From: Alentia gelatinosa
Taxonomy: Eukaryota; Annelida; Polychaeta; Phyllodocida; Polynoidae
Assembly (NCBI GenBank): GCA_950022655.1
Contig: OX465580.1
Coordinates: 124,479,016-124,543,015 of the forward strand
Length of the DNA: 64,000 nt
Direction: 5' to 3'
Shown here: positions 1 through 64,000 of the stretch, one piece after another
Layout: the number at the start of each line of letters is the position of its first letter
Numbering within the stretch: the first letter of the stretch is position 1
The notes under the pieces: generated by a model
The model's database searches: none
The model's input: only the letters and a program-made list of their open reading frames with translations
What the model was told of the DNA's origin: nothing
Position numbers and translations under genes: made by a program

Positions 1-118
1 TTCCCATGGGGGCAAATTGCCAGGTGCCCTACGTACGACCTCTTCATTCCAATTTTACACCAAAATGACCTTATTTTCTGTGCACAATAAAGTTGAATTA
101 AGGCTGCAGGTACCAGCG

Positions 119-131
119 CGCCCCCTGTCGG
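119..131 (-). promoter_or_regulatory. CTCF-like motif
   Basis: Read on the minus strand this is CCGACAGGGGGCG followed by CGC. It resembles the AGGGGGCGC core of the CTCF insulator motif conserved among bilaterians. The 5' half departs from the consensus, and nothing nearby supports a role. Sequence match only. Confidence 0.25.
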
Positions 132-325
132 CAGCGACACCGCGCCCCCCTAGGGGTGAGAAGGGAGGGGGCAGGTGGAACCTTTCCCAGGCCTGCCTCC
201 AGGGTCCCTCATTGGTTAACCATCTTCGGACCTCAGTTCTTCTCCAGTCACGCAAAGTGCAGGAGGACGGGCAGTGCGGCGATAGGGCACAGAGACTGCG
301 GGAACTTATGTATGAGCACTAGATT

Positions 326-908
326 CAGGGATACAAGTTGGCCGCGAATTGACGGAAATCCGAAGTTTTTAGATATTTATAAAGATAACATAAAACTTGA
401 AAATTCTGCAATTAGTAGAAACCGAACGAGAGTTAGACTTGACAATGTTTATGCCACGATGGGCAGGTCGTGTAGTGAGGAGCAGACCTGACCAGAGTGG
501 CATAGACACTGACAAGTCTAACTCGAGTTCGGTTTCGTATTTATCTTACCCCGTCTATGCTTTTGTATTTCTATGTTAAGTTTATGGCGGTTTTTTATAA
601 GGGGTAGGATAATATCTCTATCAAATATTCAGCAGTGTGAGGTGATAACTGCAAGGGGAAGTGAGAGGCAGGCAGTGTGTTACTCCTTTATAGCCATTGT
701 TATTAGAATACAATCCACACGAGATTATTTAAGTGACACTAAAGGTCCTGAAAAGGTCTCAATCATCAAATACTGAATCCAGCAGTGTAATTTACTGGGG
801 GAAAAAAGAATATACACATGTATTCATGACCAGAATAATGTTACAAATGCTCCCTTATTTAATGGTTTTAATCTCCGACTTGCTCATCAATCCCGACTTC
901 CATCCCCG
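326..908. mobile_element. Family L MITE, split by a composite element
   Basis: The left end starts CAGGGATACAAGTTGGCCG. The right end finishes with the CCGACTT..CATCCCCG type. Two other copies at 31627-31982 and 58751-58941 share both ends, including CCGACAA near the left end and CCCGACTTTCATCCC at the right. The ends are imperfect inverted repeats (CAGGGATGNAAG). The reading is interrupted at about 415-612 by an F-D composite element, so this copy predates that insertion. It has no coding capacity and is presumed nonautonomous. No target-site duplication was identified. Confidence 0.65.
415..612 (+). mobile_element. Composite foldback element F-D (shortened)
   Basis: Foldback F lies at 415-537. 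Its arms begin AGTAGAAACCGAACGAGAG and end CTCGAGTTCGGTTTCG, with GTTAGACTTGACA opposite TGACAAGTCTAAC. A shortened D module follows at 540-612: TTTATCTTACCCC at the left, GGGGTAGGATAA at the right, with an inverted copy of the CCATAGGCTTAACAT core (CTATGTTAAGTTTATGG) near the right end. A second F-D copy in the opposite orientation is at 50968-51368. The foldback tip is decayed here and the GA/GA hairpin is no longer complete. It sits inside a family L MITE. Confidence 0.75.
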
Positions 909-1182
909 ATTAATAACAGACCATTTGATAGGAAGGACCACTGAGTAAAAGAAAGGAGGAGAGAAAAATACTTATGTATGACAACTAGAACCAGACCTTC
1001 GATGAAGAATGAACAGGAGGAAACTCAGAATGAAATGTGTTAATAAAATGAGACCAATATCAAGTTAAATGAGTAGGAGGAGGGTAGATATAGGAGACAC
1101 AGGTAACGGACCACGGGTGACAGACATGAGGAGGAACGCAGGAAATTAACTTTGACTGCTAGAGACAGGCCAGTGTTCAATA
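613..1182. other. Gene-free stretch
   Basis: The first 300 bases are the right half of the interrupted family L copy. The remainder is AT-rich, purine-biased unique sequence with several AGGAGGA runs. No gene or further repeat was recognised. Confidence 0.5.
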
Positions 1183-1448
1183 CAGAGATGGCAGTTTCCT
1201 ATTTTCCAAAAAAAATCCTTGTTTTAATTTAAAGATTATCGCAGACCCCTTTTCCTCTGCAAAACAGAGAGAAAATAAGTTGGCCTAACTTATACCAATA
1301 GACAGTGGTTCAAATCTCCCGACACACACCAACCACATTTACTGACCAACATCGTTGTGTTTTCCATGTTTTCCCGGTCTCTCTGGGGCAGTAATGTCCA
1401 TATGAAAAATAGTTCCTCTAGTTTTTCAAGACCCCATCTGACATCCCT
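1183..1448. mobile_element. Family M MITE
   Basis: It begins CAGAGATGGCAGTTTCC and ends GACCCCATCTGACATCCCTG, so the ends are inverted repeats of the CAGRGATGNCAG type. Three other copies in the window (9973-10241, 35149-35364, 49907-50168) share internal blocks such as the CACACACC segment and CGGTCTCTCTGGGGCAG. About 265 bp long with no ORF of its own; overlapping minus-strand ORFs are incidental. Confidence 0.75.
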
Positions 1449-1933
1449 GTTACTAGCAGTAGGTGGTCGGGGCTGATAAAGGGCGGTACTCGAGGAAGAT
1501 GGGAAGGCAGGAATTTTAAAGTGGCCACTAGTAAAGCATGGTGATTTAGTAGAGTGAAGGCAGCATCGGTGAAGGTAGTGACTTGAATCATGATAAAGAT
1601 AAAGGCTGCTAACGGAGAAGGAGATAGAAGAGTCGGCAGACACCTGAGGTAGGACAATGATAAAAGCGGTTACCTGAGTAAGAGTAAGGGGAAACGACGG
1701 CCATTTGAGGCTGACTAGACGTTCAAGGCTTTAGGTTACGCCTCAGGCGGAGGTTCGGTGTCAGCCTAACAATGGACAAGGGCTCGGTGACGTTTTAGAC
1801 TTCTCTGTCTTTGAACACCTTGTAAATAAAACAGGTCTGCAGGTAGCTCACCGCCTTTGCTGTACACCTCGCTAACAACCACGGATGTCTTCCTCCGGAC
1901 GGGTGGGAATATATCACCGGATGCTGCTCCGAC

Positions 1934-2366
1934 GGGAGGAGGGGGGCCGGGCGGGGACCGGGCGGGGGCCGGGCGGGGGCCGGGCGGGGGCCGGGCGGGG
2001 GCCGGGCGGGGGCCGGGCGGGTGTCGAGCGGGGGCCAGGCGGGGGCCGGGCGGGGACCGTGCAGGGGGCCGGGCGGGGACCGGGCAGGGGGCCGGGCGGG
2101 GGCCGGGCGGGGGCCGGGCGGGGGCCGGGCGGGGGCCGGGCGGGTGTCGAGCGGGGGCCAGGCGGGGGCCGGGCGGGGGCCGGGCGGGGGCCGGGGGGGG
2201 CCGGGGGGGCCGGGCGGGGGCCGGGCGGGGGCCGGGGGGGGCCGGGGGGGGCCGGGCGGGGGCCGGGCGGGGGCCGAGCGGGGGCCGGGCGGGGGCCGGG
2301 CGGGTGTCGGGTGGGGGCCGGGCGGGGGCCGGGTGGGGGCCGGCCAGGGGGCCGGGCGGGGGCGGT
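1934..2366. repeat. 11-bp G-rich minisatellite
   Basis: About 40 tandem copies of an 11-bp unit (GGGCGGGGGCC) with occasional variants. A longer block containing GTGTCGAGCG and GGCCAGGC occurs twice, near 2010 and 2130, which shows higher-order duplication. All G runs lie on the plus strand and are 3-7 bases long, so the array has strong G-quadruplex potential. The long ORFs across it in several frames are by-products of the repeat. Confidence 0.95.
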
Positions 2367-2871
2367 ACTAATCGTGTTTGCTGCTGGGTTTACCCCCTGT
2401 CGGCTCCTCCCCAGGAGCGCATCCCTCACCCAACATGGCGCGCTGATCCCTATATTACCTGCGCGTGAAACATGGCCCACCCGCCAAACACCATGACTGC
2501 ACACCTCTCAGGGTGTCGGCCCGCACACCGCCCTACATCTCTTACTCCTGTGTACCAACAAATGTCCTGCCTGCCGTCGACAACGATAATACATTAGCCA
2601 CGTCTCTGCCATACAATTGGAACATATTTTTCATCCTCAATGAATGTTATCTGATACCTTTCAAAGCATCCAAGGAACAACAACTTATCATTAAATATAT
2701 CACTATGTTTATGTTAGCAAGTAAACTCTTATGATCATACTCCATAGGACCAATTAGCCTTAAATGACCTTCAACCACCTTAAGAGAACAATCCATTTCA
2801 GAACTATATGTAAACGTGTGTGATTTTCAAAACGATTTAGCAGCGATCTAGATAGATATCCACGTAAATAC

Positions 2872-3097
2872 CCGGGGGCCCGTTTAATGATATAAGATCG
2901 TACATGAAGACCCTTTTCTGTACGCCAAGGAGACCCAGGGACGATGTGGGTTAACTTTATTCAACACTTATAGATGACCATATGGACTAATGCTGTCCTT
3001 GCAAACAGACTTAAATATCATCAAACAATAACCCTTCTACGAGGTTATTATATGGGTCTTAATGTTTGATATCCTAAATGATTAAACGGGCCCCTGG
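2872..3097 (+). mobile_element. Family A MITE, tandem copy 1
   Basis: Terminal inverted repeats of about 45 bp start CCGGGGGCCCGTTTAAT and end ATTAAACGGGCCCCTGG. Subterminal GATCGTACATGAAGACC and a CAATAACCC segment are shared with copies at 3118-3341, 6217-6446, 7571-7657, 53555-53765 and 62554-62780. About 226 bp, noncoding. It stands in direct tandem with the next copy, separated by a 20-bp spacer. Confidence 0.9.
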
Positions 3098-3117
3098 TCT
3101 ACACATCGATGGATGAT

Positions 3118-3341
3118 CCAGGGGCCCGTTTAATAAGTTATGATCGTACACGTAGACCCCTTTCTGTATGCCATAGAGACCCAGGGACGATGTGAGTCAA
3201 CTTTATTCAACACTTATAGACGACCTTATGGACTAATGCTGTCCTAGCAAACAGACTTAAATATCATCAAACGATAACCCTTGTACGAGGTACTTATAAG
3301 GGTCTTCATGTTTGATCTTAGATTATTAAACTGGCCCCTGG
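3118..3341 (+). mobile_element. Family A MITE, tandem copy 2
   Basis: It begins CCAGGGGCCCGTTTAATAA and ends TTATTAAACTGGCCCCTGG. The sequence after this copy (TCTACACCTGGATAGATAAT) closely matches the spacer between the two copies, so the unit of about 246 bp including flank was duplicated in tandem. Confidence 0.9.
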
Positions 3342-4095
3342 TCTACACCTGGATAGATAATCCATTTAGTGCCCTCTTTCTCTGAGCGAAACAACCTGTA
3401 GACAAGAGCCACTCCATTATACCACTCACTCTAAACTCCATGTACTTTGAGAAGAAGCAAGACGTAATCTGCATGTCGAGTGATTTGGTTAGTGATTTTA
3501 GAAGAGACAGGACTCATCGTTAAATGGATTTTTCAGAGGATGAGAACTACTCCAGCAATTAATTTAACCTTTGCCAACAAATTTTTGGGCACTCGTTAAT
3601 CCTTCAGGGGGGGATGAGAGAACCATCACTCATGAAATCTGTCCCTTGTGGAATTTTGCTGTAAAAAAATCAGACGGAGTGCTCTTACTCTGCCTCCACT
3701 CACCTCATCTGCTGGGGCTCTAGATTACAGCGGTAATTGATAATTAATGGCAATAAATGCCTTGTTATGTGATAGGTATTCAGTCAAGATTAAAATATTA
3801 GCGGTGGAGTTTCTACGAGCAGCTCTTTGTCCGTTGCTGATGTGTCTGAACGAGTCAGTTACTGATGTGTTACTACACTGTTCAGCGAACTTGACGTCCA
3901 CCCTGTTGGGTGAGAAGGTACTGTGCGTTAATGCTGCTTGGTAAGTCGATAATCTCTGTCCATGTTGCCAGTGAGCAGCTGGTGTCCGTCCACGCTACTG
4001 GGTGAGCAGCTGATGTGAGTTCACACTGCTGGCTCAGATGTGATGAGCAGTTGACTCTTTCTACGGTTACGTGGAAAAAAATTATGAATTTTCAA
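3342..4095. other. Gene-free stretch with a weak tandem repeat
   Basis: Mostly unique sequence. From about 3840 to 4060 there are degenerate direct repeats containing GTGAGCAGCTGATGT and related words. A similar pattern recurs near 4985-5035 (GAGCAGCCGATGTCAG). No gene was recognised. Confidence 0.4.
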
Positions 4096-4237
4096 TTTAT
4101 CTCACCCCGGTATTTTTCTCCATAGGCTTTACACTAGGAGCCCATACTCCACGGCCGTGAAGGTAGTGTACCCACTACTCAATGGTTAATTAGGCGATTT
4201 ATTCTATTAATTGATAATGTTATACGGGGTGAAATAA
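4096..4237. mobile_element. Solo B module
   Basis: TTTATCTCACCCC at the left and GGGGTGAAATAA at the right form terminal inverted repeats. CCATAGGCTTTACAC lies just inside the left end. The same arrangement is seen at 16206-16359 and in the B parts of the composite elements. No foldback module is attached to this copy. Confidence 0.75.
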
Positions 4238-4443
4238 GATTTGAAACCCACAATATGAGAATAATTCGGTCCGCACTGCACCTCGCTTGACTGCAGTGTA
4301 ATTCACTCAGCTTTGCATGGTGAATTACTCCGCGGTCCTGCTTGGGTGGACAGCAATGACCAATCAGTTCACCCTCTTGGTCGCCTAGCCTCCTCATAGC
4401 TCAGGCTGGTTATGCTTGCATGCATGCATGATTAAAGCGATTG

Positions 4444-4913
4444 GGCTGGTGAGTTAGCTCAGTGGTAAAGATCACTGGACTTGTAACCCCAAGGTTGTTA
4501 GACTTTGTAGGTTCGACTCCCACTGCAACCACTTTTCTCTTTTTTTTTTTTTCTTTTTTTTTTTAATTATAAAATTTGGTATGTCATCTTTTTGTATCAG
4601 TTTCCCATTGTCTTCTATGATACATTGTTGTTCCTCCTGTACCAATTCATTTATTGTACTCCAGAATTTTTTAGGATGCCCACGTGTTTCATGTAGTTTT
4701 AACTTACAGAATTCGCTCTTTTCAGCCTTTATTTTGATTTTGATATCTGGCGATATGCGTCGGATTTCATATCAAAGGCCAATCCTTTCATACCATGCCT
4801 ATGTGTTGTGGGAAGTAAAAGAACTCTCACCTTGGTAAATGTGTAGGGGTGAGATTTCTACCTGAAGTCTACTAGGACATATTGATCGTTAAACTACAAG
4901 AAAAAAAAAAAAA
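4444..4913 (+). mobile_element. tRNA-derived SINE, interrupted
   Basis: The tRNA-like head (4444-4533) carries a polymerase III A box, TAGCTCAGTGG (4455-4465), and a B box, GGTTCGACTCC (4510-4520). The base triplet in the anticodon position is TGT, suggesting tRNA-Thr ancestry (inference). The SINE body resumes at about 4762 with ATATCAAAGGCCAATC and ends in poly(A) at 4901-4913. The head and body match the SINEs at 28131-28345 and 42610-42940. A LINE fragment with its own poly(A) tract separates the two parts. Confidence 0.88.
4540..4766 (-). pseudogene. LINE ORF2 fragment with poly(A), inside the SINE
   Basis: On the minus strand one frame is open from about 4766 to 4563. It contains KAEKSEFCKLKLHETRG followed by HPKKFWSTINELV and DNGKLI. 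This style (basic helix, NPKKxW..INEL, DNG) is typical of the linker between endonuclease and reverse transcriptase in non-LTR retrotransposons. The frame runs directly into a poly(A) tract (poly(T) on the plus strand, 4540-4564). It therefore looks like a retroposed internal LINE segment tailed in mid-ORF. It has no start codon, is truncated at both ends, and is nonfunctional. Clade not determined. Confidence 0.6.
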
Positions 4914-5520
4914 CTCGGCGGTCACACTCGCTTGAGTACGGACCTAGTCATTCTCATCTTGAGAGCTTCCTTCTCATTACCAGTCGAGCAGCCGATGTCA
5001 GGCCCCACATCAGGTGAGAAGCCGATGTCAGCCTAGCCTTGTATGAGGCAAACGCCACTCCCCATCAAATATAATTTTGATCAATCATTTAGTGCTCATT
5101 AATTTGCTAATCCTGTCAATTCCTTAAAGGATCTAGTGCTATGTGGCGTGTCCCAAGGGTCTGTTCTTTGAACCCTGTTACTCAGTCTTTATATGAATGT
5201 TCTTTTCCGATGCATTTTCTCTCATCAAAACCCAGATGTAGGCTGAGGATTTGGCCCGCACCGCATGCAATTTGACAAGGTCACATGCAATATGCCCGTC
5301 ATGATCTATGACTGTGCTCAAACCTTAGTCGGTAAACCATTTATCCGAGAAATATCAAAAGGTCTCTGGGTTTATGTCACTGCAAGAACCATCTGAGATT
5401 TTTTTTATTTCGAAATGCACTTTAAACCTCTCCGAACTGGAAAGTGCGAAATATTTTATAAACCTCGGTGTCGTTTTCAATAATAAGCTTTGATTTAAAT
5501 CCTTTCAAGGTCGTTAACTT

Positions 5521-5790
5521 ATAACATGCGAAAAGCAGTAAATAATCCGTCAGTGCAGTCTAGTAGACATTTTACTTGGATGTTATCTACCCTGATGTTA
5601 TTATTGATAATGACCATGGCTTCAGGAAATTCCTCCAAGGAAAGGCGGTTCACCGATAACATGCAAAAAGCAATAAATAATCCCAAAGTGCAGTCTGGGA
5701 GACATGTTATTTGGATGGTTATGTTTAGGTTGCTGTTTCTTCCGCTTGATGTTAGAACAGCTGCACCATGACGATATAGACAGCTGAGGG
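5521..5790. repeat. 135-bp direct duplication
   Basis: A block starting ATAACATGCGAAAAGCAGTA (5521) recurs at 5656 as ATAACATGCAAAAAGCAATA and stays alignable for about 65 bp. The period of 135 bases is a multiple of three, so frames on both strands stay open across both units (plus 5526-5771, minus 5519-5794). The plus frame gives NNPSVQSSRH and NNPKVQSGRH in the two units. Most differences change amino acids and no family is recognised, so a coding role is unproven. Confidence 0.6.
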
Positions 5791-6216
5791 ACATTACATG
5801 TTCCCCGTGCCCGCCTCATTTCCCGCCGCCTTCCCGGCCAGCAGCCGCTCGTAAGTCGAGATGCTGTCATTTAATCGACATCCGTCTCAGAATGTCTCCA
5901 CGCAAAAACCGATTTTAAAATGCAGTGATTTGATTCTCGCCTTGGCGTGCCTTTAACACCGGGGACGGGGGGACAGCTCGTGTGCTCCCTGTGTGAACCC
6001 GACCTCAGGGATGCGCCCCGGACCGAGGTGGAGTTCGTGTCAGGGAATCATGAAGGGAAGGTATACAGAGAGGGTGAATAGGCCATTTATCACTGGGCGC
6101 TTTGTGTGACTACAGCACACCAGGACCTGTGCGCATGGGGCCAGGCTTAGAATGGATCGTATACCCTTAAGGCATGCACAAACTACGCCACACGACAACG
6201 CCAACATATAATGGCA

Positions 6217-6446
6217 CAGAGGCCCGTTGAATTTTCTAGGATCGTACATGAAGACCATTTTATGTATCTCGTGCAAGGGTTGTCGTTAAATGATTCTTAA
6301 GTTCATTCGCCAAGACAGTCTTGGGCGTCCATAAGGTCCTCCATAGGTTTTGAATTAAGTTGAACCACATCGACCCTGGGTCTTCATGGCGTACAGAAAA
6401 GGGTCTTCGTGAACGAGACTAGATTATTCAATGGGCCCCAGGGGCT
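6217..6446 (-). mobile_element. Family A MITE
   Basis: It starts AGAGGCCCGTTGAATTTTC and ends ATTATTCAATGGGCCCCAGG, with GGATCGTACATGAAGACC inside the left end. The centre (AAGACAGTC, CATAAGGTC, AAGTTGAACCACATCG) is the reverse complement of the copy at 62554-62780. Confidence 0.85.
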
Positions 6447-7570
6447 TTTGCTATGGTGCATCACAGGATTGGTCGCAGAGATAAATTATTGTACTGTACG
6501 ATTAATCTTACGAGTGGCTGTTCAAAGTCTTTTCAACATGTGTACTGGTACATGTATATTGCGAAAAAAAAAATTTCATTGTTACGAATTGGCTTTCGTG
6601 ATAGATTGGTGTCGTATTTGCAGTGTGTATCCATTTTTTGTGGACACATGAGCTTGAAGATGATTCTTTTTTCGTTATTGGTGATTCCCATCGTTTCAGA
6701 TACTTTTTGCTATTTTAAACCAGCTCCACTACTTCAATTTCACAATAACTCAAAACATGTTGGATATTATCGCCGCCCTGTGCGGCATATTTGTGAAATT
6801 ATCTGTCGCGAGGGAAAAGTGATCAGGATGAGTGAAACTATATTGGAATAGTTGATATAGTAGCCAAGACATATCGCGATATCTATGATATATCATTGGT
6901 ACACTTCCCATAGTGTATGGAGGCGTCTATACCTCTATAATTTCCACGTGGAGGTTTAAAATTTAAAATCAAAAGTACCTATGTCACTAAAACTGGTGTT
7001 GTAAAAGCATAGCGATACAACGTAAATATAACGATACCACACAACACGATCTGATATTACTGGAGCAACGCCTTTCCCACATTTCTAGGAGCACTGGTGA
7101 AACTAGAAAGATATTTGAAAACAAAACTTCAGCTTCAACTTTAAAAAAAAAAGGTGATAATTCATGAGAAAAAAAACATATGACTGAAGATCTGCATTTG
7201 AGGTAAAGTTGAGCTGCATTACTATGTGGTAGTGGTAGTAAGCGGTATCCCTGCCGCCATTCACCTGACCACGAACCCGGCCCTTAACGAGTACCAGGCC
7301 TGCGGGCGATGCCTTTGACTCCAAATCCAGTGGCCAGCACGGACCGGGTGATAATAAAGTGCCTCGGGATAGTCTACTTCAAAACATAGGCAGTAATCGA
7401 CACGAACACCCTTCCACCCACACCTGATCTGCATAAAATCCTGATTGGTATATTCACATTTGGGTGGAGACTGAGACCACAGGGTGGAAAGAGGTAGACA
7501 AGAGTTGGCACTTCCACTAGATGGTGTCTTAACCCTTTCCAGGCGAGAGGCTCATTGGCCAGCAGTAGCT

Positions 7571-7657
7571 CCAGGGGCCCGTATAATAATCAAGGATCGT
7601 ACATGTGGACCCTTTTCTGTTATAAAGACCCATGGACGATATGCAGCAAACTCAAGA
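7571..7657 (+). mobile_element. Family A MITE, 5' fragment
   Basis: CCAGGGGCCCGTATAATAA followed by GGATCGTACATGTGGACC and CCCATGGACGATATG. Only the left third of the element is present. The right end is missing or too diverged to recognise. Confidence 0.7.
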
Positions 7658-9972
7658 TGTAGACACTAGAACCATACATTTTCGCCTCTTCATCGAAACG
7701 CATAAAGCAATGGAGGTTTTATATAAACAGCCAAGTCAGGAATGTGAACGAATTATTTTACTTAGAATTGCTGATGGTATAGTGTCCTGAAGTTTTCATT
7801 AAAATTTGCGGTTTCTTTAATTAAAAAAAATATCACAAGTGTTTATTTCTCAAAGATAACATTAGATTCATGTTGTCTTGGACTTGGATTCTGGAGGCTT
7901 TCAGCAAAGGATTATCTTCCCTAATATGATATTTGTGCATTCATATAAAGGTATCCTGCTCAAATAGAAATCAGTTGGCGAACTGTAACGATATCTCGAA
8001 ACTGCTAAATTTTAACTGTAGATATATCGAGACATGGTTAGTGTGACTGAATGGAATCTGTTCAGAGAAATTTTGGTCGGGAATGAATATATCCGATCAA
8101 ATATCGAGGAACAGATGTAATTCAGGTATAATCACTCTGTCTCCTTATTCTTATATATACCTAGAAATCATTAAAAAGGCCAATTTACAATTTTACAACT
8201 CACTTCTTCGAGAATGAAAGTGGTCACGTGGTATAGGGGGACGTATGATTATTCTATCGTCACTCAGTGACGAAGGGAATTTTCACTCAGAGTCAGTAAA
8301 AGTGAGACATTCGCCCACTGGTATATGATTATATGCATTTCATATATCTTACTTTCCGCATTTAGGTGTCAAGAATCATATACCTTTACGCGGGATAAAT
8401 GAGAATCTTTGAAGGGCACCAAGAGGCTGTATTGTTTTAGCAGCAATAAAGCATTTGTCATCAAAATACCTCCAAGCATTGTGAATATATGCCCTGTGAA
8501 TACATGCCTGGGAGGTTATAGCATGTAATGACTATACAAGGTATCATAGCCTATAATTTCAAATTGTCTGAACGAGAGCTGAAATTCTCAAACATCTTCT
8601 GGATTTAAATTACCATATCATTATGGTTTATTTTGCAGTTCTAAAAATTCGATTCCCTAAACTATGTGTTACATTTGAAATTGGAAACTGGGAAGTTAAT
8701 TAATAGATGGATATCACTGAAGTTGCATGGGTGATATAAACATCCTCTTTCAAATGTGCAGATCATTGATTTACTGAACTAAACCAATGAAAATCTCGTT
8801 TTTACAATGGTAGGAATTTTATACTTGATACCTCGCAGTTGGTCACATTATTCTGTTTACATGAGACCCTGTCGGCCTGTAACTTATGAGAGATGCGATA
8901 TTGCAGTTATACGTAAGGAAGGGTGGGCCGGAAGGTAGAAGTAGATGGAAAATAATTGGAGTGGTTACATAAAAGAAAATGTTGCGATACATCATTTACT
9001 CATTCATCAGGAATCCACCACAAAAAGTACTGCCGTCCGAAATGTGGATAATTTATCACGTATTAACAAAATTACGAAGCCATGGTTGGTAAATTTATTA
9101 TAGCGATATTAAAGTATTAATGAACTGCAAGCTTCTGTCGTGTTACCGGTAGAAGAAATCTAAGATGTTGCAATTTGCTGAGATTATAACGGTGGATTGT
9201 CGCTATTTGATAACACAGATCGTGGTCTTGAAATGTTTGCGTAGAATGGTGTGAGAGCCTTTTGGTTGGCAAATGTTCGTGCCAAAAGGATTGCGAATAC
9301 TCTGAGACGATTACTGTAAAATACATTTAAAGCTGTGGGAAATCGTATTAGGTAGAAGGGAATTGGTCCATCAACACACTATGTAAATGGGTAAATGAAT
9401 TTAGTGAAATTTACGAATTGCCATTCCCTGCATTATGTAGAAACCCGAAATATGGTGCATTTATTCAACTGTATCCATGCTTAAAAATAATATATAACTC
9501 ATTAAGAAAATCCAACCAAAATTCCCTGAAATCTTCGATATTGTGTCATATGATGTAGCAATGCTAGAATAAGAAATATTTTTGAGAAATTTGTTTAGAC
9601 AAAATTATATTGTAAAATGAAATCACAGGCAGTTTGGCGAATTGCAGCAGATGGCGCCTCCCTTCATCTGTGGAGAATGATTGGATTGCGTTGACAACTT
9701 CCACTACTAACCTCAAGCCTATTAGGCCATCATCCTTCTCAGCGTCAGGCGACTGTGCATGGTGTGTTTTAATGAATTAAACTTGGTCCCAGAGCGTGCA
9801 TGTCCTGGAAGGAGAGGAAAAGCATTGGTTTAACATAGGGTACTAATCAGTCAGATAAAAAACATTGTCCCGATTTGGAGCTTTGTTAAGTCATGATGAT
9901 AAAATACAATAATAGTAGAATTGAGAGTACCATCCAGATCTGGAAGCCATCAAGGGGTTGCTTTCGTATTAA
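7658..9972. other. AT-rich stretch without recognised features
   Basis: Only short frames and no member of the repeat families described here. A short inverted repeat with GATATCTCGA/GATATATCGA occurs near 7990-8032. Probably intergenic or intronic. Confidence 0.5.
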
Positions 9973-10241
9973 CAGAGGTGACAGTTTTCCATTTTTCCAT
10001 GGAAATCCACTTTTTCATTTTCAGTATAGGGAATTAATGTTCCTTGTATAAAACAAAGATAATAATGATTGAGCTTCATTCATGCCCCAAAAACAGTGGT
10101 TTCGACCTACACACACACCATCTACCTCAAACTGTGGCCGACACTGATGTTTTCCCCATGTTTTCTTGGTCACTCTGAGGCACCTAAATTCCACTTGAAA
10201 TATATTTCCACTTTATTTTCTGACCCCTACTGACATCCCTT
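9973..10241. mobile_element. Family M MITE
   Basis: CAGAGGTGACAGTTTTCC at the left and GACCCCTACTGACATCCC at the right. Internal TTCCATGGAAATCC and AAAACAGTGGTTTCGAC match the copies at 49907 and 1183. Confidence 0.8.
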
Positions 10242-11194
10242 CGTATAAAACAATAATTAATGCTGATAGTTAGGTGAATTGTAGGTTTTGATAAGCTGTA
10301 TGCTTTATATGGAAAGGTAATGTGGAACACTGTCAAATGACTGTACTATATAACGCCTGGAACAAGGGGGAGTGTTGGTTCCATATGTAAACATATCCAG
10401 TGCTGAAAACCAGAAAAATACGGTTTTAGTATACAGTCGAATCTTACGTTGGAAATCTGAAAAGAAGTATTCCCAAAAATGAATCACTTCGTAATTGTCG
10501 AACCTTAATTATTTCAACGAGAAAAGAAATGCCCAATCGGGTAAGAAATAAAAGTTGTTGACGATGATGCATTGTGAGAAGCGCCCAGTTCGCATCCTTA
10601 CCTCCCTCCCCGCTCACCCCTTCCCTTTCATGAGGTGACCAATCACTTGTCGGCGTTTTAATCTCACTGGAGGGATCCACAGTCAAGGGTCCAGCATCCA
10701 TCACTATCCGTGCCGGTCAGCTATAGACGCCATACCTCCAGGGTTAGGGTTTTTATAGCGCCTGTCAATCTGTTCTTGTCGCATTACATTATCCTGCAGG
10801 GATAAAATACCATTTAAAAGCGTCAGAGGACCACCTATCTGTACTGCTATAGAAGGGATAGCGGGAAATAGACGGGCATTTAGCCCCGGTTGCCGTTATG
10901 GATTACAGTTAAGGCTGTCATGTGACAGTACGTCGATGCAGAACTCCGCAGACTGTCACCACCCCATCGTCCCTGCTTCCCAACTTTTCTCTCCTCTTGT
11001 TTTGCTATAGTCCTCTATAACGCACATCCATATTTAGGCCTGCTGGGGTGGGCAGCAATGACCAATGACTCCACGAGTGGCATACCGATATTAGTTTATT
11101 ACGGTACGCGCTATTTTACCTACGCACTATTATTTCGTGTGCGCGCTTTATCGGAACCAGGTCATACAAGATATCTATATTTAGTATCCAGCTA

Positions 11195-11576
11195 ATACAA
11201 AGTGTCCATAGAAAACACAAAGGGAGTGTGTATGGACATACCCGGTGCATACGGATATGTACATGCTCCGGGTGGCGCATACGGAAAAATAGTGCGTATG
11301 GAAAAATAGTGCAAAACTAAAACGAACTGATATCGACATGCCACTTGTCCAGAAAAGGTGGTTAATAAATAAAATATAGACTAGTTTCAGATAAAAGCAG
11401 TTGTATGCTCCTCGGAGTTGCCTCTGCGCAACATCCTCGCATACGCTCGGATAAAACTACGCGTCAACTCCTCGGAGCATACGGCCGCTTGTATCTGAAA
11501 CCAGTCAATATTGTGTATATATGATCCGAGTTTGGTGATAAATACTCCCTATGTGTTTTCTATGGGCACTTTGTAT
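11195..11576. mobile_element. Family H foldback element with outer TIRs
   Basis: The outer inverted repeats are ATACAAAGTGTCCATAGAAA (11195) and TTTCTATGGGCACTTTGTAT (ending 11576), about 30 bp each. An inner foldback has arms GTATGCTCCTCGGAGTTG (11403) and CAACTCCTCGGAGCATAC. Its tip, read on the minus strand at 11433-11452, is ATCC, GA, GCGTATGC, GA, GGAT. A second copy at about 61297-61560 shares the inner foldback and flanks such as CTTTTCCTGACA. Noncoding. Confidence 0.8.
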
Positions 11577-13040
11577 TGGGTAGATAATATAAGGATACCT
11601 ACTTAGACCATTATATGATATGTGCAGGTAGCATCATCTATATCATTTGGATCCCCATCACCACAACTCATGCAGGAGGTTTTGATAAGCTGCCCTTTAA
11701 CTCCTCTTTGATTTCCCTAACGACTATTGTCAGCTTCCCGTACATCAGAGCCTGAGGGAACATTGTCGCTCTGCCTTCTTCCATCGAGTCATTAGTGGGA
11801 ATGGTTTTATACTATCTAACTCTGTCCTAGATTAAACAGCTGTCGCGCAGGCAAGTAGATTTGGCTGATTTTGCTGCGTGCCTGCGGCTGGCATTAATGT
11901 GGCATTCTGAGAGTATCAGCAGAGATGTTCCCCTGACATAAGCTGGGAAATAGTTGCTACTCACTGCGTGTAGGTATTAAAGGATAAGAGCAGTAATTGT
12001 CGTCTGCTTTTTCCATCACCATAAAGCTGCTTTAGATGATCCTTTAATGACTGATGTATTTATATGAATCCTCTGTGTTTTCCAACGTAATGGGGTTTTC
12101 CATGAATGATAAATCTAGTTATTAGCAATGTTTCCTTCTGAAAAAAGCTAACAATAAGGGAATGATTATCAGTAACTTCAAACAGCTCTCTAATTGTTGA
12201 CTGTAATAAACATGAAGTTACCTATGGACTACTTAAACTATAGTAACATGGACTGACAGTTAAGGAGCTGTCAATGAACTATTTTTTTTATAGTTGTCTA
12301 TTATAATTTTCATTAACCTCATGATGACTTGGTTTTTACTGAGTATATTGTTCATGAGTAATGAATAACCTTTTCTTTGTGTTTGTTCGAACTTACTGTG
12401 ACTGAATGTATTGAAAAACTGTGAGGGCAATCATACCGGCGGAAGCTGACGCCCCTGCAGTCTAAAGACTGAAATAATAAAAAAAATATATAAAAAAAAA
12501 TGAAGAGAATAGCCTGACTTGTGACTACAACAGGGCTGGGGTAGGAACTCGATAATGGTTCTACGTGTGGGCGAGATCAAGGGTCAAACCGCTTCAAGAA
12601 TTTCACTGCATATTTGATGGGTGGCCTCCTGACCACTTATAGATACCGCATTCAAGGAGTGAGGTGCATTCACAGAGGTCTGGGCTTTGAAGGATATCGG
12701 GAAGAAAGATAAGGGGGTGACTGATGGGAGATCATGGTCTGGAGGAAGAGATGAGCCTGGGATTTCGAGACCATTGATAAGAGGTGATTTTATTACCCTG
12801 GGCCGGCGGGGATTCTGACCTGTCCGTCCGTTACCAATGTAAGCAGCACCCCACCCACCGGCTTCTGGCCGTTCTGGTTCCGGTTGTTCTTTGTCCACAA
12901 GTTCCCATCTTTGTGATCTTTCTTGGGATGTCTTCATCCTTCAGTGCTGCCAATGCAGGGAGGAATCATAATCATATTTCCGGACCGTTCTTATTAGAAA
13001 TATATCTGCAGGGCAGACACCTCACAGTATGACACAGTTT
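11577..13040. other. Gene-free stretch; possible retroelement tail
   Basis: Mostly unique. At about 12400-12506 the text ACCGGCGGAAGCTGACG is followed by AATAATAAAAAAA and further A runs, as at the 3' end of a poly(A)-tailed retroelement. No ORF precedes it. A minus-strand frame at 12584-12937 (117 codons) is discussed under rejected items. Confidence 0.35.
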
Positions 13041-13195
13041 GTTATCCATCGTATACAAAGTCCCCATTGAGAGTGTATGGCGACTCAGTAAACCACTACC
13101 CATTGTTTAAAAACTGTCGGATACCATAACCATGGTATACGGACTCAAAACTGTGATATACAGCCTCAAAGCCATCGTATACGGGAAAGAGGTCC
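13041..13195. mobile_element. Family I element, part
   Basis: CATCGTATACAAAG, CCCCATTGA, GGTATACGGACTCAAAACTG and ATATACAGCCTCAAAGCCAT are shared in the same order with 42557-43060. Several short GTATAC inverted repeats suggest a hairpin. Boundaries are uncertain. Confidence 0.6.
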
Positions 13196-13608
13196 CGATA
13201 TGAAGCAAAAACATAGTTCATAGCGATATACCCTTTAATATAGGTTTTATCTATTGGAGAAGATTGATAATAAATACAACAAACGATGGTTTAGTGACCT
13301 GGGACCTGTTTCACTAGTCTCGTGACATTAGGCCTAGACAGACATCAACAGCGGCACCAACAGTGCAAGCAACAGCGGAAAAGGACTAGCAAATATCAGA
13401 AGATCGAAGTGGCCAATCTTGTTCATATTTGGAACGATTATAGATTAGATGTAGCCCCTACACATAGTAAAGTGTCATTGTTTAATTCCAACGAGAAGTG
13501 AGTGAAACGCTGTGTGTCATTGATTGCAATCTTGTGATCTGTCCGTATGGTGTCACAGACGCCATCTAGACATGTCACGAAACTTCTGAAGCAGGTCCCA
13601 GGTGACTC

Positions 13609-13699
13609 TGTTAACCACTCGAGGTTGACGTTGTAATACACTTGCGGACGCTCGTGTATCACTGCGCGTCAACTGCTCATGGTTTACGGCCGCCTGCAC
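13609..13699. mobile_element. Family I foldback
   Basis: The arms are TTAACCACTCGAGGTTGACG and CGTCAACTGCTCATGGTTTA, with GCCGCCTG outside. The same arms enclose the perfect hairpin at 48310-48409. The tip around 13632-13662 keeps the stem AATACAC/GTGTAT. Read on the minus strand, one side of the mismatch is GA and the other has become AA. Confidence 0.65.
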
Positions 13700-14161
13700 A
13701 CAAAACCATCAGTTGTTGTCTATATAATGAACTGCGGATGACAGGGTCAAGGCTTTAATTGTCGTTCGTACTATGAGACTGGCTTGTCATTCCCATCTCA
13801 AAGATTCAACCGCACTTTGTCTAGAGTTAGGCCATGAAATGCTACAAACCTGAGTCTTTAGTCGACGACCTTTCCTTCCTCGCGCAGCAACATGGCTAAT
13901 TACCAAGAGTACACTAAACATAAAAACAAGACCATGACGGGCTCTACCTGAGGCAGATTCTGACAGCTGTTGCCCGTTCTCAGCAGCGACCTAGATATGC
14001 AGGTTGCTGAGTAGTAGGAAGCTGCATACCAGCTTGTAGGGACCTGCTGCCATCACCAACCTGACACATTGATGGTGTGAGTGGCAGATTCGTTATGTTA
14101 GCTCAGCATACATCCGATTCATCAAGCGAACCTCCCAGAAGCTATTCTATATACATATTAT

Positions 14162-14541
14162 CGTAAAACCGGATGAGTTTTAATCTTGGCTCCCGTATGC
14201 GACGACTGGAGTTTGGCGTAGTGATATACGGAGCCAAAACTCCAGGAGTCGCATACGGGGCCCAGATTAAAACGAATAAGGTTTTGATTTTATCCTACCC
14301 CCTGTGAACGATATTTTTATGTGAGGATGATAACAAAAAACACGATAAAAACTTTCTGAAGTCCTCCATATAGCTCTCCTTGCTGCTCTGAAGGCGCTTG
14401 GAACTACTTTCATCTGCTGATCTCTGATTGGTCCATTTTGTGTACGCTCCTAGGAGCGATTTTTTATCCGTATGCGACATACGGGCGCATACGGAAAGTC
14501 AATGTTAAGCCTATGGGATTTTATATTAGGGGTAGGATAAA
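14162..14541 (+). mobile_element. Composite foldback element G-D
   Basis: Foldback G (14162-14274) has arms GTTTTAATCTTGGCTCCCG and CGGGGCCCAGATTAAAACG. Its tip is shortened: GGCGTAGTGATATACGG remains, but the GA/GA hairpin present in the copy at 15446-15477 is missing. After a linker GAATAAGGTTTTGA comes a D module from TTTATCCTACCCC (14288) to GGGGTAGGATAAA (14541), with CAATGTTAAGCCTATGG near its right end. A reverse-order copy lies at 15222-15537. Confidence 0.85.
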
Positions 14542-14687
14542 TCTAGTATCATCGGTTGCGCCTCCTTGATGAGACCCTCGCTACTTGTCTTTATGATCTG
14601 TTATTAATGGTTCGGCATGTGATCCCAACTCGAAATTACAACAATGTTGAGTTCTCTGCTTCTAGCGGACATTTGCTCTGGGCTTAG

Positions 14688-14794
14688 TACAGTTAAACCC
14701 CGCCTAACGGGCACCCAGCGTAAGCGAACACCCCGTGTAAGCGGCCACTTTGGCCCGGAACCAAGGGTGGCCTCTTACGCGGGGTACTACTGTA
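14688..14794. mobile_element. pogo/Tigger-like MITE with TA duplication
   Basis: The element CAGTTAAACCCCGCCTAACG ... TTACGCGGGGTACTACTG (14690-14792) has inverted ends and is flanked by TA on both sides. CAGT ends with a CCCCGC block and a TA target-site duplication are typical of nonautonomous members of the pogo branch of Tc1/mariner. About 103 bp and noncoding. The ORF across it is incidental. Confidence 0.7.
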
Positions 14795-15221
14795 TGTTAC
14801 AAAAAGAATGTGAAAATTCAAGTACTTTAAGTTACCAATACCGCCCTACCCAAACTTCTCCGAAGTCTCTGTAAAAGGTAAACAGTGTAAACCAGCAGCT
14901 AGTTCGGTAAGACTTCACACTAAGGGCCAGGCTTAGATTGTGTTACTGAATTTCGCCTTCCGCCTTTGCAAGGGGATGTGGTAGTTCTGACCAGCAGGCC
15001 GCTACCACACCAGGGGTCTATAAGGCTGGGGTTTAGCGATCAGTGCATCATGTACCCAGTGATTAGTGCAGAGGTATTCCTGTAGTCAATGCAAAGTGGT
15101 CAGTGTAGAGTGCATCCAGTACTCACTGAGTCCAGTGCTCTGGAGTATATAGTATGCCAGTTTTTAGTGGATCTCTTGAAATTTTGTTTCATTTTCAGAA
15201 TGAAAAATATAATTCCTCATG

Positions 15222-15537
15222 TATTATCCTACCCCTAATATAAAATCCCATAGGCTTAACATTGAGATTCCGTATGCCACGCTGACTGGCATACGGACGT
15301 TTGTATGCTACTAGGGGCATACGGAATTTTGATGATTTTCATTCATGATTTTGATATTAAAATATTGTAGAGAGGGGTAGGATAAAATCAAAACCTGACT
15401 CGTTTTAATCTTGGCTCCCGTATGCCACTCCTGGCGTTTGGTTCCGGATACCACTCGGCTCCGCCTCGTGATATCACTACGCCAAATGCCAGTCGTGGCA
15501 TACAGGAGCCAAGATTAAAACTCATCCGGTTTTACGA
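15222..15537 (-). mobile_element. Composite foldback element D-G
   Basis: The D module (15222-15387) has TATTATCCTACCCC, then CCATAGGCTTAACATTG, and ends GGGGTAGGATAAAA. The linker leads to foldback G (15399-15537) with arms CGTTTTAATCTTGGCTCCCG and GGAGCCAAGATTAAAACTC. The tip at 15446-15477, read on the minus strand, is a stem GTGATATCAC/GTGGTATCC, GA opposite GA, a GGC/GCC stem and a GGA triloop. The distal position of the CCATAGG core relative to the foldback is the same as at 14162-14541. Confidence 0.88.
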
Positions 15538-15550
15538 TAATATTGATATT

Positions 15551-15731
15551 CCAACTGCTTTATTATACACAATTAAACCACAACCTATGATCCCCTACTG
15601 AACCTCTCCTCTGACCCATGTAAAGACTTAAGCTTTCCCTTGATTCCCCACTGTAATTTGTATGTAATCCGTAAACCCTGTGTTACAATGGAAAATATTT
15701 TAATGTCTATTTCTCTGACCCCAACTGGCAA
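15551..15731. mobile_element. Family N repeat
   Basis: Shared with 45817-46004 over its full length: CCAACTG at the start, CCCCTACTGAACCTC, CTTGATTCCCCACTG, GTAAACCCTGTGTT, and an end related to AACTGGCATCCCTG. About 185 bp, noncoding. A 3' fragment is at 17958-18014. The CATCCCTG end is like those of families M and L. Confidence 0.7.
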
Positions 15732-16205
15732 CGTTAACACTGGTGCATAGTGACTCACCTAGCCTGAGCATGAGGGGGTGGGAGGGGGCTCTTGTTGGTT
15801 TTGAGGATGAATCTATGGAAGGATCCAGGCTAAGACCAGTTAGGGTCCAAGCTCTAAGGGTCCCATTTCCGCAACCCAGACAGCCGGCTCTCTCGTGGAA
15901 GCTGCAGTCAGCCTCCACTTAAGCCGCGCTAGGGGCATGTAAGTCACCATTAAATCTACCTCGAACATCCCCCTCCCGGAGCAGCTCCCTCGAGCAGTTC
16001 CGCTGCCGCTTGAGCAGCTTCGGCTCGTGGGCGACACAGGGAGATCTAGGAGATGCAGCTGACCGCCCACCTGACCCCCCGACGCGTTGGAGTCGCCACT
16101 GCATCTTAATCCCAGCACCCTCTCCCTCATCTTACCCCTGGACCGTCCTTCCTCTGCCTCATCCAACTCCCTGCCCCTGTTTACCCCAGGGTATAGATTC
16201 TGGCA

Positions 16206-16359
16206 TTTATCTCACCCGGTATTTTTCTCCATAGGCTTAACGTTAGGAACTCATACTCCATGGCCTTGAAAGTAATTGTACTCCATACTCAATGGCTAAT
16301 TAGGTGGGTTATTTTATTGATTAATAATGTTTTTAATCATGTATTTGGGGTGAGATAAA
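16206..16359. mobile_element. Solo B module
   Basis: TTTATCTCACCC at the left, CCATAGGCTTAACGTTAGGA inside it, and GGGGTGAGATAAA at the right. Most similar to the copy at 4096-4237, including GGCTAATTAGG in the middle. No foldback is attached. Confidence 0.85.
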
Positions 16360-17957
16360 TTAGAAACAAGTTATTTCCAACTTATGAGTCGCCTTCCAAG
16401 TAGGATGTAAGATTTTGATTGATGATATAAAGTGCTTGCCACAGCTCATGCATTCAGGGCTCTGGCAATTCTGATAATGCATGGATGGCTTATCAAGCGT
16501 TACGAAATGTCTACCAGAATTTGTTCTATATAACATATAGTTATCATAAATCATCTGATTGTACACTGTATACCTTTATATTGGCTTTTGTCTCTGTGGA
16601 GGACACATGTATCAATTATGTTTTGATCTCCTGCACACCTGCAGGCTGGCCGACCCTGAGACTGGGCGCTGGGATACTATGTCAATACGTACAGCACTGG
16701 ATGTGATCAATACCCGGTATATATGGGGTAATGTACCACCCGTGGGGGCTTTAATGGGGATGTGATATCAATGAGCGTCCTTTATCGCAGCCTCCACACA
16801 GGCACTGGGTCCCATGGGGATCCTGTTCATTTTATCCCAAATATGCCTGTGTTATATCCTTCACACATGGGCCATGTGTGGCTATTGGAACCCTCATTCC
16901 CATCTAAATTATTTTTTCTGATGGATATTTTTGTCCTTTTTTATTTACAAAACGTCATATTTACACTAGAGGTTAGGCCACATTTATGATTATTAGTATT
17001 TCATATTTTCTGATGTTTCTCCGTTACAAATATCGATATTGATACGTAATACGTTTGGGCAAATTGGATATTATTCTTATTGTATTGGGATGCTCTGTCA
17101 GTATGTTTTATCAAATGTCTTATTGACCCTAGCGGTCAGAGCATACTTATTTTTATCCATATCATATGATAAAGGCATTTGTCTGCGCTTTCTTTGAAAT
17201 GTCACATTGTCATTAAACATTGTATTAAACATACGAAAACTGAAGTTTTCATGCGGGGATAGGAAATATGATTGTTCATATCGTGTACTGGATAAACACA
17301 TTAATATTTTATTACAAATCTTATTAAACCTTAGGGTCTTTGTTTTTCTGTAATTATCCATATGCTATAATGAGCACTTCATCGGTGGTATATTAAGTCA
17401 TCAAGGGTTGGATGTTTAGCACGATTCCTATGGCATGTGGTCATACGATAGTTCTCCGGATATGCCTTGTGAAAGGAGAGAGTTAACCTTGGTGGATCAC
17501 GTGTTTGTCTGTTATTGGACAGGGCGTCGTTAAGTAGGGACGGCGGTCTATGTATTGACTACCTAGACACACAACATTGACTGAGTCCGTCTATATGTCT
17601 ATACCCAAGACACTATTTCCCGACCTCGCCACCCAAGTAAGGTTAACAATGCCAATAGGTATAAATGCTGCACTGTATTCCCTGCACAGGTTCATCATCA
17701 TAACGCTAGGGAGCTCCAGTATAAAGTTATCCCAGGGTCATATAGGAAAATTAATTGAAGCCCACCAATCGTTGACGGACGTATAAATCTATAGGCTTCT
17801 ACTTGGAAGGCGGTTTCGTACAGTCACGAACGATGATAAAAGAAAACGTCCTTACTGTTGGCGAAGGCAGAGGGACGTATGGACGGTACGGTTGACTCAA
17901 ACATGGACGGGATGGTTGATTCTAACTACGTACAGAGTATGCATTTAATGCATATAC
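16360..17957. other. Gene-free stretch
   Basis: Unique AT-rich sequence. A minus-strand frame of 87 codons at 17098-17361 has ordinary amino-acid variety but no recognised family, splice signals or start context that would support it. Confidence 0.45.
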
Positions 17958-18014
17958 ACTGTATTGCAATGAAAAATATCTCAAGGTGTTTTCCTAACCC
18001 CAACTAGCATCCCT
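17958..18014. mobile_element. Family N repeat, 3' fragment
   Basis: The text from CTGTATTGCAATGAAAAATA to AACTAGCATCCCTG matches the right end of the copy at 45817-46004. The left two thirds are absent. Confidence 0.5.
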
Positions 18015-18339
18015 GAGGAATCCGCCTTATCAGGCATGTGTTTACAATGAAGAATGTAAACTTGTTTGTTTATATTACGTTGATTTCCGATAGGTTCATA
18101 ATGATGGGTATCTCTAACCTTAGCTGTTACAACCTTTTAACAGCGAATCGAGGGAGCCGCCATTTTTGTTTGTTTTAGGCTGCATGCAGATCTCGCGATA
18201 TGACGTTAAATTTCGTTAGTGAGACAAAGTACTTCGTAGTGGGCACGTATTGAATATATACTATACCCCTGTGAGAGAGTAGTATTTGACTGATATTCGC
18301 ACTTGTAATGATAGACATAAATCAATGATGTTTGATGCC

Positions 18340-18354
18340 ATAGGCGAAGCCTAT
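18340..18354. repeat. GNA-triloop hairpin
   Basis: ATAGGC, GAA, GCCTAT: a perfect 6-bp stem closed by C-GAA-G. The inner seven bases are GCGAAGC, a sequence known to form an unusually stable DNA mini-hairpin. It is flanked by further inverted words (GATGCC, AATGGC). Confidence 0.6.
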
Positions 18355-18507
18355 AGCACTAATGGCTTGTCAAGAGGGCAGTTCCCCAATGCCATAATAT
18401 GCCTATTTCATAATAGAAGAGGGCTGTGTATTACGATAATGGCTAGAAGCTAATTCTAATGGCCAGTATCATAACGTGAATTAATGTTTACGAACAAGAA
18501 TATCAAG

Positions 18508-18778
18508 AAACATCACATAATTTCATACGATTGTTTGTATGGCATGAGTTATCTACCACGAAGCAGAACTGAGTGGTCTGAGTGATATCTGTAGCAGAGG
18601 AAAAAAAACACCATGTAAACAATTATATGAATTTAAGTGACGTTTAGATTTGATCCTACCCCGACATGTGTTTTTAACTACGTATGTCACCCGTGGCATA
18701 CAACTATTTTATCGCATAACCGTGGCATAAAGTCACACCATGCGAAGCCTATGGAGATTTTATGAGCGATAGGATAAA
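18508..18778 (+). mobile_element. Composite foldback element E-D, diverged
   Basis: Foldback E (from AACATCACATAATTTCATAC) is followed by a D module from TTGATCCTACCCC to GATAGGATAAA, with CCATGCGAAGCCTATGG near the right end. It aligns along its full length with 33943-34217. The tip keeps CCAC/GTGG and GA/GA around 18555-18578, but the inner stem has a mismatch. Confidence 0.8.
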
Positions 18779-19030
18779 GGCCAATATCACAATACCGGTA
18801 TGATAACACCATAGTAACGCCATTGAGCATTCAGGATATGTAAACCTTTAAGGCAGCGGAATAGCTGCATAAGACAGGTCCGGACCCTTAGTACCGCGGA
18901 GGGCTTCCTTTTAAACGGATACCTTCTCGTGTCCTCATCCATATTTCATAAAACACAGGAGCGGGGCGACCTTCCCAAGGTGGCGTACACGTTAGAGTAA
19001 ACACATTCCCCAATCAGCCTTCATCGTTAC

Positions 19031-19044
19031 CCACTAGGGGGCGC
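19031..19044 (+). promoter_or_regulatory. CTCF consensus motif
   Basis: CCACTAGGGGGCGC is an exact match to the core CTCF-binding consensus. CTCF and its motif are conserved across bilaterians. The site lies in unique, locally GC-rich sequence outside any recognised repeat. Occupancy cannot be judged from sequence. Confidence 0.5.
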
Positions 19045-20370
19045 GCGGCCACCATTTACAGCCTCCAGTGCCGTCCACAGATTACAATTATGTCGGCGCT
19101 AATCGCAGCTTCTCTGTGTGAGTATATATCTAAAAGAGGGACAGACTCCCGATAATAAGCCAATCACTAACCCTTAAAGGTGTCGTCGTCTCCCAAGTTT
19201 TTTCCCCGCTTTTTTTTTTCTTCCTCGCGAAGTATTTCTTTGTAGAATCGAAATTAAAATCAATCAAGTTAAGGTGACGCATATATTGACAATGTGGTAA
19301 AAGGCTGTAGTCAATATCGTATGGGGCCTTATGTTGTGGGATGGTGTTTTTTGGGGCTGAAGGGGGAGGAGTCCTCTGAGGGTAAATAAGGAGTGTTAGT
19401 ATTGGCGTTCTTCCCAGCCTTTGCTTGTGTATCCGTGAATATTGACGGATATGGTACACATGGGTTGTTCTGCCTGCAGCTGCGAATTAAGTAACCGAGT
19501 TAGGAAATTCGGCTGTAAAAAGTACCGCCTCTCTCAAAGGAGATTATGTAAGGCTTCCCGAATTCAGCCCAAGTCGATAATTATGAAGGTTTTATGTTAA
19601 TTTGGCAAGAAATCTCCATTTTCTTGATAAAACATTCTCCATATGAATCAGCTCAGACTTTCTTCATTAAGAAGTGTTTCTTTTACCGTTAATTAAAATG
19701 GAGCTCATTTGTAGATGCCATCTGTTGAATATGTAAAAATAATTACCTTTTTACCTTTCGTAGTACTCCTAAATCGTGGAGTTTTCAATCATGTATTTTA
19801 TCAACATCCATTTCAACCTTATTAAATCAAAAGCCACTTAATCACATTGCGACTGCGAATCAAGAATCCTAACGACGGAGAGTGTCATAGGCCCCGACTC
19901 TTTTTTCACTAAGCACCCTTACCCTCAGTAAACTGTATGATCACCACTCTCGGTACTATTTGTCTCCAGTGTCCAACATTACCATCATCTCTGACCTACA
20001 GTTCACGTTCTCAGTGCTGTGTCCGCTATACTGCTACCAGGAATCTCCGATATTACTACCACAAATCTCCAGTGAACTGTTTAGCCATGTCAGGCGGCAT
20101 ACCACGGTGGTTGAATACTAAGTACCTTGCAACCTCAAGGATCCGCTGAAAAAAAAACGTTCTTCGGCTATTGGCCATACTGACTGCCATACTAGTGAAT
20201 AGGTTGACATCAGCTTATTGCATTGGGTGTTTTATGATTTTTCGCTCCCATCGTTCCTCCTCTAAAATGTAGGTATTCGAGTAATTAGTATTAATGGGGA
20301 TGTTAGCTGTAGGGTACCCGTTGAGCGCCACAATAAGAAGGAAATTGATGAGTGTTTGGTCTGTGTCTCC

Positions 20371-20490
20371 GTTCCCCATCGAGTTTGGAGCGCTCAGGGA
20401 TATGAACGAGGCGATAGTCGAGTGAATATTCCAAAGCACCCCAAAGAGATGGCGAACAGGGACTCAGACGAAACATGAATATGTTTCTAA
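20371..20490 (+). mobile_element. Foldback C fragment
   Basis: CCCCATCGAGTTTGGAGCGC, then the tip ATAT, GA, AC, GA, GGC, GATA, GTC, GA, GT, GA, ATAT (20400-20429), then ATGAATATGTTTCTAATT. It matches 61755-61860 and, less closely, the C parts of four other composites. No B module follows clearly. Confidence 0.6.
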
Positions 20491-20560
20491 TTATATCTTC
20501 AAATTGCAGATCCTAAGACGATGGTTTTATCGGGTAACTGACAATTCTCATTAACTTAGC

Positions 20561-20965
20561 ATGAGGGTCTCTTGCAGTAACTAATAGTTTCCACATCACA
20601 ACAAGGGGCTCCCGAACAGTATCAAAATACGCTCACACCATAACATGGGGCTCTCGTATCGTAGCAAATTGTACTCAATATACAATTAGAGTATCATAGA
20701 ATGACAAGTTGCTCTCATAATATAACTTGAGGTTCTCGTAAATCAACAGATTTTATTCCCATCATGATAGAGTAAGAAATAGTATTCACGGCATAACATG
20801 AGGCTCTCCTACAATAATAAATGTCTCTTACAACATAACCTGAAGGCCTTGCAGAGTAACATGCCACGTAGAACATCCTGTAGCTCGTGTAGCGAAATGA
20901 GCAGCTTCTTGTAGTGTAATGAGTAGGTCCTCGTCGTGTAATGAGCAGGTCCTGTAGTGTAATGA
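20561..20965. repeat. Degenerate 21-bp minisatellite
   Basis: The words ACATGAGGCTCTCGTA, ACTTGAGGTTCTCGTA and AGCAGGTCCTGTAGTGTAATG recur at spacings of about 21 or 42 bases (for example 20602, 20643, 20703, 20723, 20879, 20900, 20921, 20943). Copies diverge strongly at the left and are most alike at the right end. ORFs through it are incidental. Confidence 0.6.
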
Positions 20966-21330
20966 GCGGCGGGCCTCATCGCTGCCTCGTTTAGACGGCG
21001 CCGTCCGCGGGCAGTGATACAATGCAAAATTGGCGTGACGTAACAGTTTGGCAGAGGATCGCCGCCCGCGGCCGGCCCTTTATTCCAGTCCCGTCTCGCG
21101 AAGCAACTCCCGGCCTCCTGGGAAGGGATATAATTAGGGAGAGAAGGGATAATGAGGAACGTACAGACACGGAGAGGGATTACGGGAAGAAAAGGAGGGG
21201 TATGTGTGTGGAGGGGCTCAGAAATGGTACTCAAAGGGATTGAGAGTAGGAAATTCGGAAGGTATAGAAGGAAGGATATCATATCGTAAAGGTTAATAAT
21301 GAGAACAATCGGCGTGTAGGTTCGAGGCTG

Positions 21331-21565
21331 AAGTGGGATTCACACGATGGAATTTATGTACCTTACAGGGTTCAAAATCTCATGAGATTCTGTTCCTTTT
21401 TAAGGGTAAATGTCTTTAACAATTACAGGGGGGGAAATAAGTCTCAGGGAAATGGAACCCTATAATTTAGATGAAGAGATTGTGTTCAAGTACAAAATCC
21501 AAGCAGAATTTGTCTCACAAAAACACCATGTGAGGTACATGAATCCCATCGTGTGACTCCCACTT
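21331..21565. mobile_element. Foldback with about 34-bp arms
   Basis: The left arm AAGTGGGATTCACACGATGG continues to TTTATGTACCT (21331-21362). The right arm is AGGTACATGAATCCCATCG followed by TGTGACTCCCACTT (21533-21565). The arms match with a few differences over about 33 bases. The loop of about 170 bp contains a further inverted word, ATCTCATGAGAT. No second copy was seen in the window. Confidence 0.6.
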
Positions 21566-21579
21566 AAAGCCCAATACAC

Positions 21580-21785
21580 ACCTACCGATTTCAGAACATT
21601 TATATACCTTTGTCGGCGACAAACGGGCGGTAATTTTTCTCAGCCAAGGCATCCTAACGGAGTCGGCCGTAGTCGGTAGATGTAGGACAGCTAGGCAAGG
21701 TTGAGCCACCGATTAGTGAACCACCTCCTTCAGATGTCCTTTTGTCGCCGACAAACTGTGGTTTCTATGTTCCAAAATCGGTGGC
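21580..21785. mobile_element. MITE with paired TTTGTCGSCGACAAA palindromes
   Basis: The ends CCTACCGATTTCAGAACAT (21580) and ATGTTCCAAAATCGGTGG (to about 21784) are inverted repeats. Each end carries an almost perfect 15-base palindrome: TTTGTCGGCGACAAA at 21609-21623 and TTTGTCGCCGACAAA at 21741-21755. Just outside the right end is a perfect 20-base palindrome, TTTATCAACATGTTGATAAA (21792-21811), then another GTCGCCGACAA. Single copy in this window. Confidence 0.55.
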
Positions 21786-21994
21786 GAAAAGTTTATCAAC
21801 ATGTTGATAAATGTAGTCGCCGACAACGGAACGTTGGTAAATTGGGATTGATTGGGTTACGTAATTTGCCTGCAACAAGTTCACCGACTCCTATACGATT
21901 TGCGAATTAATCGTTCAACCCTTAATCTGTAGATGGGCATCGGCCTTTAGCATTCAGAGGACGTCCGATTGAATCATCGTAACACTTGCAGTGC

Positions 21995-22110
21995 TGCCTA
22001 TTTATCTTAGCCCGGTAAAAACGTCCATAGGCTTAACATTAGGAACTCAAACTCAACAGGCTTGCGAGTACGATAACTCATACTCAATAGGCGATAGACT
22101 TATTTCACTA
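21995..22110. mobile_element. B module, diverged and right-truncated
   Basis: TTTATCTTAGCCCGGTAAAA followed by CCATAGGCTTAACATTAGGA and ACTCATACTCAATAGGCGAT. Recognised from the core and left end only. The right terminal repeat is lost. Confidence 0.6.
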
Positions 22111-23031
22111 TACCTTTGCAATTATCCCGTATTGCTCACAGCCGAATGCCTCAATCCCCAATAACAGGAAAACGCAATTCTCCGAATTCATAATCGGATG
22201 AGCTTTTGTGTTCGTGGTTATGATTTTATCACACTATACTACAGCGTAAAAGCAGAGAAATTCTATCCTCCGAATTCATAATTGCTGTCTGGAATTTTAG
22301 CTTTTGTGTCCAGAAAGATATGAAAATGCAGAGGAACTTTGGCCATAAAATAGTGAGCCCGTATTTCGGCATTTATATATTAGTTTATAGTGATCCAGTC
22401 TAATGCCTTCCTATTGAATACCTAGCAAATGTGTCCAGATTTGACGTGATTTGACGTTTCATAGCCTCCTATTTGTCCTAACCAACTGTAATATAGCAAT
22501 GCCACTGGAACCCTGAGTCTGTATCCAAACACTAGGTGCCCTACTCCACCCCTTTGTGGCAGACAATGGGGTTTTAGTATGGCATTCACCACATGCCCTG
22601 ACCTTTATGTGGACATTTGTGACTTGGCTGACTCTCTCAGCTCTGACAATGTGGCCGCCTAACCGGGAATGACTGTCCCCTAGCGTCACTCTAACATGAC
22701 GCACGAATGAAACACGTGATCTGAATGTTTAACGTGCACATTCTCGTCGTATTGGGTGCCCGCAGCTGGAGTTGGTCCAATGACGTGAAGCCTTACATAA
22801 CACGTTCTGGCTTCAGGGTTTTAACCAATCAGCATCATCGCAACTACCAGAGAAACTTGGCAATGGATTCTATTCCAGTTCGTATAGCGCCTAATGAAAT
22901 TATAAGGATTCAATTGAGCACGAATTACGTGCAAGTGCTTTCAGACTGAGTATACATTTCCACTAACTCTTATGCTCACGAGAAGGTGAATTAAGAATTA
23001 CACTATTTAGCCCAGTGCATTGGGGGCATTG

Positions 23032-23207
23032 GGGGCCATCCATACGTAAGTACGTACACACTGAGGGGGAAGTAGGGGAGGAGATCAAGAATTTTTGAAA
23101 ATATTGCGTATTCTATTTCTTTCTTCTATTGCGTACATGACTGGGGGGGGGGGGTGGAGGGTCCAAAATTTTCAAAAATTCTGCGTACATACTTTATGGA
23201 TGGCCCC
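23032..23207. mobile_element. Family O MITE
   Basis: GGGGCCATCCATACGTAAGT and ACTTTATGGATGGCCCC are terminal inverted repeats, with GTACG/CGTAC inside. The interior holds a G run near 23143-23155. A second copy is at 30487-30648. Similar GGGGCCATCCATAAAGTACG ends occur in nonautonomous DNA transposons of several marine invertebrates (from memory, not checked). Confidence 0.7.
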
Positions 23208-24790
23208 TTATGATGTTGAGATATGTCATACAGTGTAAGTCAATATTTGAAGAACCTCCTGTGGTAGCACACATTGTGACACATCTCTCAGTAGGTTGTG
23301 ATAAGAGGGATGGGTTTTATCTGATGGCATATAATGCCGGGAATGTATTGTTTATCGATATGTTATAGGCACCCGTGTCATACCTTCTCGTACAACAGGT
23401 GTCAGTCCCCCCTTACTACTTATATAGTTTCAGTAGTGATGTGTAACAAGCAGTGTAAAACACAGGATTTTATTATCGGCGATGTTGTCGGATAGACGCT
23501 ATATCGATATCCTTCTTAAGTAACCGTTAAGGAGCAAACAATGGTTTCAAAAATTAGATTTCCTAAGAATTAGTAGCTCAGATAGGCTCCCTGCCTGGTT
23601 CGTACACGGCAATGAAATAGATCCGGTTTCTTCTGGTTCAATTCTTGAGTTTCCATGGATACATTTTGAAGCCCGTCTTAATTCCTAATCCTGATATCCC
23701 AATTGTATGAAGTCTACTTTCCCAGAGAATATTACATTACTAAAGAGATTCGATGATTGATACGTAAAACACTCTTTGTACAGATGATGTACTGTAAATG
23801 TCATATACATGTGTGCTTTGCAAGAAGATGTACGACTGTTATGAAGATGTGCATGGTTTTGAGCCCTGAATGCGGTAGCGAGCTTTGCCTAAAGTTATGC
23901 CTTGTATTTAGAGATGTGCGTCGAACCATAACTCCCTCGATTGTCGTCTGATATTTAGAAATTTAGGTGTTTGTTTGTTGAATACACCATTGAGCTATAA
24001 AATATTCATTTACTGGCGGCTTAGAAATGTTATAACCTTTAATGTTATATCCGAGTCTCCCCTTTCAGCAGTTCCTCCCATCTTCCTGTCACAATAGCAC
24101 AGCTTACACTGATTCTTTAGACTGTGTGAATTTCGTTTGTCTTGACAATATTAGACATTCAGGATGATATCACTGTTGACGAAAACCACCTCTAGGTTTT
24201 TGTCTGTAAATGTGCACTGTGCATGCAGACGTTTGACATTTACCGCTTAACGATAGGCCCCCTGCCTTGATAGAGTGAAGCTAACAGTAGACGCTGTTCT
24301 GCCTTGTGCTTATAGTTCAACAGGCTTAAGACAAATGGGCGGAGAGATTCGCTTAGATTCAGCGGGTGTAGCCTACTTAACAAACACGACCAGCTGTGGG
24401 GCGTCTCATAAGTCAAGACATTTGACACCTGTGCCAGTGTGTTAACTAAAGTGGCTGTCAGTGTGTTGCCAGCTTAAACCTACCATCATCGAAGTACCAC
24501 GTTTACTCACAAGTCTTGAATTAATTTTTCAAATGCCTCAAACCCCAGCCACTGCTCTCGACTCGAGTAGTTTTACAAATATATCACAAGGCAATATCAC
24601 CGTAGCCAGTAGTGATGTATAACAAAGCCTTGTTAGTTAATCTGACAAGCCAACTGTTTATCAATCTAGGGGTCTCAACCTAAATTTATTATTGTGCTAT
24701 AACGCGTTCATTCATATCAACCCATTTCATTTCATTAACGAATCCAACAAAACCCTGATATTGTTATCTTGATTGTGACTATTTACTTGT
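23208..24790. other. Gene-free stretch
   Basis: Unique sequence with only short frames. No repeats of the families described here and no splice-supported ORF noticed. Confidence 0.45.
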
Positions 24791-24799
24791 ATCAATCTA

Positions 24800-24922
24800 C
24801 TTGGCTATCCCCTGATGTAAGAGGGCCCCGGGTGGAAGACCGGCAACTTATGCCGAACCTGGTATATTAATGTTATAAACACATTTCCCTGAATAAAAAT
24901 TACCAAAAAAAAAAAAAAAAAA
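24800..24922 (+). mobile_element. LINE 3' end with poly(A)
   Basis: GAGGGCCCCGGGTGGAAGAC, CGGCAACTTATGCCGAACC and TTTCCCTGAATAAA are followed by an A run of 18 (24905-24922). The layout (a CCGG-type hairpin, an AATAAA signal, poly(A)) is that of a non-LTR retrotransposon 3' UTR. No reverse-transcriptase frame is present upstream, so the copy is severely 5'-truncated. The clade cannot be named from the UTR alone. Confidence 0.5.
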
Positions 24923-25599
24923 TGAAAACTTGGAATCGTGGCAGGGTAATTCTTCATTCAAAATATTGCAAATTGCAATTACGTATGAATCGAATACGAT
25001 AAGGGGAAATGGTCTTGATATTGATTTCTATATCCAACCACAGTCAATGTCCTGACAATTGAACACTAGCACTCCTTAAGTGCAGTTTGCGGAACTAGCT
25101 GTTTCCTGTCCCAATTGTCTGTATTGCCGTTGACCTGGATCACTAACACTGACGACCATAATGATGTATTATGAGCATTATGAATAGAATGATGTTGAAA
25201 GCCGTCTATATTGTCAATATACCCTGAAATATTTGAAATACATAGACATCTTGTAATGTCAAAGGACCGATAGCAAACTTTATACCTTCAGGGCATAGAG
25301 CTAATCAGTAAACTTGCCAGTATAAAATTACGTGTAATGCCTCTGTACACCACAGGTGCTCTGAATTTCCTTTAGAAATATCTGGAGATGGTGGAGAAGA
25401 AATTCCCTAGATATATGTAGGTCCACTGCCTGTTATGATATTGACTGCTGATTGAATGTGTCACGTAGCCTGCTCTCAGAGGCCAGCCTCGTTTTGGTGT
25501 CAGGGTCGGTCCTGGGGTCAGAGCTGGCCACTTGACCACGTGACCACGACTAGAACATGGGGCGTCCTGATTGGTCTGGGCGGCTGACCCTGCTGACAG

Positions 25600-25612
25600 C
25601 CACTAGAGGGCG
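25600..25612 (+). promoter_or_regulatory. CTCF-like motif
   Basis: CCACTAGAGGGCG matches the CTCF core consensus. It lies in a GC-rich patch (25480-25680) that also has CCACGTGACC (25536-25545) and an inverted CCAAT (25570-25574). The clustering is suggestive of a regulatory element but no transcript is identified. Confidence 0.4.
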
Positions 25613-25814
25613 TCCTTGGGAGACCTGAACTACTCGGGAGAGGTCCCGTGGTATGCTCCGCGAGATGTTGCACGTTGTATAGGGGTGTATAGTCGAGTTA
25701 TGACTATGCGTATGGCCTTGTTACATATTTTACGAATTTGTCGTATGTTAAGGTAGTTGCGCCCATGATGATAAGAGAAACGAAACAGACATACAGCTAC
25801 TGAAACGTTCTAAA

Positions 25815-26076
25815 TATAGGGCATATAGCTATTGCGTTATGGGGGCGGCCACCTTGCCCCCTGACAGTAAACAAAACACTACGTGGAAGGTCCAGTTAAT
25901 AATGGATTTTATTAAAAATATTGTTTTTGGTTTTCCATAAAAGGTTTTAACCTTGTTTCGCAATTATCTATAGATTATGACAGCAGAAAATAGTGGTTGT
26001 TCCTCAACTACAGTGGCGCTATCTAACAATTTCCTGGCGGATGATGGTGTAATTAGCATTCACTTTGTGCCCTATA
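25815..26076 (+). mobile_element. Family J MITE
   Basis: TATAGGGCATATAGCTATTG at the left and TTCACTTTGTGCCCTATA at the right form inverted ends. Shared internal text includes GGCGGCCACC, GATTATCTATAGA-like text, AAAATAGTGGTTG and GTGGCGCTATCT. About 262 bp. Other copies are at 28740-29000 and 37268-37637. Confidence 0.85.
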
Positions 26077-27369
26077 ACACAGCAATGTTAAATAATGGGC
26101 GGCTCTTCTATCACACATAGGTCGACTTTAAAGTTGGATATGTACGTGTCTCTACAGCTGTATAAATACAAAAAGGTGAGGCTACACCGAATACCGTAAC
26201 TACCAGCGGTCCATCAATATATATGACTACAGGTTGTCTCATTGTATTTATCATAGTCTCTCCTAGCTCTATGAATGGCATGTCTCACAATCAAAAATCC
26301 ATATCCATGCATAGAATGGGACAGTGTTTTCAACAATTCTTCTACAGCGGCATATAAAAACACATAAATCAACCTTGGAAAGTAATTCAATAAAGAATGA
26401 TTTCACTGCCCGAATGCATCGTCACTAACAATTGACGTACAGCGGCACAGCCAGTTGATAGATTTCTGATATCCTGTTGTTTTCTCACATTCTCTTCCTG
26501 TTGATGGTCGGGAGTTGACGTGGTTATGTTTTTTGTGATTGAGTAATCGGCTGAAAGGCCTCCACTACTGAGCAGTATCTTTTAGTCACGTGACCGCATT
26601 GAAACCGCACCAAAGGGCCTCCTAAAAACATCACTGCCGCCAGTGAGGCAAATAATATGATCTATACCGCGTTCAAACGACCACACTCAACCAAGCCCAT
26701 CCATTGAATTTCACATAGTCAAGAGGATTTGAAGAGGAGAATGAATGAGTGTACTTGGTTCTATTTAAAACTTTTACCGATCATGGTGAAAGTGATTCCA
26801 AGTAATTAGCAAGAAAACTAAAAGGAAATACACCAAATAAAACATCAAATAATAAAAAATAAAAAAATGTCAAGTTCAAAACAGGTTTGTTGATGATATC
26901 TTCTCAAGACCCCACCATTTGTTTTATCATCTATCGCAGAATTATTTTCTTCAGATTTCTCTCGATATTTCAAGGATCGTCAGAAATGTTAGTACTCAAC
27001 AGAGGCAGGGATCAGCCATATATAGATACACTCAAATGAAAACAGCATCCCTGTATAAACTGAGGAAGATATGGCTACCTTTACTGTCGATAAACTGGCT
27101 TTTATATTTTTGGAAGTGGTCCTTTTCTCCAGTCACATTCAAACATACCTCTCATGATCTGAATCTGCTCGGATCGAGCTTCACGTTGACATGGTATTAT
27201 CCCGGAGGCGGCGTTTAAAGGTTTGAGGCATTAGCTGTCAGTAGCAGGTACTCACTGCGTGTTTTCACCTGACGAACACGTGTTCATGAAATATCTGTCG
27301 GGAGTCTTTTTACATCGCGCGAGATTAACGAGTAAATAGTGTTAAGAGGGAGCCCAACTCATGTCCGTG

Positions 27370-28130
27370 AGATCGCAGCTAAGTGAGATCATTGACAACT
27401 AAGAACATGGAGAAGTGAGGACTGAAGACTGACAATTAAGATCGCTGATCATAGATACTGTTAGCGATTGAGATCACAGATGATGATAACTTATAAAGAT
27501 TGAGATCACAGATAATGAAAACTGTTAGCGATTGAGATCACTGATGATTGAAACGACTGACAGTTAAGATTACAGATGATGGAAACTGTTGACGATTTAA
27601 ATCTCAATTGAGACTTCGGACAACTGAAATTACAATTGAGATCATTGATAATAGAAACTATTGACAATTGAGATCACAGATGACAGAGATAGCTGGCAAT
27701 TGGTGTCACTGATAATGGAAACTGATAATGATTAAGATCACATATGATGGAAACTGTTAACGATTGAGATCACTGATGATGGAAACTTTTAACGATTGAG
27801 ATCACAGATGATGGAAACTGTTAACGATTGAGATTGCAGATGATGGAAACTAATAGAGATTGTGATTACTTTTAATGGAGACAACTGACAATTAAGACCA
27901 CTAATGATAAAAACTGTTTACAGTTGAGATTACTGACAATGTAGACTGCTTACAAGTGAGATCACAGATGACGGAGACTGCCGATAGTCAAGGTCACTGA
28001 TAATGGAAACCTTACGATTGAGATCGCAGATGATGGAAACTCTTAACGATTGACACCGCAGATGATAGAAACTGTTGACGACTGAGATCACAGATGATGG
28101 AAGCTGCTGAAGATTGAGATCACTGATGGT
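27370..28130. repeat. 32-bp minisatellite
   Basis: About 24 degenerate copies of a 32-bp unit, GATTGAGATCACAGATGATG plus GAAACTGTTAAC. The spacing is exactly 32 at 27730, 27762, 27794 and 27826. A few related words (GTGAGACTAATGATCAGTGAG) continue beyond the SINE at 28360-28410, so the SINE was inserted near the array's right end. Confidence 0.9.
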
Positions 28131-28345
28131 GGCTGGGGTGGAGAGTTTGCTCAGTGGTTAATGCACTGGACTTGTAAACCCAAGGTTGTTGGCCTTTGTG
28201 GGTTCGATCCCACTATAGTCATTCTTCACCTTCACACCCAGCAGTGGTAGAGTTACTGCTTTATCAAAAGCCAATCGTCCCCATACCATATCTTTGTGGT
28301 GTGGGAAGTTAAAGAACTCTCACCTTTAATTGAATGAGGTGAGTG
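28131..28345 (+). mobile_element. tRNA-derived SINE
   Basis: A box TTGCTCAGTGG (28147-28157), B box GGTTCGATCCC (28201-28211), then the family body: CAGCAGTGGTAGAGTTACTG, CAAAAGCCAATC and TGTGGTGTGGGAAGT. It matches the SINE at 42610-42940. The 3' part is shortened and no poly(A) is visible. Inserted in the 32-bp minisatellite. Confidence 0.85.
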
Positions 28346-28739
28346 AGTTTGCTGACGTGTTTGACCACTGACCTTTCTTACAAGTGAGACTAATGATCAG
28401 TGAGACCACTACTGCGTCAGGTCTCCCCGAGGTATCCTGTATTTACGATCCTTTGTCATTGGTTTCGTCCTGGCCTTGTACCTCATTTTTTGCTCATAGA
28501 TATACACCACGCGTGCTTATAGATACAAAGACTGACGCGCGGATAATCAACTTACATGTCAGTTGAGGCCCTTACCTATTTATTGATCGTCATCCTAATG
28601 AAATGTTTGTGATTATATATGAAAAGATAAAATGGATGTAAGATGGATTGTGATGACTCAATAAAGAAGATACAAAAATATAAAAAAGTGCCATTCTATT
28701 GAGCCTCGTTCTTAGTCCCTGTGGCTCAAACCTCAATGC

Positions 28740-29000
28740 ATAGGGCACATAGCTATTCTGTTATGGAGGTGACCACCTTCCCCCCGATGCTAAACAAAAC
28801 ACCAAGTGGCAGGTCTAGTTATCAATGAATCTTATTAAAAACATTTTTGGGGTTTGCCATCGAAGGGTTTTAACCTCGTCTCACGATTATCTATAGACTA
28901 TGACCGCAGAAAAATAGTGGTTGGGCCATGACTACAGTGGCGCTATCTGACGACTTCCTAGCGGATGATGGCGGAACTAGCAATCGCTCTGTGCCCTATA
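28740..29000 (+). mobile_element. Family J MITE
   Basis: It starts ATAGGGCACATAGCTATTC and ends AATCGCTCTGTGCCCTATA, and aligns throughout with 25815-26076. The first codons of a 186-codon frame (28928-29488) lie inside it. That frame is therefore not evidence of a gene. Confidence 0.88.
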
Positions 29001-30486
29001 ATTTCATCAGAGGCGCCGCCCTCTATGTACGTCAAATGATACCATTGGTCGTCTTTACTGCTGTAAGTGGCGGCTATTATTACAGAGGCGGACATCATTA
29101 TCCCGCACCAATATACACCCCACCACTCCCCCAATACCCTGCGCAACCCCGTTTAGCCATACATAGTAGTATATATAATATAGTCTTGCCGCTGGCAGCT
29201 TGCAGGGTCACACAATGTTATTACCTGCCCGTCATTCCCACACACGTGCACACCACAGCGTGCGGGCGTGTGCTGCTCTGGGTGTGTGAGGTGGTGTGTG
29301 TATATATGTGTGTACAGAAAGGGAGCCCACAACTCATTTTGCCCTCGGCGTCCCATGCATACGAGGTGGGTAGACTCAGTTTGCAAGCTGCCCACAAGAG
29401 GGCTTGGCTACGGACGGCGGAAGAGCTCCAGACGTTTTCTTTACACTCTCCCCCCGTATTCCCAGAGGTGCCCACAGAGTGGCATTGAGTGGTATCAACA
29501 TGCAGACTGCTTTCCCGGGCATTGCTCATAACAGAGCTCTGACTAGATTGGATGGTGGCGGGCGCGTCTTTGTCACGTGACACAAACTGGCCTCTCGCGG
29601 CGTTGAAGGCTCCGGGAATGGCGGGATTCCTCTTTTACTGAGTAACTGGAGGGGGAGGAGAGCGGCTTCCTTTTCTGCCCACCCTCACTGTCTCCGCCAG
29701 ATCTAAGCAGGGTTCTGTGTAAATACTAATGCTTTGTATGCAGCCTGTCGCCCAGCCACACTTTGTCCCCACCGCCAGCCGACATTTGTCTCTCTCCGCT
29801 TCTGTCTCTCAATGTTTCTGTTTCCCGCCCCTCACAGCCTCTGGTGGCCCTTTGTTTTGTGTGGATCGCAGATAATCTGATATCAGGCTGGAGATTTCTT
29901 ACGGGACGTCTTGTGATATCCGCTAGGATTGGAATTCCATTCGCCCTTGGGCATGTCTTTCATGGCTAAAAAAAAAGTGTCTTTGACTTTGACTTGGCCC
30001 AGTGTTTTCGTTACACTTGAATAGGCTTTAGCGTCATAGTAATAAAAATTATCACTTCTAAACGTAGTATTTCGTGTCATCTTAAGACGTGCTATCCATC
30101 GTACCTTCCAACCATCACTACTTCGGCATTTCCATTTGTTCATTAGTGAAATGATTGAAGATGTGCCTAATTAAGAGGATGAATTTGGAAGCGTGTACAT
30201 CAACTTATTTGTATGTCTGTTTTTACAAAGTTCATACATAAAGAAATCGCGAGAGATCAGAAACTAAATTAAAATAAAAGTATATATTTTCGGTTCCTCA
30301 CTTCGCTTGCATTCCCACTCCTGGATTTTAAAAAGGACCGCAATTGGTGTACAGCTTTCTCTAATCTCTGTAGCCTAGGGTTCGAGGTTTATCTATGCTG
30401 ATGCGTTACCTGTTTGTCTATTGACCTATAGATTAGATTACCACGACAGGATCTTGGTACCTTCTATTGTGTAAAGAAAACCATCG
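29001..30486. other. Gene-free, locally GC-rich stretch
   Basis: 29001-29900 is richer in G+C than its surroundings, with a short GT-rich run (29278-29315) and CACGTGACAC (29574-29583). No splice-supported ORF or repeat family was recognised. AAAAAAAAAGTGTCTTTGAC (29968) could be a remnant poly(A) end. Confidence 0.35.
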
Positions 30487-30648
30487 AGAGCCATCCATAA
30501 AGTACGTACGCATTGCAGGTGCTGGGGGGACGGGGGGTAAAAGATGTTTAAGTAGCTTCTTTAATCTGTTGCGTACAAGATGGATAGGGGGCTCGGGATA
30601 TCTAAATCTTTTAGAAATTGTACTTCGCACTGTATAGATGACCCCTCA
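30487..30648. mobile_element. Family O MITE
   Basis: GAGCCATCCATAAAGTACG and CTGTATAGATGACCCCTC are diverged inverted ends, with ACGTACGCA and TACTTCGCA inside. The centre has a G-rich block and AATCTGTTGCGTACAAGATG, paralleling 23032-23207. Confidence 0.6.
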
Positions 30649-30871
30649 TCCAAACCCCAAACTCACATTTCTGTCTGTGTAAGTAGTATATGGGATTACG
30701 GATTTCACTCAGGCCTCTCCTAGCATGGTACCCAAGTAGTATATGAAGATGGACATTTTATGCTGGCCTTTCTGCCCATAGCCTGGCTTTCAGAGATTGA
30801 TTTACGCATGTCTAGGGTGACAGCCTGTGGCTAGCAATATGCATTACACTGGACTGAAAATATGTAATACA

Positions 30872-31157
30872 CTGAAACTGGCTTCCTATCTTCGTATGTA
30901 AATAATACGCGGTAAAACTATTCATCAGATATATCCCAATGCCGAAGGCAGAGGAATATATCTGATTGATAATTTTACCATATATTTCGATTTATGAAGA
31001 TAGTAAGCCTATTTTCGTACCACTTTATATCTGAAAATGGCGAAATCTTACTTGGGCACGTGATGACATATTCGTAAGTCACAGTATGGCGTACGGCCAA
31101 AACTACGTCATGGGTAGCAGCGGGCAGCATGTGTAGGTCATACGGCCATAGGTATAA
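30872..31157 (+). mobile_element. Family K double-hairpin element
   Basis: Hairpin 1 has arms ACTGGCTTCCTATCTTCGTA and ATGAAGATAGTAAGC. Its tip at 30928-30963 has a stem GATATATCC/GGAATATATC, AA opposite GA, TGCC/GGCA, and a GAA loop. A second part has GTCACAGTATGGCGTACGG and ACGTCATGGGTAGCAGCGG. The whole aligns with 48685-48976 and 56661-56937. Noncoding. Confidence 0.85.
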
Positions 31158-31626
31158 CACACAGGGTTGACAATATGAATTTCATGGGAGATCTCATATT
31201 GAAACTGGAGAGTCACAGAGACTGACATTGGAGGGCGCCCTTCAGAGAGACCCATTCCCGGATCCTAGTCTCAAATACTGTTCTGAACTGCTCCTGCTTA
31301 TAAAAGAGCTGCTCAAAGCGGGACCCTGGCGACAGGGCACATGGGGAATGGGATCCTTTGTCCCCTGCATTATGCTCTCCCGTTTGCATTTGTGTTCGCA
31401 TACGTTTTGAGGAATCCTTTCAGGGCTTTGAAGGAACGTTGCCAAATTTCAAAGGAATATTTTTGTTGTAATATTGGCTGCGCTTGCCATTGGCCAGACG
31501 TTGTATCAACGCGTATTCACACCAAGGGCAATCTGTACGCAAACTGTACTTCAGTGTTGAGTGGTGTGATTTCCAAATGGGCTTAAATAATAGGAGAGTA
31601 AAATACATTGATATGTATTTGATGTA

Positions 31627-31982
31627 CAGGGATGCAAGTTCGCCGACAATTGATGGAAATCAGAAATTTCTGCATCTTGAAGTATGATCATTAACAAAGT
31701 ATGAAAATCATAAAATAAAACTAAATTCCAAGAAGTGACAGATAATTCTGGCAGCAGGCTCTCACCAATGGCTATTAACCTCCATAGGCCGTTAGCATTG
31801 CCGCACACGCCAGGGAAACCGGCACGGTCAGTACTTTGGCGGCAGTTAAACGCATCAAGGGCTGTTGACACTGCCGTCAGAGTTCCGTCAAGTGCCAAAA
31901 TTTTGTTTGACGGCACGAATACGTCCCAGTTTTTTTGTGTTTTTGTTTCCGACTTTTTCATCAGTCCCGACTTTCATCCCTG
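31627..31982 (+). mobile_element. Family L MITE
   Basis: CAGGGATGCAAGTTCGCCG at the left and CAGTCCCGACTTTCATCCCTG-type text at the right. About 356 bp, the fullest copy in the window. ORFs on both strands overlap it and are not supported. Confidence 0.7.
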
Positions 31983-33942
31983 AACGTATAAAAAGGGCCA
32001 AATCTAGTACCATTCCAAACCTGATTACGTGTATCTCTCATCGTAGATAATGAACAGAATATGATTAACATAGTCAATTACAATCTGTCACATAAGCAAT
32101 CATCTCGATATGGTCTGCATCAATAGAACACGTGCTCGTGATGGAAACCGTTGTAGAAGTCCCAGTGGTAAATTGACGCATTACATAGAGATTTGAGGAA
32201 TGCATGCCCATTCAAGCACAGGGGGTGCAGTAGATGCCTCCTGTTCAGGTTGGAGATTTATTCAGAGCGGCAATCCCAATTAATTGTCCCCGCCTTAGTC
32301 AAACGTAATTTGCCGACTTGATCATTTCTTGCAAAAATTATTCACCCAATCTGTGAGCATTGTCACGGGGTTGGCAATCATTACCAGGGGCAGCATATGT
32401 ATGAGAAAGCTAGCATGAGTTCTATAAGCAGATTGCAAAACGAACCGCATAAGCCTCGGATGAACACTGCGACACGAGCCTATTTTTAAGTAATTACGTT
32501 TTGATTATTTCAATCTCGTTAATTTCCGCCGTTGGAGTAGCGTCATATTGAAGTACCATACTCCATTGGTAATGCAACCTTTGGTCCTGTTTAATTTTAT
32601 ATAAAACGCTTACATATTCGTATTATCAGTACCAGTTGTGTAGTGTGACCTACATAACTGTATTGGATGAACCCATTATATGAGAGATACTTTACTCTAA
32701 ATAAAAAAAACATAAAAATACGCCACCTAAAATATGAGTGCTGATGCCTCGGGGAATATTCTAGCTACCAAATCAATCACAACAACTGACACTTAGATAT
32801 GATAACTGAAGTACTCAGCATCCTTTGTCTTCTTTCCTGATAAAACAGGGTTGTATTGTGTTATGTAGGGATCATCTAAAAACGTGTTTACTTCTCTATG
32901 GAGAAGGAAATTTCATCTGTAGATGATCGATGTGAAAAGATTGTCAAACCTTTCATCATGAAGGTTACGTTCACCTGTGATATTCTGAGTATGTCACTCA
33001 AGACAAAGTGTATAGCAGAAACAGTGAATCAATTTATGGCATACAAATGACAGGTTTCATTTTTGACACTGTAGCTATTATCAAACTAGAACATTCAGTA
33101 TCCAGATGTTGGTGGTACAGTGGGCAGACCTTGGTTGTTCTAGGGTTCATTAGAGACCCCATTCTGACGAAGTCGAGGAACCCATCCCAGTCCTGACCCA
33201 CCACTCGGGCACACACAGTGGCCATTCTGTTTATTGCGACCCATATCACAAAGTAAGTCGTGCCCTGCACATCTGCCACTCTCCCCGATTAGGCGCCATT
33301 AAGAAATGGGTTCGGGTAGCGCCATATGTTGCTTCACAGACAAGATTGTATTGAACACCATTCTGTCAGTCAGTACGTGTTGTACTCTGGGTGAAAATCG
33401 TAGGGATTGTGCCCTACTTTATGCTTCGCAGTATAATCCATTCGACAGGTATTGGGTGTGCCATTAACCTTTCGAAAGGTATAAATTGACTTATATATTG
33501 TCTTATATTTGTTAAATGTAGAAAACACCATTTGAGAATTACTGATTATCATTTGAGAATTACTGATCGTTACGGGTCGTGGCATGCCCTGACAGTTGTA
33601 GGTTGTGGCATACACTGATAGTTGTGGTTAATAAAACATCTAAAATATCTAATGTGGATTTCGACATACATTGGGAGTTGTTTATCATACACCTGTGCAT
33701 GTCAGTCTTACAATTACTAACTTCCGCTCCCTGTATCGTATTTAAATATTAAAAGATGTTTAATTTTAAGATTGGCATGGCATTTAATCGGATAATTGTT
33801 TCTCACTCCAGGACCCGTTAATACACCTCGTCCGCCTAACGGCATCAGGGCAGGTATTTGCCGGTCAAGGAGTTCCTAACAATTATCAGATTTCTCCTTT
33901 TCCTAACATATTTACTGATGTGGGATGTGAGATACTATCATG
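31983..33942. other. Gene-free stretch
   Basis: Mainly unique AT-rich DNA. Near 33580-33630 there are repeated words GTGGCATACACTGA and GACAGTTGTAGGTTGTGG, which recur at 34235-34295 beyond the next E-D element. This suggests a short repeat of about 28 bp interrupted by that insertion. Confidence 0.4.
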
Positions 33943-34217
33943 AAACATCACCAAATTTCATATAATTGTTTATATGACATGGGTTGTCTCCGCGGAATGA
34001 TATCACGAAGCGGAGCTGAGTGATATCTGTAGCAGAAGACAACGAACGGCATGTAAACAATAAAATGAAATTGAGTGATGTTTAGATTTTATCCTACCCT
34101 GTCACATGTTTTTAATTTCACATGCCACCAGTGGTATATAGATATTTTATGGCATAACCGTGGCATACAGGCCCACTATTTTAAGTCTATGGAGATTTAT
34201 ATGAGGGGTAGGATAAA
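33943..34217 (+). mobile_element. Composite foldback element E-D (best copy)
   Basis: Foldback E arms: AACATCACCAAATTTCATAT with TTGTTTATATGACATG, opposite GGCATGTAAACAA with ATGAAATTGAGTGATGTT. The tip at 33999-34027 is a stem GATATCAC/GTGATATC, GA opposite GA, AGC/GCT, and a GGA triloop, with every stem base paired. The D module runs from TTTATCCTACCC to GGGGTAGGATAAA (34217), with TTAAGTCTATGG near its right end. Other copies are at 18508-18778 and 56945-57127. Confidence 0.9.
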
Positions 34218-34482
34218 GTGATAGCTGTGTATAGTGACATACCCTGACAGTTGTGGGTTGTGGCATACAGTGTGGGTTGTGGCATATACTGAACCATGTC
34301 ATGACTGGCTGGTGTCCCCTGTGCCATGATTATCGTGGATTATGGCTTCCACCATACTTGTCACTAGCAATGTGACTAGACTTTTCGGCCTGGCGGGTTT
34401 ACTTCAACAAGGTGTCACTCACCGCCTGCGGGCGACGCCCCTCAGGTCTCCGTTAACAGTAAAACATCATCAGCCGTCATCC

Positions 34483-34498
34483 CTAGTGACGTCACTAG
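34483..34498. promoter_or_regulatory. Palindromic CRE site
   Basis: CTAGTGACGTCACTAG is a perfect 16-base palindrome centred on TGACGTCA, the full CREB/ATF response element. It lies in a CpG-dense patch (34390-34660). About 20 bases downstream begins a frame with a signal-peptide-like segment (34517-34714). Confidence 0.4.
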
Positions 34499-34516
34499 CA
34501 CGTAACAACGCCAGGG

Positions 34517-34714
34517 GTGACGCCCGTTGTGATGACGACACGGGTCGGGCAGGAGGTCGTCAGTGGTTGCCGACGGCCTGGTGTCCTTTTTGCGGCCGTC
34601 GCGTGTTTGTGGGTAACGTTAGCGGGTGGTGTCCTGACTACAGCAGGCTCGGGAAGTAGACAGGTGGAATTCCAGCTCCATGCATGGAATATGAGCCTGT
34701 TTGTCAGCATGTGA
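34517..34714 (+). CDS. Possible signal-peptide first exon (weak)
   Basis: A 65-codon frame. Residues about 18-43 (RRPG then VLFAAVACLWVTLAGGVL and TTAGSGSRQ) have the basic, hydrophobic and small-residue layout of a signal peptide. VEFQLHAWNM follows. Exon ends would be needed at CAG/GTGGAA or AT/GTGAGA, both only moderate donors. No family is recognised with confidence. The CpG-dense surroundings and the CRE palindrome upstream are the only supporting context. It may be chance. Confidence 0.15.
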   Translation: MTPVVMTTRVGQEVVSGCRRPGVLFAAVACLWVTLAGGVLTTAGSGSRQVEFQLHAWNMSLFVSM

Positions 34715-34809
34715 GAGTCAAAACTCTGCAAGTTCCGTGGAATTATTTCATGTCAAATGTTGCTCGCCATTCTATCGCTGCATGAAGGCCTCCTCAGGTG
34801 GGACATCAG

Positions 34810-35080
34810 TTTATCTCACCCCTGGAATAAATGCCCATAGGCTTAACATTGGGAACTCGTTCTCCATGCCCCTACGAGTATTGCAGTCCGTTCTCCATGG
34901 TCGATATCCTGTGTGTCATCCATAGGGGTGAGATAGATTACAGAAAGCAACTCGTTTTGGTCAAAGAAGTCATTCTGCAACTCGTTTGAATGCTATTTGA
35001 TATTCACTCTGCTGTTGCCTTGTTTATATCACTCCGCATCAAACTCTTGGAGAACGACGACTTTGACCAAAACTTGTTGG
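34810..35080 (-). mobile_element. Composite foldback element B-C
   Basis: The B module (34810-34936) is TTTATCTCACCCC, CCATAGGCTTAACATTGGGA, CGTTCTCCATGCCCC, GGGGTGAGATAGA. The linker CAGAAAGCAACTCG leads into foldback C, with arms TTTTGGTCAAAGAAGTC and CGACGACTTTGACCAAAAC. The tip, 34999-35033 on the minus strand, is ATAT, AA, AC, AA, GGC, AACA, GC. One side of the mismatch has changed to AA. Other C-B copies are at 41639, 46611, 48208 and 61761. Confidence 0.9.
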
Positions 35081-35148
35081 TTTCTTTTTTAGTATTTAGA
35101 ATGGAACGTCGATCGGGGTACCATATGCTTCTTCATTACTTCTCTATT

Positions 35149-35364
35149 CAGAGATAGCAGACTTCCTCTTTTCCAAGGAAATCCTTGTTTTCATTTTCAG
35201 TTTATAATCTTGTTTCTTGTGTAAAACAAAAAGAGAACAATTTAAGCCTCATCCACACCAATGAATAGCAGTTCAGAGTTCCCCTACACACCCGTCTATT
35301 TAAGCCAGTAAATTCTACAAGAAAAATATTTCCTGTTTTTTCATGACCCCATCTGACATCCCTG
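35149..35364. mobile_element. Family M MITE, internally deleted
   Basis: CAGAGATAGCAGACTTCC at the left, TGACCCCATCTGACATCCCTG-type text at the right, and shared TTTTCCAAGGAAATCC and TAAAACAAAAAGAG. About 50 bp shorter than the other copies in the centre. Confidence 0.75.
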
Positions 35365-35529
35365 GTCTATTAAGCCATGTTCTATTTAAATTCAGCCATT
35401 TTCTGTGTATTAGGTATCTTCTTAGTTAAAAGGTCGAAAGACATGAACTCATATTTATCCCATGTGGCTAAGACTGACCTATATGAGGAAATAAACTGAC
35501 GTAGTGATTGTTCACATAACCTCAATGGT

Positions 35530-35704
35530 TGACCTTGTTCCTTGATCTCTACGCATCACTAACCTTATCTGCTGAAAGGAGTCACCAATGTTGTCATCTG
35601 GCATATATATTATTGACCATTTGACCTTGGTGTTTGACCTCATTGACTTTCTTCATTGGCTGACCAATTTCAGTCAATGACCTTGACACTTGTATTTGAC
35701 CTTA
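35530..35704 (+). promoter_or_regulatory. Cluster of nuclear-receptor half-sites
   Basis: TGACCTT or TGACCT occurs at 35530, 35622, 35635, 35678 and 35697, all in the same direction. TGACCTTG/TGACCTTGA is the extended half-site of monomer-binding nuclear receptors (ERR, SF-1/FTZ-F1, NR4A types). The region is unique and AT-rich. The cluster could be a cis-element or a decayed short tandem repeat. Confidence 0.35.
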
Positions 35705-37085
35705 TTTCCCTTACGTTGGGAGCGGAACAATGTCGCCTCTTGAGGATACGACATAGACAGAGGCATGGGAACATTGTGAGCGGACTACAGTAATAGGACA
35801 CAGTCATGGATGTGTTTTAGTTAGGGAATCCCTAATGCCAAGCCCAGCTTCTTCCTCCCGCAATCATCGGCGAAGTCTAATCTTCTAATTCAATGCCGGA
35901 GTGTTTCGGATTCCCGCGCTCACCACGGGGAATTCACTCCCTTTTAGATGCTCCCCACACACTAAGCCCGCGCTGATAGAAACAACTCTTTTGTGGCCTG
36001 ACAAATGTTAGTTGGCGTAATCTTTAATTAATAGCACCGCGAGACGTTCAAAGCCTTGCGCTTTCCATGAACGGAGAAACACAACTCGCACTCGCCTGGC
36101 TTTACATAACTGATGCTCACATGCGTGCCTTTGTTTGAGAGCTGGCTGACATAGGATACGGCGTGAGGCTTCGGGTGGCGGGGATCCCCTGTCGCCTCAC
36201 TGTCAGGGGACGGGCCGTTTTACCAACCCGCCAAGACGAACCATTCCTGGTGAAACTTTTATAACACTGCTCAAGGGCAGGTGGTCCGAGTCTGACAAGG
36301 AATTGGATTAAAAATAGTTTGGATGAGTTGTGTTGCACAAGTTTTTTTCTTTCAGAGGAAACCTACCAAGTTTGGCGTCATTGATTTAATAGATAAGGGC
36401 AAACAGATTAGGTATCACAGAATGAGGTATTTGCACATTTATTCATTTCACAAGATAATTGTGTTTGTTTTTGCTGTTAATCTTTAATACCCCGGAATAA
36501 GACTCATTTCTCTAAAGGGTTGGCTAATAATTGCTATTCAGAATAACATCATTGTGATATAGGCTGGAGAGATAAGTGAATACATGCTCATCTCTAAATG
36601 GAAACGTGCTCAGATGGTTGAACCTGAAGATAAAAATACCAATATTATTTCTTGGAATTAGGAATATATACTAAGTGCTTTTTGATAGGCGGTGTCACGT
36701 TATACACCGCTCATGAAGCTATTGTGTTGTGGTGATGCACCTGATTAGGGAGGGCACGCCTCTCTTTAAGTCAGATAGCGTAATGTTTCAGTTCGGTATT
36801 TATTAGAAATAACCCTCACGACAATAGAATTAACAGGATTGGCGTCGACACATGAGGAAAGGCGATAAAAGCGGACAGCAACCTCTCGGTCGCCGACACT
36901 CGCAGCACCTTCTGTGAGGCGCCCCACTTTGAATAAATCAATCCTTCTGTTGGCAAATATTGTGTCCGCGAATTCCTGACGTTGGGGGTGATTGATTCCG
37001 GGCGGATCCGCAGCCTGTTTGTCTCGCGCTCTATGCTAGGCGCGCGCCCAGCTCCCTCAGTTTGTCTGATCGATCTCAGATGGCA
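35705..37085. other. Gene-free stretch
   Basis: Unique sequence. 36840-37060 is CpG-richer (CGGTCGCCGACACTCG, GGCGCGCGCCC) but no ORF with splice support begins there. A minus-strand frame at 36117-36338 is not recognised. Confidence 0.4.
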
Positions 37086-37267
37086 ACCCTACTTTGAGCT
37101 CAATGAGAGCGTTAGGAGACTTCACTGGGGGGTTTTAGGAGACCGTGCCGAGAGATTCAGGAGACCTCAGTTCGAGTTGGAGATTGGTAGGGAAGAGCCT
37201 GAGGAGGTATCATTGAAGGCTACAGGTGACCTTATTGTGGCCTTTAGGGTTTTATGTTGACAGCCTA

Positions 37268-37637
37268 TATAGGGTACATAGCTATTGTGTTATGGAGGCA
37301 GCCATCTTGTTTCCAACGCTAACCAGACCACCAGGTGGCGCGTTCAGGTGTCAATTGATTTAATTACAAATTTATTTGTTGGTTTGCCATAAAAAGGTAT
37401 GTTTTTTATATTGACAGCCTATAGGGAACATAGCTATTGTGTTATGGAGGCAGCCATCTTGTTGCCGACGCTAAACAGATCACCAGGTGGCGCGTTCAGG
37501 TGTCAATTGATTTAATTACAAATTTATTTGTTGGTTTGCCATAAAAGGGTATGGGCTTCATCTCACGATTATCTATAGATAACAACTACAATCTCCTGGG
37601 GATGATGGCGGAACTAGCAATCACTCTGTGCCCTATA
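37268..37637 (+). mobile_element. Family J MITE with internal tandem duplication
   Basis: The left part of the element (TATAGGGTACATAGC to TGGTTTGCCATAAAA) is present twice, at 37268-37402 and 37420-37555, each preceded by TTGACAGCC. So flanking minisatellite-side sequence was duplicated with it. The right end AATCACTCTGTGCCCTATA closes the second copy. Both duplicates carry a CACCAGGTGGCGC word. Confidence 0.85.
37328..37341 (+). promoter_or_regulatory. CTCF-like motif inside MITE J
   Basis: CCACCAGGTGGCGC matches the CTCF core consensus. A near-identical TCACCAGGTGGCGC is in the duplicate at 37490-37503. The other J copies have weaker versions (ACCAAGTGGCAGG near 28800). Confidence 0.4.
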
Positions 37638-37870
37638 GAGATGTCATCGAATGTTTTAAGGGAACTCAAATAGTAGATCTTTGACATCTTTTCAGAGATG
37701 TTACTGAGAATTTTAAGGGATCTCAATGTGAGGTTTAGGTGATATGGTTGAGAGCCTTTTGGAGACCTGTTTGAAAGTTTTAGGAGGTTGTACCGAGAGC
37801 AAGAAGAGATCACTCGGACATAAGAGATTTTACTAAGACTCCACTGGCAGATCAATGAGATACAAAAAAA

Positions 37871-39300
37871 CCCAGACATATCAGACCTCCAGGACAGATC
37901 ACTTGGATCGGGGGGGGGGGGGGCTAACTTAGAAAAGAAATCTCGGCAACGCTACGACAAGGCAATTAACTGACTGGGGACACAAGGAGACTTGGAATAC
38001 TTGAATGCAGTCTAGTGCACCTCACCGCGGGCTCATGTTGCAGGCAGGTATGGAATAACTGTCAATTGCTTTGAAATGGGTCGAAGTGTTTAATAGGGAC
38101 TTTACAGGTATCGATTTCGCTCCATACTGTTTGCAAATTGCGCTCTTTGTCTGTTTAGAATTAATTTTTGATGAGACAAGGGGATTGAATTTCACACCGA
38201 CAGTTCTTCGAGATGAAATAGCTGGTCTAGAAACCGTGAATTGATGGTGTTCATATAATCTAAAGTTTGCTATTTGGAGTATTTACCAACTCTTGCCGTC
38301 CGATCAAACGACATTTAATTTGCCGATGAAAATGATTCAAAAATGGTAATTTTTAGCCGTTACGCTGACTTAATCAAATGAACTGCTAGAATCAATAAGC
38401 TTTATTGACGTTCCAATGAATAAACACAGAAATTGCAATTTCGTATTTTTAATTTGTTTATTTCATTCTGAAGGTCACCAGAAAAAGTGAAACGAGTAGT
38501 CATTTAGTAGAATAAAAGGAAATAGAGTTGGGAAATAAAAAGGAAGGGCCTTGCCTCTGACGTTTCCCTGTTCCAAATGGAAGACCTGTACCACACCAGA
38601 ATTTGGAGGGGAAAAAAAGAATTAAAAAAAAGAGCACATCTCTGAGCGTGTCTTGTTGCGCAAACAGTGCACCTTCCACTCCCTATGCATAAATCCTGTG
38701 ATGTCCTAGCGATATGTTGTATCTAGTTCACACAAATCTTCATGAAGCTATTCCGCCCGCACCCTCCGTCCCCACACACATGCTTCAATAGCTTCATAAG
38801 TACACTTCAAAAGCACAAATTCCAATTGCCGCCAATCTAGCATACCTCCAAAATAATCCCAATCTCATTTTGCACGTTTCCCTGTTCCAATATTTGCCCA
38901 TTCATGCGGCGTGCAGGGAGCAAATAACGAGCAAATCGTTGAGCAGATAGATATGGCTTTTTGCCGTGGAGGGGGTGAGCACGGTCTATGGGCGCAGGTT
39001 TTACTGCCTTCAGAGGACCCCCGCGGACACGTGTTTCATAAAAAAAAAACACCCTGTTCCTCAGCTGTGAAATGTTGTCAGAAACACCTCTTATGAAAAG
39101 TAGGATCTGCTGATGGCAGGCAGAAGTGAGGCTTTTTTTATACTAGATCCAGGAAAGGTTCAGCTGAGAAACATTGCCCTGAGTGCTCTGAAACAATATT
39201 TGTCGTCGGCGAGTTTTCTGACGGACCTAGTCTTTGTGATTTATCCTGGAGGTGCTTGTGAGGCAGATTGTAAAAACACCTGTTGAATTGATGTAGTAGG
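37871..39300. other. Gene-free stretch with a G homopolymer
   Basis: A G run of about 14 at 37909-37922, then unique sequence. At 39128-39137 a T-rich TTTATACTAG stands about 200 bases before the micro-exon candidate at 39342. It is a poor TATA match and no TSS can be claimed. Confidence 0.4.
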
Positions 39301-39341
39301 ATTTAATTTGAACAAGGCTCGAACGGGAACTGCACACAAAC

Positions 39342-39357
39342 ATGGCGTCTAAAAGAC
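39342..39357 (+). CDS. Possible micro first coding exon (MASKR)
   Basis: ATGGCGTCTAAAAGAC follows ACAAAC, giving A at -3 and G at +4, a strong metazoan start context. It is followed at once by GTAAGT (39358-39363), the consensus 5' splice site, which would end the exon in phase 1 after M-A-S-K-R. Unspliced, the frame stops after 11 codons. Very short basic first exons occur in some zinc-finger regulators, but this peptide is too short to assign. No downstream exon was identified. Likely enough to test, far from proven. Confidence 0.2.
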
Positions 39358-40047
39358 GTAAGTGGCTTTGGAGTTAATATTAACACCCTGCTTTTAAGGG
39401 ACAAAGGCAGTGAGCCTGTGTTTTCATGATCCTCACTAAAATCACACTAATTATCAGTGACTGTAACCGTTTTCATTACATGCATCTTTTGAGATTGCAT
39501 AAGGTGAATGACCTTCTGGTTCCTGAATCGTCATCTCTATTAATCATAGATAATGGGGTAACCATTTTTGGATGTTCTGGAAGAGTAATCAGAATAATGA
39601 AATCGCCATTAGAGAAATGAAGGGTGAGAATGAAGTTGAAGTAATTGGTGTGATTTTCATAAACATTGCCTCAATACTATTCTAATTAAAGGTGCCATTA
39701 GCTCTGTGCATGCAGACTGTTATAGCTATGGAACAACGATCAGTATATCTTTATAAATGGTATTCATTTTACCGACAGTACAGATTGAAATACATTCATC
39801 TTTAAAATCAGAACCAGTATTGAATCGCAATACTGAAAGGTGTGCCAATGCAAAAGTAATGCTATAAAAGTAACGTTTGGATCACTACTTTTGAGATCTG
39901 CTACTACGTAGAACTAGACTCTAGAAATCTAATTGGACAAATTGGACGTTAAATTACCCAAACAAACATACTAGATTCTAGTTAAACCTAATATGGAGAC
40001 GTTTCAATTGTCAAGATGTGCGCGCGCATATCTAGCCGCTCAGTTTT

Positions 40048-40150
40048 AACCAATCAGAATGCAGGGCACAACGGATGCTGCCTGCGACACGCGAAACTGA
40101 CACGTGATAGATCACGTGGGACATCTGAGCGTCCGGGACGCCACTTCCGC
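40048..40150. promoter_or_regulatory. Promoter-like block: NF-Y, paired E-boxes, ETS
   Basis: AACCAATCAG (40048-40057) is a full NF-Y (CCAAT) site. Next is a perfect inverted pair of E-boxes, CACGTGAT AG ATCACGTG (40101-40118), and then ACTTCCG (40142-40148), an ETS-type site. The region from 40080 to 40400 is CpG-rich. The first ATG downstream on the plus strand (40192) opens only 54 codons. On the minus strand a 125-codon frame spans 40032-40409. Neither is recognised. The arrangement resembles a TATA-less housekeeping promoter. Confidence 0.4.
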
Positions 40151-41638
40151 TGCTGCTAGGCGGGAGGGTTTTCGCTCCAGCTGGCTGCGCGATGAAGATA
40201 AGGAATTTGGCAACAGGTCCCTGGTGGGCCGGATTCCATCCCGTTTCGTGCTCCGCGCCGTCATCTGGCTCTCCTGACCAGAGGTCAGTGAACTCAGATA
40301 CCAGCACCTGGGGAACCCCGAGCTGCTCGTTGGTGCTCGCAGCTAATCCTCCATGTTGACACTTTTTTGGGCTGGGTCTAGGGACGTGTCTGGATGCTTG
40401 GTCTCCCACTTTCCAACCGGGAAATGTTTGTGGCCGGGAATTGAGTGTCTAGACAAGGAACCAGACAGAGCACCAGACGTGAGGGACTGCGGATCTTAAC
40501 CCTTTCAAGGCGGGTAGTGCCTTGAGGCATTATTTATGAAATTAAGTAATATTTACCATTTCATTGTTTTATGAAGAAATAATTGATCAATACATCTGAA
40601 ACTTTCAGAGAATATACTTATGATATAGTATTTGATATTATTTGGTAAACCAAATAATATAAATAAGAATGATGTGTTATATCACATGATCAAATAATGG
40701 AATATGGGTTTAGATAAAAATCGGTCTGTCCCCTAGGGTTATACCAGTCCAAAGTACCCACCCCAACCAATAGGGCTCTGCGACAGACCCCCGCCTTTAA
40801 AGGGTTAAAAGCCAGTGTCAGTTTGAAGCTGGCAGGTAGGCAGGTGGCAGCATCTGTCAGATACATTCTACCACACTCTCTGGAGACACAGGTCTGGAGG
40901 ACACCCACCCACTGAATCATCTCAGGTATTCCCCCCCAAATTATACACCTGTTCCCCCAGCAAAATGGCATTTCACCTTATCTGCTGGTTGCCTTGGCAA
41001 CAGCACGTTGGGCTCACCCTTGTGTTAACAGCTATCTGTGATGCAAATATACCCGGCGAGGGAACGGGCTCCGGTATCCAGTGATAGGAGCCTTTTGGAA
41101 AATGGAGAGGGACAGGAGAGCCGAGTCCACCAGTTATGATACCAAAAGGACATTGTGGTCGTGTTCTTCTTTACATGACCAGACTATTCCGTTACCATGG
41201 TGACACTTTGAAATGAAATGCATATACTTCTGAAAGCTCAACAGAAAGCCTTTGAAAAAAACCATTAGTTCCCTCGTAAAGGTTTAACGATGGGAAGGGT
41301 AGAATTACATTTCCCTTATAATGAAGTTAGAGCATGCGATAAATGAGGCCAGCTGGGACAGTGTTATCATTATCATCTTTCTTTTTTTACTTTGGAAAAT
41401 AATACAAATCGCAAAATGTGTCGGACATTTATACGGCATGAGCATTGAGCAGGGTGTGTCAGGAGCAATAAAAACGAGCAATAAATATCAAGTGTCCAAA
41501 TCTAACAACAATAATTAGTTATAATCTATCAGTAAATGGGGTAATTAAACCTGGACATTCTGATCATTGGCCAGAATGTATCAGTCACTGAACTGGCAGA
41601 ATATATTTTATATGTATCTTAAAGAAGAGGAAATGTAT

Positions 41639-41895
41639 CGTTCTCCATGAGTTTGATGCGGAGTGATATGAACGAGGCAACAGCCGAGTGAATATCAGAA
41701 AGAATTCAAACGAGTTCGAGATCAACGACTTTGATCAAAACGAGTTGCTTTCTGTATTCATCTCACCCTGTACACACTAAATAAATGGATGACACACAAG
41801 ATATAGACCATGGAGAATAGACTGTGATACCCATAGGGGCATGGAGAACGAGTTCCCTATGTTAAGCTTATGGGACAATACCAGGGGTGAGATAA
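41639..41895 (+). mobile_element. Composite foldback element C-B
   Basis: Foldback C runs from CGTTCTCCATGAGTTTGATG to ACGACTTTGATCAAAACG. The tip at 41664-41697 is ATAT, GA, AC, GA, GGC, AACA, GCC, GA, GT, GA, ATAT: two successive GA/GA mismatch pairs in an otherwise paired stem. The linker AGTTGCTTTCTGTATTCA leads to the B module, whose core lies at the far end (TATGTTAAGCTTATGG). Confidence 0.9.
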
Positions 41896-42556
41896 AGAGT
41901 AGACACTGGGAAGAGCTTATTCAGAAACCATGGTTCTGGAACTGTGGAGGCATGAACATTCACGTTTCAACCTCGGCTTTATCTTTAGATGATAGCCATT
42001 CATATCAGTAATTTTGGATTACTCTCATCGTCGGCTAATAACCATCCAATCTGCCTTGGATTGCAGGATGAATGTCTCTCCCTTGCGAACGTGATTTATT
42101 GTGGTATTGTGCCGCTCTAAACAGGATTACCCGTGAGCTGATCGCATCAGTGTTCAGTCTAGATAGGGTACCGTAACCATAATACCTTCCTAGTATGCTT
42201 ACGGTTGGAATGTATTTAACCCATGGTCGCTTATCAGACTATCGTATTGGTGCTCATTAGTGATTATCTGTCCAGAGCTAAAATGCCGTAAGCGCTTTGG
42301 CCATGCCATTATGCATCAGTAACCTTAAAACGGGTAGTTGATAACTTTCCTATTAGTTAAAGTAACTATTCAGTTCGGGAAAAAGCCAGCGCAAAGTAAT
42401 GTGTAAAGCTTTTCATTCTTTCAAATGTAATGCCAGAGATGAAGGATTTAAGATCCACTCTTTGATGTATGACTGCAAAGGTCAAGTAATGATTCCCCAT
42501 GCTCCCTGCTATCTGCCATTATGGGGCCCAGAAGGCAATCGATATTGCTTTATTAT

Positions 42557-43060
42557 TCATCGTATACAAAGACCCCATTGAAAATGTATGGGGGCTCAGT
42601 AAACCACGAGGGGGTGGGAGTTAGCTCAGTGGTTAGGGCACTGGAATTGTAACCCCAAGGTTGTAGGACTTTGTGGGTTCGACTGCAGCCACTGTTCTCC
42701 TTAACCCCCAGCAGTGGTAGATTTACTGCTATATCAAAGGCCAATCATTCTCATACCATGTGCATGTGGTGTGGGAGGTAAATGAATTCTCAGCTCGGTA
42801 AATATGTAGGTCTGAGATTTTTACCTGAATTCATCACGTAGATTCGATCACCACCCTATTGGTGTAAAAGAACCTAGAGAAGGTCTTGTAAGGACCTATA
42901 ATGGTTGACTGGACATTAAATTAAACCTAACAAACAAACAGTAAACCACGACCCATTATATAAAGCCTGTCAGCTCCCATAACTGTGGTATACGGATGCA
43001 AACCTGTGGTATACAGCCTCAAAGCCATGTTATACGGGAAAATGTAAACTCTCTGTAAAC
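42557..43060. mobile_element. Family I element, split by a SINE
   Basis: CATCGTATACAAAGACCCC to GTAAACCACGA, then after the SINE GTAAACCACGACCCATT, GTGGTATACGGATGCAAACC, GTGGTATACAGCCTCAAAGCC and GTTATACGGGAAAA. The order is the same as at 13041-13195. Family I is therefore older than this SINE insertion. Confidence 0.7.
42610..42940 (+). mobile_element. tRNA-derived SINE with 11-bp target duplication
   Basis: Flanked by GTAAACCACGA at 42599-42609 and 42941-42951, a clear target-site duplication. The A box TAGCTCAGTGG (42622-42632) is intact. The B-box region reads GGTTCGACTGC, with a small deletion relative to the SINE at 4444. The body has CAGCAGTGGTAGATTTACTG and TCAAAGGCCAATC. The tail is AAACCTAACAAACAAACA. 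Length 331 bp. The tail and duplication imply LINE-assisted insertion. Confidence 0.95.
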
Positions 43061-44759
43061 CACTCGAGGTTGATGTCGTAATTCAAGGTCATGGAGACAT
43101 TGACTGCCTGCTTGGGCCTCGTTTCTGTTAAAGTGGTAAGTGACCGCCATTATTGAAGTAACATATGCCGGGAATCTTTCAACCGAATCGACATGCCATT
43201 AGTAGCAGCAGTAGGTATAGGTTAACCTTGAGTGACTGGCGCTCTTTTCATAAATTATGAGATTTTATGCTGCTAAAAGACCAGTTTAATATTTTCATTT
43301 TAATATGTAATCCTGTTGAGTGCAGATCACTCGAGGAAATTTCTCCATCTAAGTAAACTTAAATCTGATAATATGTCTTTGAATTTTGACATTATATAGG
43401 AAAATTGTTGTATTAGCACTTATGTTAGTGGATTAGGTAACATGTAAATCATCAGATAAATGCTAGTGACGTTTTCATGAATAGACTTACAGCAGTTTAA
43501 CAACGATCTCAAGTTGAATCCTGCTTGCCGTGCATAGTTTTGGTTTACATTATCATGCTGATTAGTGAGACATAAATTCAGTTAAGTCCAAACCAGCTCG
43601 TATCACGCGCGAATATTGAGGTCAAGACCTCTCCGATAGTAAAGCTACACGCCCTGTGGGAATGGCTCATGTAATAAACACACGCGCTGGAGATGTAAGT
43701 AGAAAATATTTCACCAGTTAGATTAGATTTGATCGCACACAACGACTTTAAATTGGTTGCAATCAAATTAGAGTATTCGAAGAGGGGTAGTTCTTGAAAC
43801 ATTTTCTTAGACATTATAACTAAGACACGTCGACCGCACAAAAGCACACTGCAGTATGATCGTACCTGCAAAGAAAGTCCCTTTTTATGCTTGAGTAACG
43901 ACCAATATAGTAACATACATGCACAGCTCCTTGAGTTGAAGTCACCCGATTATCTTAGGCCATCTCTGTTGGAAAATCATCCATGTTGAAATACGTAAAC
44001 CTGTGAGAACTTGCATATATAAGTATTCTTATGATAATTATGTCGTTCTATTCATGCTTGATATCTTGCAAGACAGTATCAATTTATTACATTTTGGAAT
44101 GGTCAATAGTTTTCAACTGAAATTAGACAAACTGTTCAATCTTGTGGATGTGCAAAGTATAGATCTTTAGAGGATATTAAAAGAAACAGGACGCAAACAC
44201 AAAACACTTGTTGGTTAGATTCGTGAAAGAACTGATTGATCTTACTGATCAATGATTTAAATATTAATCAAGAACAATTTAACAAGCACTTGGCTATGAT
44301 TAATATGGAGTTGATAGCCATATTCCTAATTAGGCAGCCTAGCTGTCAGCTCATTAACTCAGGATCCGCTAAGAAGAAGAATTATTCAGCTTCTGTTTTT
44401 ACCCGATCAATTACTTCCATGGGAAATGGGCTCAACTCCAGCTACTATGCAGGTAATTTCATTATAGAAGTGAATTCCCACTAGGAGTTCCCTCTGGAAA
44501 ACAACTTTTCATGTCTCTCATTCTAGCCCGTCTTGAAATGAGGCCAATTTGAAACAAGATAAGTTTCGGCCAGGCATTGCTGATGTTAGTAACTTACGTC
44601 GATTTCTACGCCCTTAAAATGATTTCATTTTTCACCTCAAAGTAGCGAACTGATAAAGGATTTGCTGAAATCAAATTCTTCAATAATGACATGATTTGAT
44701 CTAGAATATGGATCTATATTAGTTTTGCATACAGCTCTAAAATCTCCTCGAATGTTAGA
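43061..44759. other. Gene-free stretch
   Basis: AT-rich unique sequence. A minus-strand frame of 112 codons (43578-43916) has no recognised family, and no splice signals were found to tie it to the exon candidate at 44862-45168. Confidence 0.4.
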
Positions 44760-45680
44760 TTTAGATGCTTGGCAGGCGCCATGACGTCACCCTACTAGGG
44801 CTGATAAGGGAAGGGGAGGGGAGGGGGGGGGGGGTGGCTTGCCTCCTGCGGCTCGACTCACCTGTAGCCTGGACCTCCAGCAGCGCCTCCCTACTGCTGT
44901 TTCTCCAGGTGCGGGGTCCTCCCGGGCGTGGCACGCTCCTTGCCCGGAGGGACCAGGTATCCGCCGCGTCGTCGGCGCAACTGGCGGGACTGACGGGCAC
45001 CACGGAGGGGTCCGGCCGGGCGTAGTGGTGGTGGGCGCCGGGGACGGGCAGAGGGCGCCAGGTGCTGGAGGAGTGTCTGGAGGCGTGTAGGCGCCGCGCG
45101 TCTTGTATCTTGTATCTCTCCTCCTGCTCTTCCTCCAGTGTTAGAGGATCTCCCCACCACCCGTGCACCTCTCAACCATCAAGCACGCGCGTACACGGGA
45201 GTAGTCTAACGGTGAAGTTAGTTCTGGGTTTGTTACTAGTACTGGTACTCTTCTAGCCTCCTCCAGTGCCTGAGCCTGACGGGCACCTCCTGGCCAACAG
45301 GTGAACGCGCCCGCTCCTCCTGCTGCTGGCCTCCTGTGCTCCTGCTCCGTGCGGTGGCGCCGTGCACCGTGCGTCGAGTGGCGGCGGGGCGGGGATGGGT
45401 ACGGCAGGGCGGGCCGCTCCACGTGGGCGGGCGCACGGGCGGGCTGGCGGGCGGGCGGGCGGGCGGGGCGGGCGTGCAACGGGGCGGGGCAGAACCACCA
45501 TCACCCGCCTTCAACAGGCATACCTCCTCACTGTTACGGGAGCGTGGAGGGACGGGAACTCACGCGCGCAGACACACACAACGCGGCTAACTCCCTCACT
45601 CACTGGAGGACGGCGCCACCAATCAAACTCCTGGAGGAGTAGTGTGAGTCGTGCAGGACCCGGGAGGCCCGGGAGAAACT
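44760..45680. promoter_or_regulatory. CpG island
   Basis: About 900 bp of sharply higher G+C and frequent CpG between AT-rich flanks. It contains a full CRE, TGACGTCA (44782-44789), CCACGTGGGC (45419-45428), an interrupted run of GGGC repeats (45430-45475), and a G run at 44824-44834. CpG-dense blocks like this often mark promoters or first exons. A candidate minus-strand exon lies inside. Confidence 0.5.
44862..45168 (-). CDS. Candidate GC-rich coding exon
   Basis: On the minus strand a frame stays open for 102 codons and then meets CAG/GTGAGT (donor GT at 44860-44861), a consensus 5' splice site, in phase 1. The protein begins near LTLEEEQEERYKIQDARR and includes STWRPLPVPGAHHHY and SREALLEVQATG. 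Third codon positions are strongly G/C, and the frame has a more ordinary composition than the arginine-rich alternatives. There is no ATG: the frame opens with GTG after a stop, so an upstream acceptor or a different boundary is needed, and none is convincing. No protein family was recognised. Confidence 0.3.
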
Positions 45681-45816
45681 GGCAAAATGAGTAACATGGG
45701 TCGGCAACTCGGATATCAAGCAATCTTAATGGATGCCAGATATCATTGTTTCCATTGAAATTCATGTTATCATTTTCTGAATTAAGATGATATTTTCTGT
45801 ATGTAATATTGACATA

Positions 45817-46004
45817 CCAACTGTTAAATTACCCAAGTCAGCCACCGCCCATCATCCCCCACTGAACCTCCCCACTGACCCATATAAAAACGTGAGGTTT
45901 CCCTTGATCCTTTGATTCCCCACTGCAATGCATATGTTATGTGTAAACCCTGTATTGTAATGGAAAATCTTTCTACTTTTATTTTATCCTAACTGGCATC
46001 CCTG
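45817..46004. mobile_element. Family N repeat
   Basis: CCAACTGTTAAATTACCC to TAACTGGCATCCCTG, aligned along its length with 15551-15731 (CCCCCACTGAACCTC, GATTCCCCACTGCAATG, GTAAACCCTGTATT, AATGGAAAATCTT). Confidence 0.75.
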
Positions 46005-46610
46005 AGCAAAGACCATTTAACTGAGCAACTTACAATCTGCTCATCCTGGAACAAAGTGCTTCAACTCGTAGAAAGCAAAGTTTGTTACCTGAGTAACTTG
46101 CAGTGTGCTCACACTGACAAGTAAAATCTATCATTTATAAAAAGCACAAAACTGTTAATGATACGGCTCAGAAATTGCTGATGCAGTATCCATCCTCTCT
46201 ACCTCACATCATCTTAAATCTCTATCCCAATCCCCTGTTTGTCATATGGCCTCCCTCTAAGAAATACATGACATAAAAGAATAAACACCCACTTTCATTG
46301 CAATACAGATTAACCTTTGACAAGGTCTGGCGTAACCTTTGCCTTAAGAATGTTTTTAGAAAGCGGGAAGGATTTGAGGAGGGAAGAGAGACAGACGTTG
46401 GAGTTGTAGTTGGTTTAGTGAGAGTCCATTCGTTGTCCACTTACGGTCTACAGTTTGTACGCCAGACACTAGACTTAGTAAACGACCAGAGTGTTTTAAA
46501 CAAGCCACTCGTTAGAGGGCGGGTCGGAAGGAGCTGCTCCCCAGAGGTGCTCATAGTTTTAAGCGGTGGATGTGAACAGTTTATGGGGGCGACCACATTA
46601 AAGAAGAAAC

Positions 46611-46893
46611 CAACAAGTTTTGGTCAAAGTCGTCGTTCTTCACGAGTTTGATGCAGTGTGATATGAACGAGGCGACAGCTGAGTGAATATCAAATAGCAT
46701 TCAAACGAGTTGGAGAAAACTTCTTTGATCAAAACGAGTTGCTTTCTGTATTTATCTCACCCCTATAGACACTAAAAGAATGGACAACACACACGACATA
46801 GACCATGAAGAACGGACTGCAATACGTGCAGGGGCATGGAGAACGAGTTCCCAATGTTAAGCCTATGGACAATTATTCCAGGGGTGCGATAAA
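46611..46893 (+). mobile_element. Composite foldback element C-B
   Basis: It starts CAACAAGTTTTGGTCAAAG. The tip at 46660-46691 is ATAT, GA, AC, GA, GGC, GACA, GCT, GA, GT, GA, ATAT. The second arm GATCAAAACGAGTTG, linker CTTTCTGTA and B module TTTATCTCACCCC follow, ending with CAATGTTAAGCCTATGG and GGGGTGCGATAAA. The tail of a 117-codon frame (46298-46651) runs into it. Confidence 0.9.
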
Positions 46894-47121
46894 GGATGGT
46901 ACCTGACGAGGCCATAAGAAACGGGTCCCAGATGTAACGTGTAAAACATCTCCCCATCAATAAGCACCTTAAAGAGGAGAGATCAGTTCAGCAGTGTTCC
47001 CCTAGGTGGCCCCACTCTACCGTTGAGGCATCATAACGTTAGACGCAAGGTGACTGGCTGATAGAGGAGAATAACGTATGAATTCCTTACTTAAATGTTT
47101 GACTCTCACAAATAATTCTCA

Positions 47122-47170
47122 GCTTGCCTTTTTGAAAGGGAAAGGATCACTCCCTTTCAAAAAGGCAAGC
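47122..47170. repeat. Perfect 20-bp hairpin
   Basis: GCTTGCCTTTTTGAAAGGGA (47122-47141) and its exact reverse complement (47151-47170), separated by nine bases. There is no mismatch and no extension of pairing beyond the arms. Not related to any other foldback in the window. It could be a young insertion scar or an expressed short hairpin. No promoter is visible. Confidence 0.85.
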
Positions 47171-48207
47171 GTCAGTAGTTGAAAGCAAACTATTTATTAC
47201 ATTGTTGTGCAGAGAGTTTCATGGGTATCTGTAGTGTGTAACGTGTTCCGAAAATTTTCTCCTGCTACCACTGCCGCCCCACCTACCGGGCCTTACCTAA
47301 CTAACCTAGTACATGTGTATGTTGAATTTGGTAGAAAGATGATGTTTATCATTGGATTCTTGTGTAATAACAGAGTTTTATAGAGTATGTCAAGATAATT
47401 CGACGACTACCTTTGATGTTTATCTATCGTTATGCCTTATGGTCTTTGTATAAGACCAGTGGCCTAGTGGATGGATTCCAAATGCCGAATTGATCCTAAT
47501 TTTGTCAATATGATGTTGTTAATGACCTAGTAACATTGCAGACCATTTACACATCATACCTTCAGAATAGATTCTTGTACTGAAAGAATAGGGGCAGTGA
47601 TGACGGTCAGTTATACACGATCTAGGTTAATGTCAAGGGAAACGGAATCGAAAATGTATACGAATTTATGGCTGATTATCCAAAGACCACAGGTATGTAT
47701 TCCAGAGAACATTTATTAAGGAAAATCACTTTTAACTTCAGACTTTTATCTTGTTAGGCTTTTGTAGACGTTTAATGATTGACTGATTAAAGGAAGCGTA
47801 TTGTCACGCAAGGATCCTATTCTCCTTGTAACAGTACTCGTTTGAGCAGACGACATTTCTTGACCAACGCTAATTGCACGTAAATATTTCTCCACGATCG
47901 TCTGCCGTGTTTTTTTGCACCTGTGCTGTCAACGGATGCCATTCTGGTGTCGAGTCAAGGGCAGTGTCAACACCACTAGGTGTCGCCTCGGACGCTTGGT
48001 TTAAACGCGCGTTTGGAGAGGTGACGAAAAAGAGGCGACAGAGCAATTATCCGCACAACATGGACGAAATCGGAATCTAATGTTGGGACATTGTGTGGAG
48101 ACGTGGCCTGTTTACGCCGCATACCCAAGTCAGTGAGTTCACTGAACCAATCTCCATATCTCGTCTTGATGCGTTTTGCATGTTTAGGTGTTAGAGGAAT
48201 ATCATTA

Positions 48208-48674
48208 TTTATCTCACCCCTGGTATTTTTGACTCATAGCCTTAGCGTTGGGAAATCGTTCTCCATGCCCCTACAAGTATTATATAGACAATAATCGCTG
48301 GTTTTCTGGACAGGCGGCCGTAAACCACGCGGGGTTGATGCGTAGTAATACACGAGCGCTAGCGAGTGTATTACGATGTCAACCTAGAGTGGTTTACAGA
48401 GCCGCCTGTCTACAAAATCATCGTTTCATGCATTTATTATCCATCTTTTCGAATAAATGAAAGCTAGTAATTGCCATATTAAAGTATATAACAAAATGGA
48501 CTATTTCTTTGCTCTACAGGGGTGAGATGAATACAGAAAGCAACTCGTTTTGGTCGAAGTCACTATTGTCCAACTTCTTTGAACGCTATGTGATATTCAC
48601 TCAGCTGTCGCCTTGTTCATATCACTCCGCGTCAAACTTGTGGAGAACGATGACTTTGACCAAAACTCGTTGGT
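48208..48674 (-). mobile_element. Composite foldback element B-C, interrupted by family I
   Basis: The B module begins TTTATCTCACCCCTGG, with CATAGCCTTAGCGTTGGGA and CGTTCTCCATGCCCC, breaks at about 48284, and resumes as GGGGTGAGATGAATA (48520). The linker CAGAAAGCAACTCG and foldback C follow (TTTTGGTCGAAGTC ... ATGACTTTGACCAAAAC). The tip read on the minus strand has ATAT, GA, AC, AA, GGC, GACA, GCT, GA, GT, GA, ATAT. Confidence 0.88.
48284..48515. mobile_element. Family I foldback inserted in a B module
   Basis: Arms ACAGGCGGCCGTAAACCAC (48310) and GTGGTTTACAGAGCCGCCTGT (to 48409). The tip at 48345-48374 is a perfect 9-bp stem, GTAATACAC/GTGTATTAC, then GA opposite GA around GCGCTAGC. It replaces the middle of the B module, so family I transposed after this composite was in place. 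Confidence 0.75.
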
Positions 48675-48684
48675 TTCTTCTTTA

Positions 48685-48976
48685 ATACCTATGGCAGTAT
48701 GACCTACACATACTGCCCGCTGCTACCCATGACGTATTTATGGCTATGAGTCACACTGTGACGTCCGGGGTATGACATCACGTAAATAGCTACAAATTCG
48801 ACATTTTTAGGCATATAATGATACGAAAACGGGCTGACCGTCTTTGGACGTCAGAAATATTCGGCAAAATAATTGATCAGATACATCCCGATGCCGAAGG
48901 CAGAAGAATGTATCTGATTGATTATTTGACCGAGAATATTGAAGTACAAAGACGGTCAGCCCTTTTTGTGTAGTAC
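48685..48976 (-). mobile_element. Family K double-hairpin element
   Basis: Reverse-oriented copy. CAGTATGACCTACACATACTG and CTACCCATGACGTA lie at its left. The foldback is at its right, with arms CTGACCGTCTTTGGACGTC and GTACAAAGACGGTCAG. The tip at 48880-48915 has GATACATCC, GA opposite GA, TGCC/GGCA, and a GAA loop. It almost abuts the B-C composite. Confidence 0.88.
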
Positions 48977-49906
48977 AGGCAAATTGCAACGGAGACGAGG
49001 CTGAGCATTTTCTTCTTGTTGATGGAAAAATGAACTTACTGCTCATACCATACTACTCCAGATACCAACGATCCACCTTCATCGCCACTCACCCCCAAGC
49101 AATCCTCAAAACGCAAGTAGCCGAGCATGAAGTATCATTGACTAGGTTGTGTATATCGAACTTTTGACGTCTCGACCTATTGTCCGGAAGAACTGTATAG
49201 CATATTTATAAAAAAAGAGAAGGAACATTAAGGAAACACTGTCTCTGCAAGTGTAACTATACCGCGCTCCTCATAAATCTCACCCAACGACCTGTAGAAT
49301 AAATATTGTACATGTTTTCTGATCAGTCACCACCCATTGTATATATATACCCCAACTCTGACCGCTCGTTTGTTCATCACCACGTGAGTTACCATTCCAC
49401 TCACTACATACATACGCACCGTGCTGCTCGAGGTCCATGGGCCTGTTTCTTATTCCCGCAGCACCTTTAAACAGCTCAATGTTAACACGACACCCTCACA
49501 CCTCCTGTCACGACCTCCACCTCCAAGAGCTGTGTCAACGCGCCTCTGCGCGCCAGTCCATCGTGTAGGACATGTGAACGCGGTAATGGACAGTCTATAG
49601 GGTGAGATGGTGAATGTGATGGCGGCTAGTGGTGGTATTGCAGGCGGTGTAGGTAAACGGTTGGTAGGCTGAGTATGAGGTAATGGAGACGCGGGGTCAG
49701 AGGTCACCAGGGGCGGGCACACACGTCGGATACATCATTTGGTGTGGACGACTCGTAGTAGCCCAGTCGTCACAAGGTTGATGGGATGTCTACTCAGCTC
49801 TTAGGAAAGTTTGACTTGCGGGCAGTGGTCAGCAGGAAGGTGAATTGTTAAAGTATTTATTGAATGAGACATTAATTGTTGCTAGCACCTCATTGTCACC
49901 GTATTA

Positions 49907-50168
49907 CAGAGATGTCAGTTTTCCAATTTTCCATGGAAATCTACTTTTTCATATTCACTATATGTAATTTCATGTCCTTGTCTCAAACAAAAATAATACT
50001 TTTTTTGCCTTATCTACGCCAACAAAACAGTGATTTGAACATCCCCATAGACCCTTAGGTCTTATGCCATGGCTCATAAGGACATATCATCCCAGTTTCT
50101 CCGGTCTCTCTAAGGCAGAATAGTCTACTTGAAAACGTCTTTTTTCCTTGACTACAACTGACATCCTT
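49907..50168. mobile_element. Family M MITE
   Basis: CAGAGATGTCAGTTTTCC at the left and GACTACAACTGACATCCTTG at the right, with internal TTCCATGGAAATCTAC, AAACAAAAATAATA and CCGGTCTCTCTAAGGCAG. Confidence 0.8.
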
Positions 50169-50967
50169 GCGTATATCTCTGCGCCAGATTTGTTAAATAT
50201 GAGATGCTTTGAAATTGAGGAAGCCAATGCGATGTGATGAAATGCAGGATCACTTACCGTTTAGTTCTAAAGTGGCTCCTTATGCAAGGTATCCCTATAG
50301 GTGGGATGGGCTCATACATTTAATCAGAGAGAGAGAGACTATTCTGTTTAGAGTAAGATATTCCCTTACGATGCCCTCACATGTGACGTGTCTACTGTAT
50401 TCACATGTGGAAATCCCTTAATTCAGGGTTTTTATATTGTCCACACTATTTAAAAGCCTCAATAGAACGTGTGTATGCCAACCCCTATTGTTTAAGGAAC
50501 CCTATATACGGGATTACTCTATAAATGTGTGCATTATTACTTTCGTGATTTCAGGGTTTTCCCTGACAAGCTCCCCATAGATAATGCATGGATGAAAATC
50601 CCTGAAATCCCTGAAACCTTTGCACTGTTACTATACAAACCACTTTGAATGCAAAGCTAACAGCAGGAACCAGATTCATACTACAAGCTCCAACGCACAT
50701 ATTTGGTTTAACATCAATGTGACATGGAAGGTAGAGCTCTGCTTGGAGAGTACAGACTGTAGTACCAGTCCTACTCACCATGAGCCACAGTTTTCATCGT
50801 TTTTGAGTTCTCAGTAAGCTTATTCATTCTAGTTTGGTTGGTTTTTTTCTCGTTTATTTTGTTTTTCTTTTTTCTTTTTTTAGGTGGGAGGGGGGGGGGG
50901 GGGTCCAACAAATAACTTCAGGTACTTTCTTCAAGGGCTGCTGATATATGTGTCATGAAGATTATCC

Positions 50968-51368
50968 TTTATCCTACCCCTAATTAAAAATGTCCATAGG
51001 CATAACATAGGCAAATTTTATGCGGCATGCCATGACATAAAGTGCGATTTATGCCTCTAGGGGCATACAAAAATAGACCAATCAGCGACCAGATTGTCAG
51101 CTGCTCCGAAAAAAGTTCCGGTTGGACTGAAAATTTCTGGTTGGACTTTGGTTGGTCGTTCAATCGATATTCATATTTTAGTAATTCAAAAGGGTAGAGA
51201 CGGGGTAGGATAAATATGAAACCGAACTCGAGTTAGACTTGTCAGTGTCTATGCCACTCTGGTCAGGTCTGTTCCTCACTACGCTCAGCTAACGCTTCGC
51301 GTAGTAATACACAGCCTTCCCGTCGTGGCATAAACACTGACAAGTCTAACTCTCGTTCAGTTTCTACT
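50968..51368 (-). mobile_element. Composite foldback element D-F (full)
   Basis: The D module (50968-51214) runs from TTTATCCTACCCC with CCATAGGCATAACATAGG to GGGGTAGGATAAA. Foldback F (51220-51368) has arms GAACTCGAGTTAGACTTGTC and GACAAGTCTAACTCTCGTTC. The tip at 51274-51307, read on the minus strand, is a stem CTACGC/GCGTAG, GA opposite GA, AGC/GCT, and a GTTA loop. The D module is longer than in other copies, with extra sequence containing repeated GGTTGGACT. Confidence 0.9.
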
Positions 51369-53090
51369 AAATACTGCCATATCAAGCTGTTAATAAAGAC
51401 AGTAATTTTGTCGGGGACTTGGTGAAAAGTAATAAACGCATCGGGGGTTTTCCTTATGGAAGTAAACATTCTACTTATTCATCCAAACTGACATTTCCCG
51501 TGCCTCAATCCATCCTAAATCAATTCCAGGCAATTTCTACTGAAAGCTTTTTACTGCAGTCAATGAGCAACTCGAGAAAGTAGGTCAGTGATTAGAGTGC
51601 ATCCATCACATGCTGGAGGTGACCGCTGAGAGCCCTTCTATTGGACGATAGGTAAACTGGTCAGTAGTGGGCGTGGGAGGCGGTCAGGGTCCGTCAAGTG
51701 TTGTCTGCCGAAGTGTGCTCGACTAGAGTAACTCCCACTCTTTCGCATTGCCGGGGGAGCCGCTCCGAGTTGGTAGTCACCGGCTAGGTACCCCGATCTG
51801 GCTTCCCCTTATTGGGTGATTATATAAGAGCTATTTGAGCTTGGAGGCAGATTAATCCTCTCTGAGAAACCAATCAAAGCTGTGAGTGGTTGGACCTACC
51901 CAGTCCAGGTAACGATAAATCAGGGAGACGTATTGAGGGCGGTGCCTTTTCATTGAGCTGCTCAGAGGTGCTCAGCGAAAATGAAGAGTTGGCTTCTAAA
52001 TGGCGCCGTCATGACGTAAATTGCTCAGAATGGGGTTCAGCTTGGGTTGGTTACAAAAGACCTGGGCCGTAGATTGTGCCACAGAGACTGTAAAGTGGTA
52101 TCTTCTCTCATATATCAAGTCTCCCTACTGTACCTTATGGTGTGTGTCATTCATAATGCGTTGAATATTGTTCAATTTAGTTTAAGTCTGATGGTATGGA
52201 ATTTCAGGTATAATCTCGCATGGTATGGTTACAGCACTGGTCCTAGTAGACTATGAGTGCTTGTGTCAAAGCCAGCCACAATATTTACACACAGTATAAT
52301 GTACATTTTATACTTGTCGTGGGGTGAGATTAAAAACTAAATGGATATGGCGAACTCTTTCAATTGTACACATGAGTTCTGATAATGTCCTCATAGGAAA
52401 GAGGTCTAATTTATGAATTATATACTACCTGATATGTACCCTTAAAATCTCCAAATATCAAAAGGTTGTGCACTTAATTTCCATAGGCATATGCATATAT
52501 AGTATACTGTACCGAGGCAACGTCCAAGAACGACATGCACGTATGCGTAATGATTGTACATTGTCAGAATGATGTAGCTATAAATGCAATGTTGGTACAA
52601 TATTCAATATAGAAATCAACTCACATTAAAGAATCATAGTCCGCTTTAAATCTTTTCATAAAATGTAATCATGGAAAGCTACACAACAAATCTTACTGCA
52701 ATACGGCTGCACTGAGATTCAATATGCATTGAAATGGCTGGAATCATTAGGCCGGTACTTTGGACCGGCGAGAAAAAGGGACCTACTTCACGACATTTAT
52801 CTGCGAATCATTAGTTGATAATAAATAATTAATCAGGGATTTATCAGCACAATGTCACGACTGCTGTTTACCAGAGCCTGGTATTCATTTCCTTCTCCTG
52901 GTATTTGTATTGCGATGTAAACAAAACCAGATTGCTTGTAAATTGTTGAGATTAGCGTGGTCTGGATACGACGATAGAAAGAGGTGTGATCCTGGTAATG
53001 TAGACGATTGTAATATATGGCTTCCCTATGTGGCTTAAAGACAAATGCTGGTAGTTGGGTGATTTCTAAATTCTATTGAGATTTGCAAAT
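51369..53090. other. Gene-free stretch
   Basis: Unique sequence. 51660-51800 is somewhat GC-richer. No splice-supported ORF or known repeat family was seen. Confidence 0.45.
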
Positions 53091-53440
53091 AACTCAAGAT
53101 GATATGAGTTCTATAAATCAGCAAATAGAAAATTTAAAAAATGGCATGTCACCATGCTAAGTTCTATGGGAGGGCAATCTGAAAATGTAAGTGCTTAACT
53201 ATAGGTTTCTATGGGAAAATGCAATGTTTTTACTCTGTTGCTAAATGACACTGATGTTCTATTGCTATCTTCAAATAATTCTGGATTATGATAGTTGGGA
53301 ACATGTACAAATAAGAAATGCTAAAAAAATACTATGTCACCATGCTAATTTCTATGGGAAGGCCATCTGAAGAAGGTAAATGCTTATCTATTGGTGTCTA
53401 TGGGAAACTGCTACATTTTCATGGCCCCAGATGGCAGCAC
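53090..53440. repeat. ~190-bp direct duplication
   Basis: ATGTCACCATGCTAAGTTCT with ATGGGAGGGCAATCTGAA (about 53146) recurs at about 53336 as ATGTCACCATGCTAATTTCT with ATGGGAAGGCCATCTGAA. The words TTCTATGGGAAA/TCTATGGGAAA follow both. Period about 190 bases, moderately diverged. Confidence 0.7.
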
Positions 53441-53554
53441 CAGTGTTAAACCAGGGGGCGTTTCGATACCTACCCGCATTTGTCTTTAACCACTGACCGT
53501 TTCAATATTTCCAAAGACGTTACAGGGTCGTTGCACTGTGCAATGAGATTACCT

Positions 53555-53765
53555 GCAGGGACCAGTTAAATAATCTTGAATCGTACATGAAGACCCCTTT
53601 CTGTACATCGTACAAGGTTTATCATTTGTTGATATTGAAGTATGTTCACTAAGATAGTATTAGCCGTCCATAAGGTCGTCTATAAGTCTTGAATTAAGTT
53701 GACCCACATTGTCACTGGGTCTTATTGGCACACACAAAAAAAGAGTTTTCATGAACGAGCCGAAA
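53555..53765 (-). mobile_element. Family A MITE, diverged
   Basis: GCAGGGACCAGTTAAATAA and AATCGTACATGAAGACCCC at the left. Centre AGATAGTATTAGCCGTCCAT, AAGTTGACCCACATTG and ACTGGGTCTT. The right end is decayed (TTTTCATGAACGAGCC). Confidence 0.75.
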
Positions 53766-54148
53766 GTATCGATACTTTATAACAAAACGACCTCCATTAA
53801 TCATCAGATGACCTGTGCTTATAGTCCATGGATTAACAGATCTAGTGCTTTATATAATGCTAATCCGAGCATGAACTAATGTGACATATACTACTGTATG
53901 TGGTGTTGTATGAATGTTTGTGATTGTGTAAACCTTTGTACATAGGTCGGACTGATACACGGAAGAGCGCCCACTGCGAGGCGAGTGTTGTAAGGTCTAA
54001 TAAAAAGATAATAGATAATAAAATTTATGAAACAAAAAATGGGTAGATAATGAAATTTGTGAAAGGTATCCTGGAATACTGAAGACCACATGAAAAAAAA
54101 CCACTGACACCTCGATCGTCGTGGTCACTATCGCCTCAGGCTGGTCTT

Positions 54149-55000
54149 AATTTTTTTTTGTTTTTTTTTGTAAACTTTATTCATTCTGCCATAGGCAGTT
54201 CTTCCATGAAAGTTACAGTTGGAGACAAACAAGTGTCAAACAGTGAATACAATGTACATAGTAAAGGTGAGTATGAAAGTGATGAAAAAGTTAATCACAA
54301 TAGTCTAATGAGTTAGTCAGGGGCATGCTGGCAGATAAAGTTTCATGGTTCAGAAGCCATAGTGCTTAGTTCCTTTTCCACCAGTTTCTTGAAGGCAGAT
54401 TTGGTTGGTGCTTGTTGTGCTTCAGGGCTGAGTTTATTCCACAGTGTTTCGCCATGGTAGGTGGGGCTTTTTTAAAACCTGTGTTTTTAAAGACAAACGG
54501 CTTGAACTTTACATTTTTATCACTGCGGGTGTTATGTAGTAGTACGTCCAGGTTATTGTCATCCTTCGACTGCTTGTACATAAGGCAAAGTAGTTGCCGA
54601 TCTCGCCTCGTCTTTAATTTTTCGATTTTACAAGTTGTGTGTAGCTGATCTACTTTCATGTCCCTAGGTTGCCTCCTTAAAACAGTGCGCGTTCCCTATT
54701 TTGTAGGCGTTGGAGCTTAGTAATATCACTAACATTGGCGCCATCGAATAAAAAACATGCATATTCCATCACAGGTCTAATTGTGTTCAAGTAGACAAGC
54801 TTTGCCGCCCGATCAGTCAGCATATTTCTTAGCTTTGCAAACTTAAAAAGCCGAGAGTTAACACTTTTCCTTACCGATTTCATGTGGTCTTTAAGATTTA
54901 AAGCAGAATCTAGTTGAACACCAAGATACCTGTATGTATCACAATGAGGTAGTAATCGTAATCGTTTAGCCAATATCGATCTCAGTTTTAAAAACACCGT
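54149..55000 (-). pseudogene. LINE reverse-transcriptase 3' fragment with poly(A)
   Basis: The minus strand encodes the C-terminal part of a non-LTR retrotransposon ORF2. YRYLGVQLDSALNLKDHMKS is the motif after the RT palm. RLFKFAKLRNML, AKLVYLNTIRPVMEYA and ITKLQRLQNR follow, then, after a one-base frame change near 54685, RTVLRRQPRDMKVDQLH and RDRQLLCLMYK. It ends WWKRN near 54366. The 3' UTR holds AATAAA (54177-54182) and an A-rich tail at 54149-54170. It is 5'-truncated (no endonuclease, no catalytic YADD), frameshifted, and so dead. The layout fits jockey/CR1-like LINEs, but the clade is not settled. Confidence 0.88.
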
Positions 55001-56660
55001 ACAGATATGGTAAGCCTAACAAAGTCTCTTATTGCGTGTTTACTCGGATCAACAGTGTGCTCTCGATGCACCAATGAGATCACTTCTGGTGATCTCAAAC
55101 ATCCGCCATATGCCAGATGATAATCCAACTGACCAGCCTTTCTGGGAGTTCTGCTTCCTAGTTCGCATATCACTGATGGGACGGACCAATTTCCTAGTTG
55201 GCAGCTCCATATTTGAATTTCTTTATCCGCTTGTCCCGAGCCAGAGCCAGCTACCCACGCCTATCACCTGCCGGGAATATTCTCAGCAAATGCAAGCTGC
55301 CCCCATACTTCCGGTGTTTTCCCAAACTCCCATCCCACCTAAAGTCTTTCACACCCCAAGGTTTCCATGGTAACGAGTGACCGATTAACATTTTACTAGA
55401 TACTTTTTTTATAGGGTAACAGTACGAATTTCCTGTTGTCATTGTCTCGGAGGCGAAGTTGGACAGTCATGACCTCCACTGATATGGTCTTGATTGCGGA
55501 AAAGTTGTAAAAAAACACAGGAAATTGGACGTAGCCTGCAGTCTAACTTGTTGCACATTGTCACCTGGTTGATAGTTCCCTGTGTAGACAGCCGTGAGCC
55601 CAGGAAACCACCTGAGTTGAATATTGTGTAAGCGTGAATATGCCATTAGTACATGGAACCATTTACAATTTAGAGATGTCATAATCGCAATCATAGTAAT
55701 ATCTCCCACCGATGATTTAGCGTATCAGAAGCAATAATCATGTTAAATATGGAATTATAGCTCACAAAAACACCTTTTTGGATCGGCTATTACGAAAATT
55801 GCTGCTCTTCTCGCTTGGTATGTCCTCGGTTTAATTCATGTTTCACCTGAGTATTGCTTCTTTTTTTCTTTTTTTTAAGACATGTATTTACCCTAGCTAT
55901 TGCTCAGTCCCGAGGGACTGGTCTCAACGCAAACCAGCTTCAAAATCGATTACATTTCTTCCTTTTTTGTGGCGCTTTACGCAACATATATACAATGTGT
56001 ATCAAGCATACTTGTCATGATCTTTCTTTTAATACAGCTTACTTGATTAGAGGCATTTGATCAGAGAGCCCGGTTCGGACTGGTTAGCACCATGCTATAA
56101 CATGCTATCATCAGAAATTAACAGAAATTAACATTTAGTGGCTATGGTACACAGGCTAAAAGTGAATCCTGATACCCTGCAGTGGGAGATATTCCTAGAA
56201 AATCATATCTCACATACATGCCCATTTCTGTTGGCGTTTCTGGATGATCGCTGCCGTTTTGTGTCGGCTTTAAGAGTTGTATGCACCGCTACCTGATTGG
56301 TATATCCGAGAATAAGTAGGTGTTTTAGGTTTGTATGAATCGGAGCGAAACCAACGCTGCCGTTTTGATTGTAATTTTCAAACGGTCATTTGGATTAACA
56401 TATTTCCCCTATTTTTTTGTCTTTTTTATATTAAATATCACATTAAGTCAGTGGTAACAGAGACCGGCGCTAATTTAATTTTGGACTCTCAGACACCTCC
56501 ACGGATGACATTTTCGGCGAGAGCTCGTCAATCCCATTTACCTACGCCTGTCGTCCGTAGCACGAATTCCACGGTATACGATCCAGGGAGCCGTTGAAAA
56601 AACTACGAGTGACAAAAAAGTATCCCAGGATTGTAGGGCCATAGTGTTGTATAAAATTAT
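55001..56660. other. Gene-free stretch
   Basis: Unique sequence with only short frames. No repeat of the families described here and no conserved exon recognised. Confidence 0.45.
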
Positions 56661-56937
56661 ATACGGAAACTGGCTTACTGTCTTCGTACGTCAAAAATAC
56701 GCGGTGAAATTATTGATCGCATACATCCCGATGCCGTAGGCAGAGGGATGTATGTGATCAATTTTATTTTGATGTACGAAGACAGTCAGACTGTTTTCGT
56801 ATTATTATATACCTAAAAATGAGAAAATTTTACCTTGTCACGTGACCACATACCCCGTACGCCACAGTGTGACGTACGGGTATAAATACGTCATGGGTAG
56901 GAGCGGGTAGTATGCGTAGTTCATACACCACAGGTAT
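56661..56937 (+). mobile_element. Family K double-hairpin element
   Basis: Arms ACTGGCTTACTGTCTTCGTAC and GTACGAAGACAGTCAG. The tip at 56715-56759 has a stem CATACATCCC/GGGATGTATG, GA opposite GA, TGCC/GGCA, and a GTA loop, which differs from the GAA of the other two copies but keeps the GNA pattern. The second hairpin is CCCGTACGCCACAGTG/TGACGTACGGG. Ends ACGTCATGGGTAGGAGCGG. Confidence 0.9.
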
Positions 56938-56944
56938 TATCAAG

Positions 56945-57127
56945 AAATGTCACGAAATTTCATATGGTTGTTTATATGGCATGAGTTGTCTACGCGGAAT
57001 GATATCACGAAGCGGATGTTTTTAACCTCATATGTCACCCGTGGCATATAAATAATTTATGGCATAACCGTGGCATACAGTCACACCATGTTAAGCCTAT
57101 GGAGATTTATATGAGGGGTAGGATAAA
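56945..57127 (+). mobile_element. Composite foldback element E-D, internally deleted
   Basis: The first arm of E (GTCACGAAATTTCATAT ... GCGGAATGATATCACG) runs to the middle of the tip (AAGCGGA). The text then jumps to the D interior (TGTTTTTAACCTCATATGTC) and finishes CCATGTTAAGCCTATGG and GGGGTAGGATAAA. The deletion starts inside the hairpin tip. It lies eight bases from the family K copy. Confidence 0.88.
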
Positions 57128-58750
57128 TAATAATATGCTATGAACAGAAGATATTTTGAAAACAAGAGTAACCTAAACCTCTTACAAGGTGTTGTATACA
57201 AATATGTTCATATAGAAAATATCTCCTCTGTCATACAGCACTGAATATAAAAAAATCTACCAAGATGTGGTTTATCGTTGGAGTTGTCGTATCGTCCAGC
57301 ACAGCACCAGAGACGAACGAAATCTATTCAATAGCCCCTAGTTCTATATGATTATGTTGTAAACATTGACCTTGTCTCAACTTGGTAGGAGTAGGATCTA
57401 TTCGACAGCTAGCCTCGTTCAAACATGTCTTATCTCAACTTACCTCATTACATAATAGTGTTAGTGATAGAAAGGGAACTTTCAGAATGTCTCAGTTGAT
57501 ATCAGCGGTCTCGTGGTTAACACATCAACTCAAACTGAGGTCAACCCTACTTACCATCAACACCATTTACCACCATCCATCTTCCCTGATGAGCGCCCCC
57601 GGACGGCCGCCTTCCGCACCAGGACGCGACCCCTGGTGAGAAGAAAAAGCCCCATTGTCGGTAATCCGTCTCGCTCCTAATTGTGAAGCTGAGTTGTTTG
57701 TGTTTAAGTGTTCAGATGTTTGTTTATAGGCGTTGTTTTCGCAACCCGAATGGTATTTCAACCCCAGGGAGGTGTTTTTAAAACTAGGAATGATGATGAC
57801 GTTAAGACTATGAATAGGTCCTACCACAGCGATACCAACTAGGATATTCATGTCAGTCCGTAGTTTAAACGTGGTTGTTAGAAATTCAAATCACCTTTCG
57901 AAGCTTTCATCTTCCTATTTCTCCTTTCAAATTGGAGGACATTTATCATGTATGATCAATTTAAATAGCAACAGATTGATAAACGGTGAAAGTTATCGGC
58001 CTCTCAATAATTCAGATTTACGATTTTCTGTTATCGCCTTTAAAATCGCACTTAAGGTAAGAGAATGTAACAAAAGCCACCGATCAATTTGTCTATGGTT
58101 TCTATAGTTTAAAAACACCTCCCAGGTCTTCCACGAGGCAACAACCTTTTGATGGTGGTTTCGGTGGAATCGGCTAAGATCAAAGACCCATCTAAACTTT
58201 ATGTATGCCACACAAATTTCAATTTGCATTTGCATACTGCATCTATAGTCCTTACCGCATACTAGGATTGCATGGTTTTTCTTAACTTGTACTCCATTTT
58301 AGCTTGAAAAGACGCACTTTTCCTTCCGTCCCGCGTGTGCCAGAGCGGCAGGATGGGTAAAATTAAGATTAACTTCCTCGTATACCCTATTGTATTCCAT
58401 TTTAGGCTAGAATAGGCTGTCAGTTGTGGCAATTTTAATCTGGCTCAAGGGGCCTGGTAGTTATTCTTAGATTTTTATTTACAGGTTTTAAAACACAGAG
58501 ACACTTCGGAGACACTTTAACCAAATGTCTCCTCTCGTAGTATATCAGCAACCTATTTAAAAGTTTCATAAAATCTCCCCTTTTATGACTAGCTCCCTTC
58601 ATTTGTTTCTTGGGATTTCGATATCAAAGTGAAAAGCTCCCTTTGAATATCTGACATTGTATTCAGAAATGGAATTGCAGATAGATGAAATCACAATAAA
58701 GTTTCATGTTCTGATAATTGGGCTTAATCTGAGAGAAACCATACTAGCTA
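57128..58750. other. Gene-free stretch
   Basis: Unique sequence. Near 58351 ATGGGTAAAATTAAGATT gives MGKIKI, a chance start with a short frame. No other coding signal. Confidence 0.4.
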
Positions 58751-58941
58751 CAGGGTACAAGGATACAGGTTTTCCGACAAATGACGGAATTCTGACATTT
58801 CATATTCATCGGTAACACTCACAGCGTTAGAATATATATCAATTAGTAGCCATTCTGTTCCAAAATAACGTTATAAGTAATTATTTTTCTTGAGTGTTTT
58901 AAATTTCCGATTTTCTCGCCAGCCCAGACTTTCATCCCCGA
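58751..58941 (+). mobile_element. Family L MITE, short copy
   Basis: CAGGGTACAAGGATACAGG then TTTCCGACAAATGACGG at the left. TTTCTCGCCAGCCCAGACTT and TCATCCCCG at the right. About 190 bp, with an internal deletion relative to 31627-31982. Confidence 0.6.
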
Positions 58942-59639
58942 GGGCATATTTCAGTCGTGACGAAACCTGTTGATATACTGGCGTTTTCTCAGCAATGTTG
59001 ATTACAGCTGAGAGTGACAGGTTTATACCCGGTTTGATGGGTTCCAGGCTGACGGGTGGGTTATTGCATGAATCTGCAGCGTGTTTGGCTCCGGATGGTT
59101 GATGTCAGTTTGGAGTGGCTGCTGACAATCGGTGTCAGCAAGGTCGAGGTGGTGTCAAGTAGAAGGGCTCTTTCTACACGACCAGTGAGAATTGGCAAGA
59201 GAAATTCTTTTAAACAATATTCTCTTCCCACCAATGCAACCTGGAATGTGTATTTCAGAGTTTTATTCAATAACTTAAGTTATAACTGCAGTTATTTCCT
59301 GATAGTGGAACATATTCCAAGGAAAATATCGTTTTTTTCTTGAAATGATAGAATCCATTTAAAAAAAGAAGAAGAGACTACCATGATCGATCTCAGGTAT
59401 TTACAACTTCAATATCTAACACTTATAAAGCTAAGTCACGATAAGAGATATTCATTTTAAGGTGTAATTCCCTAAAGAAGAACTGCGAATCCTAACATAG
59501 ATCGCGAACGGACAATGCCTGTCAGATAACAATTCTGATAATTACCCTTCCAAAGCTATTCAGATCCAATAATAGAAGCAAACTTCATTAAATGATCGTT
59601 TCCTCCCATGGAAGTAGTTTGAATGAAATCTAAGATTGT

Positions 59640-60120
59640 CGCGAAAACAACGGAAGTGCGTCCGATATCCTCAGCAAACAAAGGCCCTCCGATACAATGA
59701 TGGCGGCGGAAGTCATCTACCTGAAGCCACCTCGCTAAGTGGCTTCTGGCAGGTGGTTTCCGTCGTCGTGTGTGCCGTGTCCTTGACGCATGTTTACCAC
59801 CGGCGGCCGGGGGAGGACGACTTGACGAAGGTTACAATGCCGACTTGACACCGCATCCGCCATACTGCTTCCGGTATCGAAGGATGATGCTTCCTGCGAG
59901 GCGGGAAATGAATGCGGCCTTGGTTTATTGGATGGAGGTTGGGCGGGGAGGTAGCAGGCATGGAGAGTGAGTGGTGAGAGGGAGACGGGACGATTGGTTC
60001 CCGGTTAAAGTGATGCCGGCTGGGAGGAGCTGGCGTACGCAAAGCGGGTCCAAATAGAACGGAGGGACTTTTGGGGATAAGCGGCAGGGACCTGGGGGTG
60101 TGGGGGAAGGTGAGGGCGAG
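59640..60120. promoter_or_regulatory. CpG-rich patch with YY1/ETS-like motif
   Basis: ACAATGATGGCGGCGGAAG (59694-59712) combines a YY1-like ATGGCGGC with an ETS GGAAG. Both are common around CpG promoters, and the surrounding 450 bp is CpG-rich. The ATG opens only 13 codons. Another plus frame (59636 onward) includes RKQRKCVRYPQQ and reaches CAG/GTGGTT. Both are weak. The direction of any transcription is unknown. Confidence 0.3.
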
Positions 60121-60224
60121 TGAAGTAATGGCACAGACGGACGCGTCGCCCATTACACAGATTGCCAGTAGCAAAGGTCAAGTGGTCGTAGTTAGCTCAG
60201 AGCCTGTAACATGACCTCAGCTGC

Positions 60225-60955
60225 GAGTGCCGGTGCCGCAGTGCGGAGGTGTGCCGTGTGGAGGGGTGCAGTGTGTAGGGGTGTAGTGTGGTGGGGTGTA
60301 GTGCAGAGGGGTGTAGTGTGGTGGGGTGTAGTGCAGAGGGGTGTAGTGCAGAGGGGTGTAGTGCAGAGGGCTGTAGTGCAGATGGCTGTAGTGCAGAGAG
60401 GTGTACTGTAGAGGGGTGTAATACAAAGGGTTGTAGTGTGGAGGGTTGTAGAGCAGAGGGGTCTAAAGGAGAGGGGTGTAGTGTTGAAGGTTATAGTATC
60501 GAGGGGTGTAGTGTGGAGGGGTGTAGAGCGGAGGGATGTAGTGTGGAGTGTAGAGGGGTGTAGTATGGAAGGGTGTAGTGTGGAGGGGTGTAGTATGGAG
60601 GGGTGTAGTGTGTAGGGATGTAGTGTGGAAGGGTTTAGTGTGTAGGGGTGTAGAGTAGAGAGGTGTGGACAAATGTTGTGTGAAGGGGTGCAGTGCAGAG
60701 GGGTTTAATGTGGAGGGTGTAGTGTGGGGGCTTTAGAGCGGAGGGGTGTAGTGTGGGGTGTAGTGTGGAGGGATGTAGTGTGGAGGGATGTAGTGTGGAG
60801 TGTAGTGTGGAGGGATGTAGTGTGGAGGGGTGTAGTGTGGTGGGGTGGTAGTGTGGGGTGTAATGTGGAGGGATGTTGTGTGGAGGAGTGTAGTGTGGAG
60901 GGTGTAGTACGGAGGGGTGTAATGCAGAGGGGTGTAGGGAAGGGGTCAGAGGATT
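60225..60955. repeat. 15-bp minisatellite
   Basis: About 48 copies of GTGTAGTGTGGAGGG with variants (GTGCAGAGGG, GTATGGAGGG). Because the unit is five codons, long periodic frames (VVWWGVVQRG, SAEGCSVEGC, TTPLHTTPLH) appear on both strands and are not genes. Purines are concentrated on the plus strand. Confidence 0.93.
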
Positions 60956-61296
60956 GAGGCAGGGTTGTGAATATGAGGTCGGGGACATATATGGTATGGG
61001 GCATAGGTCAGAGGACACAGAGACATTGGCATGGAGTGGGCGCATAGGCTTCGGACGGACGTCGCTTGGACACCACGGAAAGAATAAGAAGGTGGACAAT
61101 GGGCTTCAACTATAAGCAATGGCGGCCGGAGATCATTGGAATAGCCGGTTTGCTAGAAATTTATGATATGTGCGCACTGACAATTATTATGAACCTCACT
61201 TTAGTCATCAGACTATGTGTTGTGATTGCTGTGCCTTCTGAGACTAGTATTGTCCGCGGGTCCATGTTTGCATTTGATACATACAGAATATTGACG

Positions 61297-61560
61297 CATA
61301 GTACTGAGCAGAGTCAACTCCGAGGAGCATACAGTCGGGTTTTTTTTCTGAAACCAGTGTATATTGTATTTATTATCCACCTTTTCCTGACATGTGGAGC
61401 AGTAGTATTAGTTCATTTTAGATACGTACTATTTTTCCGTGTGTGCCGGGTTTTGCAGCCCGAAGCATACAACATATATCCGTATCTCTGGATATGTAGA
61501 TACACGCTGCACATATGTTTTCTTTGGACGGTATGTTTTAGGTGGATAATTAATACATGT
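61297..61560. mobile_element. Family H foldback element, second copy
   Basis: GTCAACTCCGAGGAGCATAC, CTGAAACCAGTGTATATTG, ATCCACCTTTTCCTGACA and TTAGTTCATTTTAGATACG are the reverse complement of blocks in 11195-11576. The 172-codon frame at 61066-61584 runs through it and is therefore not supported as a gene. Confidence 0.7.
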
Positions 61561-61760
61561 TCCGTTCTCCGAGTTCATTTCTGAACGCAGTGCTGGTGGC
61601 GAGATGGGGGACCAGTGTGGATGAGTTTAACCGCGAGGCCATTTAGATAATTTGCCTTCTCCTTTTGAAGAACATTAGATTTCGTTAATGATGTAAGGGA
61701 TCTTACTTGATCTTTATTTTTGTTCACATTAAGAGAGAAATTGAAAAGTATTCGGTCTGT

Positions 61761-61982
61761 AATATGATAAAGGCGATTGCCGAGTGAATATTCTGAAGCG
61801 CTCTAAATGAGATGGCCAATGGGGACACTGACCACACACCAATATGTTTCTGATTTTACCTTAGCCTGGAAATATTTATCTGTTTATCACCCATTGAGTA
61901 TGAGTTACCGTACTCGCAAGTCTGTTGAGTATGAGTTCCCAATATTAAGCCTATCGACATCCATACCAAGCTCAGGTGATAA
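61761..61982 (+). mobile_element. Composite foldback element C-B, diverged
   Basis: Tip AATAT, GA, TA, AA, GGC, GATT, GCC, GA, GT, GA, ATATT at 61761-61792. CTAAATGAGATGG and AATATGTTTCTGATTTTACC follow as in the fragment at 20371. Then a decayed B module has its core at the far end (CAATATTAAGCCTATCG) and ends CTCAGGTGATAA. Same module order as the other C-B copies. Confidence 0.7.
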
Positions 61983-62484
61983 GCCGTTCTAGTCTATTCG
62001 ACAGGAAGGTGGTGGAGGTAAAGCATAAACCATTTATAAACGTCTCATTTTGGATCTCGACAAGTCGGTACGAGTTGCCGAATGACATGTAGCCAATGAC
62101 TTCTTCTCGCTTTATGTGTGCACCTAAAGTTATCCAAATCATAACACTGGCATTCACTATATATAAGGGGCTGATATCATCCCAGTCAACCGTTAAACCT
62201 ATCTTGCAGGCTGACTTTAAACAGTAATTTGATAAGGATTAATATCGAAAAAAGGCTGGATTCTCATCTCCCTATTATGACATACCCGATACCAAGCACA
62301 AGGTTTATTGCCTGTAATTGACAGTCCTGACTTGTATTTTCGTCTTGAATGATTTCCATGTCATTATCCACTTTTCCCCGTTACCTTTCTAATGAACACG
62401 TTCCTATGTTTCAGGTGAGTCGGTTTGCACGTCTCTCAGTGTCTCCCCCTGGTGAGTAGTTTCAATTTCTAGCGGGAAGTCCTC

Positions 62485-62505
62485 AGCGTCCTCCCAGGTG
62501 GCGCT
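62485..62505 (+). promoter_or_regulatory. CTCF-like motif
   Basis: TCCTCCCAGGTGGCGCTCCG contains CAGGTGGCGCT, close to the CTCF core. It is in unique sequence. Motif match only. Confidence 0.25.
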
Positions 62506-62553
62506 CCGGACGGGTCATCTGAAAGAGAACTCAACTCGTCTTTGCGCCGCAAC

Positions 62554-62780
62554 CCTGGGGCCCGTTTAATAATATGTTATCGGGCATGTAGAGCCTTTTC
62601 TGTATGCAATAGGAAACCAGGGACAATGTGGGTAAACTTGATCCAACACTTATGGACGACCTTATGGACGGCTGAGACTGTCTTGGTGAACAGACTTAAA
62701 TATTGTTAAACAATAACCCTTGTACGAGATACAGAAAAGGGTCTTCATGTACGATCCTAGATTATTAAATAGGCCCCTGG
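62554..62780 (+). mobile_element. Family A MITE
   Basis: CCTGGGGCCCGTTTAATAAT at the left and ATTATTAAATAGGCCCCTGG at the right. CAGAAAAGGGTCTTCATGTA and CGATCCTAG precede the right end, giving about 45 bp of inverted repeat. 227 bp. No clear target duplication. Confidence 0.9.
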
Positions 62781-64000
62781 ACTTTCATTCATCAATATAT
62801 CATGTTCCATTAGATCTAGAGACATTTCATGCTGCCACTTGCTGATAGACGTCTCATGGACATTTTCATTCTGAGAAATCATTTATTACTAGTATATACA
62901 CTTTGCTTTCCATTTAGGGATTCACTGAAAAATAATGGTTACGGAGACATGCGAAACGTTCATCAGGTTAATCGGCTAATATACACTGGCCCCCAGAGCT
63001 ATACTTGGCAGTATTATTTGCCATATCTCTCAGCAAAATGTGAAAAAGAAAATAAGTATTGGCTGTATAGCAGTGCTATTTTTATTGTCGGGGAAGGCAA
63101 GCTTAAAGAAAACCAGCGTAAAGAAACCTGACTTTGATAGGCAGATACGCACTGCCTCTTCATGTAATGTGAACCATCTCGGATATCGATGCTACTACAA
63201 AGAAATGTATGCGTATAATAAGCAACAATAAAGATAGCTTTGGTCTGGATAAATCCGTGTCCACCTTGAACCTTTAACTGTAAGGGTCTGTGCCTCTCCT
63301 ACCAGATCTTTCGTACTGCTTGGGGAGTATGTTATTTCATAACCTCGAAACCAATTTACCATTTTGTTAGTTACTTTTGTGTGTATTTTTGAAAAATACA
63401 ATGAAGATAAAGCTAGGCTTCATTATCAATTTGTTAGCTATGGATGTCTTTTATTAAGCATTTCTGCTCTGAGAACCATCATAGAAAAGAATTACTTGAT
63501 TTGATGCGAACACCGCAGATACCAACCTCTTAGTCTGAGCAGAGTGGAGACAGAGGTGGCGGCCAATCTACTGTTAGTATTACAGTGACGGCAGTAGTGT
63601 GGAGTTGTTCCATTAGGAGGCGCCACTGAGCCAGTTTATATCCTGTGTAGGGTAGTTGCCTTTCAACAGTAGGTGTCCCTCAGAATGGTCACGGGTATTT
63701 AACACAGATTAGCCCTTTTACAGAAAATACGTTTACCTAAAATACTCTGAATATTGGTAGTAAAGGTAGGAAAGTATTCTCATTCAGTAGTGGATATATT
63801 TATTGTGGACCCAACTAAAGCACGAAGGTATATGATTCTGCCAACTGGTGGACAATATTTCTTTGAGTGGCACTGGCTTCCGTACTCAAAGGTATCTCAC
63901 AACGTTATCTTTAGATACCACCACACATGATATTGCGTGTATCACATACGTCGATAGAAAGGCTCTGTTCGGTATAATGCGCACATAAACCAATGATGTG
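62781..64000. other. Gene-free stretch
   Basis: Unique AT-rich sequence to the window end. A plus frame of 100 codons (62829-63131) is not recognised and has no splice or start support. Confidence 0.4.

Follow-up and report, generated by a model that had tools for sequence, protein, structure and literature searches.

The foldback families in the window, as we call the whole 64,000-nt stretch of Alentia gelatinosa DNA that was analysed, all belong to one superfamily of short non-autonomous DNA transposons with Helitron2-like repeats, and the observation that their hairpin tips carry GA opposite GA (GA/GA, a tandem G.A mismatch) holds in a stronger form than first stated. By extrapolation, the superfamily numbers about 140,000 copies (>100,000) in the genome. 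We propose that the folded strand bearing the GA/GA steps, hereafter the GA strand, is what is read, its steps and cap guiding strand choice by the mobilising enzyme, and give this reading as a whole an even chance. Folding of one strand is well supported and folding as single-stranded DNA rather than RNA is likely; recognition by an enzyme, and the role of the GA steps as strand marks, are inferences.

Read on the GA strand, an element starts with a terminus TA..GAAAC and a hairpin of about 130-195 nt. A subterminal repeat, TTATCCTACCCC or one of its variants, comes next, then a short core, and after this the inverted partner of the repeat (GGGGTAGGATAA) and the other terminus. The subterminal repeat pair was recognized in family E by alignment of copies, and in the other families by repeat positions beside the hairpin. 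Among 10 E copies, 9 have both ends (8 of them selected by tip); in the alignment of the 10, with ends compared by eye, TAA occurs at both sides in three, and no duplication of the target site is consistent. Element cores in the window are those of C (541..612, plus strand, TTATCTTACCCC ... GGGGTAGGATAA), E (34089..34216, plus, bounded by TTATCCTACCC and GGGGTAGGATAA) and E2 (46752..46892, plus, TTATCTCACCCC ... GGGGTGCGATAA), together with those of G2 (14290..14540, plus), G (15224..15385, minus) and F (50969..51213, minus), each bounded by its element's own subterminal repeats. The elements are dispersed in the genome, with an end formed by a long hairpin that has G.A marks on one strand. 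The families had been described as unrelated; their ends and hairpin bases are similar and letters beside the tip are shared (judged by eye), and that label is therefore wrong.

The GA strand folds as a rod, often ending in a C-GNA-G or C-GNNA-G cap, in which tandem G.A steps occupy as many as three zones at about 6, 33 and 61 nt from the apex (defined by half-distances of <=12, 27-37 and 58-64 nt). The six GA/GA tips described for E, G, F, K, I and H all fold as claimed, in position as well as strand. GA/GA is not confined to tips, however: the same step recurs in two further zones along the stem. Hairpin G (15382..15543, minus) has GA/GA at 6, 32.5 and 61.5 and a c-GGA-g loop; hairpin F (51204..51378, minus) has it at 6.5, 28, 33 and 63, with a c-GTTA-g loop and, next to the step at 33, a GA-strand C.A mismatch; and hairpin H (11365..11520, minus) has it at the tip (5.5) and at 30.5, with a c-GTAT-g loop. 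Hairpin E (33918..34107, plus) combines a GA/GA tip and a c-GGA-g loop with GG/GA at 32 and CA/GA at 61. Tip GA/GA is likewise found in hairpins I (48282..48437, plus, loop c-GCTA-g), K2 (48802..48986, plus, loop c-GAA-g) and K (56661..56802, plus, loop c-GTA-g), the last of which has arms of unequal length and was left out of the hairpin counts. Hairpin E2 (46579..46770, plus, loop c-GACA-g) carries GA/GA at 6.5, 10.5 and 32, AA/GA at 61 and TC/TT at 46. Among the other hairpins of the E2 cluster, 20330..20494 (plus) has GA/GA at 6.5, 10.5 and 64; 48527..48686 (minus) has it at 10.5 and 61.5, with AA/GA at 6.5; and in 34940..35087 (minus) AA/GA replaces GA/GA at 10.5 and 61.5, with TC/TT at 46.5 on the other strand. 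In foldback C (411..544, plus), the two successive GA/GA steps reported earlier are indeed present, the outer one as C-GA-G at 427-430 with 524-527, 49 nt from the centre, and the inner one as C-GA-T at 457-460 with A-GA-G at 494-497, 19 nt from the centre, but the tip is an 8-nt loop lacking GA/GA. The tip step is also absent from G2 (14155..14293, plus; GA/GA at 21.5 and 50) and is degenerate, AA/GA on the plus strand, in Kx (30871..31018, plus); all three hairpins count against our main reading.

The claim that GA/GA is commoner than chance is borne out by 38 of 107 tandem mismatches in long hairpins, drawn from the window together with 16 out of 20 stretches of 10 kb that were sampled, which exceeds both a null drawn from the single-mismatch spectrum (mean 0.69, maximum 5 in 5000 draws) and one permuting the four bases of each mismatch (mean 7.4, maximum 18). 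Six later stretches, used as a held-out set, yielded 11 of 32, against 0.19 (maximum 3) and 2.0 (maximum 8) under the respective nulls. Placement in the three zones was found for 61/67 GA/GA steps versus 54/129 other tandem mismatches, a count leaving out four stretches with no GA/GA steps and 12 other mismatches, 3 of them in zones; in the held-out set, the figures were 15/15 and 14/31. Both sides of the step have the context 5'-PyGAPu-3', which favours sheared G.A pairs, in 56 of 67 cases. Of the 79 hairpins that passed the pipeline, only 41 carry GA/GA, which weighs against the main reading, and these 41 fall into 12-13 families by blastn; copies share ancestry, and independence therefore holds only at the level of those families.

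Because the opposite strand presents TC opposite TC, GA steps break the strand symmetry of the palindrome, and they do so coherently: in 18 of 18 hairpins with at least two GA/GA steps, all steps lie on one strand (chance 2^-26, assuming independent steps). Moreover, TTATCYYACCC lies 3' of the GA strand in 17/17 GA/GA hairpins having exactly one such flank, the remaining 15 of the 32 being without it. An exception is K2, in which the hairpin interior is inverted relative to its own tail and the GA strand therefore runs the other way; degenerate steps are partly incoherent, with TC/TT on the opposite strand at about 46 in the hairpins starting at 34940 and 46579. Single mismatches on the GA strand are more often G.T than A.C (45 versus 19, p = 0.0016, with flanks of at least 2; 30 versus 12 with flanks of at least 3), and the excess is not significant with flanks of at least 4 (12 versus 8). 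With hairpins oriented by their own GA steps, the GA strand was the more stable in 31/32 under RNA and 28/32 under DNA parameters, and still in 29/32 (DNA) once the GA steps had been made Watson-Crick in silico; the median strand gap was -10.05 kcal/mol (RNA) versus -3.0 kcal/mol (DNA).

C-G closed GNA, GNNA or GNAB caps occur in 26 of 48 marked hairpins. When orientation was assigned without using the tip, 19 of 40 hairpins had such loops, C-G closing in 19/19, 21 had loops of other kinds, and none of the 40 had the reverse-complement loop. GNA triloops had been suggested earlier; GNA and GNNA mini-hairpins with G-C stems are described as extraordinarily stable DNA (PMC4686876), and another source, citing Nakano 2002, lists GNNA and GNAB as stable DNA tetraloops (PMC8373063). 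As in d(GCGAAGC), the cap in about half the marked hairpins consists of a GNA or GNNA loop, closed by C-G, on 2-4 G-C-rich pairs; unlike d(GCGAAGC), these caps are natural, covarying, situated on a transposon hairpin and stacked on tandem G.A steps. That the structure is kept while stems diverge, as proposed earlier, is supported by compensating stem changes between families and among the first 100 matches listed for each of two tip patterns, all of which lie on contig C1 within its first 8.5 Mb. All three free pairs of the triloop pattern are Watson-Crick in 61 of those 100, against a shuffle mean of 14.8 (maximum 25), and 8 distinct compensated mini-stems occur among them; in the tetraloop pattern, 85 of the first 100 listed have paired tips, and 80 of these show Y as the third loop base, though three loop types account for 78 of the 85. 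The raw triloop total is 13,737 versus 9,431 for the reversed control; the tetraloop total shows no excess (15,401 versus 15,822), its control being poorly matched because it lacks CpG. To our knowledge, natural secondary structures of DNA, as opposed to RNA, that are kept by compensating changes are rare, and for transposon ends in eukaryotes, recognition as a single strand is mostly a matter of inference.

The proposed mechanism would begin with the end becoming single-stranded through replication or cruciform extrusion; the mobilising enzyme would then bind the folded GA strand, cap and steps would let it pick strand and register, and the cut would be placed near the hairpin base. If so, GA steps would explain how an enzyme distinguishes the two strands of a near-palindrome. 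A similar logic may be seen in integron attC sites, where, according to one report (PMC2727003), a single folded strand retains its structure as the sequence diverges, and strand choice is guided by irregularities in the helix; the present hairpins might work alike, with tandem G.A pairs in place of the extrahelical bases of those bacterial sites, which are read by IntI. Excerpts on IS200/IS605 describe recognition of subterminal structures on a single strand by TnpA, a Y1 HUH enzyme (PMC6006769), and a subterminal hairpin read on a single strand is likewise what we propose; here, however, the hairpin is long and at one end only, and the Y1_Tnp profile gave no match in this genome (5 of 14 control genomes matched, all prokaryotic). 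We put forward only tentatively, and as somewhat unlikely, the broader claim of more than 100,000 animal elements with ends recognized as folded single-stranded DNA, a sheared G.A strand code of eukaryotic attC-like logic and C-GNA-G caps as evolved DNA structures. The many copies make tips, steps and strand choice legible and so supply precise test substrates.

It is quite possible, though short of probable, that these are ordinary Helitron2/Helentron-derived (HINE-like) elements with an oversized hairpin, the G.A steps being a quirk of an extinct rolling-circle system, an explanation that overlaps with our main reading in that it names the enzyme class and leaves room for single-strand reading. 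Helitron2 and Helentron have inverted repeats, asymmetric and 8-15 bp long, of which one lies 0-2 bp from a terminus and the other beside the terminal hairpin (PMC3627910, PMC4067079); such a repeat pair is found here, in elements that are short, non-coding and abundant like HINE and DINE-1, and one broken Helitron-like locus points the same way. Helitron2 elements are further marked by a second hairpin, formed between the outer repeat and the letters downstream of it, and by insertion into T-rich sites with no target-site duplication, with which the lack of a consistent duplication in the 10 E copies (by eye) would agree. In Helitron2, however, the hairpin is short and the inner repeat lies ~20-60 bp from the terminus, whereas a hairpin of about 130-195 nt places it >100 bp away, and tandem G.A steps at set distances set the present hairpins apart. 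With elements oriented as Helitron2, the stable GA fold opposes the 5'-to-3' strand, which counts against this explanation and against the main reading alike. Also against this explanation, within 1.23 Gb the Helitron_like_N profile gave at least one match, at a broken-frame locus with no intact RepHel found (14 controls gave none), and PIF1 at least nine, although the partner may be extinct. A fold at the RNA level, with transcription of the GA strand and a hairpin that is bound, processed or protected, perhaps serving a mobile element as template or guide, we consider unlikely but deserving of weight. RNA folding fits much of the evidence used for DNA: the strand energy gap is greater with RNA parameters, G.T outnumbers A.C on the GA strand, and RNA often contains tandem G.A pairs. 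Nevertheless, RNA GNRA would need R where Y prevails (80/85 among the matches listed), the H loop c-GTAT-g fits DNA GNAB, and the paired subterminal repeats and both ends in 9/10 E copies resemble DNA transposons. Rfam models gave no match in the window at gathering score, and hairpin F hit only mir-942, at 23.5 bits, below the cut-off of 100.

Two further explanations were considered. GA steps could be double-stranded protein-binding words (YGAR) that recur with one orientation in the two arms, and CGAG does occur in both arms at 22 of 60 steps (k = 2, energy below -40); this is improbable, since the arms share only the step, and the flanks differ between families while staying complementary to the other arm. 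More improbable still are mismatch spacers that prevent palindrome extrusion or cutting: the three zones, ~28 nt apart, do break up perfect stems, but spacers need neither GA/GA (38/107 versus 0.69) nor a single strand (18/18), and the cap is often specified as well.

Other enzymes were also considered as partners of the proposed GA-strand fold; none could be tied to these ends, which counts against the main reading. The Viral_Rep profile gave no match in this genome, in a search run without a positive control. A PIF/Harbinger MITE reading found no support in two loci, one for each of two DDE_Tnp_4 families among 150 scored matches, both of which lack these ends: locus L040 has neither the subterminal repeat (1 mismatch allowed) nor the tip pattern, and L041 has a single tip-pattern match not enclosed by a long hairpin, repeat matches (2 mismatches allowed) no better than chance would give, and a weak hairpin at 755-927 (48/74 columns paired) without GA/GA. 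Tyrosine recombinases are abundant (5316 first-look candidates, 150 of them scored); no GA-marked hairpin was seen beside the one copy examined, which is DIRS/PAT-like and has direct repeats 544 nt apart.

The window (124,479,016-124,543,015 of C2, contig OX465580.1, in an assembly of 1.234 Gb and 101 contigs) yielded no tRNA genes and no Rfam matches at gathering score. Folding of the six GA/GA tips cited in the earlier note, in which GA stands opposite GA as a tandem G.A mismatch, gave the structures described, on the strands indicated; however, folding of whole foldbacks placed steps of this kind beyond the tip as well, with four in hairpin F, three in G and two in H, although one of the four in F has a neighbouring C.A mismatch on the strand carrying GA/GA (the GA strand). 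Foldback C, credited with two successive steps at its tip, does have two, but neither is at the tip. The hairpin, about 130-195 nt, occupies one end of each element, and the elements themselves measure between about 200 bp (element C) and 410 bp (element F). Read along the GA strand, they consist of a terminus TA..GAAAC, the hairpin, a subterminal repeat, a core, an inverted repeat and the other terminus. The repeat 3′ of the hairpin is TTATCCTACCCC, or in other families TTATCTCACCCC, TTAACCACC or TATACCT, and the inverted repeat preceding the far terminus is GGGGTAGGATAA and its variants. Ends of the E family were defined from ten copies, all but one of which have the full tail; eight of those nine were chosen by their tip. 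As to a target-site duplication, TAA is found by eye on both sides of the insertion in three of the ten, without a consistent pattern.

The main sample comprised the window and 20 stretches of 10 kb taken at 5-Mb steps on another contig, C1 (L010-L029). Long hairpins were found by folding windows on both strands, and each was then aligned with its reverse complement by an energy-free procedure that gives no credit to G.A pairs. Steps were listed from folds of either strand together with the energy-free alignment, and a few, such as the one at 33 in F, therefore have a non-pair beside them on the GA strand, while null tests used the energy-free alignment alone. Loci chosen by tip or protein (L001-L009) stand outside the quoted counts, the E-tip loci being tabulated separately, as does hairpin K, which is below the palindrome threshold. 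Four stretches were omitted from the main counts, L011 for its tandem arrays and L017, L018 and L025 after earlier results had been inspected; restoring them adds six hairpins, no GA/GA steps and 12 other tandem mismatches, and with every stretch included, combined detection finds 61 hairpins, of which 32 have GA/GA, with 52 steps between them.

Of the 107 tandem mismatches that the energy-free alignments show among 55 hairpins (window plus 16 of the 20 stretches), 38 are GA/GA, as against a mean of 0.69 and a maximum of 5 in 5000 runs of a null built from the single-mismatch spectrum, and a mean of 7.4 and a maximum of 18 when the four bases of each mismatch were permuted. GA/GA is thus commoner than chance and, since each step requires two transversions in one arm, it would not be a natural outcome of palindrome decay. 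A held-out set of six 10-kb stretches from five contigs was fetched after three zones of half-distance from the apex (up to 12, 27-37 and 58-64 nt) had been fixed. It contains 18 hairpins, nine with GA/GA, and all 15 of their steps lie at apex distances of 6-7, 32-36 or 61-63 nt, on a single strand in each of the five hairpins having at least two; the energy-free count is 11 of 32 versus a null mean of 0.19. Over both sets, 61/67 GA/GA steps lie in the zones versus 54/129 other tandem mismatches, and all steps are on one strand in 18/18 hairpins with at least two. Coherence of the degenerate steps AA/GA and TC/TT is incomplete (window 34940 and 46579).

The context 5′-PyGAPu-3′, which favours sheared tandem G.A pairs, is present on both sides in 56 of the 67 steps. 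The loops were tallied in 40 hairpins oriented without using the tip: 19 are of the GNA (11), GNNA (7) or GNAB (1) type, all closed by C-G, 21 are other loops, and the reverse-complement type is found in none. Seven of eight hairpins marked by the tip step alone carry one of these three loop types, while 25 unmarked hairpins comprise one GNAB loop (closed by T-A), one of the reverse-complement type, 22 others and one in which no loop was found. GNA and GNNA mini-hairpins are reported to be extraordinarily stable in DNA in one study (PMC4686876), and GNNA and GNAB tetraloops to be stable in DNA in another (PMC8373063).

The patterns counted genome-wide specified nothing but the steps, the C-G pair closing the loop and the two ends of the loop; pairs were tallied in the first 100 matches listed per pattern, all of them from the initial 8.5 Mb of C1. 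The triloop pattern has 13,737 matches versus 9,431 for its reversed control, and the three free pairs are all Watson-Crick in 61 of the 100 listed (shuffle mean 14.8, maximum 25), with eight different compensated mini-stems; among distinct combinations in the matches listed, 8 of 40 are fully paired (shuffle mean 1.6, maximum 7). Compensating stem changes around a constant GA/GA, the test proposed in the earlier note, are seen in the listed matches of both patterns. The tetraloop pattern, at 15,401 matches versus 15,822 for the reversed control, shows no raw-number excess; both free pairs are standard in 85 of the 100 listed, and in 80 of these 85 the third loop base is a pyrimidine, contrary to the RNA GNRA rule, with GTTA, GACA and GATA together making up 78. 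Cross-family counts point the same way: when each family is represented by one sequence, 67-100% of pairs beside tip steps (nine families) and mid steps (11 families) are of standard type, and one to seven different letter combinations occur at each.

Element direction was taken from the subterminal repeat, independently of the GA motif. Exactly one flank with TTATCYYACCC was found in 23 of 55 hairpins, and in all 17 of these that have GA/GA the GA strand reads from hairpin to repeat; the other 15 GA/GA hairpins have no such flank, most of them, by eye, being flanked on that side by different repeats. The exception is hairpin K2 (window 48802-48986), whose interior, compared with hairpins K and Kx, runs opposite to the orientation of its tail except for the outermost 12 nt or so, which amounts to an arm-to-arm inversion of the palindrome. 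Single mismatches on the GA strand are G.T in 45 cases versus A.C in 19 (p = 0.0016, flanks of at least two pairs), 30 versus 12 with three flanking pairs, and 12 versus 8, not significant, with four. The GA strand is the better folder in 31/32 hairpins under RNA parameters and 28/32 under DNA parameters, and still in 29/32 after the GA steps were swapped in silico for Watson-Crick pairs. Judging by orientation, G.T excess and fold-energy bias, selection for folding appears to have acted on one single strand within the lineage that active copies belong to.

It is very probable that the GA strand folds, and reasonably likely that it does so as DNA rather than RNA; it would then work as single-stranded DNA. 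A step that forms G.A pairs on one strand has T opposed to C on the complementary one and, because a near-palindrome is otherwise alike on both strands, an enzyme could distinguish by the steps which strand it holds. Chances are about even that a putative mobilising enzyme recognises the fold with the steps as strand marks. In integron attC sites extrahelical bases mark the strand, according to PMC2727003, whereas here tandem G.A steps would take that role. Helitron2 elements match the repeat anatomy, but their hairpin size is unlike the 130-195 nt seen here, and in Helitron2 orientation the stable fold here would fall on the opposite strand. We do not assign the elements to Helitron2, because the hairpin size is unmatched and a partner gene was not found; the odds of the rival readings overlap with those of the main one, as reading of the folded strand could be the work of a Helitron2 enzyme.

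A Helitron origin was not upheld by protein searches of the genome, in which counts are lower bounds: Helitron_like_N matched at one locus (C7:36,825,292), in a frame broken into several pieces, and PIF1 at no fewer than nine. Y1 transposase (Y1_Tnp) gave no genome matches; neither did DDE_3, for which controls were positive in 3 of 14 genomes, nor Viral_Rep (CRESS-type Rep), which is uninformative, being absent from the controls as well. DDE_Tnp_4 gave 1080 first-look candidates, of which 150 were scored, all matching and many with open frames; two loci were read (L040 and L041), neither with GA/GA element ends. Identical scores and frames of equal length (496 or 301 aa, for the most part stop-free) recur in dozens of those scored, which suggests recent Harbinger-type activity in the genome. 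Tyrosine recombinases gave 5316 first-look candidates, 150 of them scored; the one copy examined (L016 1-2560, Pfam Phage_integrase 4.8e-9) is DIRS/PAT-like; after it come two direct repeats of 300 nt that are 99% alike and separated by 544 nt, and no GA/GA-type hairpin is visible beside it. The sampled sequence gave six candidates for longer elements that share these ends, all discarded: in four the partner repeat is at two mismatches, L010:176 looks truncated at one end, and L014:5681 contains a nested I-type element. On viral contigs the tail pattern is absent and the E tip has four exact matches, two in one sequence, none folding into the E hairpin. Among the protein families searched, no mobilising partner was found.

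The 41 GA/GA hairpins form 12-13 blastn families. Their description as unrelated does not hold: because the ends, the base GAAAC..GTTTC and, by eye, the letters preceding C-GA at the tip are shared, the families are, judged by sequence, one diverged superfamily. At 30 GA/GA hairpins in 260 kb sampled (21 in L010-L029 and nine in the held-out stretches L030-L035), the genome would hold about 140,000. The literature searched yielded no description of tandem GA in transposon hairpins, which does not prove its absence.

By eye, some elements adjoin one another or sit inside one another's ends: in L004 an E element directly follows a G-type end, L006 has several tail repeats, and in L014 (about 5680-5990) an I-type hairpin lies within an E2-type tail. 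One arm of the hairpin has been lost from an E copy at window 56932-57127, where the junction, at about 57016, falls near the centre of the hairpin. A further family of dispersed repeats, whose termini are ATTAAACGGGCCCCTGG-like, occupies window 2872-3364, 6217-6443, 53556-53739 and 62553-62783; it is partly palindromic (3071-3144), without GA/GA. A tandem array of GGTGTAGTGCAGAGG-like units was seen by eye at 60240-60945, and GC skew is 0.25 across 60001-64000.
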